DNA from: Gemmatimonadaceae bacterium
Lineage (GTDB): Bacteria > Gemmatimonadota > Gemmatimonadetes > Gemmatimonadales > Gemmatimonadaceae
Assembly: GCA_036003045.1 (NCBI GenBank)
Contig: DASYSS010000090.1
Coordinates: 1 to 50,140 of the forward strand
Reading direction: 5' to 3'
Length of the DNA stretch: 50,140 nt
Each line of letters begins with the position of its first letter. Position 1 is the stretch's first letter. A program made the translations under genes and the position numbers. Positions 1 to 50,140 of the stretch are shown piece by piece. A model generated the notes under the pieces. The model saw only the letters and a program-made list of their open reading frames with translations. It did no database searches and was not told the DNA's origin.

Positions 1-2
1 GG

Positions 3-956
3 CCGGCGTTGAACGGAGAGGTCGATCTCGTCGTCCATGCCGGCGACGTGTTCGATCGGTCGTCGGTCCCAAAGACGTTGGCGTACCAGGCGTACGAGCC
101 GCTCAAGCGTGTCGCGGATGGCGGTGTGCCGGTGTTCATCGTCCCCGGCAATCACGAACGTTCGCGCTTGCCGCACGCCCGCTTTGCGTCGCACGCCGGC
201 ATTCATGTGTTCGATCGTCCGCGCACATTCGTCGCTCGGGTTCGCGGCCGAGCCGTGGCGTTGTCCGGTTTTCCGTACGAGCGGGAGAACGTGCGCGCGT
301 GTTTCAGTGCGTTGCTCGAGCAGACGGAGTGGCGTCGAGAGCGAGACGCATTGCGCGTATTGTGCATGCATCATTGCGTCGAGGGCGCGACTGTCGGTCC
401 CGGCGACTTCACGTTCACGACCTCGTCGGACGTGATTCGGGCGCGAGAGATTCCGGGTGATTTCCGCGTTGCGCTGTCAGGGCACATCCATCGGCATCAG
501 GTGCTGACGACGGATCTCAAGCGTCGTGAGCTCGGCGTGCCGGTGCTCTATCCGGGTTCCATCGAGCGAACGTCGTTCGCCGAAGCGGATGAGGCGAAAG
601 GGTTCATGGTGGTACACGTCGGCGAGGGCGCGCGCGATGTGCGTTGGGAGTTTCGGCGTCTGCCGGCGAGGCCGATGGTGCAGCACGAGCTCGATGCGAA
701 TGCGATCGACGCTCAGGCGATGGAGGCGTCGATTCGCGCGGTGATCGCGGAGTCTCCCGCGGACGCGGTTCTGTCGGTACGCGTCTCGGGATCACTCACC
801 GACTCACACTGGTGTGCGCTGTCGTCGGCGCGTCTTCGTGCCATCGTGCCGAGATCAATGAACCTTGCCATTAGGCCGGTCGAAGGGTTCGATCGCCGCG
901 TGCGTTCTGCGCCGAGATCGTCGGGCAGTGGAATCCAACCGGGGCTATTCGACTGA
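3..956 (+). CDS. SbcD/Mre11-like metallophosphoesterase, 5' end missing
   Basis: The reading frame is open from the first bases of the window, so the gene begins upstream. It shows the calcineurin-type phosphoesterase motifs GDVFDRS, GNHE and GHIHRHQ in the spacing of the SbcD/Mre11 family (COG0420), which acts as a metal-dependent DNA nuclease with an SbcC/Rad50 ATPase partner. The first metal-binding D-x-H motif should lie just before GDVFDR and is the part cut off. About 120 residues follow the last metal motif, consistent with the DNA-binding cap. No SbcC is in the window; any partner would be upstream. Family assignment is secure. The DNA-repair role, as opposed to a general phosphoesterase role, is inference. 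Confidence 0.8.
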   Translation, partial: PALNGEVDLVVHAGDVFDRSSVPKTLAYQAYEPLKRVADGGVPVFIVPGNHERSRLPHARFASHAGIHVFDRPRTFVARVRGRAVALSGFPYERENVRACFSALLEQTEWRRERDALRVLCMHHCVEGATVGPGDFTFTTSSDVIRAREIPGDFRVALSGHIHRHQVLTTDLKRRELGVPVLYPGSIERTSFAEADEAKGFMVVHVGEGARDVRWEFRRLPARPMVQHELDANAIDAQAMEASIRAVIAESPADAVLSVRVSGSLTDSHWCALSSARLRAIVPRSMNLAIRPVEGFDRRVRSAPRSSGSGIQPGLFD

Positions 957-989
957 ACCCGGCCGGGGACGGTCGCGATCCGCTCGGCG

Positions 990-1205
990 TTAAGCGGCGA
1001 CCTCGACGTAGCCCGCGGAGGTCGTTGGCTTTGGGATCGGCAATCCGGCGGCGCGCATCTCTTTCAGGTGACCCTCGACGGCGTCGCGCATGTTCGATTC
1101 GACCTCGTCGGTCGTACGCCCAGTGGAAACGCAACCCGGAAGGTCGGGAGAGTACGCCGAGAATCCCGTTTCGGTCGGCTCGATCAGAATGACGTAACGG
1201 CTCAC
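990..1205 (-). CDS. hicB: HicB-family antitoxin
   Basis: This 71-residue protein has the partial RNase-H-like HicB fold. It begins with a beta strand (YVILIEPTETGFSAY), continues with SPDLPGCVSTGRTTDEV, and then has a helix carrying AVEGHLKEMRAAG and a final IPKP turn, all typical of HicB. It is the second gene of a minus-strand pair and overlaps the toxin by 4 nt (1202-1205), so the two are probably translationally coupled. The antitoxin should bind and block HicA. It is short and lacks the C-terminal DNA-binding domain that longer HicB proteins carry, so autoregulation may be weak. A decayed relative of this pair lies near 42.9-43.1 kb. Confidence 0.9.
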   Translation of the reverse strand: MSRYVILIEPTETGFSAYSPDLPGCVSTGRTTDEVESNMRDAVEGHLKEMRAAGLPIPKPTTSAGYVEVAA

Positions 1206-1417
1206 GTTGGACCCCGCTTCGATCGGCCAGGCGGTTCGAGTCCGGTCTGTTTGTAGATGCTGCGAACCGTGCCAGGGGAAAGATCGTCGTTGCCGGTTCC
1301 GGGCACGGTGACAACGCCAGTTTTCGTTGGATGTTTGTAATGATGATGGCTGCCCCGAGTCCGTACAAGGCGCCAGCCGTCACGCAACAGCATCGCAACC
1401 ACGTCTCGGCCTTTCAC
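1202..1417 (-). CDS. hicA: HicA-family mRNA interferase toxin
   Basis: This 71-residue protein carries the HicA double-stranded-RNA-binding-like fold. The N-terminal part (GRDVVAMLLRDGWRLVRTRGSHHHYKHP, quoted here as GRDVVAML and GSHHHYKHP) contains the catalytic histidine in the G-S-H-x-x-x segment, and VTVPGTGNDDLSPGT leads to the final helix. It precedes and overlaps hicB. HicA is a translation-independent mRNA-cleaving toxin. The start appears to be GTG at 1415-1417. The divergent gap of about 130 nt to the serine hydrolase probably holds the promoter. Confidence 0.9.
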   Translation of the reverse strand: MKGRDVVAMLLRDGWRLVRTRGSHHHYKHPTKTGVVTVPGTGNDDLSPGTVRSIYKQTGLEPPGRSKRGPT

Positions 1418-1549
1418 CCCGCCACGATGCGGGTGAACGCTGAAGCGAGCCGCACCGTTTCATCGCCACTCTACCCCTTTGGGTTGCCGCCCGGGGGCAG
1501 CGGCACATATTGCGCGAGTCCTTCCCCTGTAACTGCAGAGGATGTCCCT

Positions 1550-3211
1550 ATGAGTCCGGCGTTCGCTTCTCGCCACGTCGCGTGCATCGCGACGCTGGTC
1601 ATCGCTCCCAACCTCGCTGCGCAGCAGACGGCGCCCAGCGACCTCACGGCAAAGATCGATCGCGTCTTCGATCGCTTCACGCGAACGACCCCCGGCTGCG
1701 GCGTCGGACTGGCGAAGGATGGACGGCCGCTCTACGTACACGCGTACGGCTCGTCGAATCTCGAGTACGACGTGCCGAACACCGAGAACACGGTGTTCGA
1801 GAGCGGCTCGGTCGCGAAGCAGTTCACGGCGAGCGCGATGCTCATGTTGGTCGCCGACGGCAAGGTCTCACTCGACGACGACATTCGAAAGTATCTGCCG
1901 GAGGTGCCGTCGTTCGGCGGACAGACGATCAGGATCCGCAACCTGCTGACGCACACGAGCGGTCTGCGCGACCAGTGGGGCCTGCTCGGGATCGAGGGGC
2001 GCGGGCCGGGGACGCAGGTGCACTCCCTCGCCACCACGCTCGACCTCGTCGCGCATCAGAAGATGCTCAACTTTCCACCGGAGACCGATTACCTCTACAG
2101 CAACACCGGCTACGCGCTGGCCGCACTGATCATCGAGCGCGTGAGCGGCAAGTCGCTCCAGGATTTCACGCAGGAGCGTCTCTTCAAGCCGCTCGGCATG
2201 ACGCATACCCAGTGGCGCGACGATTTCACGCGCGTGGTCCCGAATCGGGCGACGGCATACAACGGATCCGAAGCCACCGGATTTCATCAGGACATGCCGT
2301 TCACCGACATGATCGGCAACGGCGGTGTGCTCAGCACGATGGGCGATCTATTGAAGTGGAACGAGAATTTGGATCATCCGGTGGTCGGCGGCCCCCGGTA
2401 CGTCGACGCGATGCAGACCCAGATGCGGCTCACGAACGGACGCGTGCTCTCGTACGCGTTGGGTCTCGAGGTCGTGGACTATCAAGGTGTGCGCGAAGTC
2501 GGTCACGGCGGATCGACGGCGGGCTATCGAACGTTCCTCGCGCGCTACCCCGAGCAGCACGTATCGGCCGCCGTGTGGTGCAACGCGGCGTACGCGAATC
2601 CAACCGTGCTGCTTCATCAGGTCGTGGATCTCGTACTGGTCAAATCGGCGTCCGCCGCGCAGCAGGCTGTCGCGCAGAAGGTCGAATCGTCGTCGCCGGA
2701 GCTACTGACGAGGTGGGCCGGCATGTACCGAGATCCGCACACCGACCAAACGGTCACCGTATCCGTCGCCAACGGGACGCTAGCCACGGGCGGACGAGGC
2801 GGCGGGCCATGGATGTCGCTCGGCTCAGATCACTTTCGCGCGTCGATGGGTGACGTCACGATGAGCGGCGCGGCCGGCAAACGCTCGTTGCGTCTCATTC
2901 GCGCGGACAACGACACGAATCGTTACGAGGAGGTTCGTCCAGCGACTTCGCCGCGTCTCGAGGACTACGTCGGCACGTACACGAGCGACGAGCTCGATAT
3001 TGTGCTCACGGTTGCCGTGAAGGACGGGAAGCTCGTGCTGCGGCGGCGGCCGGCGGACGAGTTCGAGTTGCGGCCCGTCTACACGGATGATTTTCAGGCC
3101 GGCGGTGGACTCGGGACGATTCGCTTCTCGCGCGGAGCAGACGGAAAAGTCAGCAGACTGGCGTTTTTCGCGGGAAGGGTGCTCGACGTGCGGTTCAAGC
3201 GAATCAAGTAG
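1550..3211 (+). CDS. Secreted class C beta-lactamase-type serine hydrolase
   Basis: This 553-residue protein belongs to the beta-lactamase class C / penicillin-binding-protein-like family, which includes esterases and D-aminopeptidases. The nucleophile motif is S-V-A-K at residues 87-90, the second motif is Y-S-N at 183-185, and the third is H-G-G near 319-321. A C-terminal region from about residue 430 resembles the beta-barrel extension common in this family. The ATG at 1550 gives a signal peptide ending around LAAQQ, with an AGAGGA-like ribosome site about 9 nt upstream. The open frame reaches back to 1331, but that part overlaps hicA and has no signal-like sequence. The protein is predicted to act in the periplasm or outside the cell. 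The substrate is unknown; most relatives are not true antibiotic-resistance enzymes. Confidence 0.85.
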   Translation: MSPAFASRHVACIATLVIAPNLAAQQTAPSDLTAKIDRVFDRFTRTTPGCGVGLAKDGRPLYVHAYGSSNLEYDVPNTENTVFESGSVAKQFTASAMLMLVADGKVSLDDDIRKYLPEVPSFGGQTIRIRNLLTHTSGLRDQWGLLGIEGRGPGTQVHSLATTLDLVAHQKMLNFPPETDYLYSNTGYALAALIIERVSGKSLQDFTQERLFKPLGMTHTQWRDDFTRVVPNRATAYNGSEATGFHQDMPFTDMIGNGGVLSTMGDLLKWNENLDHPVVGGPRYVDAMQTQMRLTNGRVLSYALGLEVVDYQGVREVGHGGSTAGYRTFLARYPEQHVSAAVWCNAAYANPTVLLHQVVDLVLVKSASAAQQAVAQKVESSSPELLTRWAGMYRDPHTDQTVTVSVANGTLATGGRGGGPWMSLGSDHFRASMGDVTMSGAAGKRSLRLIRADNDTNRYEEVRPATSPRLEDYVGTYTSDELDIVLTVAVKDGKLVLRRRPADEFELRPVYTDDFQAGGGLGTIRFSRGADGKVSRLAFFAGRVLDVRFKRIK

Positions 3212-3251
3212 AAGGCGAGCGTTTCAAGAGTGCTGACTTCCTTGGAGCGGT

Positions 3252-3294
3252 GACTTCCCAAAGGCGCTAGAGATGTCGGCGCCGTTGGGAAGTC
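3252..3294. terminator. Stem-loop between convergent genes
   Basis: GACTTCCCAA at 3252-3261 pairs perfectly with TTGGGAAGTC at 3285-3294. An inner GGCGC (3263-3267) pairs with GCGCC (3279-3283). The hairpin sits between the stop of the serine hydrolase and the stop of the convergent lipoprotein gene, where a bidirectional terminator is expected. No clear T-run follows on either strand, so intrinsic termination is not certain. Confidence 0.5.
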
Positions 3295-3309
3295 GTCGCA
3301 GTAACAAAC

Positions 3310-4032
3310 TCAGGTAATCGGCCCAACCACCACATCACACAAGCCGCTCTGCCGAATCGGATTTCCCGGAATGACTGGGTTCCCCGGGATTACCGGATTT
3401 CCCGGAATGCCGCGTGGACCCCAAGCGGAGCCGTCGAGGAACCCGCCGATGAGCGTCGGCGAGTTGTCGGGGGCGGCGCCCTGGAACAACACCTGGAAGG
3501 ACGTCGGCGACCCGACGATCTGCGACGCGAGATCGTTGGTCATGCGCACCGTGCCCGTGATGTCGAACTCCGGGCAGATCGATGGCGGCGTCGCCGTTTG
3601 AGGATTGAACGACGCTACGAGAAACGGCGGAATGTCGATCGCGAAGGGAACGCTGTAGATCCCGCCATCACCGTATGTCGCTCCGCCGGCGTTCTTGATC
3701 GTGCCGCACAGCGCGACGTCCGTGTATCCGTCCGGGGCAGACGCTGGTGAAGCGGCACAGGGATCGCCCGGGGTGAAGTTCACCTTCAGCTGAACTGAAC
3801 CCCACTGGAGGGCCGGGTAGTTCGGCGCGGTTCGGAGCTGCGAGGTCAACACGGTCTGGCCGCTGATCGACCTTGCCGCGACGCCTGGCGAGCGCAGAGC
3901 GGTCGAAGCCGTCGGCTCGGCGCAGGCGGAAAGCGAAATCGCGGCGAGGGCAAGGACTCTACGGGTGGACAAGTGGAGAGGTGAACGGGTTGACGGTCTG
4001 ACCGACGCACTTCGGGTGGATCGAGCGAACAT
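3310..4032 (-). CDS. Lipoprotein of unknown function with C-terminal IPGNPV repeats
   Basis: This predicted lipoprotein has 240 residues. The start at 4032 (MFARSTRS) leads to a hydrophobic stretch and a lipobox LSAC; an open extension to 4122 adds nothing signal-like. The mature part is rich in proline, glycine and threonine and contains phrases such as EFDITGTVRMTND and a beta-rich pattern, but I recognise no family. Near the C-terminus the hexapeptide IPGNPV occurs about three times in tandem, followed by a short tail with one cysteine. The protein should be anchored in a membrane, facing the periplasm or cell surface. It stands alone, convergent with the serine hydrolase and divergent from the SARP regulator. 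Confidence 0.6.
   Translation of the reverse strand: MFARSTRSASVRPSTRSPLHLSTRRVLALAAISLSACAEPTASTALRSPGVAARSISGQTVLTSQLRTAPNYPALQWGSVQLKVNFTPGDPCAASPASAPDGYTDVALCGTIKNAGGATYGDGGIYSVPFAIDIPPFLVASFNPQTATPPSICPEFDITGTVRMTNDLASQIVGSPTSFQVLFQGAAPDNSPTLIGGFLDGSAWGPRGIPGNPVIPGNPVIPGNPIRQSGLCDVVVGPIT
3362..3415 (-). repeat. 18-bp tandem repeat encoding IPGNPV
   Basis: Three imperfect 18-bp units lie inside the lipoprotein gene and encode the repeated hexapeptide IPGNPV. The outer units start alike (TTTCCCGGAATG on the plus strand), while the middle one differs at several positions. Because the unit is a multiple of three, copy-number change would lengthen or shorten the protein without a frameshift. 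Confidence 0.7.
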
Positions 4033-4143
4033 CGGGAATCTCCGATTGGTGAGGAACGGGTAGTCTGATTCCCCTGCGTCAACGCGGCGGCAGGTAGCGT
4101 CAATTCGTTGCAGCGCCGCCACCTAGGCATCCCGATCTAGTGG

Positions 4144-4165
4144 GAGTACGCCAGGTGCCGTACTC
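4144..4165. promoter_or_regulatory. Inverted repeat upstream of the SARP gene, possible operator
   Basis: GAGTACG at 4144-4150 and CGTACTC at 4159-4165 form a perfect 7-bp inverted repeat with an 8-nt spacer. It is centred about 56 nt before the SARP start and about 120 nt before the divergent lipoprotein start. The size and symmetry fit a dimeric regulator site. Its binder, and whether it serves one gene or both, are unknown. Confidence 0.35.
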
Positions 4166-4210
4166 TATGGAAGAGATGGCCGTCCACCGGTCCACCTGTT
4201 CGTCCGCACG

Positions 4211-7084
4211 ATGACGCTCACAGTCGACAATTCACCACCTGCGGCGCCGGAGTGGGCGGACAGGGGACGCTTCCGACTCGTCACGCTCGGGCAACTCGCG
4301 CTCGTCCGACCCGACGGCTCGCTCGAGACGTCGCTCGGCGCCGGCGGACGAAAGCTCGCCTTCCTCGCGTACGTCGCGCTCGCCGATCGGCCGCTGACGC
4401 GCGACCACTTAGTCGAAGTCTTCTGGGGCGACCGCGACGACGACCGTGCGCGCCACTCGCTGCGCGAAGCGACGTCGCACGTGCGGCGCGTACTCGGGGC
4501 GCAATCGATCCCGCGCGGCCTAGCGACGATCACTCTCTGCGACGACGCTCCGCTCGACGTCGATCTGAACCATCTACTCGCGGTCGCGAAGGCGGGCGAT
4601 CATGGCGCCGTGCTCGCGGCCGCGAACGGTCCGTTTCTCGACGGCGTGCATCTCAACGATTCCCGGCGCTTCGACGAGTGGTTGGCGCGCGAACGGGCGC
4701 GCGCTGACCGACTGGTTGTCGACGCGTGCCGCGCCGAATCCGAACGGCTGGAGCGTGAAGGTGACATCGTCCGATGGGCCGAGGTCGCGGCGCGTTGGCT
4801 GGCGACTTCGCCACTCCAGCGGGACGCGGCGCTCTCGCTGCTCCGTGCGCGCTCCGCTTCGGGCACGCGCGACGCAATTGCCCGAGCGCTCGACGATTAC
4901 CGCCGTTTTGTCGAAGGACTCGCGCGCGACTACGACGCGACGCCCGACGCCGAGGTCGCGCGCTTCGCATCTTCGCTCGGTGAACGACTCTCGGCGACTA
5001 CCGCGACGGTCGGTAGAGTAGAATCTCGCGACGAGCAATCGACTGCGCCGGCGCCAGAACAACCTCGCCGCCGATGGCACGCGCGCACATCGTCACTCAT
5101 CGCGGCCTCGACCTTCGTGCTCGCGGCGGGCCTCGTCGGGTGGAAAGTGGCCGGAACGCGCACCGATCCGTCGGCGCGCGCGCTCGTCGCGGTGACGTCG
5201 ATCAAGAGCCTCAACGCGGACACGGCGGACGCGTGGCTCGAGTCCGGCGTCTCGCAGATGCTCTCGATGGCACTCGCGCGCGCGGGGACGGACGTCGTGT
5301 CGCCGGAGCGCGTGCGCGCCGCAGGCCAGAGCGACGGGGCGGCGGCGCGCCTCGGAGCATCGCTGCAGGTGAGCGGTGGTATCACGCACGGGGCCGGCCA
5401 ATACGTGCTCGATCTCACGCTTCGAGGCACGGGAACCGCCGAACGCTCACCGCGCGCGCAGTTCACCGTTTCGGCGCCGGACTTGGTTTCCGTTGTGGAC
5501 CAGGCGACGGCGCGCGTCGCCGCCGCATTGGATGCGCCGGCCGCCGGGCCAAAGCTGGAAGACGTCGAGACGCGCAGCGTCGTCGCGTACCGATCGTTCG
5601 TCGAAGGACTGCAGCGACGCGCGGAAGGCAGAGACAAGGACGCGATCGCGGCCTTCGACGCGGCGATCGCGGCGGATTCGGAGTTCGTGAGCGCGGTGCT
5701 CGAGCGGCTGCTCACGTCGAACGAGAACACCGAGGCGAACGGCCGGTTGCGCGTGCTCGCGCGACGCCTCGAGTCGCGCGCGCCGGAGTTCGACCGCATG
5801 GCGTTGGAGTCGCTCGACGCGTTCTACGCCGGCGACGCCGCGCGATCGGAATCCGTGGCTCGGCAACTCGTCGCCCGGTATCCGCGCGATCCTCGCGGCT
5901 ACGATCGCCTGATCACAATTCTCTCGTTGCACGGGCGGCTCGCCGAAACGGAGGAGGTCGTGCGCGGACGCCTGGCGCTCGACTCGCTGGCGGCGCGGGC
6001 GCGTGGCGGTGCGTGCGGACTCTGCGCCGGGTACGCCGGGCTGGCGTTGCTGCGGCTCATGGACGGCGCCGTGCCCGATGCGGTCGCCGCCGCGCGACGC
6101 GCAGTAACGTTGCAGCCGCAGCATCCCGAAGCGTGGACCGTACTTGCCGTGGCACTCTCGGCCGCCGGCAGATTCGACGAAGCGATCCGGGCGCAGTCGC
6201 GGGCCGCGGAGTTGGCGCCGACGGATATCAGCTACGCAGCGGCGCTCGTCCGTCGCCAAATCGAAGCTCGACACTATGACGCCGCCGACAGCGCGATCCG
6301 CGCATGGCGCAAGAGTGCGGTGCCGGATCGAGTGCGCGCGTCCACGGATCTGCAGGCGACCCTATTGCGCGAGCGCGGCCGCTATCGCGAGGCGGCGACC
6401 GTGCTGGAAGAACTGATGCGCACCGACTCTGACAACGGCGCGATGACACTCGTCCTCGGTAACACGTACGGGGTGCTGGGGTTGGCGCGCGATGCCGAAC
6501 GGACCTTTGAAACGAGCGGCACACATTCGCCGATCGTGTCCGAACCGGAAGGTGGATTCTCCACGTTCACCGGCGAAGCGGCACGCGCGTTCGCCTGGCC
6601 GCACGCCTTGCTCGCCGACGCCCTCTACCTCGCGGGCTCGTCGGACACACTGCGTCTCGCAGCGCTCGCCGACTCGGTGCGAGTCGTCGGATCGCGCAGC
6701 TACTACGCGCGCGATTGGCGTTTGTACCACCACGTCCGCGGGCTCATCGCCATGAAAGGCACGCGCTGGGCCGAAGCCGAGCGCGAGTTCGCCGACGCGG
6801 AGTTCACGGGTTCGGGTTGGACGAGAACGAACGTGGAGCTGGCGCGCGCGCAACTGGCGCAGCACCGACCGACGGACGCGATCGCGACACTCCGACTCGC
6901 GTATCAGGCGTCGCTGGACGGGATGGGTCGGTATGCGCCGAGGAGCGAAATGGATCTTCTCATGGCGCAGGCTTTTGCCGCGGCCGGACACCGAGACAGC
7001 GCGTCGGCCTATGCGGCGTTCGTGCACCGCGCGTGGACCGACGCGGATCCGGCAGTGCAGAGCAGAATGAAACAGCTGCCGTAA
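4211..7084 (+). CDS. SARP/BTAD-family regulator with membrane segment, TolB-like and TPR domains
   Basis: This 957-residue protein starts with a winged-helix, OmpR-like DNA-binding domain (about residues 20-100: FRLVTLGQLALVRPDG, then RPLTRDHLVEVFWG) typical of SARP/AfsR regulators. A bacterial transcriptional activation (BTAD) helical domain follows to about residue 260. A single hydrophobic segment at about 297-313 would place the C-terminal part across the membrane. That part begins with a TolB-like N-domain pattern (AWLESGVSQMLSMALARAG) and continues into TPR-like helix pairs to the end (for example AWTVLAVALSAAGRFDEAI). The same TolB-plus-TPR back end occurs in kinases at 8.7-20.5 kb, suggesting a shared sensing module with different outputs. 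Target genes are not evident; the nearest candidates are its neighbours. Confidence 0.8.
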   Translation: MTLTVDNSPPAAPEWADRGRFRLVTLGQLALVRPDGSLETSLGAGGRKLAFLAYVALADRPLTRDHLVEVFWGDRDDDRARHSLREATSHVRRVLGAQSIPRGLATITLCDDAPLDVDLNHLLAVAKAGDHGAVLAAANGPFLDGVHLNDSRRFDEWLARERARADRLVVDACRAESERLEREGDIVRWAEVAARWLATSPLQRDAALSLLRARSASGTRDAIARALDDYRRFVEGLARDYDATPDAEVARFASSLGERLSATTATVGRVESRDEQSTAPAPEQPRRRWHARTSSLIAASTFVLAAGLVGWKVAGTRTDPSARALVAVTSIKSLNADTADAWLESGVSQMLSMALARAGTDVVSPERVRAAGQSDGAAARLGASLQVSGGITHGAGQYVLDLTLRGTGTAERSPRAQFTVSAPDLVSVVDQATARVAAALDAPAAGPKLEDVETRSVVAYRSFVEGLQRRAEGRDKDAIAAFDAAIAADSEFVSAVLERLLTSNENTEANGRLRVLARRLESRAPEFDRMALESLDAFYAGDAARSESVARQLVARYPRDPRGYDRLITILSLHGRLAETEEVVRGRLALDSLAARARGGACGLCAGYAGLALLRLMDGAVPDAVAAARRAVTLQPQHPEAWTVLAVALSAAGRFDEAIRAQSRAAELAPTDISYAAALVRRQIEARHYDAADSAIRAWRKSAVPDRVRASTDLQATLLRERGRYREAATVLEELMRTDSDNGAMTLVLGNTYGVLGLARDAERTFETSGTHSPIVSEPEGGFSTFTGEAARAFAWPHALLADALYLAGSSDTLRLAALADSVRVVGSRSYYARDWRLYHHVRGLIAMKGTRWAEAEREFADAEFTGSGWTRTNVELARAQLAQHRPTDAIATLRLAYQASLDGMGRYAPRSEMDLLMAQAFAAAGHRDSASAYAAFVHRAWTDADPAVQSRMKQLP

Positions 7085-7147
7085 CACGGCACGTACTAAA
7101 CACCGAGCGTACGGGGCGAAGCGGCTTAAAGGGGATCGCCGCGCCGT

Positions 7148-7513
7148 TCAGGACGACGCCACGTACGCCACCGTGAGCAGAAACGCCGCGCCGCCCGTAG
7201 ACCGCGCCGAGTGCTCCACACCGGCAGCGAAGATCAGCACGTCGCCGGCTGTCAGCGTGTACTCCTGATCGAGCGCGACGAAGGTCACGTCGCCCTGCAC
7301 GACCTGAATCGACACCGGATGCTCGGTACGGTGGGCGGGCAAGATTCCGCCGGCCGCGAGGCCCATGATGGTGAGTCGGAGCGGTCCATCCTTCACGAGC
7401 GTCCGCGCGCTCCGGCCGTGGGCCATCAGGAGCGTTTGGTCGATCGACATGACGTCTGAGCGGAGGTGCTGAACGAGCACGTCGCCGGTGATGGTGCGGT
7501 GCATCGATGACAT
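7148..7513 (-). CDS. Small single-domain cupin protein
   Basis: This 121-residue cupin has the paired motifs ILPAHRTEHPVSIQVVQGDV and LTAGDVLIFAAGVEHSAR. The metal-site histidines of a typical cupin are recognisable (AHRTEHP, GVEHS). Start at 7513 (MSSMHRT) is preferred; a second ATG lies three codons later, and an open frame to 7762 runs through the non-coding direct repeats. Such small cupins often bind a metal and a small ligand or act as simple sensors or dioxygenases, but no specific substrate is suggested here. It is divergent from the trypsin-like lipoprotein, and the three 13-bp repeats upstream suggest specific transcriptional control. Confidence 0.75.
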   Translation of the reverse strand: MSSMHRTITGDVLVQHLRSDVMSIDQTLLMAHGRSARTLVKDGPLRLTIMGLAAGGILPAHRTEHPVSIQVVQGDVTFVALDQEYTLTAGDVLIFAAGVEHSARSTGGAAFLLTVAYVASS

Positions 7514-7528
7514 GGTGTGGTGAGCCCT

Positions 7529-7567
7529 GGTGTTCCTGTACGGTCGTCCTGTATTGTCGTTCTGTAT
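7529..7567 (-). promoter_or_regulatory. Three 13-bp direct repeats upstream of the cupin gene
   Basis: On the plus strand three abutting 13-mers read GGTGTTCCTGTAC, GGTCGTCCTGTAT and TGTCGTTCTGTAT; on the gene strand the shared core is ATACAGGACGAC. They end 16 nt before the cupin start and lie about 120 nt from the divergent lipoprotein start. A strict 13-bp period without a spacer resembles a cooperative operator more than a promoter. Confidence 0.5.
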
Positions 7568-7685
7568 CAGAATATTGCTATCGACGCTAAGAAAACAGGC
7601 AACCGACCTCGAGCGGTTCGGTTCGGCTTGACGTGCCGCGGTTCGACGCCGCAACGTCAAGCCAACCTGTTCCGGTGGGCTACAT

Positions 7686-8525
7686 ATGAAGGTCCCCTCC
7701 CGAGCGCTTGCGACGATCGCGATCCTGTCGAGCGCCATCCTGACCGCCTGCGACTCGTCCACTCCGACGACCCCGCGCGCGGCACCGGCCGATCAGCCCT
7801 CGCGCATCATCTTTGGGACCGTCGACGGCAACGCGCATCCGGCCGTCGGACTGCTCGTCATGGATGTGGCCGGACAGCCGGCCTTTCGCTGCTCGGGGAC
7901 ATTCCTCTCGCCGACCGTCTTCTTGACCGCCGGGCACTGCGTCGGCGAACCCGGAGAGTTCAGCGGGATGCGTGTCTTCACCGAGTCCGACGTGGAGCAC
8001 GGCAACAACAACTATCCGTTCGCGGGACCGAACACGATCGAAGCGTCGTCGTGGCACGCGCATCCGCTCTTCACCGAAGCGACCTTCATCCTGCACGACG
8101 TCGGCGTCGTCATTCTTTCGGCGCCATTCAATCTGCCGGCGAACAAGTACGGCGTGTTGCCGGCGGTCAATCAGCTCGACGCCCTGCACAATGGCGCGAA
8201 CACGACCTTCACCACGGTCGGGTACGGCGTGCAGAAATTCAATCCGGCGCAAGTCGTTGAGCTCAAGATCCGCGAGAGTGCTCAAGTGCACCTCACCGCG
8301 ATCAATACGCCGGTGGTCGGGCACATTCTGCTGATCCTGTCGAACAACGCCGACGGCGGCGGTTCGTGCTTTGGCGATTCGGGCGGACCGAACTACCTCG
8401 GCACCAGCAACGTCATCGCGGCAACCACATCGTCCGGCAGAAGCCCCAACTGCGGCGGCGACGGTGTCGTGTTTCGACTGGATCAGCAGGACGTGATCAA
8501 CTTCGTAAGCGGATTTCTGAAGTAA
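7686..8525 (+). CDS. Trypsin-like serine protease lipoprotein
   Basis: This 279-residue protein has a signal peptide ending in a lipobox LTAC (Cys22), so it should be a lipid-anchored periplasmic or surface protein. The S1 protease catalytic triad is visible: His84 in TAGHC, Asp138 in LHDVGVVIL, and Ser232 in GDSGGP. The mature region is about the normal size for a trypsin domain, with no PDZ domain, so it is not a DegP-type quality-control protease. Translation starts at ATG 7686. The divergent upstream region is shared with the cupin gene. A natural substrate cannot be read from the sequence. Confidence 0.88.
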   Translation: MKVPSRALATIAILSSAILTACDSSTPTTPRAAPADQPSRIIFGTVDGNAHPAVGLLVMDVAGQPAFRCSGTFLSPTVFLTAGHCVGEPGEFSGMRVFTESDVEHGNNNYPFAGPNTIEASSWHAHPLFTEATFILHDVGVVILSAPFNLPANKYGVLPAVNQLDALHNGANTTFTTVGYGVQKFNPAQVVELKIRESAQVHLTAINTPVVGHILLILSNNADGGGSCFGDSGGPNYLGTSNVIAATTSSGRSPNCGGDGVVFRLDQQDVINFVSGFLK

Positions 8526-8536
8526 TCACGCGCCGC

Positions 8537-8604
8537 GCCGGCATTCGCTAGTCACGCGCCGAGCCGAGAGACGCGGCGGGCCGGCATTCGTTCGTCACGC
8601 GCCG
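8537..8604 (+). repeat. Dispersed repeat, two tandem units
   Basis: Two units of GCCGGCATTCG(C/T)T(A/C)GTCACGCGCCG type occur just past the trypsin-like gene, at 8537-8561 and 8580-8604. Related units recur in the same orientation at 11369-11432 and 42321-42366. The next 50 nt (GTCCGCGGAGGACGGCCCCACC and neighbours) match a segment at 11.98-12.05 kb. The family looks like a REP or MITE-like element. Confidence 0.65.
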
Positions 8605-8664
8605 AGGCGACCGAGGTCGTCCGCGGAGGACGGCCCCACCCCGAGCCGCGCCCGCGGGAGTCGG

Positions 8665-11328
8665 TCACCGCGGCGGCTTCGCAGGGATCGACTCGAGCAG
8701 GCGCTTGAAGTGCCGCTGCGCCACGTACGGCGCGTACGGTGGGTACCGCGTGAGCATGGCCGGGAAGTACCCGAGCGACGTTCCTCCCGCCGAACCCGAC
8801 GGCCCGGCGATGCAACGGTCGAGCTGCGGGTACATGGCGGTCGTGTCGCGCAGCAGCGCGAAGGCCTCGGCCAAGGTGCACGACTGAAGCGTGGCGCCGG
8901 CGCTGATCGCGGGCAGGTTGTCAAACGCGTGAACAGACGCGTTGGCAGCGGTTACCGCAGAGCGGTTTCCGATCGCGGCGGACGTGATGATGCGGCCCAT
9001 CAAGACGTACCAGTCGCCGAGCGGGTGTCCGGGGAGAGGAGCGGCCTCGCTGATGCGATTGGCGCGCTGAAACAGTTCACGCGCGCGGGCCGAGTCAGAT
9101 CGCTCGAGGAACGCCAACCCCTGTGCATATAGAATGGTCACGGAATCGATGCGCGGTTGCGCGAGCGCGATGCGCGCGAGATCGATATGTACGAGGCTGT
9201 CGCGAGCGGCGCGTGGGCCGAAGAGCAGCGCCGGGATGAGCCACGCGGACGGCCGACCGTTGACGGCGAGCGAGGCGTTGTAGTGCCGAAGCACCGCGTC
9301 GCTGTCGCCGGTGGCCGCGGCGATGAATTCGTTCAGATACACGAACCCTATGTTGTCGCGGTCGATGGCGATCGCGCGCGCCGTGACGCTCCGGGCATCA
9401 TCGACACGCCGCATCATCACCGCGCTCTGAGCGGCGTTCTGGAGAATCTCGAGATTCCGAGGGGCGACTCGAATGGCTCGCTCGAACAGCGGCCACGACT
9501 CGAAAGACTTCGCGTCGAACCATAGTTGCTGAATGCCGTTCCCGACCAAAACGAACGGATTGTTCGGAGCCACCTCCAACGCGCGCTTGAGGGTCCGCGT
9601 GGCGGTGGAGTCGCTCTCGCCTCTGAGTTGGCCCATGAGGGCCTCGGCGAGGAGTGTGTTGGCGTCGTTCGGCGCTCGCCGTTTCATATAATCGACGACG
9701 CGCTGTATCGAGTCGACCGGCGGAGCGTCGCCGCTCGCAACGGCGAGGGTGAACGAGTAGTCGAGCCAACGCGCTCGCGCCAAGAGAAATCCGGGATCCA
9801 GCTTGGCCGCCTCCGCCATGTACTCGGCCGCGCGCACCGTGCCCGCCGAGCTGACGGTGTGTTCGTACGCCGAGATGCCGCGAAGGTAGGCGTCGAACGC
9901 TGCGGCATTCTCAGTGGGACGCTCGGCGAGTGTCGCGCGGTCTTGCGGCGTGAGCGCGACGTCGAGTGCTTCGGCGACGCTCGTCGCGACCTGGCGCTGC
10001 ACGTCGAATGGATTGGAGGCCGGCGTGAACGGAATGGGATCGCTGTGCCAACGCGACGTGCCATCGGACACGTTCACGAGATTGACCGTGAGCTCGGCGC
10101 GCTTCTCGGCGGCGGAAAGATCCCAGCGCACCGCGCCGCGCAACACAAACTCGGCGCCGAGCGCGGCGCCCATTTCTTTTGCGGTCGTCGCCTTTTTGGC
10201 GACCGACGCCGCGCTCTGGTGATCGATCACGCGCAGCGTCGGAACGCTGGCGAGTCGATCGCTGATCGCGGCGGCGAGACCGTCGACGAAGTAGCGCGTC
10301 GAATCCGGGCCCTCGTTGTCGAGCGGGAGTACGGCGAGCACTGGAGTGCGCACTGTCGCCAACCCACCTCGGCGCGCCGCATAAGCCCCCGCGAGCAGCA
10401 ACGCGAGTCCGGCGATTGCACCGATCACGACTCTCCGCTGACCAGGCGCGGGACTGACAGTGGCGGCGGATCCAGTGGTGATTGGAATCGAATCCAACTC
10501 TCGAGCGATCGACTCGGCGTCAGCTGGCCTCTCGGCCGGGTCCTTCTCCAGACAGCGCATCACGAGCCGAGCGAGCTCGGGTGGAACGTCCGGACGAACC
10601 GTATCTATGGAAGTAGGCTGTTGGTGGACGTGCGCGGCGACCAATAGGGCCGAGGTCATGCCCTTGAAAGGCGTGGCGCCGGCGAGGAGCTCGTAGGCAA
10701 CACAGCCGAACGCGTAGATGTCGGCGCGCGCGTCAATCGCGGCGTCGCCGACGGCTTGCTCCGGGGACATGTACGCCGGAGTGCCGAGTGCGAGGCCAGT
10801 CTCGGTGAGGTTTTGCGAACGATCGGCCGCGGCCGCGGTGGCGAGTGCTTTGGCGACGCCGAAGTCGGTGATGGACGCGGCGTCGCCGGTGAGCAACACG
10901 TTCTCGGGCTTGATGTCGCGGTGGACGATCCCGTTGGCGTGAGCTGCTCCCAAGGCCGAGACGATCTGGCGGAGCACTCTCACCGTTTCCGCAATCGAGA
11001 GCGGCGCGCGGGTCATGCGCGCGCGGAGAGTCTCGCCGTCCACGAACGGCATGACGTAATACGGCCGCCCGCCCGCGTCGCCGGCGCTCAAAAGCGGGAC
11101 GATGTGCGGATGGGCGAGCTTTGCGGCGAGCGCGATCTCGCGCTGGAATCGCTCGACGCTTACCGAATGGGCGATCTCGTCGGGGAGGACTTTGATGACC
11201 ACGCGTCGGCCGAGCGCGAGCTCTTCGGCGACGAACACGCGCGACATGCCACCCCCGCCGAGCTCGCGCTCGATGCGAAAGCGGCCGGCTAGTGCTGACT
11301 CGAGGTCCTGGTCCACGCGGCTGAACAT
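8665..11328 (-). CDS. Transmembrane serine/threonine protein kinase with TolB-like and TPR domains
   Basis: This is an 887-residue Hanks-type kinase (start MFSRVDQDL at 11328; an upstream frame to 11376 is cysteine- and arginine-rich and unlikely). The glycine loop is GGGGMS, the ATP-binding lysine is K46, the catalytic loop is HRDIKPEN at 136-143, and DFG is at 155-157, followed by YMSPEQ. All key residues are present, so it should be active. A single membrane helix at about 310-330 separates the kinase from a TolB-like N-domain (VLAVLPLDNEG) and TPR-like repeats to the C-terminus. The outer part presumably senses or binds partners while the inner kinase phosphorylates targets. The gene faces the trypsin-like gene tail-to-tail and is flanked by copies of the dispersed repeat. 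Confidence 0.88.
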   Translation of the reverse strand: MFSRVDQDLESALAGRFRIERELGGGGMSRVFVAEELALGRRVVIKVLPDEIAHSVSVERFQREIALAAKLAHPHIVPLLSAGDAGGRPYYVMPFVDGETLRARMTRAPLSIAETVRVLRQIVSALGAAHANGIVHRDIKPENVLLTGDAASITDFGVAKALATAAAADRSQNLTETGLALGTPAYMSPEQAVGDAAIDARADIYAFGCVAYELLAGATPFKGMTSALLVAAHVHQQPTSIDTVRPDVPPELARLVMRCLEKDPAERPADAESIARELDSIPITTGSAATVSPAPGQRRVVIGAIAGLALLLAGAYAARRGGLATVRTPVLAVLPLDNEGPDSTRYFVDGLAAAISDRLASVPTLRVIDHQSAASVAKKATTAKEMGAALGAEFVLRGAVRWDLSAAEKRAELTVNLVNVSDGTSRWHSDPIPFTPASNPFDVQRQVATSVAEALDVALTPQDRATLAERPTENAAAFDAYLRGISAYEHTVSSAGTVRAAEYMAEAAKLDPGFLLARARWLDYSFTLAVASGDAPPVDSIQRVVDYMKRRAPNDANTLLAEALMGQLRGESDSTATRTLKRALEVAPNNPFVLVGNGIQQLWFDAKSFESWPLFERAIRVAPRNLEILQNAAQSAVMMRRVDDARSVTARAIAIDRDNIGFVYLNEFIAAATGDSDAVLRHYNASLAVNGRPSAWLIPALLFGPRAARDSLVHIDLARIALAQPRIDSVTILYAQGLAFLERSDSARARELFQRANRISEAAPLPGHPLGDWYVLMGRIITSAAIGNRSAVTAANASVHAFDNLPAISAGATLQSCTLAEAFALLRDTTAMYPQLDRCIAGPSGSAGGTSLGYFPAMLTRYPPYAPYVAQRHFKRLLESIPAKPPR

Positions 11329-11368
11329 GCGCGCGCAACATCCCCGCGCGCAACGCGACACGCGTCCA

Positions 11369-11541
11369 GCCGGCATTCGCTCGTCACGCGCCGCGCCGCC
11401 ACGCGCGGAGCCGGCATTCGTTCGTCACGCGACGAGCCGCCCGAGGTCTTCCGGGCGACCAGCGCAATATTGCCGACACTGCCCGGCAATATATTGCCTC
11501 GGCTCGCCCTCCACACCTCGGGCCGTCTCGTCGCTGCCTCC
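11369..11541 (+). repeat. Most complete copy of the dispersed repeat
   Basis: This region has two GCCGGCATTCG(C/T)TCGTCACG units (11369-11393, 11410-11432) and then a 44-nt block (11434-11477) identical to 42366-42409. A palindromic core follows (AATATTGCCGACACTGCCC, GGCAATATATTGCC), then a right part (11491-11541) closely matching 42839-42891. It separates the kinase start from the orphan XRE gene. I see no ORF inside it. Confidence 0.7.
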
Positions 11542-11554
11542 GGGTGCGGGCGAC

Positions 11555-11824
11555 TCAGCGCGTCGGCTGATCGTGGGGCGCGCGCCGCGGTCGTGGTGCG
11601 CGCTCGACGCGGAGCTCCACGCGCATGCCCGCGCGCGCCAGAAATCGGATCAGCATCTCGAGCGAGAAGCGCGCTAGGCGCCCGCGGCGCAGATCGGCGA
11701 TGCGGAAGCGATCGGTGCCGAGTAGTGAGCCGAGGTCGTCGCCGTTGCCGTAGCGGAGGCAGTCGGCGAGGTGTGCGCGCGCCTGCTCTTTGAGCGCCGA
11801 GATCGGGTCATCGTAGGGCGACAT
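11555..11824 (-). CDS. Orphan XRE-type antitoxin-like protein
   Basis: The preferred start at 11824 (MSPYDDPIS) gives 89 residues; an open extension to 11884 is arginine-rich and probably not translated. The middle resembles short helix-turn-helix antitoxins: LADCLRYGNGDDLGSLLG followed by RIADLRRGRLARFSLEML and a conserved RFLARAGMRVEL end. This layout matches HigA-like proteins that usually pair with a RelE/HigB toxin, yet no toxin gene adjoins it. The N-terminal helix of the HTH is poorly conserved. It may be an orphan antitoxin left after toxin loss, next to a dispersed repeat. Confidence 0.5.
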   Translation of the reverse strand: MSPYDDPISALKEQARAHLADCLRYGNGDDLGSLLGTDRFRIADLRRGRLARFSLEMLIRFLARAGMRVELRVERAPRPRRAPHDQPTR

Positions 11825-11917
11825 TCCGCACGATACGCGTGCCAACCGGCGCGCGCGCAACCACCCGCACGCACCGGCGCGCACGCTGTCGCAGTTCTCG
11901 GCCAGAGAGTGGCGAGG

Positions 11918-12002
11918 GGTGGGGCTGTCCGGAGCGGAGCCGAGGAAATATTGCCGGGCAGTGTCGGCAATACTTCACTGGTCCGCGGAGGACAGCCCCA
12001 CC
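11918..12002. repeat. Palindromic copy of the dispersed repeat with 13-bp arms
   Basis: GGTGGGGCTGTCC at 11918-11930 is the exact reverse complement of GGACAGCCCCACC at 11990-12002. Between them is an inverted copy of the core seen at 11.46-11.51 kb (GAGCCGAGG, then ATTGCCGGGCAGTGTCGGCA), itself partly palindromic. The element lies 120 nt upstream of the next kinase. The right arm is repeated again shortly after 12,020 (GTCCGCGGAGGACAG). Confidence 0.65.
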
Positions 12003-12122
12003 CCGAGTCTCGCACCGAACGGTCCGCGGAGGACAGTCCCGCACCGAGTATCGCACACGGGAGCTAGCCGGTCTCGCAGCGCGGCTCGTACATTAGCGCC
12101 TCCCTACGCGACGCCGGAAATC

Positions 12123-14792
12123 GTGTCGAACGACGACGTTCTCACGCGACTGACAACTGCGCTCGCCGACCGCTATCGCATCGATCGCGAGCTCGGCGCG
12201 GGCGGCATGGCGACTGTCTTCCGTGCCCATGACCTCCGGCACGACCGCGATGTCGCCATCAAGGTTCTGCACCCGGACCTCGGCGCCGCGCTCGGCGGCG
12301 AGCGGTTTCTGACCGAGATCCGCACCACCGCCCGGCTGCAGCATCCGCACATCCTGCCACTGCTCGACTCCGGAAGCGCCGACGGTCTGCTGTACTACGT
12401 GATGCCGCTCGTCACGGGCGAGACCCTGCGCGCCCGCCTCGGGCGCGAGAAGCAGCTGCCGGCGGATGACGCGGTTCGGATCGCGAGCGAGGTCGCCGAC
12501 GCGCTCGGGTACGCGCACGAGCTGGGCGTGATTCACCGGGACATCAAGCCCGAGAACATTCTGCTCCAGGGCGGCCACGCCACCGTCGCCGACTTCGGGA
12601 TCGCGCTCGCCGTGCAGCAGGCGGGCGGTCAGCGCATGACGCAAACGGGCTTGAGCCTCGGCACACCGCAGTACATGAGTCCCGAGCAGGCGACGGGCGA
12701 GCGGACGATCGACGCGCGGAGCGATCTCTATGCGCTCGCCGCGGTCACGTACGAGATGCTCGTCGGCGAGCCGCCGTTCACGGGACCGACGGTGCAGGCA
12801 ATTCTGTCGCGCGTCATGACCGAAGAGCCGCGCCCGATCGTCTCGCAGCGCAAGTCGATCCCCGATCACATCGAATACGCCGTCATGCGCGGACTCGAGA
12901 AGCTTCCCGCCGACCGGTGGGGCTCGGCGCGCGAGTTCGTCGCGGCGTTGAGCGCGACCGGGGGAGCGCCGCAGGCAAGCATGAGCGCGGCGCGCGCTCG
13001 AGGAACGACGCCGGTCACGATTTCTTGGCGCGCACGGATGCGAGATCCGCTCGTGCTCACGCTCGCCGCGCTCACCTTCGTCAGCGTCGGTTTCGCCGGC
13101 TGGTCGCGCCGCAACACGCGGCCGAGCGACGCCGGGGAGGTCGTGCGATTCACCATCCCCGCGCTTCAGAGCCAGCAGGCGAACTCGCTCGGTCTGACCA
13201 CGCTCGCGATATCGCCCAACGGTCGCACGCTCGTGTACATGGCCCTCGGCGACGACCACAAACAGTGGTTGATGGTTCGCAACCTCGACGACATCACGCC
13301 GCACGCGCTTCCGGATACATACGACGCTGTCAATCCGGCCTTCTCACCGGACGGCAAATGGGTGGCGTTCGTACGGGCCAATCAAATCTTCAAGGTTGCG
13401 CTCGACGGCAGCCGTCCACAGCTCCTCGGCGCGGCGCCAGCCACGTTCACGGGAATGAGCTGGTCGTCTGCCGGCGAGATCGTCGTCTCCGGCAACGTGG
13501 CGGTGTTCACGATCCCGGAGACGGGAGGCGACGCGCGCGAGCTGATGAAGCCGGACCACGCGTTGGGCGAATCCTATCAGGATGTACCGGTGGTGGTGGA
13601 CGACGCGAACGCCGTCCTCTATTCGAGCTGGGCGCGCGGATCAATCGCCAGCGCGAAGATCGCGATGGCCTCTCTGAAAACCGGCGAGCGCGTGGTGTTC
13701 GACCTTCCCGGCGTCCACCCGCTTGGCATCGTCGACGGCGTTCTCACGTACGTGACGGTGGGCGGCGTCATCATGGGCGTGCCGATCGACGTGCACCGAA
13801 AAAAGATCACGGGCACGCCCGTGCAACTCGTGAGCGACGTCGCGATCGACAACACCACCGGCATCGCACGCGCGGCGATCGCCCGCAATGGCACGCTCTT
13901 CTATCAGAGCGGCACGCAGTCGTCGCAGGTGGTGACGGTCGGCGCCGACGGCACAGCGCACACCTTGCTCCCCGACGCGCGCCCATACGCGTTCCCCAGA
14001 CTCTCGCCCGACGGAAAACGACTGGCGATCGGCATCGGCGACGCCGGCCGCCGAGACGTGTGGCTTCTCGAGGTGAGCTCACAGACGATGACTCGGCTCA
14101 CGACTGAAGGCGCGTCGAACGACCGCCCCGAGTGGACTCCGGACGGCAAGAGCGTTCTCTATCGCTCCGACCGCGGCGCGCGCTCGGCGATCTGGTCGCG
14201 CTCAGTCGATCTCAGCTCTGACGCAATCCCATTGGTCGCGGGCTCCAAAATCGACGTGTACGAGGGCGTGATGACGCCCGATATGCACAACGTGATCTAC
14301 CAGCTCGACACGACCGGCGCCGATATCTTCTATAGAACACTCCCCGACACGACGCCGCACCTCGTCTCGGCCAGCGCCAAGGCCATCGAGACCATGCCGC
14401 GCATCTCACCCGACGGCCGCTGGGTCGCGTTCACGACGGACGAATCGGGGCGCGTCGAAGTCGTTGTGCAGCCGTTCCCCGGACCGGGCGGCCGAGTGCA
14501 GGTGTCGGCGAACGGCGGCACCGAGCCCGTGTGGTCGCGCGACGGTCACAAGTTGTTCTATCGCGGTGATGGTCACCTCATGGCCGCGCGCATCGCGCCA
14601 GGGAGCGGGTTCGTCGTGGCGGGACGGGATACGTTGTTCGCCGACACCTACCAGTTCGCGGCGAACCCGCACGCGAACTACGACGTCATGGCCGACGGGC
14701 GTTTCGTGTTTCTCAAGTCCGCGAGCGAGGGCAGCATGATCGTCGTGTCCAACTGGAGCTCCGTCGTCCGCGCACGCATGGCCACGCGATAG
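12123..14792 (+). CDS. Transmembrane serine/threonine protein kinase with PD40 beta-propeller
   Basis: This is an 889-residue kinase starting at GTG 12123 (MSNDDVLTRL). The glycine loop is GAGGMA, the lysine is K47, the catalytic loop is HRDIKPEN near 138-145, and DFG is at 157-159. A membrane helix lies near residue 310 (LVLTLAALTFVSVGFAGW). The outer part is a WD40-like PD40/TolB propeller with repeated SPDGK-type blades (FSPDGKWVAFVRA, LSPDGKRLAIG, WTPDGKSVLYRS, ISPDGRWVAFTT). This differs from the TPR back ends of the sister kinases. A near-identical copy of its first 108 nt lies at 17766-17873. It is the first of three consecutive plus-strand kinases, 49 nt before the second. Confidence 0.88.
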   Translation: MSNDDVLTRLTTALADRYRIDRELGAGGMATVFRAHDLRHDRDVAIKVLHPDLGAALGGERFLTEIRTTARLQHPHILPLLDSGSADGLLYYVMPLVTGETLRARLGREKQLPADDAVRIASEVADALGYAHELGVIHRDIKPENILLQGGHATVADFGIALAVQQAGGQRMTQTGLSLGTPQYMSPEQATGERTIDARSDLYALAAVTYEMLVGEPPFTGPTVQAILSRVMTEEPRPIVSQRKSIPDHIEYAVMRGLEKLPADRWGSAREFVAALSATGGAPQASMSAARARGTTPVTISWRARMRDPLVLTLAALTFVSVGFAGWSRRNTRPSDAGEVVRFTIPALQSQQANSLGLTTLAISPNGRTLVYMALGDDHKQWLMVRNLDDITPHALPDTYDAVNPAFSPDGKWVAFVRANQIFKVALDGSRPQLLGAAPATFTGMSWSSAGEIVVSGNVAVFTIPETGGDARELMKPDHALGESYQDVPVVVDDANAVLYSSWARGSIASAKIAMASLKTGERVVFDLPGVHPLGIVDGVLTYVTVGGVIMGVPIDVHRKKITGTPVQLVSDVAIDNTTGIARAAIARNGTLFYQSGTQSSQVVTVGADGTAHTLLPDARPYAFPRLSPDGKRLAIGIGDAGRRDVWLLEVSSQTMTRLTTEGASNDRPEWTPDGKSVLYRSDRGARSAIWSRSVDLSSDAIPLVAGSKIDVYEGVMTPDMHNVIYQLDTTGADIFYRTLPDTTPHLVSASAKAIETMPRISPDGRWVAFTTDESGRVEVVVQPFPGPGGRVQVSANGGTEPVWSRDGHKLFYRGDGHLMAARIAPGSGFVVAGRDTLFADTYQFAANPHANYDVMADGRFVFLKSASEGSMIVVSNWSSVVRARMATR

Positions 14793-14841
14793 AGGTACCT
14801 TTCGTCTCCGCCCATTCCCCCGTCCCTCCGGACCGCCGCCG

Positions 14842-17529
14842 ATGGCGACCCTCGACGAACTAAACGCAGGTCTGGCCGGCCATTACGTGGTCGAGCGCGA
14901 GATAGGCGCGGGCGGGATGGCGACGGTGTACCTCGCGCGCGACGTGCGGCACGAGCGGCAGGTGGCCATCAAGGTCCTTCGCGAGGACCTCTCCGCCTCC
15001 CTGGGCAAGGAACGGTTCCTCCGCGAAATCAAAGTGGCGGCCGCGCTGCAACATCCGCACGTGCTGCCCCTCTTCGATTCCGGCGACGCGAACGGGCTGC
15101 TTTTCTACGTCATGCCGTTCGTCGACGGGATGTCGCTGCGAGACCGGCTCGTCAAAGAGGGAGAGCTGCCGGTGACCGACGCGGCGCGGATTCTCCGCGA
15201 CGTCGCCGACGCGCTCTCCGAAGCGCACAAGCACGGCGTCGTCCATCGCGACCTCAAGCCGGAGAACGTGATGCTGCGCGGGCGTCACGCGCTCGTCACT
15301 GACTTCGGCGTGGCCAAGGCGTTGAGCGAGGCGACGGGACGCAATTCGCTCACGTCGGTCGGCATCGCGCTCGGAACGCCGACCTACATGGCGCCGGAGC
15401 AGGCGGTGGCCGACCCACACGTCGATCAGCGTGCCGACATCTACGCGTTCGGCGTGATGGCGTACGAGCTGCTCACCGGGCGCCCGCCGTTCACGGGCAT
15501 GACGCCGCAGCAAGTTCTCGCAGCGCATGTGACGAGCGTCGTCGAGCCGGTGACCGCGCGCCGTCCGTCGATCCCGCCGGTTCTCGCGACACTCATAATG
15601 AAGTGCCTCGAGAAGAAGCCGGCCGACCGGTGGCAGAGCGCCGACGAGCTCGTGCCGATGCTCGAATCGGTGCTCACGCCGAGTGGCGGACTGACGCCCA
15701 CGGAGACGCGGCCGTTGAACGCCACGGCAGTCCCAACGCCGGAGGTTCCGCCCCCCGCCGCGCGCACCAAGAATCGCGTCCCGACAATTGCGGCCGCCGT
15801 GGTCATCCTTTTGCTCGCGGCGAGCGCTTATCTATGGAAGTCGCGCGCGCCGGGCGCCGCGGCGAACGACACGTCGATCGCGATCCTCCCGTTCGAGGAC
15901 ATCTCGGGCGACACGGCCAATCGCGCATTCATCCTCGGCATGCACGGCGAGATCGTCACGCAGATGACGAAGCTCCCCGGCGTGCAAGTCGCGTCGCGCC
16001 AATCGTCGAGCGGATACCTCGGCAGCCGGAAAACATCTCAGACGATCGCGAAAGAGCTTGGCGTTTCTCGCATCCTCACCGGCACGCTGCAGCGCGCGGG
16101 CGGGCAGGTCCACGTCCAGGCTGCGTTGGAGGATGCGTCGAACGGACACGAGCTGTGGGCCGACTCGTACAATCAGGAGCTGACGACGGCGAACCTGTTC
16201 GCCATCGAAGCGGAGGTGGCGCGCCGAGTGGCGGCCGCGTTGAGCGTTACGCTCTCGGATGCCGCGGTAGCGGAAATCTCCAAGCCGCCGACGCGGAGTC
16301 TCGAAGCGCTCGACCTGTATCATCGCGGCGAGCTCGCCTGGATCGACCGCGGCACGGCGAAGCGGGACTCACTGTCGGTGCGGCTTCTTTCCCGGGCCGT
16401 GTCTCTCGACTCGGACTTCGCGCAAGCGTGGGCCTCGTTGTCTCGGGCGCACAGCTGGTTACTGCGGGAAGGTTTGTCGTTCGACTCCCTGCCTGCGCGA
16501 CGCGCGCTCGATCGTGCGATTGCGCTGGCGCCACAGTCGATCGACACGCGAATCGCATCCGCCTACTACGCATACTACGCCTCGGGCGACTACGCCGGCG
16601 CGCTTGCCGAGTTCCGGGAGGCCGAGCGCTCTTCGCCAAAATCGGCTGAACTGGGCAACGCATCCGGTCTGCTCCTCAGGCGACTCGGCCGCTTCGACGA
16701 GGCGCTCGCCGCGGTGCTCCACGCGCGCGAGGTGGATCCGCGCGACGTATCGGCGAGGCAGAACCTCGCGGACATGTACTTCGTGCTCGGGCGGTTCGAC
16801 GAGGCGGGGCAGGCGGCGGACGACGTACTTCGCATCAACTCGACATCGATCTCTGGCATGACGTACCAGTTCGCTGCGCGTTTGGCGAAGGGGGACACGT
16901 CCGGCGCCGTGGCCTCCGTCGCACAACTGCGGGGTTCGCTGGATGCCAGGGACCTGGCGTGGTTCGACGCCGAGCTCGCGCTTTGGCGTCACGACCTCGC
17001 TGGCGCGATGGCGGGATTTCGCGCGTCTGACTTCGGGTTCGCCAACGCGGACGGCAACATCACCGGCGACCCCACGCAAAGCAAATTCGCCGCGTACGCC
17101 GTGATCGCGCGACTTTCCGGCGATCGATCGGCGGCTCGACTTTTTGCCGACTCCGCCGTCACGGTTGGCGCGATGGTCCGCCAGAGCGCGGAGCGCCGGC
17201 CTCGCGATGCGTTCGGCATTGGCGCGACCGCCGACATGTCTTCGGCGCTCGCACTGGCGGCGGCCGGCGAATCGGCGAGAGCCGTGGCTCTCGGTGAGTC
17301 GGCGCTGGCGCGCTACAACACGAAGAACGACGCGATGGAAGGATCGTCGATGAACCGAACGATGGCGATCGTCTATGAGTTGGCCGGCCGGCCGCACGAC
17401 GCAGTCGCGCAACTCAAGATCGCGCTCGGCGTGCCGATCACGGTCACGATCGCGGAGCTGCGATCGTCGGCGGTGTGGGATCCTCTGAGGAACGACGCGG
17501 AGTTCAAGGCACTCCTGGCGAGTCGGTAG
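14842..17529 (+). CDS. Transmembrane serine/threonine protein kinase with TolB-like and TPR domains
   Basis: This is an 895-residue kinase. The glycine loop is GAGGMATV, the lysine is K44, the catalytic loop is HRDLKPEN at 135-142, and DFG is at 154-156. A membrane helix at about 313-330 (IAAAVVILLLAASAYLW) leads to a TolB-like N-domain starting AILPFEDISGD, with the segment ELWADSYNQEL near its end. TPR-like repeats fill the rest. It starts 49 nt after the preceding kinase, so cotranscription is likely. Domain order is the same as in the 8.7-kb and 17.9-kb kinases, showing lineage expansion. Phosphorylation targets are unknown. Confidence 0.88.
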   Translation: MATLDELNAGLAGHYVVEREIGAGGMATVYLARDVRHERQVAIKVLREDLSASLGKERFLREIKVAAALQHPHVLPLFDSGDANGLLFYVMPFVDGMSLRDRLVKEGELPVTDAARILRDVADALSEAHKHGVVHRDLKPENVMLRGRHALVTDFGVAKALSEATGRNSLTSVGIALGTPTYMAPEQAVADPHVDQRADIYAFGVMAYELLTGRPPFTGMTPQQVLAAHVTSVVEPVTARRPSIPPVLATLIMKCLEKKPADRWQSADELVPMLESVLTPSGGLTPTETRPLNATAVPTPEVPPPAARTKNRVPTIAAAVVILLLAASAYLWKSRAPGAAANDTSIAILPFEDISGDTANRAFILGMHGEIVTQMTKLPGVQVASRQSSSGYLGSRKTSQTIAKELGVSRILTGTLQRAGGQVHVQAALEDASNGHELWADSYNQELTTANLFAIEAEVARRVAAALSVTLSDAAVAEISKPPTRSLEALDLYHRGELAWIDRGTAKRDSLSVRLLSRAVSLDSDFAQAWASLSRAHSWLLREGLSFDSLPARRALDRAIALAPQSIDTRIASAYYAYYASGDYAGALAEFREAERSSPKSAELGNASGLLLRRLGRFDEALAAVLHAREVDPRDVSARQNLADMYFVLGRFDEAGQAADDVLRINSTSISGMTYQFAARLAKGDTSGAVASVAQLRGSLDARDLAWFDAELALWRHDLAGAMAGFRASDFGFANADGNITGDPTQSKFAAYAVIARLSGDRSAARLFADSAVTVGAMVRQSAERRPRDAFGIGATADMSSALALAAAGESARAVALGESALARYNTKNDAMEGSSMNRTMAIVYELAGRPHDAVAQLKIALGVPITVTIAELRSSAVWDPLRNDAEFKALLASR

Positions 17530-17765
17530 ATCCCGTTGGGGATATAGTGATCACGCGACGATAGAGTCTTCGGCGCCGAGCGTGCAAGCAAGCATGGCAG
17601 GTAGCCCGCGCGCCGGCGGCGATGAATCATCCGCTGGCGAGGGTTGACTGCCTTGTTCGCGGCGACCAATGGACTGCGCTGGCGCTCGACACGCGTCGCG
17701 TCGGAGCTAGCCGGTATTGCCTCGCGACTGATACATTCGCAGCCTCCCCGCCGGCCCCGGAAACC

Positions 17766-17927
17766 GTGTCGAACGACGACGTTCTCACGCGACTGACAAC
17801 TGCGCTCGCCGACCGCTATCGCATCGATCGCGAGCTCGGCGCGGGCGGCATGGCGATCGTCTTCCGTGCCCGTCCATCGTTCGCGCGCGTATGCTCAACC
17901 GCTAGACCGCCGTCCCGGCGACCATGA
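17766..17927 (+). pseudogene. Captured 5' end of a kinase gene, now a 53-codon ORF before the next kinase
   Basis: From GTG 17766 the DNA repeats the 12123 kinase start almost base for base for about 108 nt, with two adjacent-region changes (ACTG to ATCG), up to the glycine loop; it then diverges abruptly. The similarity continues weakly upstream (GGAGCTAGCCGGT and TACATT shared with 12.06-12.1 kb), so the old promoter came along. The frame ends with TGA at 17925-17927, which overlaps the ATG of the following kinase as ATGA. It encodes no kinase, but it may act as a translated leader that couples to the downstream gene. Confidence 0.7.
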
Positions 17928-20482
17928 GTCATCCCTCCAACCCCGAGTTGGCACTCCTCGACGGCCGCTTTGAGCTCGGCGGCCTCCTGGGGCGAGGGGG
18001 AATGGCCGAGGTCTATCGCGCGACCGACCTGCACCACCATCGGCAGGTGGCGGTCAAGATCCTCCGGCGCGACGTGATCGATTCGATCGGGGTGGAGCGC
18101 TTTCGCCGTGAAATCGCGGTCACGGCGGCCTTCACACACCCGCACATTCTCGGACTCCTCGAATCCGGCGAAGCAACCACGACCGACGGTGCGCGCCTCC
18201 TGTTCTATGTAATGCCGTTGATTGAAGGCGAGACGCTGCGCGACCGCCTTGCTCGGGAAGGTCACCTGCCGTTGCGCGATGCGGTTCGGATCGCGCGAGA
18301 GATTCTCGAAGCCCTTCAATACGCGCACGAGCACGGGGTCATTCACCGCGACATCAAGCCGGGCAACATCCTGCTATCCGGTGGCCACGCGGTCGTCGCC
18401 GATTTTGGGATCGCGAGACCCGTCGTGCGAAGCATCGCGGACGCCGACGACGAGCCTACGCTTACAGTTTCCGGCGTCGCCGTGGGAACGCCGGCCTACA
18501 TGAGCCCCGAGCAGGCGCTCGCCGGCGCGACGGTCGACACGCGGTGTGATTTGTATTCCGCCGGATGCGTGCTGTACGAGATGCTTACGGGGCGTGCACC
18601 GTTCGACGCGAGTACGGGTCAAGCCGTGATCGCGCGGAAAATGACTGGCGTGTTCGTGCCGCCGAGCATCATGCGACCGGGACTTCCGGCGGTGTTCGAC
18701 GAGATAGTGGCGCGAGCGCTTCACCCCGATCCCGCCGATCGTTTTGCGTCGGCCGGAGTGTTTCTCGGCGCCATGGATGGGTTGGGGGATACGGCCTCGA
18801 TACGGACGACGACCGGATCGGCGAGCGCTGTGCCCTCGCGGACGAGTTGGTTACGGGCTGCAGTGCTCGTCGCCGCGGGAGTGATCCTCGTGGCAGGCGG
18901 TTCGTGGGCGTGGAGGTTTGCGCAATCGCGATCATCGGCTCGTCTGGCCGACGACGCACCCGATCCGTCGCGCGTCGCCGTGCTGCCGTTCGAGAATCTC
19001 TCGCCCGATACGTCACTGGCGTATGTCGCGAACGGAATCACGACGGACCTCATCGACGAGCTTGCCCAGGTTCACGCGCTCACGGTCGTGAGCAAGAACG
19101 GAGTGGCGCCGTTGCTCGCGAAGTCCGTCGGCGTGGATAGTTTGGCGCGGGTTCTTCGCGTCGGAAGCGTCATCACGGGCGACGTCCGACCCATCGCGTC
19201 CGGCGTGAGTGTCACCGTCCGGCTCGTGGACGGGCGAACCGGCCAACAGCTCGCGAGCCAGGACGCGTCGGGGACCTTGCCGGATCTCTTAGTGGTACGG
19301 TCGGCTGTGGTCGACAACGCGGCACGCTTTCTCCGATCCCGGCTCGGCGAGCAAGTGCGGATATCGACCACGCAAAGGGGGGCGAGCAATCCCAAGGCAT
19401 GGGAGCTCGTCGAACGGGTTCGCGCGCTGCGGTTGGGCGACCTGAGCAAAGCGTGGCAACTTCCCGCGCAAGAACGCGCACGCCGATTCCTGCATGCCGA
19501 TTCGCTCGTGATCGAGGCTGCTCGCCTGGACACACGTTGGCCCGAACCATTCGTCGAGCGAGCGCTATTGAGCATGCTGCAGGCGAGGACGGAGGAAGCG
19601 GCTGCTGCCACCGGCTCCGCGGGAGCTGCCGCCGGCCGCGACTCCGCCCGCGCGAGGTACCGAGACGCGATTCACTGGGCGGATCAAGCGCTGATCCGCG
19701 ACGCGAATGACGCAGACGCTTTGCGGTTTCGGGGCGGCGCGCGCATGGAGCTTTGGCGATCCGCACCCGACGCGACGAGCGACTCGCTCCGCGCGTTGGC
19801 GGAATCGGACCTCCGCGCGGCGCTCGACCGTCGTCCGAATCTCGCGGCGGCTTGGAACGACCTCAGCGCGCTGCTCAGTCTTTCCGGAGATTTCTCGGAA
19901 GCCGAAGACGCGGCAGGGCAGGCGCTTCGGACGGACGAATACCTGTCGAGCGCGCCCGACGTTTTGGCGCGTCTGCAATTCTCCGCGCTCGGCGCCGAGC
20001 ACAACGAGGCCGCGGCGAAATGGTGCGCCGAGGGACAGAGGCGCTACCCGAATGACCCGCGGTTTTTTGCCTGTGAGCTCACGACACTCGGCTGGACGGG
20101 CGACAAGCCGTCAGACGTAGCTCGGGCCTGGCGCGTACTCGACGACGCCGAGAAGCGCTATACGGCCGACGTGCTCAAGTCGGGGTTGGCGACAAGAAGG
20201 TTGTTTGTCGCGGCCGTCGCCGCGCACGCGGGTTTGCGAGACAGCGCCAACGCCATCGTCGCCCGCACGCGCGCGGCGCTGCCCAACGACGTTCCTTCCC
20301 CGAGCGCCGACTTCGGCGAGGCACACGTCAGGGCGCTGCTCGGGCAGAACGAAGACGCGCTTCGCTTGCTCGAGCGTTACTTGAGCTCGTTCCCCATTCA
20401 GCGTCGGCAGGTGGCCCGCATGCCCTGGTTCAAGTCGCTGCGGGCCGACCCGCGGTTCGTGTCCATGACGGCAGTTCGCTGA
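17924..20482 (+). CDS. Transmembrane serine/threonine protein kinase with TolB-like and TPR domains
   Basis: This is an 852-residue kinase. The glycine loop is GRGGMAEV, the lysine is K45, the catalytic loop is HRDIKPGN at 141-148 (glycine in place of the usual glutamate), and DFG is at 160-162. A membrane helix lies near 307-325 (AAVLVAAGVILVAGGSWAW). Outside it comes a TolB-like N-domain (AVLPFENLSPD, then ANGITTDLIDELAQ) and TPR-like repeats. Its ATG overlaps the stop of the captured kinase fragment. An alanine-rich loop (AAAATGSAGAAAG) interrupts the repeats near residue 560. The role is as for its sisters: signalling across the inner membrane, with targets unknown. Confidence 0.87.
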   Translation: MSHPSNPELALLDGRFELGGLLGRGGMAEVYRATDLHHHRQVAVKILRRDVIDSIGVERFRREIAVTAAFTHPHILGLLESGEATTTDGARLLFYVMPLIEGETLRDRLAREGHLPLRDAVRIAREILEALQYAHEHGVIHRDIKPGNILLSGGHAVVADFGIARPVVRSIADADDEPTLTVSGVAVGTPAYMSPEQALAGATVDTRCDLYSAGCVLYEMLTGRAPFDASTGQAVIARKMTGVFVPPSIMRPGLPAVFDEIVARALHPDPADRFASAGVFLGAMDGLGDTASIRTTTGSASAVPSRTSWLRAAVLVAAGVILVAGGSWAWRFAQSRSSARLADDAPDPSRVAVLPFENLSPDTSLAYVANGITTDLIDELAQVHALTVVSKNGVAPLLAKSVGVDSLARVLRVGSVITGDVRPIASGVSVTVRLVDGRTGQQLASQDASGTLPDLLVVRSAVVDNAARFLRSRLGEQVRISTTQRGASNPKAWELVERVRALRLGDLSKAWQLPAQERARRFLHADSLVIEAARLDTRWPEPFVERALLSMLQARTEEAAAATGSAGAAAGRDSARARYRDAIHWADQALIRDANDADALRFRGGARMELWRSAPDATSDSLRALAESDLRAALDRRPNLAAAWNDLSALLSLSGDFSEAEDAAGQALRTDEYLSSAPDVLARLQFSALGAEHNEAAAKWCAEGQRRYPNDPRFFACELTTLGWTGDKPSDVARAWRVLDDAEKRYTADVLKSGLATRRLFVAAVAAHAGLRDSANAIVARTRAALPNDVPSPSADFGEAHVRALLGQNEDALRLLERYLSSFPIQRRQVARMPWFKSLRADPRFVSMTAVR

Positions 20483-20492
20483 CCAGACTCGC

Positions 20493-20921
20493 TCAACAGC
20501 CAGGCTTCAAGTTGCCCTTGCTCCAGTCGTCAAGGGCGTCTCTCGCCGCGTCGAAGTTGTTTTGTTGAATGAACCAGGTCGCCATGATGTTACCAGGCAG
20601 CTGGATGTATCTATAGAGAAGCATGACGGGCGACGGCTTTTGGACGAGGACGTGAACGCTCTCCTCGATGTCGCTGTTCCGAATCGTGAAGCAGCTGTCG
20701 TCGATCGGAGCTTGCAGCACTTCTTCGATCAACTGCATGATGAGGTCGAGCCTGGGATCAGAGACGGGACCAAGCGCGTTCTTGATCGCTGCACGCGCGC
20801 CGGTGTATCTCGGCGTGGCCAAAATGGTCGGGTCGCACTTCAACTCTCCCTGCTCGTTGACGACACAAACGTCTGTGTGCTCCGCCAGCCGTCCCATGAG
20901 GTCTCCCGCATCGAAGTTCAC
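20493..20921 (-). CDS. Hypothetical protein, 142 aa
   Basis: I do not recognise this protein. It is acidic and mostly helical, with no signal peptide or membrane segment. It has four cysteines (CVV, CDPT, DSCFT, KPGC), the last at the very C-terminus. A hydrophobic stretch (PVMLLYRYIQLPGNIMATW) looks buried rather than membrane-spanning, and the segment NNFDAARDALDDWSKG resembles one TPR-type helix pair. It converges on the kinase cluster with 10 nt between stops. It could be a small cytoplasmic helical protein; function is unknown. Confidence 0.5.
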   Translation of the reverse strand: MNFDAGDLMGRLAEHTDVCVVNEQGELKCDPTILATPRYTGARAAIKNALGPVSDPRLDLIMQLIEEVLQAPIDDSCFTIRNSDIEESVHVLVQKPSPVMLLYRYIQLPGNIMATWFIQQNNFDAARDALDDWSKGNLKPGC

Positions 20922-21300
20922 GAATGAGCTGCCTGCCGGACGCTACAATACCGCTAGCCCGGGTTGACGGCAAATCGATCGGATCGCGGGCCGCCAAGCC
21001 GGTGCCTCGCTCGGGATGGTTCGCTCTGCGGTGCGACCGGTGACGTGTCGCGTGTGTCCGGGTCGGCTCGTCGAGCTGAAGGTCGCCTGACCGGTCTGTA
21101 AAGTGCGCCGCGCGGTGCACCCGGATGTCGGGTGCGTCGCGCAGAGTTCGATGTTGGGCGCAACTGATTCCGAGGCCGGTCAATCAAACAGCGAGATTCG
21201 CGCGGAAAATGAGCGGCCGAGGGCGTCGCCGGAGGATGTCGGAAGCAGGCCTCTCTACTTGGGTATTATCGCCGACTGCTCGAATGGCCCGGCCTGCAAT

Positions 21301-21531
21301 TGTAACAGTTTTCTCAACCGCGAATTCGAGGCGTTGACGATCTTGCGAGCGTCTCAACTGACGCACTCCTGACGCTTTCGGGTGTTTTCCGAAAGGTCGA
21401 GATGGGCCATTTGGGGGGTGATGATAAGACCCAAGGTGTAACAATTTTCTAAACCGCGAATCCACGGCGTTGGTGATTGCGAGAGTTTCCGACTGACGCG
21501 ATCCTGACGTTTTCGAGTGTTTCCGAAGGGT
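21301..21531. repeat. Two ~95-bp non-coding copies at a 136-bp period
   Basis: The block beginning TGTAACAGTTTTCTCAACCG at 21301 recurs as TGTAACAATTTTCTAAACCG at 21437. The two share GCGAAT, GGCGTTG, ACTGACGC, TCCTGACG and GTGTTT(T)CCGAA with small gaps. The stretch 20,922-21,567 holds no convincing gene: base composition is lower in GC around the repeats, and no ORF has coding-like sequence. The copies could be duplicated untranslated RNA, a regulatory region, or a fossil insertion end. Confidence 0.6.
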
Positions 21532-21567
21532 GGCGGTGACGCCTTTTTGAGGGCTCGCGAGAGGAGC

Positions 21568-21936
21568 CTAATAGAGGCGAATGACTACCTCGTGCAGCAC
21601 GACGTCCGGAACGCCCACGAAAACGAGACGCTCGGGCCCCGGGCGGACGACGACGCGATGAATGGGGCCGGTGCGATACCGGTAGTAGACGATGCGCGAG
21701 TCGTGATCGGGGGTCATGCGCACGACCGTGTATCCGTGGCGGTTGAAAACGTCTCGGAGCACGACGATGCCGTCGTCCGGGCGATAGATCTTCTTGGCCT
21801 GGCCAGGCGGCAGGCCGTCCTTCTTGGCGAGCCCCGGCGGAACGTGATCCGACTTTCTTCCCTGCGCGTGTGCCGCTCGGACGGGAGCCGCGACGCAGAG
21901 CGCGAGTCCTAGCGTGACGAGGGTGAGCGAACGCAT
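21568..21936 (-). CDS. Small secreted protein of unknown function
   Basis: This 122-residue exported protein has a signal peptide MRSLTLVTLGLALCVAAP ending near AHA. The start is set by AGGAG placed about 9 nt before the ATG at 21936; the ATG at 21945 would leave no spacing. After the signal come two lysine- and proline-rich repeats (PPGLAKKDG and PPGQAKK) and a beta-rich region (VVRMTPDHDSRIVYYRYRTG). The PPGLAKK pattern recalls small periplasmic proteins of the CigR/RcnB type, though I would not assign it. It is probably monocistronic. Confidence 0.65.
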   Translation of the reverse strand: MRSLTLVTLGLALCVAAPVRAAHAQGRKSDHVPPGLAKKDGLPPGQAKKIYRPDDGIVVLRDVFNRHGYTVVRMTPDHDSRIVYYRYRTGPIHRVVVRPGPERLVFVGVPDVVLHEVVIRLY

Positions 21937-22149
21937 GATTTCCATCTCCTGGTGGGTCCTTCTCTATAGTTTCGGACTCTGGAAGCCTGCGCTTGCCCCG
22001 GGCGTGCGCTCCGTGACAACGATCACCCCTGGCAGCGATCAATATGAACCTGCCGCTCGGTGGTGCCGGGATTGTCAGTCCTTTTCCGTGATTGAGTGCA
22101 AGCGCTTCACGCGATCGAAAACGCCCGTCCCCCGTCAAGGCACGGATAT

Positions 22150-23220
22150 ATGATGAAAGCGACTCTTGGCTTGGCGGCCTTGATAGCCATGATTGCCGCC
22201 GCCGCGTGCGGCGGCGCGGATGGGGGAACCACGGTGACGAGTGCACCGCCGCCTCCGCAGGGTCCGTCCATCGGCAGCGTCACGATCGACCAGCAGCCGG
22301 GACTTGGGAAGTTCAAGCTCGACGTCGGCGAGCAAACGGGGCTGACGGCGACGGTCAAGGACGCGTCGGGTGCCGTGCTCACGGGGCAAACGGTGACGTG
22401 GACCAGCAGCGCGCCGAGTGTTGCCACGGTGTCGAGCACCGGCACGATCACAGGGGTCGCGTCCGGCGACGCGACGATCTCGGCCACCGTCAACGGGAAG
22501 TCGGATACGCGGGCCGTCCAAGTGCTCGCGCTCAACCTGACCGCCTTTCAGCTGACGGTTCTCGTCACGGACGACTCGGGGAGCGCCATGACCGGCGTCT
22601 CCGTGGAAGAGGTTTACTACGGCGCTCGGCCGTCCGACTGCCCGTCGTGCAACATCCCGTATGGCAATGTTGTCGAGGGGACGACCGGCAACACGGGGTC
22701 GTACGTCGGCCACTTCGTGGCGGACCCGGACGGGTTAGACGGCTTCGCGGACATGAATCACGTGTTCGCGTACGTCGTGACGAGACAAGCGAACTACGAA
22801 ACGAATCGCCGATGGGTCGTGGGGACGTCCGCGTCGTTCACGCAGCCGATGCAGCTTCACCGGATCAAACAGCTGACCGCCGGCGACTCGCTGGCGTTTG
22901 CGATCGCGGACACAGACCCCGTCTATCAGGAGCTGGACACGAGCCCCGCCGAGTTCGGGAACATCTGGTGCCGGTCGTTCTTGGTGAACGCCACGGCCGA
23001 TGGCACGCTGTCGCTCAACGTCGTACCCACCATTCCCGGCGACGGACCATGGGTGGAGCTCGATCGTGCGGACGAATCGGACCTCATCACGTTCGGGAGG
23101 ACGGGCACGGTGTCGATGCCCGTGCACGCGGGGGACGTGGTCGAGGTGCGCATCGCGGCGACGATCAAGCCAGGGGGTCCGCCGCAGTCCTTCGTGCTGC
23201 ACACGGCCGTGGCGCGATGA
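22150..23220 (+). CDS. Lipoprotein with bacterial Ig-like (Big_2) domain
   Basis: This is a 356-residue lipoprotein. ATG 22150 gives a signal peptide with the lipobox AAAC. Residues of about 40-125 form a Big_2-type Ig-like domain (VTWTSSAPSVATVSSTGTIT, then GVASGDATISATVNG), a common surface-adhesion or spacer module. The C-terminal 230 residues are beta-rich with paired cysteines (DCPSC) and match nothing I know. Its stop overlaps the ATG of the frameshifted lipoprotein downstream by 4 nt, so the two were once coupled. Confidence 0.7.
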   Translation: MMKATLGLAALIAMIAAAACGGADGGTTVTSAPPPPQGPSIGSVTIDQQPGLGKFKLDVGEQTGLTATVKDASGAVLTGQTVTWTSSAPSVATVSSTGTITGVASGDATISATVNGKSDTRAVQVLALNLTAFQLTVLVTDDSGSAMTGVSVEEVYYGARPSDCPSCNIPYGNVVEGTTGNTGSYVGHFVADPDGLDGFADMNHVFAYVVTRQANYETNRRWVVGTSASFTQPMQLHRIKQLTAGDSLAFAIADTDPVYQELDTSPAEFGNIWCRSFLVNATADGTLSLNVVPTIPGDGPWVELDRADESDLITFGRTGTVSMPVHAGDVVEVRIAATIKPGGPPQSFVLHTAVAR

Positions 23221-23949
23221 CCGTTCCGGCCCATCGCCGCACGTTCTGGATCGCCGCAAGCCTGGTGCTGGCGGCGTGCTGGAACGGGACGGACGTCCCT
23301 TCGAAGCCCGTCGAGTCGGCGCCGGTGGATACGGTCTACAAGATCGTCATCACCGCTGTCGGGCATCTGCTGGTCGGCGACACCTACGCTCTGCGTGCGC
23401 CCGGGCTGATGTCGAGGTCTCAACCGATCGCCTTGAGCGTCAACTGGTCCAGCAGCGCGCAGCAGCGCGCTCGTTCCGGGCGCGGACGCGCAACTCTCTG
23501 TCGTCGCGTTCGACGCGCAGTCGGGCGCGTCGGGTTCTGTCGCGGCGACGTGGTCGAGCGCCGATCCGAGTGTTGCACAGGTGGATGCGCTCGTTCCTTT
23601 TCGAATGCGGACAGGATCTGTGCACCGAGAATCCGAGCCACGTGTTGGCACGCAACGCGTCGCGCGTCGCGATCTTGCTCGACCAGACGTCTGTCGCGCG
23701 CCTCGCCTACGACACTCCCGCGGGGGTCTGCAATGCTCCCGTCGCCGGCGGCGCCTGCAAAATCATTCTGGCGCATGACGCGAGCGTGCACGCGGAAGCG
23801 GCGTGGAGCCGGACGGTGCCCATCTCGCGATCGCCATGTCAGGCCAGCTGTGGCTCGTCGACGCCGACGGGTCGAACCTCGTGCGTCTTCCGTTGGCAAC
23901 GGCCAGTCGCGCCTCGGCGTCGAGCCCGACGTGGGGCCGAACACCGTGA
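23217..23949 (+). pseudogene. Frameshifted lipoprotein with Ig-like and PD40-type segments
   Basis: The ATG at 23217 overlaps the previous stop and encodes a signal peptide with the lipobox LAAC and about 80 residues. The sensible frame then moves: near 23,465 to ALVPGADAQLSVVAFDAQSG and TWSSADPSVAQVDA (Ig-like), near 23,585 to HVLARNASRVAILLDQTS, and near 23,810 to DGAHLAIAMSGQLWLVDADG (a propeller blade). At the last point TGGAGCCGGACGGT lacks one C of a normal WSPDG motif. Three shifts make a working product unlikely. It resembles the intact Ig/PD40 lipoprotein at 48.3-49.9 kb in design. Confidence 0.65.
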
Positions 23950-24058
23950 CGGCGTAAGTAGGGGACTCGGGGTGTTTAGAAAGTGGGAAATATTTTCGAA
24001 GTAGCCAAAGTGGGCTCGGCGACAGCCTATAAGTAGAGGGGCCCGCGTGATCCGACTG

Positions 24059-24121
24059 GAGCGCTCATTTTTGCGCTTTCAGGCAGCCAACGATATTCTG
24101 TGGCCGTTCCGATGCCGGAAC
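24059..24121 (+). promoter_or_regulatory. Conserved leader of metallopeptidase copy 1
   Basis: This leader contains GAGCGCT, an AT-rich stretch, GCGCTTTC (a short hairpin), and then GTTCCGATGCCGGAAC at 24106-24121, a 6-bp inverted repeat. The same elements in the same order precede the second metallopeptidase. In copy 2 this stretch is interrupted by stops in the peptidase frame, so it is a leader and not coding. Confidence 0.5.
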
Positions 24122-24177
24122 CGCATCGAAACAGGGTCGCGAAGACCCCCCTGCGAATATCCGGGCGGAAGACCGCG

Positions 24178-26619
24178 ATGGCGGTGAACTTCATCCTCTG
24201 GAATGACGAGAGCGGCTACGACGTTCACGTGGTCGCGGGATCGACGTCGCCAGCACTAGACGCGGATCTGAGAATCAACCACGGTACTCCGCCCGTGGAG
24301 ATCAGCGCGACCGATCCGCTTCCGACGGGGGTGTCGATCACGTTTCGCGCGGCGTTCAACGGGGCTGATTCCGGCGTGAACTTTTCCGGATTCGGTGTGA
24401 CCGTGAACCAGAACACGGGTGCCGTCACCGCGGCGAACCCGCTTCCCGGGGCGCCCTTCCTTCACAACTTCCTGATTCACGCGACGGTGACCGACGCGTC
24501 GGTCGCGCCGCCCAAGACGTTCGTGGTGAAGGTGCGCGTCCACATTCACAACGCCGTCGTTGCGGCCTGGCTCACTCCGAACCCGTTGTCGATCCACCGT
24601 GGGGCCGATGGCCAGCGCTTCACGGTGCTCGCCCAATTCGACGACCAGACCGTTGGCGACATCACTCGTGTGCCCGGGCTCGCGTGGACGAGTGGAGGGG
24701 CGGAGGTCGACGCCAACCCGGCGACCGGCGCGCTCAAGGCGACGCAAGACATCACGGCGACCGTGAACATCACCGTCACGCTGCCGGCCGCGTGGGGAGG
24801 CACGAGCGCGACGGCGGCGTGCAACACGCTGGCGGCATGGTCGCCGCCCGACCGCAACGCGAAGCTCATCGCGGGGAGCGCGGGCCCCGCTCGCATGGCC
24901 GACGTGCTCAACTTCATCTTCGTCGCCGAGGGATTTCAACTCGGCGAAGACGGGCTGTTCGAGCAGCGTGCTCAGGCATTCGCGACCTTCCTGCGGACGT
25001 CGCCGGCCGTCCAGCCATACGGGATGTGCTCAGGAGAGATCAATTATTGGATGCTCTCGCTCGAGTCGCGCACACGCGGTACGAGTCCGCTCTACGAGGT
25101 GGTGCCGCTCGCCCGCGGCGCAAAGACGGTTGGCCAGAAAGTCCCGCAGCCCGAGGACCCGCAGGGCGCGGCGGGCATATGGACGACCGCGCAGGCGATT
25201 CACGAGATCGGACTGCCTGTTCGCGCGCACCTGGGAGTCGCGCTGGCCGCCCAGCAAGCTGAGTGGGCGACGCTTTTCGGACCGGGAATCGCGGCCCACA
25301 TCGATGCACAGGCGCAGGCGGATTGGCTCGACTATGCCGACCGGACACTCGTCAACGAAACGGACACCGCGCTCGGTCTCGCGCTTGGCGAACGCCCGCG
25401 CGTCGAGCAGAGCTCACCGCCGCGCGTCGTCTCGTGGCATCCATTGCGGACCACCCGCGCGCAATTCGAACCGATGTTGGTCAACGTAAAAGACGCGGCC
25501 AATGTCGGCGGGGGCGCGATCGGCGCGGTGTGGGGACCGGGCGGCAAAGACCGGAGATTCGTCATCGCAATCTGCGCCGGAACGCGGGACGGCGGGGGGC
25601 AATCCGACCCGCCGGATGAGCTCATCGCCTCCAGTCTCAACGGAGACGAGGAAGTGGAGTTGGCCGCAATCGTTGGCAGTCGTGGATTCAACCTGGTGCC
25701 CTACGCCCTGCCGCCGGACGCGCCGCTCAACAGTCAGTGCACGGTGGCGCACGAGAGTGCGCACGCCCTTGGCCTCGGCGACGAATACGGGGAGGCCGGA
25801 TCGCTGCCGGCTTCGGAGGTCGCCGACGTGGTTCAATTCCAGAATCTGAGTGTTGTAACGGACGTCGCGGTGCCGGGCCCGAAGATCGACCCGACACGGC
25901 TCAAGTGGATTTGGCCTCGCATCACGAAGGCGGGGGTACTGACGGGCGCTCTCATTCCACAGGGCGCAGAGTTCCGAGTCCCGCTTCGCCCGGGGCACGA
26001 GCGACCGTTCGTCGTGGGCGAAAAGGTCAAACTCCGTCAACGGCCCCTCGTCGCGGGGATCATCGCGAGCGTCGAGCTCGAGGTGACCTCGGTGGACCAA
26101 ATCACGCATCAGGTGCAAGTGAAGGCCGCGATCCCAATCGCGCCGATTACTTGGCAGGCGGGAAGCATCCTGTTCGCCGAGAAGCATGCAGCAGCCGGCG
26201 GCGCGGTGCTCGGTCTCATCTCGCCCACCGTTCTCGCGCACATCACGACGACCGGACTTCCGCTCAACGTGGCGGCCGGCGGGCCGGCTCCCCACGTGTG
26301 CACGCCCGACGGCAACGCGGTGCAGCCGGCGCTGAACCGTCCGGCGACGTTGCCGGCCGGGAAGCCCAAGTGGAGTGCGTGGATCGTGGGTGCGTTCGAG
26401 GGCGGCAAGACGTATGGTTGCGGCGTGCTTCACCCGACGGGCGCCTGCATGATGCGGTACCTCGTCCTGGACGAAATCACGGCGCAGGCCACGTTCAAGG
26501 TGAAGGACGTCGCATACCGTTTTTGCCCGGTGTGCCGGTACATCCTGGTCGACCGCCTCGACCCGACGCAGCACGGCAAGAACGACGCGTGGTACGACTC
26601 GCGATACGCCGAGCCCTGA
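24178..26619 (+). CDS. M64-like zinc metallopeptidase, copy 1
   Basis: This 813-residue protein starts at ATG 24178, where it aligns with its paralogue; an open extension to 24100 covers the leader. About 230 N-terminal residues are beta-rich and Ig-like. The region MADVLNFIFVAEGF opens a domain like that of peptidase family M64 (IgA protease type). The zinc site is H525-E-S-A-H529-A-L-G-L-G-D535, an HExxHxxGxxD arrangement followed by EY. Near the C-terminus come a GCGVLHPTGACMMR turn (about 747-760) and FCPVCRY (about 781), both typical of this family. There is no signal peptide. It opens the large cluster; a substrate, perhaps one of the giant neighbours, is inference. Confidence 0.75.
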   Translation: MAVNFILWNDESGYDVHVVAGSTSPALDADLRINHGTPPVEISATDPLPTGVSITFRAAFNGADSGVNFSGFGVTVNQNTGAVTAANPLPGAPFLHNFLIHATVTDASVAPPKTFVVKVRVHIHNAVVAAWLTPNPLSIHRGADGQRFTVLAQFDDQTVGDITRVPGLAWTSGGAEVDANPATGALKATQDITATVNITVTLPAAWGGTSATAACNTLAAWSPPDRNAKLIAGSAGPARMADVLNFIFVAEGFQLGEDGLFEQRAQAFATFLRTSPAVQPYGMCSGEINYWMLSLESRTRGTSPLYEVVPLARGAKTVGQKVPQPEDPQGAAGIWTTAQAIHEIGLPVRAHLGVALAAQQAEWATLFGPGIAAHIDAQAQADWLDYADRTLVNETDTALGLALGERPRVEQSSPPRVVSWHPLRTTRAQFEPMLVNVKDAANVGGGAIGAVWGPGGKDRRFVIAICAGTRDGGGQSDPPDELIASSLNGDEEVELAAIVGSRGFNLVPYALPPDAPLNSQCTVAHESAHALGLGDEYGEAGSLPASEVADVVQFQNLSVVTDVAVPGPKIDPTRLKWIWPRITKAGVLTGALIPQGAEFRVPLRPGHERPFVVGEKVKLRQRPLVAGIIASVELEVTSVDQITHQVQVKAAIPIAPITWQAGSILFAEKHAAAGGAVLGLISPTVLAHITTTGLPLNVAAGGPAPHVCTPDGNAVQPALNRPATLPAGKPKWSAWIVGAFEGGKTYGCGVLHPTGACMMRYLVLDEITAQATFKVKDVAYRFCPVCRYILVDRLDPTQHGKNDAWYDSRYAEP

Positions 26620-26694
26620 GCGACAACAACCAGGGCAGCGCCCTGAGAATCGCTGCCCGTCGGGCGCCAAGCCGATGAGAATGGGGCGAGATTA

Positions 26695-26760
26695 GAGCGC
26701 TTTAATTTTTGCGCTTTCAACCGGTCGGCGGTATTGTGTGGCCGGTTCCGATGCCGGAAC
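26695..26760 (+). promoter_or_regulatory. Conserved leader of metallopeptidase copy 2
   Basis: This leader repeats the copy-1 layout: GAGCGC, TTTAATTTTTGCGCTTTC, then GTTCCGATGCCGGAAC at 26745-26760. About 120 bp in total up to the start codon align with 24059-24180, ending in the identical GGGCGGAAGACCGCGATG. Conservation in both copies, while neighbouring bases changed, argues for function. Confidence 0.5.
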
Positions 26761-26817
26761 GCGCGTCGAAACTGAACGGCAAACAGCCCCCGTGAAGATC
26801 CGGGGCGGAAGACCGCG

Positions 26818-29262
26818 ATGGCGGTGAACTTCACCTACTGGCTGGGCGAGAACGGCTACGACATTCACGTCGTCGCCGGAACAACCTCGCCCTCGCTACT
26901 CCCTGCTCTCGCAATCAATCACGGCACGCCGGCGGTGAACGTCGCGGCGACCGGCCCGTTACCGGCCGGCGTGACGGTGGCGTTTCAGGCGGCGTTCAAC
27001 GGGGCCTTGGTCGGTGGTGGGCCGAACTTCGCAGGGTTCGGCGTGACGGTCGACCAGAACACGGGAGCAGTGACAGTCGCCAATCCGATCCCCGGCCCCC
27101 CCTTCCTCCGCAATTTTCTGATTCGCGCCGTGGTGACTGACCCCGCGATCGCGCCGCCGTTCGTCAAGAAGGTCCGGGTGCACATACACAATGCCGTCAC
27201 GCGGATTTGGCTCACTCCGAACCCATTGTCGATCCGCCGCGGCGCCGACGGACAGCGCTTTTCCGTGCTGGCCGAGTTCGACGACCAGACCGTCGGCGAC
27301 GTCAGCCGGCTGCCCGCGTTGGTGTGGTCGAGCGGAGGGGCGGAGGTCAGCGTCGACGCGGCCACAGGTGGGCTCACGGCGACGCAAGATATCACGGCGT
27401 TCGTGCCGATTACGGTCACATTGCCCGCCGCCTGGGGAGGCGCGAGCGCAACGGCGACGTGCAACACGTTACCCGCATGGTCGCCACCGGACAGGAACGT
27501 GAAGCTGATCGCGGGGAGCGCGGGCGCCGCTCGCATGGCCGATGTGGTGAACTTCGTTTTCGTCGGCGAGGGGTTTCAGGTCGGTGAGGAGCCGATGTTC
27601 GAGCAACGCGCGCAGGCGTTCGCGACGTTCCTGCGGACGTCGTCGGCTGCTCAGCCGTATGGCATATGCTCAGGAGAGATCAATTACTGGATGCTCTCGC
27701 TCGAGTCCCCGGATCGTGGGAGCAGTCCACTATATGAAATCGCACCCGTCACCCGCGGCGCGAAGACATTCGGACGGGAGGTGCCGCAGCCCGTGGATCC
27801 GCAAGCCGCGGCGGCAATATGGACGACCGCGCAGGCGATTCACGAAATCGGATTGCCTGTGCACGCGCATGTCGGAGTCGCGTTCAACGTGCAGCAGGCC
27901 GAGTGGACCGCGCTGTTCGGGGCAGGGGTCGCTGCACACGTCAATGCGGCGCTCCACACGGAGTGGCTCACTTATGCAGAGCGTCGACTCGTCAACGAAA
28001 CGGACACCGCGCTTGGCCTCCGTTGTGGTGAACGCCCTCGGGTGGAGCAAAGCTCGCCCCCTCGGGCGGGTGGATGGCATCCCTTCAGGACGACGCGTGC
28101 GCAGTTCGAGCAGATGCTCGTCAACCTGCGCGATGCGGCGGCGCCGGGTGGACCGGCGATCGGTGCCGTGTGGGGGCCGGGCGGAAAGGACAGAATTCTC
28201 GTCGCGGCGCTATGTGCCGGTGCCCGTAATGCCGGAGGCCGCACCCTGCCGCCGAACGATCTCATCGCCACGACCTTCGTCGTCAACAGCGAAGTCGAGC
28301 TGGCTCCCGTCGCGGGCACGCGCGGTTTCACGCTGGTCCCGTACGCCGTACCGGTAGACGCACCGCTCGACAGTCAGTGCACCGTCGCCCATGAGAGCGC
28401 ACACGCTTTGGGTCTAGGCGACGAATACGGATCCGCGGGATCGCTGCCGGCTTCCCGTGTCGCCGACGTAGCCGCGCGCTTGAACCTCCAGGACGTTGCG
28501 AGTGTCGCGGTACCGCCGCCTGCTCTCGATCCGACACGCCTCAAATGGACGTGGCCGCGCATTACGAAGGCCGGGGTGCTTACTGGTCCTCTGACTCTAC
28601 AAGGCGCCGAATTCCGCATCCCGCTGCGTCCCGGTCACGAGCGGCCTTTCGCAGTCGGCGACAAGGTCAAGCTTCGTGAGCGGCCGCTTACTGCCGCCGT
28701 CATTCCGAGCATCGAGCTCGAGGTAACGGTTGTCGACGCAGCGACTCATCAAATTCAGGTGAAGGCCGGAGGCGTCTTCGTACCGGTTACGTGGGGGGCA
28801 GGCAGCATCGTCTTCGCTGAAAAACACGCACCGGGAGCCGGCGGCGCCGTGCTCGGTCTCATTTCGCCGACCGTTCTCGCGCACATCACGGCAAACGGGA
28901 TTCCGCTCAACGTCGCACCCGTCGCGCCCGCGGCCCACGTCTGTGCGGCCGACGGCCGGACGGTGCAGCCGGCCCTAAGTCGCCCGGCGGCGTTGCCCGC
29001 CGGCAAGCCAAAATGGAGCGCGTGGATTGTCGGCGCGTTCGAAGGTGGGCTAACGTATGGCTGCGGCATCCTGCATCCCACCGGCGCGTGCATGATGCGA
29101 CAACTTCTGCTGCCAGAAGGCGCGGCGCAGGCCGAATTCAAGGTAAAAGAAGTCGCATACCGATTTTGTCCCGTCTGCCGCTACGCGCTCGTGGATCGCA
29201 TCGATCCGACGCAGCACGGTAGAAACGACGCGTGGTACGACTCGAGATACGCTGAGCCGTGA
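26818..29262 (+). CDS. M64-like zinc metallopeptidase, copy 2
   Basis: This 814-residue paralogue of the preceding gene is alike along its whole length. The zinc motif H525-E-S-A-H529 with the following GLGDEY is intact, as are CMMR and FCPVCRY. Differences concentrate in loops, such as GGRTLPPNDL versus GGQSDPPDEL, so both copies look functional and selected. It has no signal peptide. Its stop overlaps the next gene's GTG by 4 nt (GTGA at 29259-29262), tying this copy translationally to the giant-protein genes; copy 1 is separated from it by about 200 nt. Confidence 0.75.
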   Translation: MAVNFTYWLGENGYDIHVVAGTTSPSLLPALAINHGTPAVNVAATGPLPAGVTVAFQAAFNGALVGGGPNFAGFGVTVDQNTGAVTVANPIPGPPFLRNFLIRAVVTDPAIAPPFVKKVRVHIHNAVTRIWLTPNPLSIRRGADGQRFSVLAEFDDQTVGDVSRLPALVWSSGGAEVSVDAATGGLTATQDITAFVPITVTLPAAWGGASATATCNTLPAWSPPDRNVKLIAGSAGAARMADVVNFVFVGEGFQVGEEPMFEQRAQAFATFLRTSSAAQPYGICSGEINYWMLSLESPDRGSSPLYEIAPVTRGAKTFGREVPQPVDPQAAAAIWTTAQAIHEIGLPVHAHVGVAFNVQQAEWTALFGAGVAAHVNAALHTEWLTYAERRLVNETDTALGLRCGERPRVEQSSPPRAGGWHPFRTTRAQFEQMLVNLRDAAAPGGPAIGAVWGPGGKDRILVAALCAGARNAGGRTLPPNDLIATTFVVNSEVELAPVAGTRGFTLVPYAVPVDAPLDSQCTVAHESAHALGLGDEYGSAGSLPASRVADVAARLNLQDVASVAVPPPALDPTRLKWTWPRITKAGVLTGPLTLQGAEFRIPLRPGHERPFAVGDKVKLRERPLTAAVIPSIELEVTVVDAATHQIQVKAGGVFVPVTWGAGSIVFAEKHAPGAGGAVLGLISPTVLAHITANGIPLNVAPVAPAAHVCAADGRTVQPALSRPAALPAGKPKWSAWIVGAFEGGLTYGCGILHPTGACMMRQLLLPEGAAQAEFKVKEVAYRFCPVCRYALVDRIDPTQHGRNDAWYDSRYAEP

Positions 29263-32200
29263 GCGACGACGACGCCGGGACCATCGAGCTCATCGTCGAG
29301 CAGCTGGCGATCGCCGCCCAGCCGCTCAAAGACGCCGTCGCCACGCCCGACACGTTCCGCGCGTTCATTCTGCGGCTCGGGTGGGACGCGCAATCGCTGC
29401 CGCCGGCGTGGGCCGCGCTCGCGGCGAAAGTCGACGACGTCGTCACGGCGCTCGAGGCGTTGCAGTCGGCGGCCGGCATCGACGCGGCGCTCCGCGCGCT
29501 GGACAAAGTCGCGGCGCTGTACAATGCCATCAAAGCGATCAGCGCCGCTCCACCAGGCGTCGATCCGGTCGCGTTTCTCGAAGAGATCGGCGATCGCCTG
29601 TTCGAGCTGCTCCTCGTCGACTACCTGACGGTCGCGCAGCCGCTGGCGGCGTCGCTCTTCAGAGCCTGCGGCGTCATAACGGAGACGATGCACGAGGAGG
29701 CGAACGGGCGGCCGGCGCACGTCGAGACGCGTTTTCGGTTCGACGAGCTGGGGAACATCATCAGCGACCCCGGCTCGATTCCCAAACGTTTGTACGGCTG
29801 GGGCACCGACGAGATCAACTTCGCTCTCCTGGGGCGACAGCTGCACGATCTCGCGACGGCGTTCGATCTCCTGACGCGATTCGGACCGGCCGACCCGGTG
29901 CTCGCGGCGGGGCTTCAGGGGCCGCCGGCTCAAACGACGCGCGCCATCTCGTCGCAGCTCTCGATTCCGCTGGCTGAATTCGACATCGCGGGAACACCGG
30001 TCGAAGTGGGGTTGGCGCTGCTCGAGCTGCCGGCGGAAGGTTCGCATCCGGCAGGCCTCATCATCCAGCCGCTGATGCCGTCGCAGATCGGGGCGCAGGT
30101 GCCCATCACCCCCGAGTGGACTGTCTACGTTCGCGCGGGCAGCGACATCGCTCGCACGTTCGGACTGCTCATTCGCCCCGACGGCGTGGACGTGCGCTAT
30201 CCGTTCCAACCCGGGACGGCGCCGCCGAGTGAAGGCTTCAGCGCCGGCATCGAATACGCACCGGCGTCGCCGGTCGCGCTGATCGGAAAGCAAGACGAGT
30301 CGCGGCTGCAAATCGCGAAAGTCCGCACGGACCTCGGCCTCGATCTGCACGGAACCGACGTCGAGCTCTGGCTCCAGGCGCAGACCACCGGTCTCGCGAT
30401 CGTCATCGCCCTCTCGGAGCAGGACGGCTTTCTCGGCAAGCTGTTCGGCGGCCAGGATCTCACGATCAACTTTCCGCTGAGCGCGCGCTGGTCGAGCAAA
30501 CAAGGATTCACGTTCGTCGGCGGCGCTGGGCTCGAGGTCACGGTTTCACCGCACCTCGATCTGGGTCCGATCTCCATCGACCAAGTTCATTTCGGTCTGT
30601 TGGCCGCGATCGGAAGCGGGCAGCCCGGATCGGTCTCGGTCATCGTGGATGTTTCGATCAGCGGCGCACTCGGACCGTTCGCGTTCGCGGTCGAGGGGAT
30701 CGGCGTCGGCCTCGACGTGAAATTCGTCGCGGGCAACGCGGGGCCGTTCGACATCTCGCTCGGTCTGCGCGGACCGACCGGGCTCGGCGCCTCGATCGAC
30801 GCGGGGCCGGTCACGGGCGGCGGATTCCTCTCGTTCGATCGCGACGCCGGACGCTACGCGGGCATCCTTCAGCTCAAGATCTTCTCGATCGGCATCACGG
30901 CGATCGGGCTGCTCGACACGAAGCTGCCCGGTGGCCAGTCCGGCTTCTCGCTGCTGGTCATCATCACGGTCGAGTTTCCGCCGATTCAACTTGGCTACGG
31001 ATTCACGCTCAACGGGGCGGGCGGTCTCGCGGGCGTCAATCGCACGATGGTGGTTGACGCGATCCAAGCGGGGGTACGGAACCACTCCGTCGACCACATT
31101 CTCTTCCCGCAGGACCCGATCAGGAACGCTCCGCAGATCATCAGCGATCTGCGCACGATCTTCCCCCCCGCCGAAGGCCGGTACGTGTTCGGGCCGATGG
31201 CGATCATCGGATGGGGAACGCCGACGCTGATCAAGATCGAGTTGGGGATCATGATCGAGGTTCCCGCTCCGATTCGTTTGGTGCTGCTCGGGCAGGTGAG
31301 CGTCGCGATTCCGACCGAAGACGAAGCGGTCGTGGCTCTCCACATCGACATCGTCGGCGTTCTGGACTTCGAGGGGAAGCAGATCTCGGTCGACGCGTCG
31401 ATTCACGATTCACAGATCGCCACCTTCCCGATCTTCGGCGACATGGCGTTTCGGCTCTCGTGGGGCGAGTCGCCGTCGTTCGCGCTGGCGGTGGGCGGGC
31501 TCAATCCGCGCTTCCAGCCGCCTCCGGGATTTCCGACGCTCCGGCGTCTCACGATCTCGATTGGGTTCGAGGACAATCCGCGAATCTCGATTCAGGGCTA
31601 TTTCGCGGTCACGTCGAACTCGCTGCAGTTCGGCGCCCTCGCCGAGGTCTACGCCGAAGCCGGAGGCTTCAACATTTATGGATGGCTCGGCTTCGACGCC
31701 CTACTGATATTCGTTCCACTCTCGTTCACCGTGGACATCAGCGCCGGCGTGGCGCTGCGCCGCGGGACGAGCACGATCGCCGGCATCAAGCTGCACGGCA
31801 CGCTGAGCGGTCCGCGCCCGTGGCACATCGAAGGAGAAGCGTGCCTCTCGGTGTTGTTCTTCGACGTCTGCGTTCCGGTCAACAAATCGTTCGGCGAGGA
31901 CCAGCACGTCTCGATCCCGCCGGTGGACCCGTGGCCGGATCTGCGCGACGCCCTGCAGAACAGCCAGAATTGGAACGCCGTTCTTCCGTCGGGAGTCGCG
32001 CGAGCCGTATCGCTCGTCGCGGCGAGCGATTCGACGCTCGTGCTGCTCGACCCGGTAGGGGGCGCCGAAGTCCGCGAGAAAGTTCTGCCGCTCAACCGGC
32101 CGATCACCAAGGTCGGAGAAGCGACGCCGCTGGGTCCGAACGAATACGACGTAACCGGCGTTCAGGTCGGCGCCCACGCCGCGGCGACGTGGGGAACGAC

Positions 32201-32696
32201 GACCGATTTCTTCGCGCGCGCCAACTTCGAGGATCTCACCGACGCCGAGAAGCTGTCGATCCCGTCGTTCGAGCGGATGGACGCGGGAGTGGGGATCGCC
32301 AGCAGCGCGGTGAACGTCGGATCCGGCATCAACATGAACGTGACGTATGAAACCCTGATCATCGATCTCGACTCGCCATGGGCAACGCGGCCGTCGCCGC
32401 GCTTTCCGCTGCGACAGTCGGCGTTGCTGGCGATGGTTCGCGGCGGCGCGGCGGCGCGCTCGTCCTTCCGCAACACCGGCGACGCCAAGTTCGCCGGCGC
32501 GACGCCGCAGTCGGCGATCCTCGGCGACGAGGGATTCGTGATCGCCTCGACAGCCGATCTGACGGTGAGCGGTGCGTTCGGCGGCGGGCAGCCGATGACC
32601 AAGGGCGACGCGAATCTCGCGCTCAAGCTGCACCTCGCCGATCACCCGGAAGACCGGGCCTTGTTGCAAGTGATAGCGCTTCATGAGGCGGCATAG
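29259..32696 (+). CDS. Giant beta-rich protein, DUF6603-like
   Basis: This is a 1145-residue protein of unknown function. About 200 N-terminal residues are helical (ALEALQSAAGIDAALRALDK). From about residue 240 to 880 it is an unbroken run of alternating hydrophobic beta strands rich in glycine (for example IGITAIGLLDTKLPGG and RLVLLGQVSVAIPTE). The segment FGPMAIIGWGTPTLIKIELG and the later NPRFQPPPGFPTLRRLTIS recall the uncharacterised DUF6603 family; that match is from memory. One cysteine pair occurs in CLSVLFFDVC. There is no signal peptide and no classical membrane helix. The start GTG overlaps the previous stop. The long strand array could form a groove or solenoid, which is inference. 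Confidence 0.55.
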   Translation: MSDDDAGTIELIVEQLAIAAQPLKDAVATPDTFRAFILRLGWDAQSLPPAWAALAAKVDDVVTALEALQSAAGIDAALRALDKVAALYNAIKAISAAPPGVDPVAFLEEIGDRLFELLLVDYLTVAQPLAASLFRACGVITETMHEEANGRPAHVETRFRFDELGNIISDPGSIPKRLYGWGTDEINFALLGRQLHDLATAFDLLTRFGPADPVLAAGLQGPPAQTTRAISSQLSIPLAEFDIAGTPVEVGLALLELPAEGSHPAGLIIQPLMPSQIGAQVPITPEWTVYVRAGSDIARTFGLLIRPDGVDVRYPFQPGTAPPSEGFSAGIEYAPASPVALIGKQDESRLQIAKVRTDLGLDLHGTDVELWLQAQTTGLAIVIALSEQDGFLGKLFGGQDLTINFPLSARWSSKQGFTFVGGAGLEVTVSPHLDLGPISIDQVHFGLLAAIGSGQPGSVSVIVDVSISGALGPFAFAVEGIGVGLDVKFVAGNAGPFDISLGLRGPTGLGASIDAGPVTGGGFLSFDRDAGRYAGILQLKIFSIGITAIGLLDTKLPGGQSGFSLLVIITVEFPPIQLGYGFTLNGAGGLAGVNRTMVVDAIQAGVRNHSVDHILFPQDPIRNAPQIISDLRTIFPPAEGRYVFGPMAIIGWGTPTLIKIELGIMIEVPAPIRLVLLGQVSVAIPTEDEAVVALHIDIVGVLDFEGKQISVDASIHDSQIATFPIFGDMAFRLSWGESPSFALAVGGLNPRFQPPPGFPTLRRLTISIGFEDNPRISIQGYFAVTSNSLQFGALAEVYAEAGGFNIYGWLGFDALLIFVPLSFTVDISAGVALRRGTSTIAGIKLHGTLSGPRPWHIEGEACLSVLFFDVCVPVNKSFGEDQHVSIPPVDPWPDLRDALQNSQNWNAVLPSGVARAVSLVAASDSTLVLLDPVGGAEVREKVLPLNRPITKVGEATPLGPNEYDVTGVQVGAHAAATWGTTTDFFARANFEDLTDAEKLSIPSFERMDAGVGIASSAVNVGSGINMNVTYETLIIDLDSPWATRPSPRFPLRQSALLAMVRGGAAARSSFRNTGDAKFAGATPQSAILGDEGFVIASTADLTVSGAFGGGQPMTKGDANLALKLHLADHPEDRALLQVIALHEAA

Positions 32697-32699
32697 GCG

Positions 32700-35600
32700 A
32701 TGAGCGACCCACTCGGTTCATACGCGTTCATGCCGTGGCTGCAGCGCGGTCTCGCGACCGAAATCACGCGCGTGGACGGTACGGCGTCGGCCGACACCAA
32801 TGTGCCGCTGCCGGTCGCCATCACGCTGAATCAAACGCTCACGGCGACGGCGCCTCTGGCGCTGTTCGGGCCGGGAGAGATCGGCGGGCTCGATCCGAGC
32901 GCCGTGATTCGCGTGTCGCCGACTCGCGAAGCGTACGACGCGGAGCCGAACTACTTCGCGCTCGTCGAGTTCGACCAGGCCGATCTTCCATGGAGATACA
33001 CGCCGGCGCGGGCGACGACGGCCGACCGGCTGCGGCCGTGGCTCTGCCTCGTGACACTGCGTGAGGACGAGCTCGTGTCGTTCGACGAATCGAGCTCCGA
33101 CGGAAAACTCGCTGTCGCCACGGTGAAAGATGCCGCGGCGCTGCCGCTGCTCGACCAGAGTTGGGCATGGGCTCACGTGCAGGTAGCGGGGGCGGGTTCG
33201 ACGCCGCCGGATGCGGCGGCGTTGCAGTCGCTACTGGCGACGGGTTCGGAAACGGTCATCTCGCGGCTCCTCTCGCCGCGCCGCCTCGACCCGAACGCTC
33301 GATACGTCGCGTGCATCGTCCCGACATTCGAGCGCGGCCGCCTCGCTGGATTGCGCGAGCCGGTCGTGGGCGACGCGATGGCGCCGGCATGGACAGCCGG
33401 ACAGTCGAACGTGCGGTTGCCTGTCTACTATAGATGGCGCTTCGGTACGGGGGCTGGGGTCGATTTCGAGTTCCTGGCTCGCCAGCTCAAGGGTCGTCCG
33501 ATTCCGCAGGGCGTCGGAACGCGGCCGATGGACGTGAGCGATCCCGGCTTGGGGCTGCCGAAAGCCGCGGACGGTCCGCTCTCACTCGAAGGCGCACTCT
33601 TGCCGCCGGGATTTGCGCGTCAGAGCGTTGCCGATCCAACGGCGTCGAACTTCGAAACGAAGCTTGCCGAACTGCTGAATAGGCCGGCGGACCTGTTGAC
33701 CGCCACTGGCGGCACGCGCGTCGTCGCGCCGCCGCTCTACGGCCGTTGGTACGCGAAATCCGAACGGCTCTCGACCGCGGCAGGCGCAAAGCCGCCATGG
33801 TTCAACGAATTGAATGCCGAAACGCGCTTTCGCGTTCCATCGGGCCTCGGCACGCAGGTTGTTCAAGCCGAGCAACGGCAGCTCATGGCGAGCGCGTGGG
33901 ACCAGGTGAAGGGAATTCGCGAAGCCAACGAGCGGTTGCGCCAAACGCAGCTCGCGCGAGAGGCCGCTCTGCAGGTGTTCGCGCGGCATTTGCGCGGCGA
34001 TGGAACCGACAGCCTTCACATTTTCAACGTCACGGCGGCACTGCACGCGAAGGTGAAGGGCAGCCCGACGACGATCGCGGCGCTGACAGCCGGGAGCCCG
34101 ATCGCACGCGGCACGATGGAGGCGGTATTTCGCCGCATCAGCCGGCCGCTCGGCCCGCTTGGCCGCCGTCTCGGATATTCGGCGAATCCGACGCGCGTGA
34201 ATGCGATCGCGTCGCGCATGAACAGCGGCGCGATCACGGTGAAGCCGCCAAAACTTCCCGGAGGCATCGTCTCGCCGGGAACGGCGAAAGCGCCGACGAT
34301 CCCGCAGGCGCCGCCATCGCCGGCGCATGGCATGGGCGGACGATGGCTCTGGATCGTTGCGATTCTCCTCATGATCGCGGCCGTCGTGCTCGGCATGATG
34401 GGTCTTGGCATCCTCACGGTGGTCGCCGCGGTCGCGGCCGGCGTCACAGCATTTTCCGCCTGGTCGGTGTCGCGCGCGGAGGCACAACGCGCGGCGCAGT
34501 CGGCGGCTCGCGAGGCCGCTCACGTAGAAGCGTTGCGCGAATTTGCGGCGGGGCATCTCACGGCGGATTCGTTGCGCGCCGCACAACCCACAGCGGGTTT
34601 TGTTCCGCGCGCCGAAGCACGACTGGGCGGCCCGTCGCCGGGCGCACCACCGGTTGCCGCGGCCACGGCGGCGGCCGCCGCACAAGCCGTCGAGCGCTTT
34701 CGCACGGCGTCGATGGCACTCCTGGCAAAGACCGCGACACCGCCGGTTCGCCCGCCGGATCTCGTGCGAATATCGGTGGCCGACCTTTCGAAAAAACTCA
34801 TCGCAGGGCTCGATCCGCGGCTGACTGTGGTCGCCGGGGTGCGCGATCGGTTGAAGCTGCCACCGACGGCGACACAACCCGGCGGCGACGCCGTGGAGCC
34901 AGTGATGGCCGCGCCGGAATTTCCACAGCCGATGTACGCGCCGCTGGCGGCACTGTCCTCCGAGTGGCTGCTGCCGGGGCTGGACAAAGTTCCGCAGAAC
35001 ACCACGTCGCTCCTCGTGACGAACCAGGAGGGATTCGTCGAGCCCTACATGGTCGGGCTCAATCAGGAGATGGCTCGGGAGCTTCAGTGGAACGAATACC
35101 CGACCGATCTGCGCGGCAGCTATTTCCGCCAGTTCTGGGACGTGGCGACAGCGGCGAGCGGACAGAGCGCCGCGGTCGTCGAGAGTCTCAAGGACATCAA
35201 CCCGCTGCACGAGTGGAACGGGAACGACCTCGGAAAGAATCGTCCGAAGCCGCCGGCGAGCGGGGACTATCTCGTGTTGCTCGTGCGGGCGGAGCTGCTG
35301 CGGCGCTATCCCAACACGATCGTGTACGCCTGCAAGGCGAAGGGCGGAGCGTCGGGGCGTGAGCTCACCGACCAGACCGAGTTTCCGCTGTTCAGCGGCC
35401 GGCTCGAGCCCGACGTGACTTTCTTTGGGTTCGACCTGACGGCGGCCGAGGTGAAGGGAGACGACAATACCGCATCGCCGAATCAAGGATGGTTCTTCGT
35501 CCTGCAAGAGCAGCCATCCGAGCCTCGCTTCGGCCTCGACATCGCGGACGGCCCACTCGGCGGCGCGCCGGCATCGTGGTCCGACCTGAGTTGGGGAAGC

Positions 35601-35813
35601 GTCGCCGGATCCGACGCCGACCTCGCGGCGATCACGTACCTCGACCTCGACGAACAGCTTCCAGATACGAGATCAGTAACGAGCACCGGCGGCGCCTCGT
35701 GGCACGCCGACGCCGGACTCGGGACCACGGGAAGCAAGTCGTCGCATTTGGCCTACATCACGCTCCAGCAGCCGATGCGCGTCGCGATTCACGGCTCTGA
35801 CATGCTCAGCTGA
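32700..35813 (+). CDS. Conserved hypothetical giant protein with a membrane hairpin, 1037 aa
   Basis: I know no function for this protein. The N-terminal third carries EPNYFALVEFDQADLPW and RLRPWLCLVTLRED, and the C-terminal third carries EPYMVGLNQEMARELQW, YPTDLRGSYFRQFWD and WFFVLQEQPSEPRFGLD. I recall such phrases in uncharacterised proteins of other bacteria. Between them, residues of about 548-582 form two adjacent hydrophobic helices (WLWIVAILLMIAAVVLGMMG and a second one) flanked by proline- and alanine-rich linkers. This is the only obvious membrane segment in the giant-protein set. It starts 3 nt after the previous stop, so it is cotranslated with it. It may anchor the complex to the inner membrane. 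Confidence 0.6.
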   Translation: MSDPLGSYAFMPWLQRGLATEITRVDGTASADTNVPLPVAITLNQTLTATAPLALFGPGEIGGLDPSAVIRVSPTREAYDAEPNYFALVEFDQADLPWRYTPARATTADRLRPWLCLVTLREDELVSFDESSSDGKLAVATVKDAAALPLLDQSWAWAHVQVAGAGSTPPDAAALQSLLATGSETVISRLLSPRRLDPNARYVACIVPTFERGRLAGLREPVVGDAMAPAWTAGQSNVRLPVYYRWRFGTGAGVDFEFLARQLKGRPIPQGVGTRPMDVSDPGLGLPKAADGPLSLEGALLPPGFARQSVADPTASNFETKLAELLNRPADLLTATGGTRVVAPPLYGRWYAKSERLSTAAGAKPPWFNELNAETRFRVPSGLGTQVVQAEQRQLMASAWDQVKGIREANERLRQTQLAREAALQVFARHLRGDGTDSLHIFNVTAALHAKVKGSPTTIAALTAGSPIARGTMEAVFRRISRPLGPLGRRLGYSANPTRVNAIASRMNSGAITVKPPKLPGGIVSPGTAKAPTIPQAPPSPAHGMGGRWLWIVAILLMIAAVVLGMMGLGILTVVAAVAAGVTAFSAWSVSRAEAQRAAQSAAREAAHVEALREFAAGHLTADSLRAAQPTAGFVPRAEARLGGPSPGAPPVAAATAAAAAQAVERFRTASMALLAKTATPPVRPPDLVRISVADLSKKLIAGLDPRLTVVAGVRDRLKLPPTATQPGGDAVEPVMAAPEFPQPMYAPLAALSSEWLLPGLDKVPQNTTSLLVTNQEGFVEPYMVGLNQEMARELQWNEYPTDLRGSYFRQFWDVATAASGQSAAVVESLKDINPLHEWNGNDLGKNRPKPPASGDYLVLLVRAELLRRYPNTIVYACKAKGGASGRELTDQTEFPLFSGRLEPDVTFFGFDLTAAEVKGDDNTASPNQGWFFVLQEQPSEPRFGLDIADGPLGGAPASWSDLSWGSVAGSDADLAAITYLDLDEQLPDTRSVTSTGGASWHADAGLGTTGSKSSHLAYITLQQPMRVAIHGSDMLS

Positions 35814-35822
35814 GATTCGACC

Positions 35823-38800
35823 ATGCCGAATCCGAAACCAGGCGCCAGAGAAAGGATCGCGGCCGCGCGGCAGGCACTGGCCGCGCGTATCGGTCCGACA
35901 AACGACGGCTCGCAGGATGTCGCGCGTCTCGATGCGGGATTTCCCATTCTGCTTGTCCCGGTTCGCCTGGAGACTCGATTTGGCACTGACCAGGACGGCC
36001 CGGTTCTTCGCGTGCGGATCTACCCGGACGATTTCGCCGCCGACCTGCACGAGGCCGCGCTGACCGACGACGAGCGCGCGTTAGGCAAGCAATATTGGAC
36101 GGACGGCTGGCAGCCGAACGACGAGCTCAATGCGTGGCGCGCCCTGATCCGAATGTTGCCGGAGCCCCGCGCGGCGTGGGTCGTCGCGTCGATGACGCCG
36201 ACGAACATGTCGAGTCGCCCGGGTGCTCCGCCCGTCTTTCCGAATCCCGCGGCTCGCCCCGACGTGTGGACGAGGGCGGCGTACGCGAAGGTTCTTCCGG
36301 ATCGATGGGTTGTCATTTGTACGCGCGGGGCGAACAGCACGACGGCGGTCAGCAAGCCGGTTATCGAACCGCTGGCGCTCACGCTCTCGCCGAGTGCCGA
36401 CGCGTCGAATCCGGCGGACGTCGTGGACCTCAGCGACGGGATGACGGTGGATCGTGAGATGTTGTGGACGATCGACTATGACGAGGCCGAGAAGGCCGGC
36501 ATGGCGGTCACCATTTCGCTGAAGGACGACGATGCGAGGCTGGGCTTCGAGCGAGTGATCGCCGTCGGGGTGAAAAGCTCTCTCGCGTCCAAGGATCCCA
36601 AAGCGCCGCAGACAGGCGGTGCACCAGCGGAGGGCGCGTCGCGCCTCGCCGAGTTGCTCGACGCGCATCACTATGGCCGCGGGCTGGCGATCGTGGCGCA
36701 GGGAACGCCGACAAACAACACGGCCGCGGGAGGATCGGGCTATCCACCGCCCGATCCGGACGGCACGGTGTCGTTCGCTGTGGAGCGCGGTGCCCCACTA
36801 GCCGCGGACGGTACGGACGGCGCTGCGCTCGCGGCCGCCCTCGGTTTGCCGGCGTCGACCTTCGATCACATCGAGGGCGCCGATCGGCACGAAGGCGACC
36901 ATGCACGCGCGATGAACGGTCTGCTCTGGCCGGCAACCGGCGGGTACTACCTGGAGCAGATGCTGCCGCCGGTCTCGAACGCCGAGACCACGCGTCAACT
37001 CGAGTCGTACTTCGTGCAGCACGTGCGCGGCAACGGATCGCTCCCGCTCTTCCGAGTGGACGCGACACCGTATGGCGTGCTGCCCGTGACGTCGCTCGAT
37101 CGATGGGCGGCGCGTGCGGGAACGACCGAGCCGCAGGCTCTCGTCGCGAAAGTAGTCGGCGCCCTGCGCCCGAAATGGACGCAGCAAGCCGGCAACGTGC
37201 CGCGAGTCGGACGCACGCAAGATCCGGATCAGGACCTGCTCGACATTCTCGCCGGCGACGCGAGCGCCCGCGAAGTATGGATTCGCGACGTGCTCGGCCC
37301 GGTGTTCGTTCGCAATCTGGCGGACTTCCTCGGGGCGGACATCGGGTCATGGGTTCAGCAGGCCAACGCCGTGCGCGCACAGCTCGTCGCTCTGTTCAAT
37401 CAGCTCGGTGAGCAACCGAGAATCATGGAGATGTTGTTCAGCGCCGACGCGTTTCGGTTTCGCCATCCGTTGGTCGCGCCGACGCCGTTGTCGGAAACTG
37501 ACCCGCTGGACTTCAACTATCTGCGTTGGTTGAGGAGCGCGTCTCTCGCCGACGTTCGCGACCAGAACTTTCCGGCCGGCGCAGCGGCTCCCAATGCGCT
37601 CCTGTATCAGCTCGCGCGAGTTGCGTTGCTGCGGCAGTACGCGAACGCCGCGATCGACCTTTCGGTGCGCGCGCGCGCGGCAACCGTCGCGGAGCGACTC
37701 GACCGGGAGCTCGTCGGCGTAGCGGCCGGCGACGCCACACCGACGGTCTGGCAGCGCCTCGATGCCAAGCTGCCGGCCGTCACTCGCACCGAGTCGGTCG
37801 GCGACTATCTGCAACGCTCGGCGAACGCGCAGCGGGTGGTCGCGTCCGGCAGAGCAGTCGCCGTGACGTCGATCGACGGCCGTTCGCCCGGCGCGGTCGT
37901 CGAAGCGACTCCCATCGCGTCGGCACTCGAGAATCTCGAGATGCTGCAGGGTGTTCCCGAAGCTGAGCTCGATCGGTTGTTCGGCAACACGCTCGACTGC
38001 GCGGCGCATCGCCTCGACGCGTGGGCAACGTCGCTCGCTGCCGCGCGTCTCGATGAGCTTCGTGCATCGAAGCCCAGCGGCATTCACCTCGGGGCATACG
38101 GCTGGGTGGAGAACCTGGTGCCGGCGCCGCAACGCAACGTCGTCGTCAAACGGCCGGACGGCACGCAGGTGACGATGCAAGCCGACAGCGGCGGATTCGT
38201 GCATGCGCCGTCGATGGATCACGCATCGGCCGCGGCCATTTTGCGCAACGCGTATCTCACGAGGCGAGGGGACGAACAGCAACGATACGCGCTCGACCTT
38301 TCCTCGTCGCGCGTGCGCGCGGCTCGCTGGCTGCTGGCGTGCATTCGCGAGGGACAACCGCTCGCCGCGCTGCTCGGATATCAGTTCGAGCGCGGGCTGC
38401 ACGAGGGACACGCGCCGCTCGAGCTCGACCAGTTCATCGAGCCGTTCCGCCTCCGGTATCCATTGCCGGAAGTCAAAGGCGCGACCTCCACGGATCCCGC
38501 GCAGTCCATCTCTCCCCGGAACGTGGTGAACGGGCTCGATCTCCGGAACGCCAAGCGGGACGACACGCTGTTTTCATCGCTGCCGGTAGCGCCGAACAAC
38601 GACGAGCGGGCAGCGATTCTCGCCGAGTTGGCGGCGCTCGACGAAACGTTGGACGGAGTCGCCGACGTGTTGACGAGCGAAGCCGTGTACAACCTGGTGC
38701 GCGGGACAACGGAGGGCGCGGCGGCGAGTCTCGATTCGCTGGCACAGGGCGTTCGCCCGCCCGACCCCGGGGTGTCGCATACTCCGCGAGCGGGCACGCT

Positions 38801-40607
38801 CGTCGCGCATCGCGTCGGCGCCGTGTTCGGAGCGACGCCCGTCGCGTCGCCGGGATGGGACGCGATCGCCGCCACGCCTCGCGCGGCCGCTGAACCGTGT
38901 CTCGATGCCTGGGTGGGAACGTTGCTGGGTTCTCCAGCGCAAGTACGCTGCGACGTGACCGTTGCCGATCCATCGACGGCGAACCCGGACAGGCAACGCG
39001 TCGTCACGATCACGTTCGACAAGCTCGGCCTGCATCCGCTCGACCTGCTCGCCATCGTCGCGAACGCCGACGCGAACGCGGCGTCGGTCACCGCCAATCC
39101 GCATCGCGACGACGCGTCGGCGAAACCGTCTGAGCTCGATCTCCGCATTCTCAACGTCGCTCTCGCCGACCCCGCTCTCGCCGACGCGACGCTGCGAGGG
39201 AGCGCGTCGATCGCGTACGTGCGCGATCCGGCGTGGGCGGCGGCGACGCGATCGGTCGGCGAATTGTTGGAGATGGCCCGCGCCGTGAACGACGTTCTGC
39301 AATCGGCGCGGGCGCTTCAACCGTCCGACCTCGTGACGCCGGAAGGCGCCGCGGGAACGACGTTCGTCGTGGACGACGCCGACGCCGCCGCTCGCGTTTC
39401 CACGGCGAAAACAGCACTCGACCAGACGAAAACGGCGCTCGACGCGGCCGTGGCGGCGATCCCCCCTGTGCCACCAGGCGGCCCGGAACCGGACCTGTCG
39501 CCGCTGCGCGACGTCCTTCGGCGAGCGGCGGCGTTTGGAATCGCGTCGGCGTACCCGGGCGCACCGAACAAAACGCTCGACCGGGCGAAAGCTCTGCTCG
39601 ACGCGCGCATCGCGGCGCTGCCAAACCCGCCGAAGCCGGCCGACATGCCGCCGATTCGCGATGCGCTAAGGCGCGCCGCCACGTTAGGAATCGCCGTCGG
39701 ACCCAAGGATGTGATGGTGGACGCCACGAACCGCGACGTGGCCACGACGATTGGCGCCGCGAACAACGCATCGACTTCGCTCGGCGCCGCCATCACTACT
39801 GCGCGGCAGCGCGATCGCGAGGCTCTCGTCGCTCTCGCCAAATCGGTCTCCGCGGAAATGGGCCGGCGTTCTTCGGGCGTCGCGCCGGCCAACGCCGCGC
39901 CGGATAACGCCAAGGCGGTGTTCGGCGGCAATTTCATGCTGCTGACCAGATTCGTGCCACACGAGCAGGTGGAATTGCAAAAGGCGCTGGCGTATGGACC
40001 GACGCTGGCGCCGGACGACGAGGCCAAACGCCGCTGGCTGGCCCAGGCGGCGCGCGTTCGCGTGAGCCTGGGGCGGTGGCGGATGGTGGAGCTTTACAGT
40101 TCTTGCATCGACGCCGCTCCGCCCCCGCTCAGCATCGCTCAGCTCCCACATGCCGACCCGGCGAGCTGGGTTGCGCTCCCATTCGCCGACGAGAGCAAGC
40201 GGCCGCCGTCGGGGCGCGTCGCGCTGGCGGTCGTGCGCTCGGCCAAGCCGGCGGCAACAGATCCGTGGGTCGGTCTCCTGTTCGACGAGTGGACGGAGAT
40301 GATTCCGGCGGTGCAGGAAAGCACCGGTGTCGCGTTCCACTACGACGATCCCGGAGCCGAGGCGCCGCAAACGATGCTGCTCGCCGTTCCGCCGAAGCCG
40401 GATGCCAAGTCGTGGGACTTGCCGACGCTGCTGGCCATTCTCAACGAAACGTTCGATCTGGTGAAGGTGCGCGGCGTGCACAACGATCTCTTGGGGGACC
40501 TCGGCCAACTGCTGCCCGCCGTCTTCGCTCCGGTGAACGCCGAGCGAGAAACCGTGAGTGTAGACCTGAGTCAGGCGCGGGCCCTCAGCGCCGCGGTGCG
40601 AGCGTAG
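35823..40607 (+). CDS. Conserved hypothetical giant protein, 1594 aa
   Basis: This is the longest gene here; I do not recognise a characterised domain. Near the N-terminus is FPILLVPVRLETRF followed by LRVRIYPDDFAADLHE, and in the last 250 residues come FGGNFMLLTRFVPHEQVEL and LLFDEWTEMIPAVQESTG with APQTMLLAVPP. These fit a conserved but uncharacterised family, from memory. Residues of about 1190-1330 contain two related helical segments (PLRDVLRRAAAFGIA and PIRDALRRAATLGIA), likely an internal duplication. There is no signal peptide and no membrane helix, and the protein is alanine-rich and acidic. It starts 9 nt after the previous stop. A structural or scaffold role is plausible but unproven. 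Confidence 0.6.
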   Translation: MPNPKPGARERIAAARQALAARIGPTNDGSQDVARLDAGFPILLVPVRLETRFGTDQDGPVLRVRIYPDDFAADLHEAALTDDERALGKQYWTDGWQPNDELNAWRALIRMLPEPRAAWVVASMTPTNMSSRPGAPPVFPNPAARPDVWTRAAYAKVLPDRWVVICTRGANSTTAVSKPVIEPLALTLSPSADASNPADVVDLSDGMTVDREMLWTIDYDEAEKAGMAVTISLKDDDARLGFERVIAVGVKSSLASKDPKAPQTGGAPAEGASRLAELLDAHHYGRGLAIVAQGTPTNNTAAGGSGYPPPDPDGTVSFAVERGAPLAADGTDGAALAAALGLPASTFDHIEGADRHEGDHARAMNGLLWPATGGYYLEQMLPPVSNAETTRQLESYFVQHVRGNGSLPLFRVDATPYGVLPVTSLDRWAARAGTTEPQALVAKVVGALRPKWTQQAGNVPRVGRTQDPDQDLLDILAGDASAREVWIRDVLGPVFVRNLADFLGADIGSWVQQANAVRAQLVALFNQLGEQPRIMEMLFSADAFRFRHPLVAPTPLSETDPLDFNYLRWLRSASLADVRDQNFPAGAAAPNALLYQLARVALLRQYANAAIDLSVRARAATVAERLDRELVGVAAGDATPTVWQRLDAKLPAVTRTESVGDYLQRSANAQRVVASGRAVAVTSIDGRSPGAVVEATPIASALENLEMLQGVPEAELDRLFGNTLDCAAHRLDAWATSLAAARLDELRASKPSGIHLGAYGWVENLVPAPQRNVVVKRPDGTQVTMQADSGGFVHAPSMDHASAAAILRNAYLTRRGDEQQRYALDLSSSRVRAARWLLACIREGQPLAALLGYQFERGLHEGHAPLELDQFIEPFRLRYPLPEVKGATSTDPAQSISPRNVVNGLDLRNAKRDDTLFSSLPVAPNNDERAAILAELAALDETLDGVADVLTSEAVYNLVRGTTEGAAASLDSLAQGVRPPDPGVSHTPRAGTLVAHRVGAVFGATPVASPGWDAIAATPRAAAEPCLDAWVGTLLGSPAQVRCDVTVADPSTANPDRQRVVTITFDKLGLHPLDLLAIVANADANAASVTANPHRDDASAKPSELDLRILNVALADPALADATLRGSASIAYVRDPAWAAATRSVGELLEMARAVNDVLQSARALQPSDLVTPEGAAGTTFVVDDADAAARVSTAKTALDQTKTALDAAVAAIPPVPPGGPEPDLSPLRDVLRRAAAFGIASAYPGAPNKTLDRAKALLDARIAALPNPPKPADMPPIRDALRRAATLGIAVGPKDVMVDATNRDVATTIGAANNASTSLGAAITTARQRDREALVALAKSVSAEMGRRSSGVAPANAAPDNAKAVFGGNFMLLTRFVPHEQVELQKALAYGPTLAPDDEAKRRWLAQAARVRVSLGRWRMVELYSSCIDAAPPPLSIAQLPHADPASWVALPFADESKRPPSGRVALAVVRSAKPAATDPWVGLLFDEWTEMIPAVQESTGVAFHYDDPGAEAPQTMLLAVPPKPDAKSWDLPTLLAILNETFDLVKVRGVHNDLLGDLGQLLPAVFAPVNAERETVSVDLSQARALSAAVRA

Positions 40608-40611
40608 ACCG

Positions 40612-42306
40612 ATGGCATCGATCACGTATTGGAACCGCCTCGAGCCTCGGCCGGTCGCGCCGTCGATCGCCGAGACGTTGGCCGCCCGCCTGCGCGATCC
40701 GCTCTGGCTGCTCACGCGCCAATGGCAGTTCGGCGAGTTTCAGGGAGAGGACGCCGGATCGCCGGCGTACGTCCACATCCACGCGGTGGGCATGCCGCTC
40801 ACCGCTTGGCGTCCGGGTGCCGGAGCTTGGCGTCCGCTCGACAACAGCGGGCCGATCGAGGCGATCGCGGAAGGAGAAGCGATCAGCGGAGATGATCTCT
40901 CGCTGCAAGTGGAGCTGGCCGAGGCGTTCGAACGATTGCTGCGCGCACGCGCAGACATCGATGGACCGGGAGCGGATGCGGTGATGAAGGAGTTGGTGGC
41001 CAAGCTGCCGTTGGCCGCGCCTCCTGCCGCGGACGCGATGGCGACGCGCTTCTATAGAGTGTGCGCGCCCCGCTCGTTCAATGGGGTGACTCTGTTTACG
41101 GCGTCGAGGCAAAATCCGCCGGTGCTGCCGCCAGGGGTAGCGATCGATCCGGCGAGTGCGGCTGCCGTCACCGGCGCGCAGAAGACGTTTGCCGCGTGGG
41201 TGAGCGATGCGTTCGGGAACATCGGCAGCGCCGACCCCGAAGCCTGGCAGCCCGATCGTCTCGAATATGAGTTCTCGATCGCCACGCGGACGAACAGCGG
41301 CGATCGCTTCGATTTCGACGCGCGTCCGGAGCTGGACGGAGCGATCGATTGGCACGAGCTCGACGTGGGATCGATCGACAAGAAGCAGCAGCCGCCCGCC
41401 GCCGACGCGCAGGTGATCGACCGGACGGTGATGCCGATCCACGTGCGTTTCCGCGGGATGCCGAACGCGCGGTGGTGGGATTTCGAGGACAGCCGGACGG
41501 ATTTTGGCGACTTGCGTCTCGACCGCCGCGATGTCGGGCGTTTGGTCGTCACGGACTTCATGCTCGTGCAGGGGAATGACTGGTTCGTCGTTCCGCTGGA
41601 GCTGCCGGTCGGATCGGTGTGCCGCGTGGACGAGCTGTCGGTGCGCGACGTATTCGGCGGTCTCACCTGGGTGCCGCGCGCGGACACCTCGGCAAGCGAC
41701 TCGTATGACAAGTGGACGCTGTTCACGTCGGCCGTGATCGACGCGCCGACAACGGTGGCTCCGCTGCTCGTGCTTCCGCCGAGCGTATCGGCGGCGATTC
41801 AGGTGGGCGACCCGATCGAGGATGTGCGGTTCTTCCGCGACGAGATGGCGAATCTGGTGTGGGCGGTGGAGCGAGTCGTGCCCGGTGGAGCGGGAGGAGC
41901 GTGGGCGGGGCAGGAGCGCAGTACGGCGATGGCGCCGGCGGGTTCTCCGGCGGCGGCCGGTCTGGTCTATCAGATTCAAACTCCGGTTCCGAGGAACTGG
42001 ATTCCGTTCCTGGCCGTGACGATCGACCCCGCGCGCGGGGACATCGCGCTGGAGCGGGCGGCGATGCTCGATTCTTCGGTTGCACCGCCGGTTCCGATAC
42101 CGCCGGTGGGTCGAGTCTTGAGACCGCACGGCGGAGTCGACCCGTATCGCGTGCGTGAAGAGGAAGTATCGCGCTCGGGCGTGAACGTTTGCCGCGTTTA
42201 CTGTCGCAGCCGGTGGATCGATGGGTCGACTTGGCTCTGGACCATGCGGCAGCGCCAGGCCGGCGCCGGGGAAGGAGCGAGCGGGCTCCAGTTCGATCGG
42301 GCGTAG
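40612..42306 (+). CDS. Conserved hypothetical protein, 564 aa, last gene of the large cluster
   Basis: The N-terminus reads YWNRLEPRPV, then RDPLWLLTRQWQFGEFQGED, a phrase I recall from uncharacterised proteins in other bacteria. The C-terminal part has NWIPFLAVTIDP, YRVREEEVSRSGVNV and WIDGSTWLWTMRQRQAG, ending GEGASGLQFDRA. It is tryptophan-rich and seems a compact soluble protein; there is no signal peptide, membrane helix or known active-site motif. It starts 4 nt after the 1594-residue gene, and its stop is followed directly by dispersed repeats, so it closes the operon. Function is unknown; its invariable packing with the giants suggests a stoichiometric partner. Confidence 0.6.
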   Translation: MASITYWNRLEPRPVAPSIAETLAARLRDPLWLLTRQWQFGEFQGEDAGSPAYVHIHAVGMPLTAWRPGAGAWRPLDNSGPIEAIAEGEAISGDDLSLQVELAEAFERLLRARADIDGPGADAVMKELVAKLPLAAPPAADAMATRFYRVCAPRSFNGVTLFTASRQNPPVLPPGVAIDPASAAAVTGAQKTFAAWVSDAFGNIGSADPEAWQPDRLEYEFSIATRTNSGDRFDFDARPELDGAIDWHELDVGSIDKKQQPPAADAQVIDRTVMPIHVRFRGMPNARWWDFEDSRTDFGDLRLDRRDVGRLVVTDFMLVQGNDWFVVPLELPVGSVCRVDELSVRDVFGGLTWVPRADTSASDSYDKWTLFTSAVIDAPTTVAPLLVLPPSVSAAIQVGDPIEDVRFFRDEMANLVWAVERVVPGGAGGAWAGQERSTAMAPAGSPAAAGLVYQIQTPVPRNWIPFLAVTIDPARGDIALERAAMLDSSVAPPVPIPPVGRVLRPHGGVDPYRVREEEVSRSGVNVCRVYCRSRWIDGSTWLWTMRQRQAGAGEGASGLQFDRA

Positions 42307-42320
42307 CGGTCACGCGCCGA

Positions 42321-42415
42321 GCCGGCATTCGTTCGTCACGCTCCGGCATTAGTCAGTCACGCGCCGAGCCGCCCGAGGTCTTCCGGGCGACCAGCGCAAT
42401 ATTGCCGACCCTGCC
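42321..42415 (+). repeat. Dispersed repeat, left half
   Basis: Two short units (42321-42343 and 42343-42366) lead into a 44-nt block at 42366-42409 identical to 11434-11477. The match stops soon after, where ISL3-type transposase sequence begins. The right half resumes at 42839, so the repeat has been split. Confidence 0.7.
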
Positions 42416-42418
42416 CAT

Positions 42419-42831
42419 CGGCAGCGGCGCGAGCGGCTGCGCCGGCATCTCACGGGGAACGGGGTCCGGTGGCTGCTCCTCCGGGCGCGCCCGACCCTGC
42501 GCGGGCCCGCCGAGTGCGTGCGGCTCAAAGAGCTCCTCGCCGCGAATCGCGCGATGTTTGTCGTGTACGTCCTGAAAGAAGACTTACGCCAGCTCTGGCA
42601 CTATCGGCAGCGCGCCGCGGCGCGGCGTGCCTGGCACGACTGGTATGCGCGCGCCTGTGAGAGTCGCATCCCACTCTTCGTCCGCTTTGCCCACCGGCTC
42701 GCGCTGTCGGCCGAGTACATCATCAACCACGCAACAACAAGATCAAAGTGACGAAGCGGATGGCATACGGATATCGCGACGACGCCTACTTCTTTCTTCG
42801 CATCCGAGCCGCGTTTCCCGGAATTCCCTGA
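42419..42831 (+). pseudogene. ISL3-family transposase C-terminal remnant
   Basis: The frame from 42419 reads RQRRERLRRHLTGNGVRWLL and continues through LKEDLRQLWHYRQ, ARRAWHDWYARACESRI and RLALSAEYIINHA, the C-terminal pattern of ISL3 (ISAcc1-like) DDE transposases. The sensible frame then changes near 42,732 to NNKIKVTKRMAYGYRDD followed by YFFLRIRAAFPG and a stop at 42829-42831. About 15 codons expected between the two parts (ending EG before INNKIK) are deleted. The N-terminal two thirds are absent, so it cannot be active. Confidence 0.8.
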
Positions 42832-42838
42832 AGACCCC

Positions 42839-42891
42839 AATATTGCCTCGGCTCGCCCTCCAGACCCCGGGCCGTCTCGGCGCTGCCTCCG
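42839..42891 (+). repeat. Dispersed repeat, right half
   Basis: AATATTGCCTCGGCTCGCCC and the following 30 nt match the right part of the 11.5-kb copy (11491-11541), including GGGCCGTCTCG and CGCTGCCTCCG. Together with the left half, it shows the transposase remnant sits inside one repeat copy. Confidence 0.65.
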
Positions 42892-42902
42892 TCCAGCGAG
42901 GA

Positions 42903-43055
42903 TGTGTCGTCACCGTTCCCTGAACGGGGAACGACGATCTCTCCCCGGCCAGCATGCACGACGCCGTCGAGGGCCACCTGAACGAGATGCGAGCGGCCGG
43001 ACTCCCGATCCCGAAGCCGACGACGTCCGCCGGCTACGTCGAGGTGGCTGCGTAG
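42903..43055 (+). pseudogene. Decayed hicA-hicB remnant joined in one frame
   Basis: Read in frame from 42903, the DNA encodes VVTVP, stop (TGA at 42921-42923), TGNDDLSP and then, after a junction, HDAVEGHLNEMRAAGLPIPK and the rest of a HicB C-terminus to TAG at 43053-43055. The intact HicA at the left end reads VVTVPGTGNDDLSPG, so the TGA replaces a glycine codon (GGA). The HicB part differs from the intact HicB at one or two residues (EGHLN versus EGHLK). The HicA end and most of HicB have been deleted, fusing the two. It is on the plus strand, opposite to the intact pair. Confidence 0.85.
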
Positions 43056-43154
43056 CGAGGAACTGGTCGGAAGGCTGGCGTAAACCGCCGGGTTCTCCGG
43101 CCATCGGCACGTGACCTGCAGCCGCCTCAGGTCTTGTCTTGGCGAGGGGTCTAG

Positions 43155-43592
43155 ATGGCGAGCAAAGAAAAGACGGCCGCGAACGCCGCACGCACGCGGG
43201 CCTTGGCGGCGCCGCGGTTTCACGGCGTCCGATACCAAACGAAGGACGTGAAGCGCTCGATCGCGTTCTACACGGAGCATCTCGGGTTCGAGACGAAGTA
43301 CGAGCAGGCACCGTCGTTCGCGACGCTCGCGCTCGGCTCGCTCGATCTCCTGCTTAGTGGGCCGGGCGCTTCCGGATCACGGCCGATGCGCGACGGGCGC
43401 GCACAAGAGCCAGGCGGATGGACTCGGATCGTCATTCGTGTGGACGATCTCGAGACATGGATCGGCGAGTTGCGCACCGCCGGTCTTTCATTTCGAAACG
43501 CGATGGAGACCGGCCCCGGTGGCAAGCAAATTCAAATCGAGGATCCGGACGGAAATCCGATCGAGCTATTCGAGCCGGCGCCGCACAGCTAA
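43155..43592 (+). CDS. VOC (glyoxalase/bleomycin resistance) superfamily protein
   Basis: This 145-residue protein has the paired beta-alpha-beta modules of the vicinal oxygen chelate fold. The first module contains RYQTKDVKRSIAFYTEHLGF and the second VIRVDDLETWIGELRTAGL, ending DPDGNPIELFEP, where the glutamate is the usual metal ligand. The N-terminal helix MASKEKTAANAARTRALAAP is unusual and basic. Members act as lyases, dioxygenases or drug-binding proteins, and the actual reaction cannot be told. It starts 99 nt after the hicAB remnant. Confidence 0.85.
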   Translation: MASKEKTAANAARTRALAAPRFHGVRYQTKDVKRSIAFYTEHLGFETKYEQAPSFATLALGSLDLLLSGPGASGSRPMRDGRAQEPGGWTRIVIRVDDLETWIGELRTAGLSFRNAMETGPGGKQIQIEDPDGNPIELFEPAPHS

Positions 43593-43651
43593 GAGAACCG
43601 TGGGGAGCGAGTTTCAATAGGTTCTTGCCCGCCGTGCTATCGAGCATCGTC

Positions 43652-44191
43652 TCAGCGAAGCGTCGAGAGCGCGATGAGCGGCACGAGATTGAAGAGCAGA
43701 ATCCCGATCTTGTAGACGGCCATTCCGCCGTAGTGGATCGCGTCGAACTGTTCGCGCGAGAGACGAAACAGGCGGCCGTGCATGCCGTACAGCCAGTTTC
43801 CCGCGGAGATGAACGCCAGGAACCACACGATCAGCACCCCGTACTCTTCGCCGAGCAATTCGGGATCGCCTTCGAACACCCGTTGCATGATGCCCCGCAT
43901 TAGTGCTAGCCGCTCTGGGAGAGCGAGCTTCCGCTCCTCGTCGGCGATTTGCTCTTGAAGATGGCCCTGCAGCCATTCGAGCGTTTCACCGTTCTGCCAT
44001 GTCCATTCACGGCACACGAGCTCGACCGCATGATCCTCGAGCTCCAGCCATGAAGTGAGCTGACTGAGCGCGGCGCTACGGAACAGCGTTTTCTTCGAAC
44101 CCAGCGCGTCGATCGCCTCGTCAACACGATCCTGAACATGATTTGGGAAAATCGCGAACTTGTCTTCGCTGAAGTCTGCGGCGTCGCTCAT
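43652..44191 (-). CDS. Hypothetical membrane protein, 179 aa
   Basis: I do not recognise a family. The first 110 residues are soluble, acidic and helical (QDRVDEAIDALGSKKTLF, WLQGHLQEQIADEERKLAL). Two hydrophobic helices follow near the C-terminus (VLIVWFLAFISAGNWLYGM and YKIGILLFNLVPLIALSTL), so the N-terminal part is probably cytoplasmic. The gene converges on the VOC gene with 60 nt between stops. Codon use and GC are a little lower than in the kinase region. Confidence 0.6.
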   Translation of the reverse strand: MSDAADFSEDKFAIFPNHVQDRVDEAIDALGSKKTLFRSAALSQLTSWLELEDHAVELVCREWTWQNGETLEWLQGHLQEQIADEERKLALPERLALMRGIMQRVFEGDPELLGEEYGVLIVWFLAFISAGNWLYGMHGRLFRLSREQFDAIHYGGMAVYKIGILLFNLVPLIALSTLR

Positions 44192-44613
44192 GTTTGAGAT
44201 CCATCCCCCTGCAGCTCGAGGAGCGTGGCATCACTGACATCATCGGCGTCCGCCTGACTCGTCAGCGCACCACTTGCTCGAAGGTCGGCGCGAAATGCTT
44301 TCGCTCAAATGAGCGTTCCTCGTTTTCGTTGGGCGGACCGATCACGCCTGGTCAATCATTGCAGCCTCTCTGACAGCCCGACCTCACTCGCCAGGAGGTT
44401 CGGCCAAAATACAGTTCGATCACCAAATAGCAATGGCTCCCAACAAAATGAGTTTCGCGTGGATGACGCACCGAAGTCACCGTCTTTCGACCGGGTGGCG
44501 CGGCTGTCGAGCTGCGGCACGCGCTTCCTTCACGCCCTTCCTTATAGATAGAGGGCGCTCCAGCGCGCGAAGATGCCGAGACAAGCGGGGTCGTCCGTAG
44601 GGCTGTCCGGCTA
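44192..44613. other. No gene recognised
   Basis: About 420 bp between the hypothetical membrane protein and the pseudogene tail. I see no coding sequence with convincing residues, no repeat shared with the rest of the window and no structured RNA. GC is slightly lower than in the flanking genes. Confidence 0.4.
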
Positions 44614-45110
44614 TCAGGCCCGTTGGAGGTCGGTGTAAGTCGAGTGCGAGATATGGCCGACCCACTGGCTGGACACGCGGCCAGCGTCTGGAGCAGTGAT
44701 GACTCGTGCCGCGGCTGCGGCACCAGCAGAAACGCGACATGGGACGTGGCAAAGCAGTGCACTGACGCCGCTGCGGTGATCGCGCAGAGCCCGCGGCTCA
44801 AGCGCTCGTCGAAGGATTCGCGGCGTTCTCGGATGAAGTGCTGATAGATGAGGATCGAATGCCCGGCCTCGAAGGCGGCGGCGATCTCGTTCTTAAACCG
44901 GTACTTGCTCGAGTCCCTGCGGCCCACGGGGCACGACGGGATCTCGATGCCGTTGTCCGGGTCGAAGAAGATCGAAGAGCGGCGGATCGTAGCGCCGCCA
45001 CGTGAACGGCTGCGATAAGTAGTCAATGAATTTGCCGTCGCTCCGCCCGTCGTCTGGCGTGAGCATCCAGTGGACGCCGAGGCGAAGGGGCAGATGACGC
45101 AGGGGATCGT
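44614..45110 (-). pseudogene. Broken conserved hypothetical gene in three frames
   Basis: Reading the minus strand from about 45,110, one frame gives GVHWMLTPDDGRSDGKFIDY and WRRYDPPLFDLL. It then switches at a TTCGA repeat to FFDPDNGIEI, SSKYRFKNEIAAAF and GHSILIYQHFIRERRE with VAFLLVPQPRHE. Near 44,670 it moves to SSQWVGHISHSTYTDLQRA before TGA at 44614-44616. I recall the DPDNGIE family as a conserved unassigned protein; here the middle (between DLL and FFDPDNG) is deleted, and two frameshifts remain. The start of the gene is also lost. Confidence 0.65.
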
Positions 45111-45228
45111 GCCGCAGGGGAAGCCGCCGGCGGAGGCGCTGACGAAAGACGCGATCTACATCGCGGTGGTGTTGCACCCGGATCCGTCGTGGACGCGAGT
45201 CGGCACTCTGGCCAAAACAGGGAACTGA
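45094..45228 (+). CDS. Short ORF, possible C-terminal gene fragment, 44 aa
   Basis: ATG 45094 opens a frame reading MTQGIVPQGKPPAEALTKDA, then IYIAVVLHPDPSWTRVG and a stop at 45226-45228. The composition looks like a real protein end and not random DNA, but the frame extends upstream only into the oppositely oriented pseudogene. It may be the truncated end of a lost gene. I cannot name its family. Confidence 0.3.
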   Translation: MTQGIVPQGKPPAEALTKDAIYIAVVLHPDPSWTRVGTLAKTGN

Positions 45229-45267
45229 GTGCGACTTCGCGGTTCCGGGCCATCGCCGCCGGCGAGA

Positions 45268-45630
45268 TCAGCCAGCGGCGATGGCCACCGCCACGTGCGC
45301 GTTCCTCGCCGGCTTCACGTGAATCTCGATGCTGCGTCCGAGCAGAACGAGCCAATTGACGAGCCGATCATAGCTCAGACTGCGCAGCCGTCCGTGCCGC
45401 AGCGCGGAAATGACTGGCTGATGCGTGCGTAGCTGTTTGGCTGCCTCGGCTTGCGTCCAGCCCTTCTGCTCGATGATCGCGTTGATCGCGCCCGCCAACG
45501 CAGCCTTGGCGCGCCGTTCGTCGGGATTCTCGAGCCCAAGGTCGGCGAAGACGTTGCCGGTGCCGACCTCGAAGTCAGTGTCGCCGATCCGGCTGCGATC
45601 ACCTGCTCGCAGCCTTTTTTTGGTCGTCAT
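45268..45630 (-). CDS. XRE-family antitoxin (HigA-like)
   Basis: This is a 120-residue helix-turn-helix protein. The HTH is clear: GAINAIIEQKGWTQAEAAKQ, then RTHQPVISALRHGRL and SYDRLVNWLVLLGRSIEIH. It follows the HigB-type toxin by 14 nt on the same strand, the toxin-first order of higBA modules. It should neutralise the toxin and repress its own promoter. The N-terminal segment TDFEVGTGNVFADLGL is also typical of this antitoxin group. Complete and probably functional. Confidence 0.85.
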   Translation of the reverse strand: MTTKKRLRAGDRSRIGDTDFEVGTGNVFADLGLENPDERRAKAALAGAINAIIEQKGWTQAEAAKQLRTHQPVISALRHGRLRSLSYDRLVNWLVLLGRSIEIHVKPARNAHVAVAIAAG

Positions 45631-45644
45631 GGTCCATCCAGTAT

Positions 45645-45986
45645 CTAAGTCTTGAAATGCTCGCGCGCTGCTTTAAGGCGAGCGCGGATTCGATCGAGGT
45701 CTTCCTTTGGCGTGGCGATACCGCGCTTCGACTTCTTCTTGAACACGTCGAGGACATACACGACGCCCTTCATCTCCGTCGTGTACATGGTGCGATACGT
45801 GTCGCCATCGTCGTCGACTCGAATCTCGACGACCGAGCGCAGGTTGCCGCGCATCGGCACCGCGTACGACACCTTGCCGCCCTTCTGCGCCGCGTCCAGC
45901 GCGAATCCAACTTCGTCCTTCACGTCCTCGGGCATCGCTCGCAGATCCTTCCGAGTCTGCCCAACCCAAACGATCGGTTTGTCCAC
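45645..45986 (-). CDS. RelE/HigB-type toxin, phage Gp49-like
   Basis: This 113-residue toxin is of the Gp49-like (HigB) branch of the RelE superfamily. It has the typical sequence VEIRVDDDGDTYRTMY followed by VVYVLDVFKKKSKRGIATPK with a final helix. Toxins of this type cleave mRNA on the ribosome. It precedes its antitoxin with a 14-nt gap, forming a higBA-like operon. The promoter should lie in the low-GC stretch at about 46,000-46,060. Confidence 0.85.
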   Translation of the reverse strand: MDKPIVWVGQTRKDLRAMPEDVKDEVGFALDAAQKGGKVSYAVPMRGNLRSVVEIRVDDDGDTYRTMYTTEMKGVVYVLDVFKKKSKRGIATPKEDLDRIRARLKAAREHFKT

Positions 45987-46268
45987 ATCATAGCCCTGGG
46001 TCCATCCCTAAATGGTGAGTTTCTCGACCGCACTCAAATATAACAAAAATAGTCTAACCGGGCAATCCCGACACGTGCCGCAGCCCGTGAACGGCGTCCC
46101 GACGCGGTTTGGCGTGGCCAGGCTGCCGAACAATGGGCTCCAACACTACTTTCGTAAGGTGCTTGCTCGTAGCAGGTTGCCGACGGGGAGGCCGGACATT
46201 GCCGCCAACGGCTGTGGCTCCAGTCGACCTGGTCTCACGTCGAGCTCGCGAACATTCCCTTCCCGGAA

Positions 46269-47372
46269 ATGATGAATCTCGTGCCTGGTCCGCCCGAACC
46301 AGACGCCGGTCTGCGTGTTGTGGCGGGCATCTACAAGTCGCTAATGATCGACGAGGAATGGTCAGTCGTCGTCCCGCGTGGCTTTCATTGGCTTGGATGG
46401 CGGCTTGCTCAGACCGTCCACGCCTCGGAGCCTTTCGAGGACGTCGGAATGTCCGTCTCCCGCGTGTACGCGGTGACCGCCGTCGTCAGGGACATTCGAG
46501 CGGACGACTCCAAAGTTGAACGCGAGGTGGCACTTCTCAACCGAGTCGCAGCGGGTAGCGCGTGGATCTTCGACCGCGAGTCTCGCGCGCTCTCCATTGC
46601 GAACGCGATGACAGTGCACGACGAGACGGCTGGTTTTCGAGAGCAACAACTCAATGGCTACGCGATTCTGCAGTTGATCGAGGCCGAGGAGAAGGCCGAC
46701 GATCTGGCTCAGCGACTCGGCGGTGAGGTAGCCGTTGTCGAGCACCCGGAGTCGGGAAGGCGATACCAACCCGACGAGATGCGCGGCTTGCCGAAGCTCA
46801 TCGCCGAGCGATCAGGCAACTATTCGGCGTTCGCCGAATTCGAGGAAATGCAATCCGTCTACGAATTCGCGAAGGAGACGAATGGCGGAGCGTTCAGCGC
46901 GGGCGCGTCAGCAGACGGTGTCTGCGTCGAAGTACCGTTCGGTGCCAACGACACGGCCCTCATCGAGCTACTCACTAACTCACCGCATCCCTCACTCGGC
47001 AACGGCCTCCTCGTATTGTCTCGGGTTCGCGCCCCAATGACGTTGACCGCATGCCTGGCTTGTGCCGATCGATTGAACGAAATCGCGTTCATGCCGCAAG
47101 TTGTGTTTCCGCTACTCGGCGCGTGGTCCGCGTGGAAGATGGATGCGGATGTGTGGAGTGTTGCGTTTAGTACATTCGTTCCGAACCTTTGGGCCGGCCA
47201 GGGAGTAGCGCGAGATGCGGCGTCGACGGCCGTCTTTCGCCTGGCGCAGCTGGATCGGTCTTGGTTTCCGCAGCTTGGACCACGGAACGTTCTCGAAATC
47301 ATTTCGCGGCGCATGCACGCAGCAGACGCGCATGAGGGAGAGCTACCCGGTGTCCCTATCCTGGAATCGTAG
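46269..47372 (+). CDS. Hypothetical protein, 367 aa
   Basis: I do not recognise this protein. It is soluble, with no signal peptide or membrane helix. Two halves look distantly alike: an N-terminal part with GFHWLGWRLAQTVHASEP and a C-terminal part ending in a helical region (LPGVPILES). The middle contains an acidic helix (IEAEEKADDLAQRLGGE). Its ATG at 46269 is followed by a second ATG at 46272. A membrane-anchored partner gene starts 2 nt after its stop, so they form a two-gene operon. Confidence 0.6.
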   Translation: MMNLVPGPPEPDAGLRVVAGIYKSLMIDEEWSVVVPRGFHWLGWRLAQTVHASEPFEDVGMSVSRVYAVTAVVRDIRADDSKVEREVALLNRVAAGSAWIFDRESRALSIANAMTVHDETAGFREQQLNGYAILQLIEAEEKADDLAQRLGGEVAVVEHPESGRRYQPDEMRGLPKLIAERSGNYSAFAEFEEMQSVYEFAKETNGGAFSAGASADGVCVEVPFGANDTALIELLTNSPHPSLGNGLLVLSRVRAPMTLTACLACADRLNEIAFMPQVVFPLLGAWSAWKMDADVWSVAFSTFVPNLWAGQGVARDAASTAVFRLAQLDRSWFPQLGPRNVLEIISRRMHAADAHEGELPGVPILES

Positions 47373-47374
47373 CT

Positions 47375-47908
47375 ATGAGCGCTGAATTACTCGGGCAGAT
47401 CACCGCGCTCGTTACCGTCCTTGGCGTTCTTTCGACCGTTGCTGGCGTGGTACTCGGGCTTCGGATCTACCGCCGCCAAGCGAACGCTCAAGCGTTCCTG
47501 ACGTATACGGAGCGTTACGAGCAGATCATGAGCAGCTATCCGCCGGACGCCAGGCTGGCTCGCCTTGACTCCGATCGAGTCCTGCCTCCAAAGAGTCCCG
47601 AGCTAACGCTCAGTGTCTTGAGATACCTGAATCTCTGCTCCGAGGAGCTGTATCTCTTTCGATACGGCCACTTGGACAAGAAGCTGTGGGCAATCTGGCA
47701 GGACGAATTAACCCGCATGCTGCGGACGCCACTTGTCCGGAGGGAGTGGGTCGACCTCCGCCGGGAGTTCGAGTCCTATCCGGAATTCCTTCAGTTCGTA
47801 GAGAGAGCCCAGGGGAGTGTCGCACTAGCCGGTCGCGCGGTGGCTGGCTTCTCCGACGCGATTGAGTCGCCACCCGCGGCAACGCGGATTCCGTCGGTCC
47901 ATAGCTGA
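47375..47908 (+). CDS. Hypothetical membrane-anchored protein, 177 aa
   Basis: An N-terminal membrane helix (LGQITALVTVLGVLSTVAGV, then VLGLRIYRR) is followed by about 140 helical residues facing the cytoplasm (positive-inside rule). The soluble part contains TYTERYEQIMSSYPPDARL, LSVLRYLNLCSEELYLF and KKLWAIWQDELTRMLRTP. This resembles a common but unassigned bacterial architecture of one helix and a helical tail. It starts 2 nt after the preceding gene and is surely cotranscribed with it. Confidence 0.6.
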   Translation: MSAELLGQITALVTVLGVLSTVAGVVLGLRIYRRQANAQAFLTYTERYEQIMSSYPPDARLARLDSDRVLPPKSPELTLSVLRYLNLCSEELYLFRYGHLDKKLWAIWQDELTRMLRTPLVRREWVDLRREFESYPEFLQFVERAQGSVALAGRAVAGFSDAIESPPAATRIPSVHS

Positions 47909-48151
47909 CATTCGCCGCCGGGACGGCGCGAGTGCCGCGTGGCGGTGACTGTCAGAGGGGGGCGCACCATCGGGATTGGCGCCAGGTCTGGAAACCGCCT
48001 GTCAGCCGCGCATCGACAGAGGGATACAGGAAAGAGCCGCGCCGTCAAATCCGAGACGCGGCCGCGGTCCATCGTTCGCCATTTCCGCGAGGTTGACGCC
48101 CGCCTTCACCCACTTACTACAATCGAATTCCTGCCAGCGGGCCATAAGATC

Positions 48152-48268
48152 GCGGCGGAGGAGCGAGAGCGGGTCAGGCAAGATTTGCTAGACTACTGCG
48201 AGCGGGACACCTGGGCGATGGTGAGGTTGTTGGAGCGCGTGAGAGAGCTTGCGGCGCTCGAGCGGTGA
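48152..48268 (+). pseudogene. DUF2779 C-terminal fragment
   Basis: Thirty-eight codons before TGA at 48266-48268 read AAEERERVRQDLLDYCERDT, then WAMVRLLERVRELAALER, the C-terminal end of DUF2779 proteins, which carry an RNase-H-like exonuclease. The rest of that large gene is absent; upstream sequence in the same frame is not recognisable. It is a scrap of a deleted gene in the accessory zone. Confidence 0.6.
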
Positions 48269-48293
48269 AGGCGCGGAGTTCTTTCCTCGTCAG

Positions 48294-49862
48294 TCAGCGT
48301 ACGGGCTTCCAACTGGGTTGACGGAATTCCAGGTCAGGCGGCCCCTTTATAAAGGCGGGGATCGTGAGACCGGTATGAACGTTCACAAACTCGACTCGTC
48401 TCGGGAACATTGGCAGATCATAGCTTGTCTCCGCGTAATAGGATGCCAATGAGCCGACCAACCATTGTCCGTCCGAGGACCACGAGAGGTCAGTCGGCGG
48501 AAATGGCGAGGCATGCAGGTCCTGCAACGGCTGTCCCGCGGCTGTCAGGTAGCGGATTCCGGCATCTGGAAATCCCGACTGCACGGGAGCAATAAAGGCG
48601 ATGCGATCGCCGAGCGGCGACCACTCGCCTTGGGCCACCGGAATGTGTAAATCCTGAAGAGGGCCGCCGTTCGTGGGCAAGAAGAACAAGCCGTTGCTCT
48701 GCGCGGACCCGGCATGTACGAGCAGTCGGCTGCCGTCTGGGCTTGGCCGCGGTGCTGATATACCAGAGAGGCCCGCGGGATCGACGACGGAATCCAATCC
48801 CGTTCCGTCGGGGTGGATTCGCCACGAGAGGCGAGGTGCGCTGACACCGCCGCTCGAGAAATAGATCCAACGGCCGTCGGCACTGAACCGCGGCGCAACA
48901 TCCTCGGCTATCGCCAGGGCCGGAGTCGGCAGGTCACGAAATGCGCCGTTGCTCGCGGGTACCACGGCCAGGATCCTGTCATGCGTGAACGCGACTGAGC
49001 TTCCGTCCGGCGACCACGTTGGCCAGATCCCTCGAGGCCCGGAAAACGGGCCGGGTGCCGGCGCCTTGTACAACCAATGGCCGTCGCTTCCGTCCGTTTG
49101 CGCGACGTAGACGCCGGAACTTCCGCCGCCGCTTGCGTACATGGCGAGCGTTCCAACGGGGACGACACTGATGCGAGCCTGCGCGACTGTGCCCAGGGCT
49201 CGAAGCGTGATGAGGGCGCGACCGAGCGCTGTGCTGGAAACTGTACCGCTGGTGCCGGGTGTGATCGACGAGCCGGAATCCAGGCTCAGGGAGAGCCCGG
49301 TCAGTGGAGTGTCGATGGCATTGTTCCACTTGTCCGTCTGACGCGCTTGAAACGTAAAGCTCCGGCCGAGCAAGAGGCTCGTGTCACTCGGCAGCAGCAC
49401 CAAACCGGTCGCCCGGCCGGGCCGGACCACGAGCGTGAGCGAATCAATGCTCCCGTCGGTCAGCGCTCTTGCAACGACTGAAGCGTTCCCGGCCTTCGAT
49501 CCGAGCGCCACGGACACCGCTGCTCGGCCGTTTGCGTCCGTCACGACCGTGGCGGTTGCGTTGAATGACCGATAGTTGGATGGTGTCGTGCTTACGCCGG
49601 GGTTCTTGAGGTATGCGATCGTATCGAGCCCGTTGGCGCCGTGCCCCTCGAACACGATGCTCACACCGGCTTGGGGTTGGCCGGCAGCGTTCCGCAACTC
49701 CACCGTCATCGGATCCTTCAGGATCGTGAGGACCGTGTCGGTGATCTCACGAGTGCCGATGACGTGCAGGCCCGGCCCGGGATTTGGCTCCTCGGTGCTG
49801 CCTCCACAGCCAGACCCAGATAGGAACAAGACCCCCATCAGCATACCGATCGGGCTTTTCAT
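48294..49862 (-). CDS. Lipoprotein with Ig-like and PD40 propeller domains
   Basis: This is a 522-residue lipoprotein starting at ATG 49862 with a lipobox SGSGC. Residues of about 35-135 and 140-230 form two Ig-like domains (VTDANGRAAVSVALGSKAGN, SVVPVGTLAMYASGG). The C-terminal 280 residues form a PD40-type propeller with WSPDGSSVAF, FSADGRWIYFSS, PSPDGSRLLVH, WSPLGDRIAF and WSSDGQWLVGS blades. It should lie outside the inner membrane and bind ligands or surfaces. Its ATG overlaps the stop of an upstream gene by 4 nt (ATGA), so the two are coupled. The pseudogene at 23.2 kb has the same design. Confidence 0.8.
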   Translation of the reverse strand: MKSPIGMLMGVLFLSGSGCGGSTEEPNPGPGLHVIGTREITDTVLTILKDPMTVELRNAAGQPQAGVSIVFEGHGANGLDTIAYLKNPGVSTTPSNYRSFNATATVVTDANGRAAVSVALGSKAGNASVVARALTDGSIDSLTLVVRPGRATGLVLLPSDTSLLLGRSFTFQARQTDKWNNAIDTPLTGLSLSLDSGSSITPGTSGTVSSTALGRALITLRALGTVAQARISVVPVGTLAMYASGGGSSGVYVAQTDGSDGHWLYKAPAPGPFSGPRGIWPTWSPDGSSVAFTHDRILAVVPASNGAFRDLPTPALAIAEDVAPRFSADGRWIYFSSGGVSAPRLSWRIHPDGTGLDSVVDPAGLSGISAPRPSPDGSRLLVHAGSAQSNGLFFLPTNGGPLQDLHIPVAQGEWSPLGDRIAFIAPVQSGFPDAGIRYLTAAGQPLQDLHASPFPPTDLSWSSDGQWLVGSLASYYAETSYDLPMFPRRVEFVNVHTGLTIPAFIKGPPDLEFRQPSWKPVR

Positions 49863-50140
49863 GGCTGTTCCGGCAGCTCGACCCACGTGCCGTTTTTGAG
49901 AACTTGGATGCGAGTCACGGGATGGACCTCCCAGAGCGTTGCGCGATAGAAGGTCTTGGTGTCGCACTTCTCTGTGCAGTGCCCTCGGATGTGAGTCGGA
50001 TGAGCCGGATCGAGCATCAGGAAGCCTGTCACCCGAACGCGCACAGCCTTCGTTGGATCTGGATGCGAGCTCGTCGTGCGCCGAATCGCAAGTTGGGAAA
50101 CAGCCGTCGTGGTCCACGCGGCATGGGCACGTTTGGTTCG
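49859..50140 (-). CDS. Conserved hypothetical protein, 5' end outside the window
   Basis: The frame is open to the right edge, so only 93 C-terminal residues are present. The ending VRVTGFLMLDPAHPTHIRGH, then RATLWEVHPVTRIQVL and GTWVEL, matches a conserved but unassigned C-terminal pattern I recall from other bacteria. Three cysteines occur (HCTEKCD; one before the edge is not seen). An internal GTG at 50044 could give 61 residues, but sensible sequence continues upstream. Its stop overlaps the next lipoprotein start as ATGA. Confidence 0.6.
   Translation of the reverse strand, partial: RTKRAHAAWTTTAVSQLAIRRTTSSHPDPTKAVRVRVTGFLMLDPAHPTHIRGHCTEKCDTKTFYRATLWEVHPVTRIQVLKNGTWVELPEQP

What the first reader, a model, noticed from the sequence alone, without database searches (positions are those of the whole stretch)
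24059..42306. Candidate undescribed system: two metallopeptidases plus four giant coupled proteins
An 18-kb single-strand block encodes two M64-like peptidases followed by 1145-, 1037-, 1594- and 564-residue proteins joined by gaps of 3-9 nt or overlaps. No ATPase, no secretion apparatus, no signal peptides and one membrane hairpin are seen. Tight packing implies one complex. From memory, the large proteins resemble families that occur in other bacteria but have no assigned function. Peptidases processing or releasing a giant cell-surface or envelope assembly is an inference that fits the content.
Basis: partly seen in the sequence, partly recalled or inferred. Interest (0 to 1): 0.85.

Follow-up and report, generated by a model that had tools for sequence, protein, structure and literature searches.

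The report
Four-protein chassis with swappable enzyme cargo
The window holds a member of an apparently undescribed gene module, found in at least 12 bacterial phyla and in haloarchaea, in which four large proteins of unknown function always occur together and carry an interchangeable enzyme (here two metallopeptidases) that appears to be matched to one end of the first large protein, so it looks like a general enzyme-carrying or enzyme-delivery machine.

Summary
Six open frames lie at 24100-42306 (+): two tandem M64-like metallopeptidases (74% identical, HExxHxxGLGDEY intact), then a DUF6603 protein (g3) and three large proteins of no known family (g4, g5, g6), spaced -4 to +9 nt. g3-g4-g5-g6 is an obligate module: wherever the contig allowed a test, g5 and g6 follow g4 (66/66 loci) and g3 precedes it (63/63), across at least 12 bacterial phyla and haloarchaea. 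The peptidases are not dedicated maturation enzymes. In relatives the same slot holds subtilases, trypsin-like proteases, phospholipase D, PhoD phosphatases or galactose/glyoxal oxidases. Enzyme class changes 23 times on the g4 tree but only 10 times (minimum 8) on the tree of g3 residues 1-430; the boundary near residue 480 is sharp. I infer that g3's N-terminus is a cargo-specific adaptor, and that its amphipathic beta-sheet plus g4 (membrane hairpin), g5 and g6 form a common chassis. Delivery of the enzyme to membranes or other cells is my best guess; it was not shown. No paper on DUF6603 was found in the held library. g4, although predicted well, matches no known fold.

The parts
24178..26619 (+). 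M64-like metallopeptidase, cargo copy 1 (ORF opens at GTG 24100; ATG 24178 is the likely start)
   Evidence: PF09471 20.4 bits (sub-threshold), HESAHALGLGDEY, 74% identical to copy 2 from residue 27 on
26818..29262 (+). M64-like metallopeptidase, cargo copy 2, overlaps g3 by 4 nt
   Evidence: homologues in the same slot in L016, L029, L037, L040
29259..32696 (+). g3, DUF6603 protein, 1145 aa
   Evidence: PF20248 6e-134; AF2 model pLDDT 80.5, pTM 0.53
29259..30698 (+). g3 residues 1-480: cargo-class-specific adaptor region (helical to about residue 220, then beta)
   Evidence: co-varies with enzyme class, z 4.5-13.6 per 40-residue window up to residue 480 and about 0 beyond; tree needs 10 class changes against 23-24 for the chassis
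30699..31892 (+). g3 residues 481-878: conserved amphipathic antiparallel beta-meander (core of DUF6603)
   Evidence: alternation of hydrophobicity 3.27 against 1.45 +/- 0.21 in shuffles
32700..35813 (+). g4, 1037 aa, no known family; AF2 model pLDDT 85, pTM 0.72, no fold match
34338..34547 (+). g4 residues 547-616: transmembrane hairpin and following long helix
   Evidence: hydrophobic hairpin in the window; 56 of 86 homologues have at least one hydrophobic segment, nearly all at the matching place; helices 546-566 and 571-616 in the model
35823..40607 (+). g5, 1594 aa, no known family, largest chassis protein
40612..42306 (+). g6, 564 aa, no known family

Best explanation
A modular enzyme-carrying complex. 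Shown by comparison: a four-gene chassis (g3 DUF6603, g4, g5, g6) kept as a unit, preceded by one or more closely coupled genes for an enzyme whose class is exchanged freely between closely related chassis; when the enzyme changes, only the first 480 or so residues of g3 change with it. Inferred: the enzyme docks on that g3 N-terminal adaptor; the rest of g3, an extended amphipathic beta-sheet, together with g4 (membrane hairpin), g5 and g6 forms one large particle. Inferred with less certainty: the particle is released or displayed and brings the enzyme (protease, phospholipase D, phosphatase, copper oxidase) to or across a lipid membrane, by analogy with swappable-cargo toxin complexes. In the window's genome the cargo is a tandem pair of M64-like metallopeptidases.
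For: Obligate linkage: 66/66 loci with g5+g6, 63/63 with g3 (61 within the distance limit plus L054 and L064, where g3 is present but overlaps or lies one gene away), 56/57 complete by the strict count; 5/5 from an independent g6 search in another phylum. Coupling: median spacings -4, +11.5 and -1 nt; the upstream gene lies within -100 to +60 nt of g3 in 56 of 60 cases. Swappable cargo with catalytic motifs: S8, trypsin GDSG, two HKD motifs, DDHE, HExxH. Class changes: 23 on the g4 tree, 24 on the DUF6603-domain tree, 10 on the g3 N-terminal tree, minimum 8, shuffled about 31.5. Sister cores such as L030/L042: g4 75% and g3 beta-domain 84% identical, g3 N-terminus 25%, trypsin-like against subtilase. 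Sharp boundary near residue 480 in five independent pairs. The adaptor regions of all seven classes tested are homologous (hhalign probability 94-100%). Amphipathic strands and best structural likeness to ApoB100 and porin sheets. TM hairpin in g4. A Kelch propeller, like that of the oxidase cargo, is fused to g3 in L064.
Against: No export route is seen: no signal peptides, no ATPase, no secretion genes. No physical interaction was measured; co-variation of g3's N-terminus with the neighbouring gene could in part be hitch-hiking in recombination. About a third of g4 homologues lack a hydrophobic segment (30 of 86). The g3 model has pTM 0.53 and all fold likenesses have large rmsd. No recurrent immunity gene, which argues against a toxin aimed at kin.
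Confidence: 0.55

Rival explanations
1. A scaffold that stays in the producing cell: g4 anchors the complex in the cytoplasmic membrane and keeps the matched enzyme there, with no delivery to other cells.
For: No signal peptides, no secretion genes, a TM hairpin in g4; occurs in monoderms and archaea.
Against: Cargo families (subtilase, galactose/glyoxal oxidase, tyrosinase) are typically exported in other contexts (general knowledge); 30 of 86 g4 homologues lack the hydrophobic segment.
Confidence: 0.22
2. A prokaryotic lipid-binding particle: the amphipathic DUF6603 sheet wraps lipid, like large lipid transfer proteins (ApoB), and the enzymes act on that lipid or ride on the particle.
For: Best VIA-align match is ApoB100 (Z 16.3, rmsd 11.8, 306 aligned) above porins at 13.8; the strands are strongly amphipathic and the hydrophobic face is poor in Tyr/Trp, unlike a typical porin; some g3 carry about 1000 residues more of beta repeats (L113).
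Against: Foldseek TM-scores 0.06-0.16, so only a general likeness; proteases and copper oxidases are not lipid enzymes.
Confidence: 0.12
3. Genomic hitch-hiking only: the enzyme gene and the 5' part of g3 are exchanged together by recombination because they are neighbours, without physical docking.
For: The enzyme gene lies directly 5' of g3, so a recombination tract would include g3's N-terminus.
Against: The boundary falls at the same place in five independent exchanges, and the association is kept over large chassis distances (window and L040: g4 35%, g3 N-terminus 36%, both M64); only the next gene's N-terminal region, never g4-g6, follows the class.
Confidence: 0.07
4. One reading: two peptidases mature or release a giant envelope assembly.
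For: Peptidases are adjacent and coupled in the window.
Against: Non-peptidase enzymes fill the slot in relatives.
Confidence: 0.02
5. A reduced contractile injection system or phage tail remnant.
For: Large proteins with a sparse, mosaic distribution.
Against: No sheath, tube, baseplate or ATPase gene recurs; no PHROGs match; no BFVD match for g4; no relatives in viral contigs.
Confidence: 0.02

Closest known systems
Pfam PF20248 (DUF6603, unknown function)
   Same: g3 residues 432-996 match at 6e-134
   Different: The Pfam entry as returned here names no function or partners; most of the 480-residue adaptor lies outside it. DUF6603 also occurs in giant single proteins without g4-g6 (L107, L108)
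Tc toxin complexes / ABC toxins (works-like only)
   Same: Conserved multi-protein body with an exchangeable enzymatic part (PMC7861908 abstract for Tc toxins)
   Different: None of the core proteins matches any Pfam family of Tc subunits; here the cargo is a separate gene with a matched adaptor at the N-terminus of the next protein
Extracellular contractile injection systems and T6SS
   Same: Swappable, adaptor-matched cargo (general knowledge)
   Different: No sheath, tube, baseplate or AAA ATPase
Peptidase family M64 (PF09471)
   Same: HExxH with LxDEY in both window cargo proteins and in L029, L037, L040
   Different: Pfam score below the gathering cut-off; a long N-terminal region outside the Pfam match
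ApoB / large lipid transfer proteins and porin beta-sheets
   Same: Long amphipathic antiparallel strands
   Different: No signal peptide, present in organisms without outer membrane; TM-scores 0.06-0.16

Membership tests
DUF6603 (PF20248) | Pfam score over the gathering cut-off | tested here: met
   447.8 bits against 27
Peptidase M64 (PF09471) | Pfam score over the gathering cut-off | tested here: not met
   20.4 and 21.0 against 26
Peptidase M64 (PF09471) | HExxH zinc motif with downstream LxDEY | tested here: met
   HESAHALGLGDEY at residues 551 and 525
Tc toxin complex | TcA/TcB/TcC protein families | tested here: not met
   No such Pfam family in g3-g6 at E <= 1
Rhs / polymorphic toxin | RHS/YD repeats and a variable C-terminus | tested here: not met
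   No RHS family in g3-g6; the variable part is at the N-terminus of g3
Contractile injection system / phage tail | Sheath, tube, baseplate and ATPase genes in the cluster | tested here: not met
   No PHROGs match of g3-g6 below E 0.1; no recurrent neighbour other than cargo-type genes in the loci
Outer-membrane beta-barrel | Signal peptide and restriction to diderms | tested here: not met
   No N-terminal signal; present in haloarchaea, Actinomycetota and Paenibacillus
Large lipid transfer protein / apolipoprotein | Homologous fold | tested here: inconclusive
   Z 16.3 to ApoB100 at rmsd 11.8; TM-score about 0.1 to ApoB100 entries
Known anti-phage defence systems | PADLOC profile | tested here: not met
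   Best E 0.41
Any solved protein fold (g4) | Foldseek or VIA-align match | tested here: inconclusive
   Best E 0.35 in PDB, 0.12 in BFVD; Z at most 5.3
Any known fold (g5, g6) | Fold comparison of a predicted model | not tested

The most novel reading that the evidence does not exclude
A previously undescribed, cross-domain class of enzyme-delivery particle: a four-protein chassis that bears no resemblance to contractile, Tc or Rhs systems, and loads one of many enzymes through a cargo-matched adaptor region that can be read off from sequence alone.
Probability: 0.4. Interest if true: 0.95.

Novelty: categorically new. Interest (0 to 1): 0.86.

Why it matters
It is a conserved module of four large unknown proteins in at least 12 bacterial phyla and in archaea, so it should do something general. 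The finding that one defined region of one protein follows the enzyme class turns four 'hypothetical proteins' into a testable machine with a predicted cargo-docking interface, and explains why peptidases, lipases, phosphatases and oxidases sit beside the same genes. If it delivers enzymes, it would be a further kind of prokaryotic delivery system with a natural library of cargos.

Tried and rejected
PADLOC and PHROGs profiles: nothing significant. Sequence search of PDB with profiles of g4-g6: nothing credible; g3's N-terminus only matches generic coiled coils and helical bundles. hhalign of g3-g6 with each other: no convincing shared domain, a weak g5/g6 hit only (probability 30%). Foldseek/VIA search of the g4 model in PDB and BFVD: no match; the list covered mainly residues 190-251 and 260-1034, so single domains may be missed. 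Viral contigs: no relatives; one 'Bacteriophage sp.' record from human faeces holds a g6 homologue and was set aside as probably bacterial. Papers: none of the held open-access texts contains DUF6603 or PF20248; wider term searches led nowhere. Independent promoters: the sigma-70 scan found none in 23000-42999, but it also expects few by chance and covers one promoter type only, so this is not evidence.

Full report
WHAT IS THERE. The first two are tandem M64-like metallopeptidases, 74% identical, with HESAHALGLGDEY in both. The next four, here g3 to g6, have 1145, 1037, 1594 and 564 residues and are spaced by -4, 3, 9 and 4 nt from the gene before. g3 is PF20248 (DUF6603, unknown function); g4, g5 and g6 have no significant match in Pfam, NCBIfam, PHROGs, PADLOC or the PDB sequences. 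The window belongs to a 5.37-Mb draft genome. Gemmatirosa kalamazoonensis appears among its family-level relatives (contig length and coordinates of G020 agree with NZ_CP007129.1), so the window is probably from a member of the Gemmatimonadaceae (inference).

DISTRIBUTION. A tblastn of g5 in plasmid records found the same four genes in the same order in Streptomyces, Rhizobium (with g4 and g5 each split in two), Gemmatirosa (g4 split in two frames) and two haloarchaea. A pattern scan of 84,980 genomes with g4 gave 264 confirmed relatives, of which the best 80 were kept. They come from 12 named bacterial phyla, haloarchaea and a few unplaced bins. Among loci with enough flanking sequence, g5 and g6 follow in 66 of 66; g3 precedes in 63 of 63 (61 within a fixed distance, plus L054 where frames overlap and L064 where one gene lies between); all four in 56 of 57 by the strict count. 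A search started from g6 in another phylum gave 6 of 296 genomes, and the five new ones all carry g3-g4-g5-g6 in order. In the window's own phylum DUF6603 is in 9 and g6 in 6 of 298 genomes, five have both; in the sixth g6 genome the contig ends next to g4. The 17 genomes checked each hold one g6. So the module is sparse, single-copy and intact. On the g4 tree phyla are mixed (28 label changes for 12 groups, minimum 11), which suggests transfer but does not prove it.

CARGO. In 56 of 60 cases the gene before g3 lies within -100 to +60 nt. These genes fall into unrelated families: subtilase S8, trypsin-like (GDSG, partly NAL1-type), PhoD-like phosphatase with DUF7800, phospholipase D, M64-like, galactose/glyoxal oxidase, and several with no Pfam match; tyrosinase and a beta-lactamase-type protein occur one or more genes further upstream. 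Catalytic motifs are mostly present. No other neighbour recurs widely, in particular no secretion, tail or ATPase gene. An 84-residue C-terminal domain is shared by the trypsin-like and S8 cargos. The peptidases of the window are therefore one choice among many, which removes the idea that they serve only to process the large proteins.

THE ADAPTOR. For 44 loci with a labelled enzyme and full-length core I asked which regions are more alike between loci with the same enzyme class than their chassis distance predicts. g3 residues 1-140 and 141-430 stand out (z 10.7 and 13.0, no shuffle of 500 as high); g3 432-880 and all regions of g4, g5 and g6 do not (z -2.8 to 0.9; g3 881-1145 z 1.8). In 40-residue windows the signal runs to residue 480 and then vanishes. 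Trees say the same: 10 class changes on the g3 N-terminal tree (minimum 8), 24 on the DUF6603-domain tree, 23 on the g4 tree, about 31.5 when shuffled. In five closely related pairs with different enzymes, identity in g3 jumps at the same place. The N-terminal regions of all seven classes tested are nevertheless homologous (hhalign probability 94-100%). The simplest reading is one adaptor fold, diversified to fit each enzyme. Label shuffles do not respect relatedness, but the neighbouring regions under the same shuffles serve as internal control. Hitch-hiking recombination is a rival; the constant boundary and the persistence over distant chassis speak against it as the whole story. Enzyme classes were assigned by me from BLAST clusters and Pfam hits of representatives.

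STRUCTURE. g3 (AF2, pLDDT 80.5, pTM 0.53): a helical N-terminus, then 42 strands between 232 and 878. Strands of the conserved part alternate hydrophobic and polar residues far beyond chance (3.27 against 1.45 +/- 0.21). The nearest structures are the ApoB100 sheet (Z 16.3, rmsd 11.8) and porins (Z 13.8), general likenesses only. Occurrence in haloarchaea and Gram-positives and the lack of a signal peptide argue against an ordinary outer-membrane barrel. g4 (pLDDT 85.0, pTM 0.72) is confidently modelled but has no match in PDB or BFVD; it carries a hydrophobic hairpin in the middle, and 56 of 86 homologues carry at least one hydrophobic segment, nearly all at that place. In Rhodococcus rhodnii (L064) a Kelch propeller similar to the oxidase cargo is fused to the C-terminus of g3.

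HOW IT MOST LIKELY WORKS. Shown: obligate four-gene chassis, exchangeable enzyme, class-matched g3 N-terminus. Inferred: physical docking and one complex. Guess: the complex brings the enzyme to or through a lipid membrane outside the producing cell. For: exo-enzyme cargos, amphipathic sheet, hairpin, variety of cargos as in weapons or scavenging tools. Against: no visible export route and no immunity gene. I give 0.55 to the modular enzyme-carrying complex as stated, of which the delivery step is the weakest part, and 0.22 to a membrane scaffold inside the producer.

KNOWN OR NEW. It works somewhat like swappable-cargo toxin complexes but is a member of none: defining genes of Tc toxins, Rhs proteins and contractile systems were tested and not met. 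No held paper mentions DUF6603 or PF20248; subscription journals and preprints were not searchable, so a description elsewhere cannot be excluded.

Noticed in passing
window 8665-20482: Four serine/threonine protein kinase genes with TPR or PD40 repeats lie close together, one of them (8665-11376) on the minus strand.
   Followed up: no
window 22096-23220: A short protein with a bacterial Ig-like (Big_2) domain and an N-terminal hydrophobic stretch ending in AAC (lipoprotein-like) lies upstream of the cluster.
   Followed up: no
L107 2365-13290 and L108 5018-15175: In relatives of the window genome DUF6603 also occurs inside giant single proteins of 3642 and 3386 aa without g4-g6; no other Pfam domain is found in them.
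   Followed up: partly
L102 / L008: In Gemmatirosa kalamazoonensis g4 is split between two reading frames, so the module there may be broken or the sequence in error.
   Followed up: no
upstream cargo genes in 19 loci, e.g. L042:3771-6557 residues 824-906: An 84-aa C-terminal domain (WHRxxGPAF...) is shared by trypsin-like and subtilase cargos that are otherwise unrelated.
   Followed up: partly
L113 11928-18536: g3 of one genome is 2203 aa, with about 1000 residues of repetitive beta-like sequence before the DUF6603 part.
   Followed up: partly
L005 22056-24776: g6 of the haloarchaeon Salinigranum is 907 aa and is annotated as a lamin tail domain protein; it extends well beyond the g6 match at its C-terminus.
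   Followed up: no
L016 3938-6541: The second of two tandem M64-like cargos in Verrucomicrobium lacks HExxH, so it may be inactive or structural.
   Followed up: no
MT835531.1 (hit H14): A record named 'Bacteriophage sp.' from human faeces holds a g6 homologue; probably a bacterial contig filed as phage.
   Followed up: no
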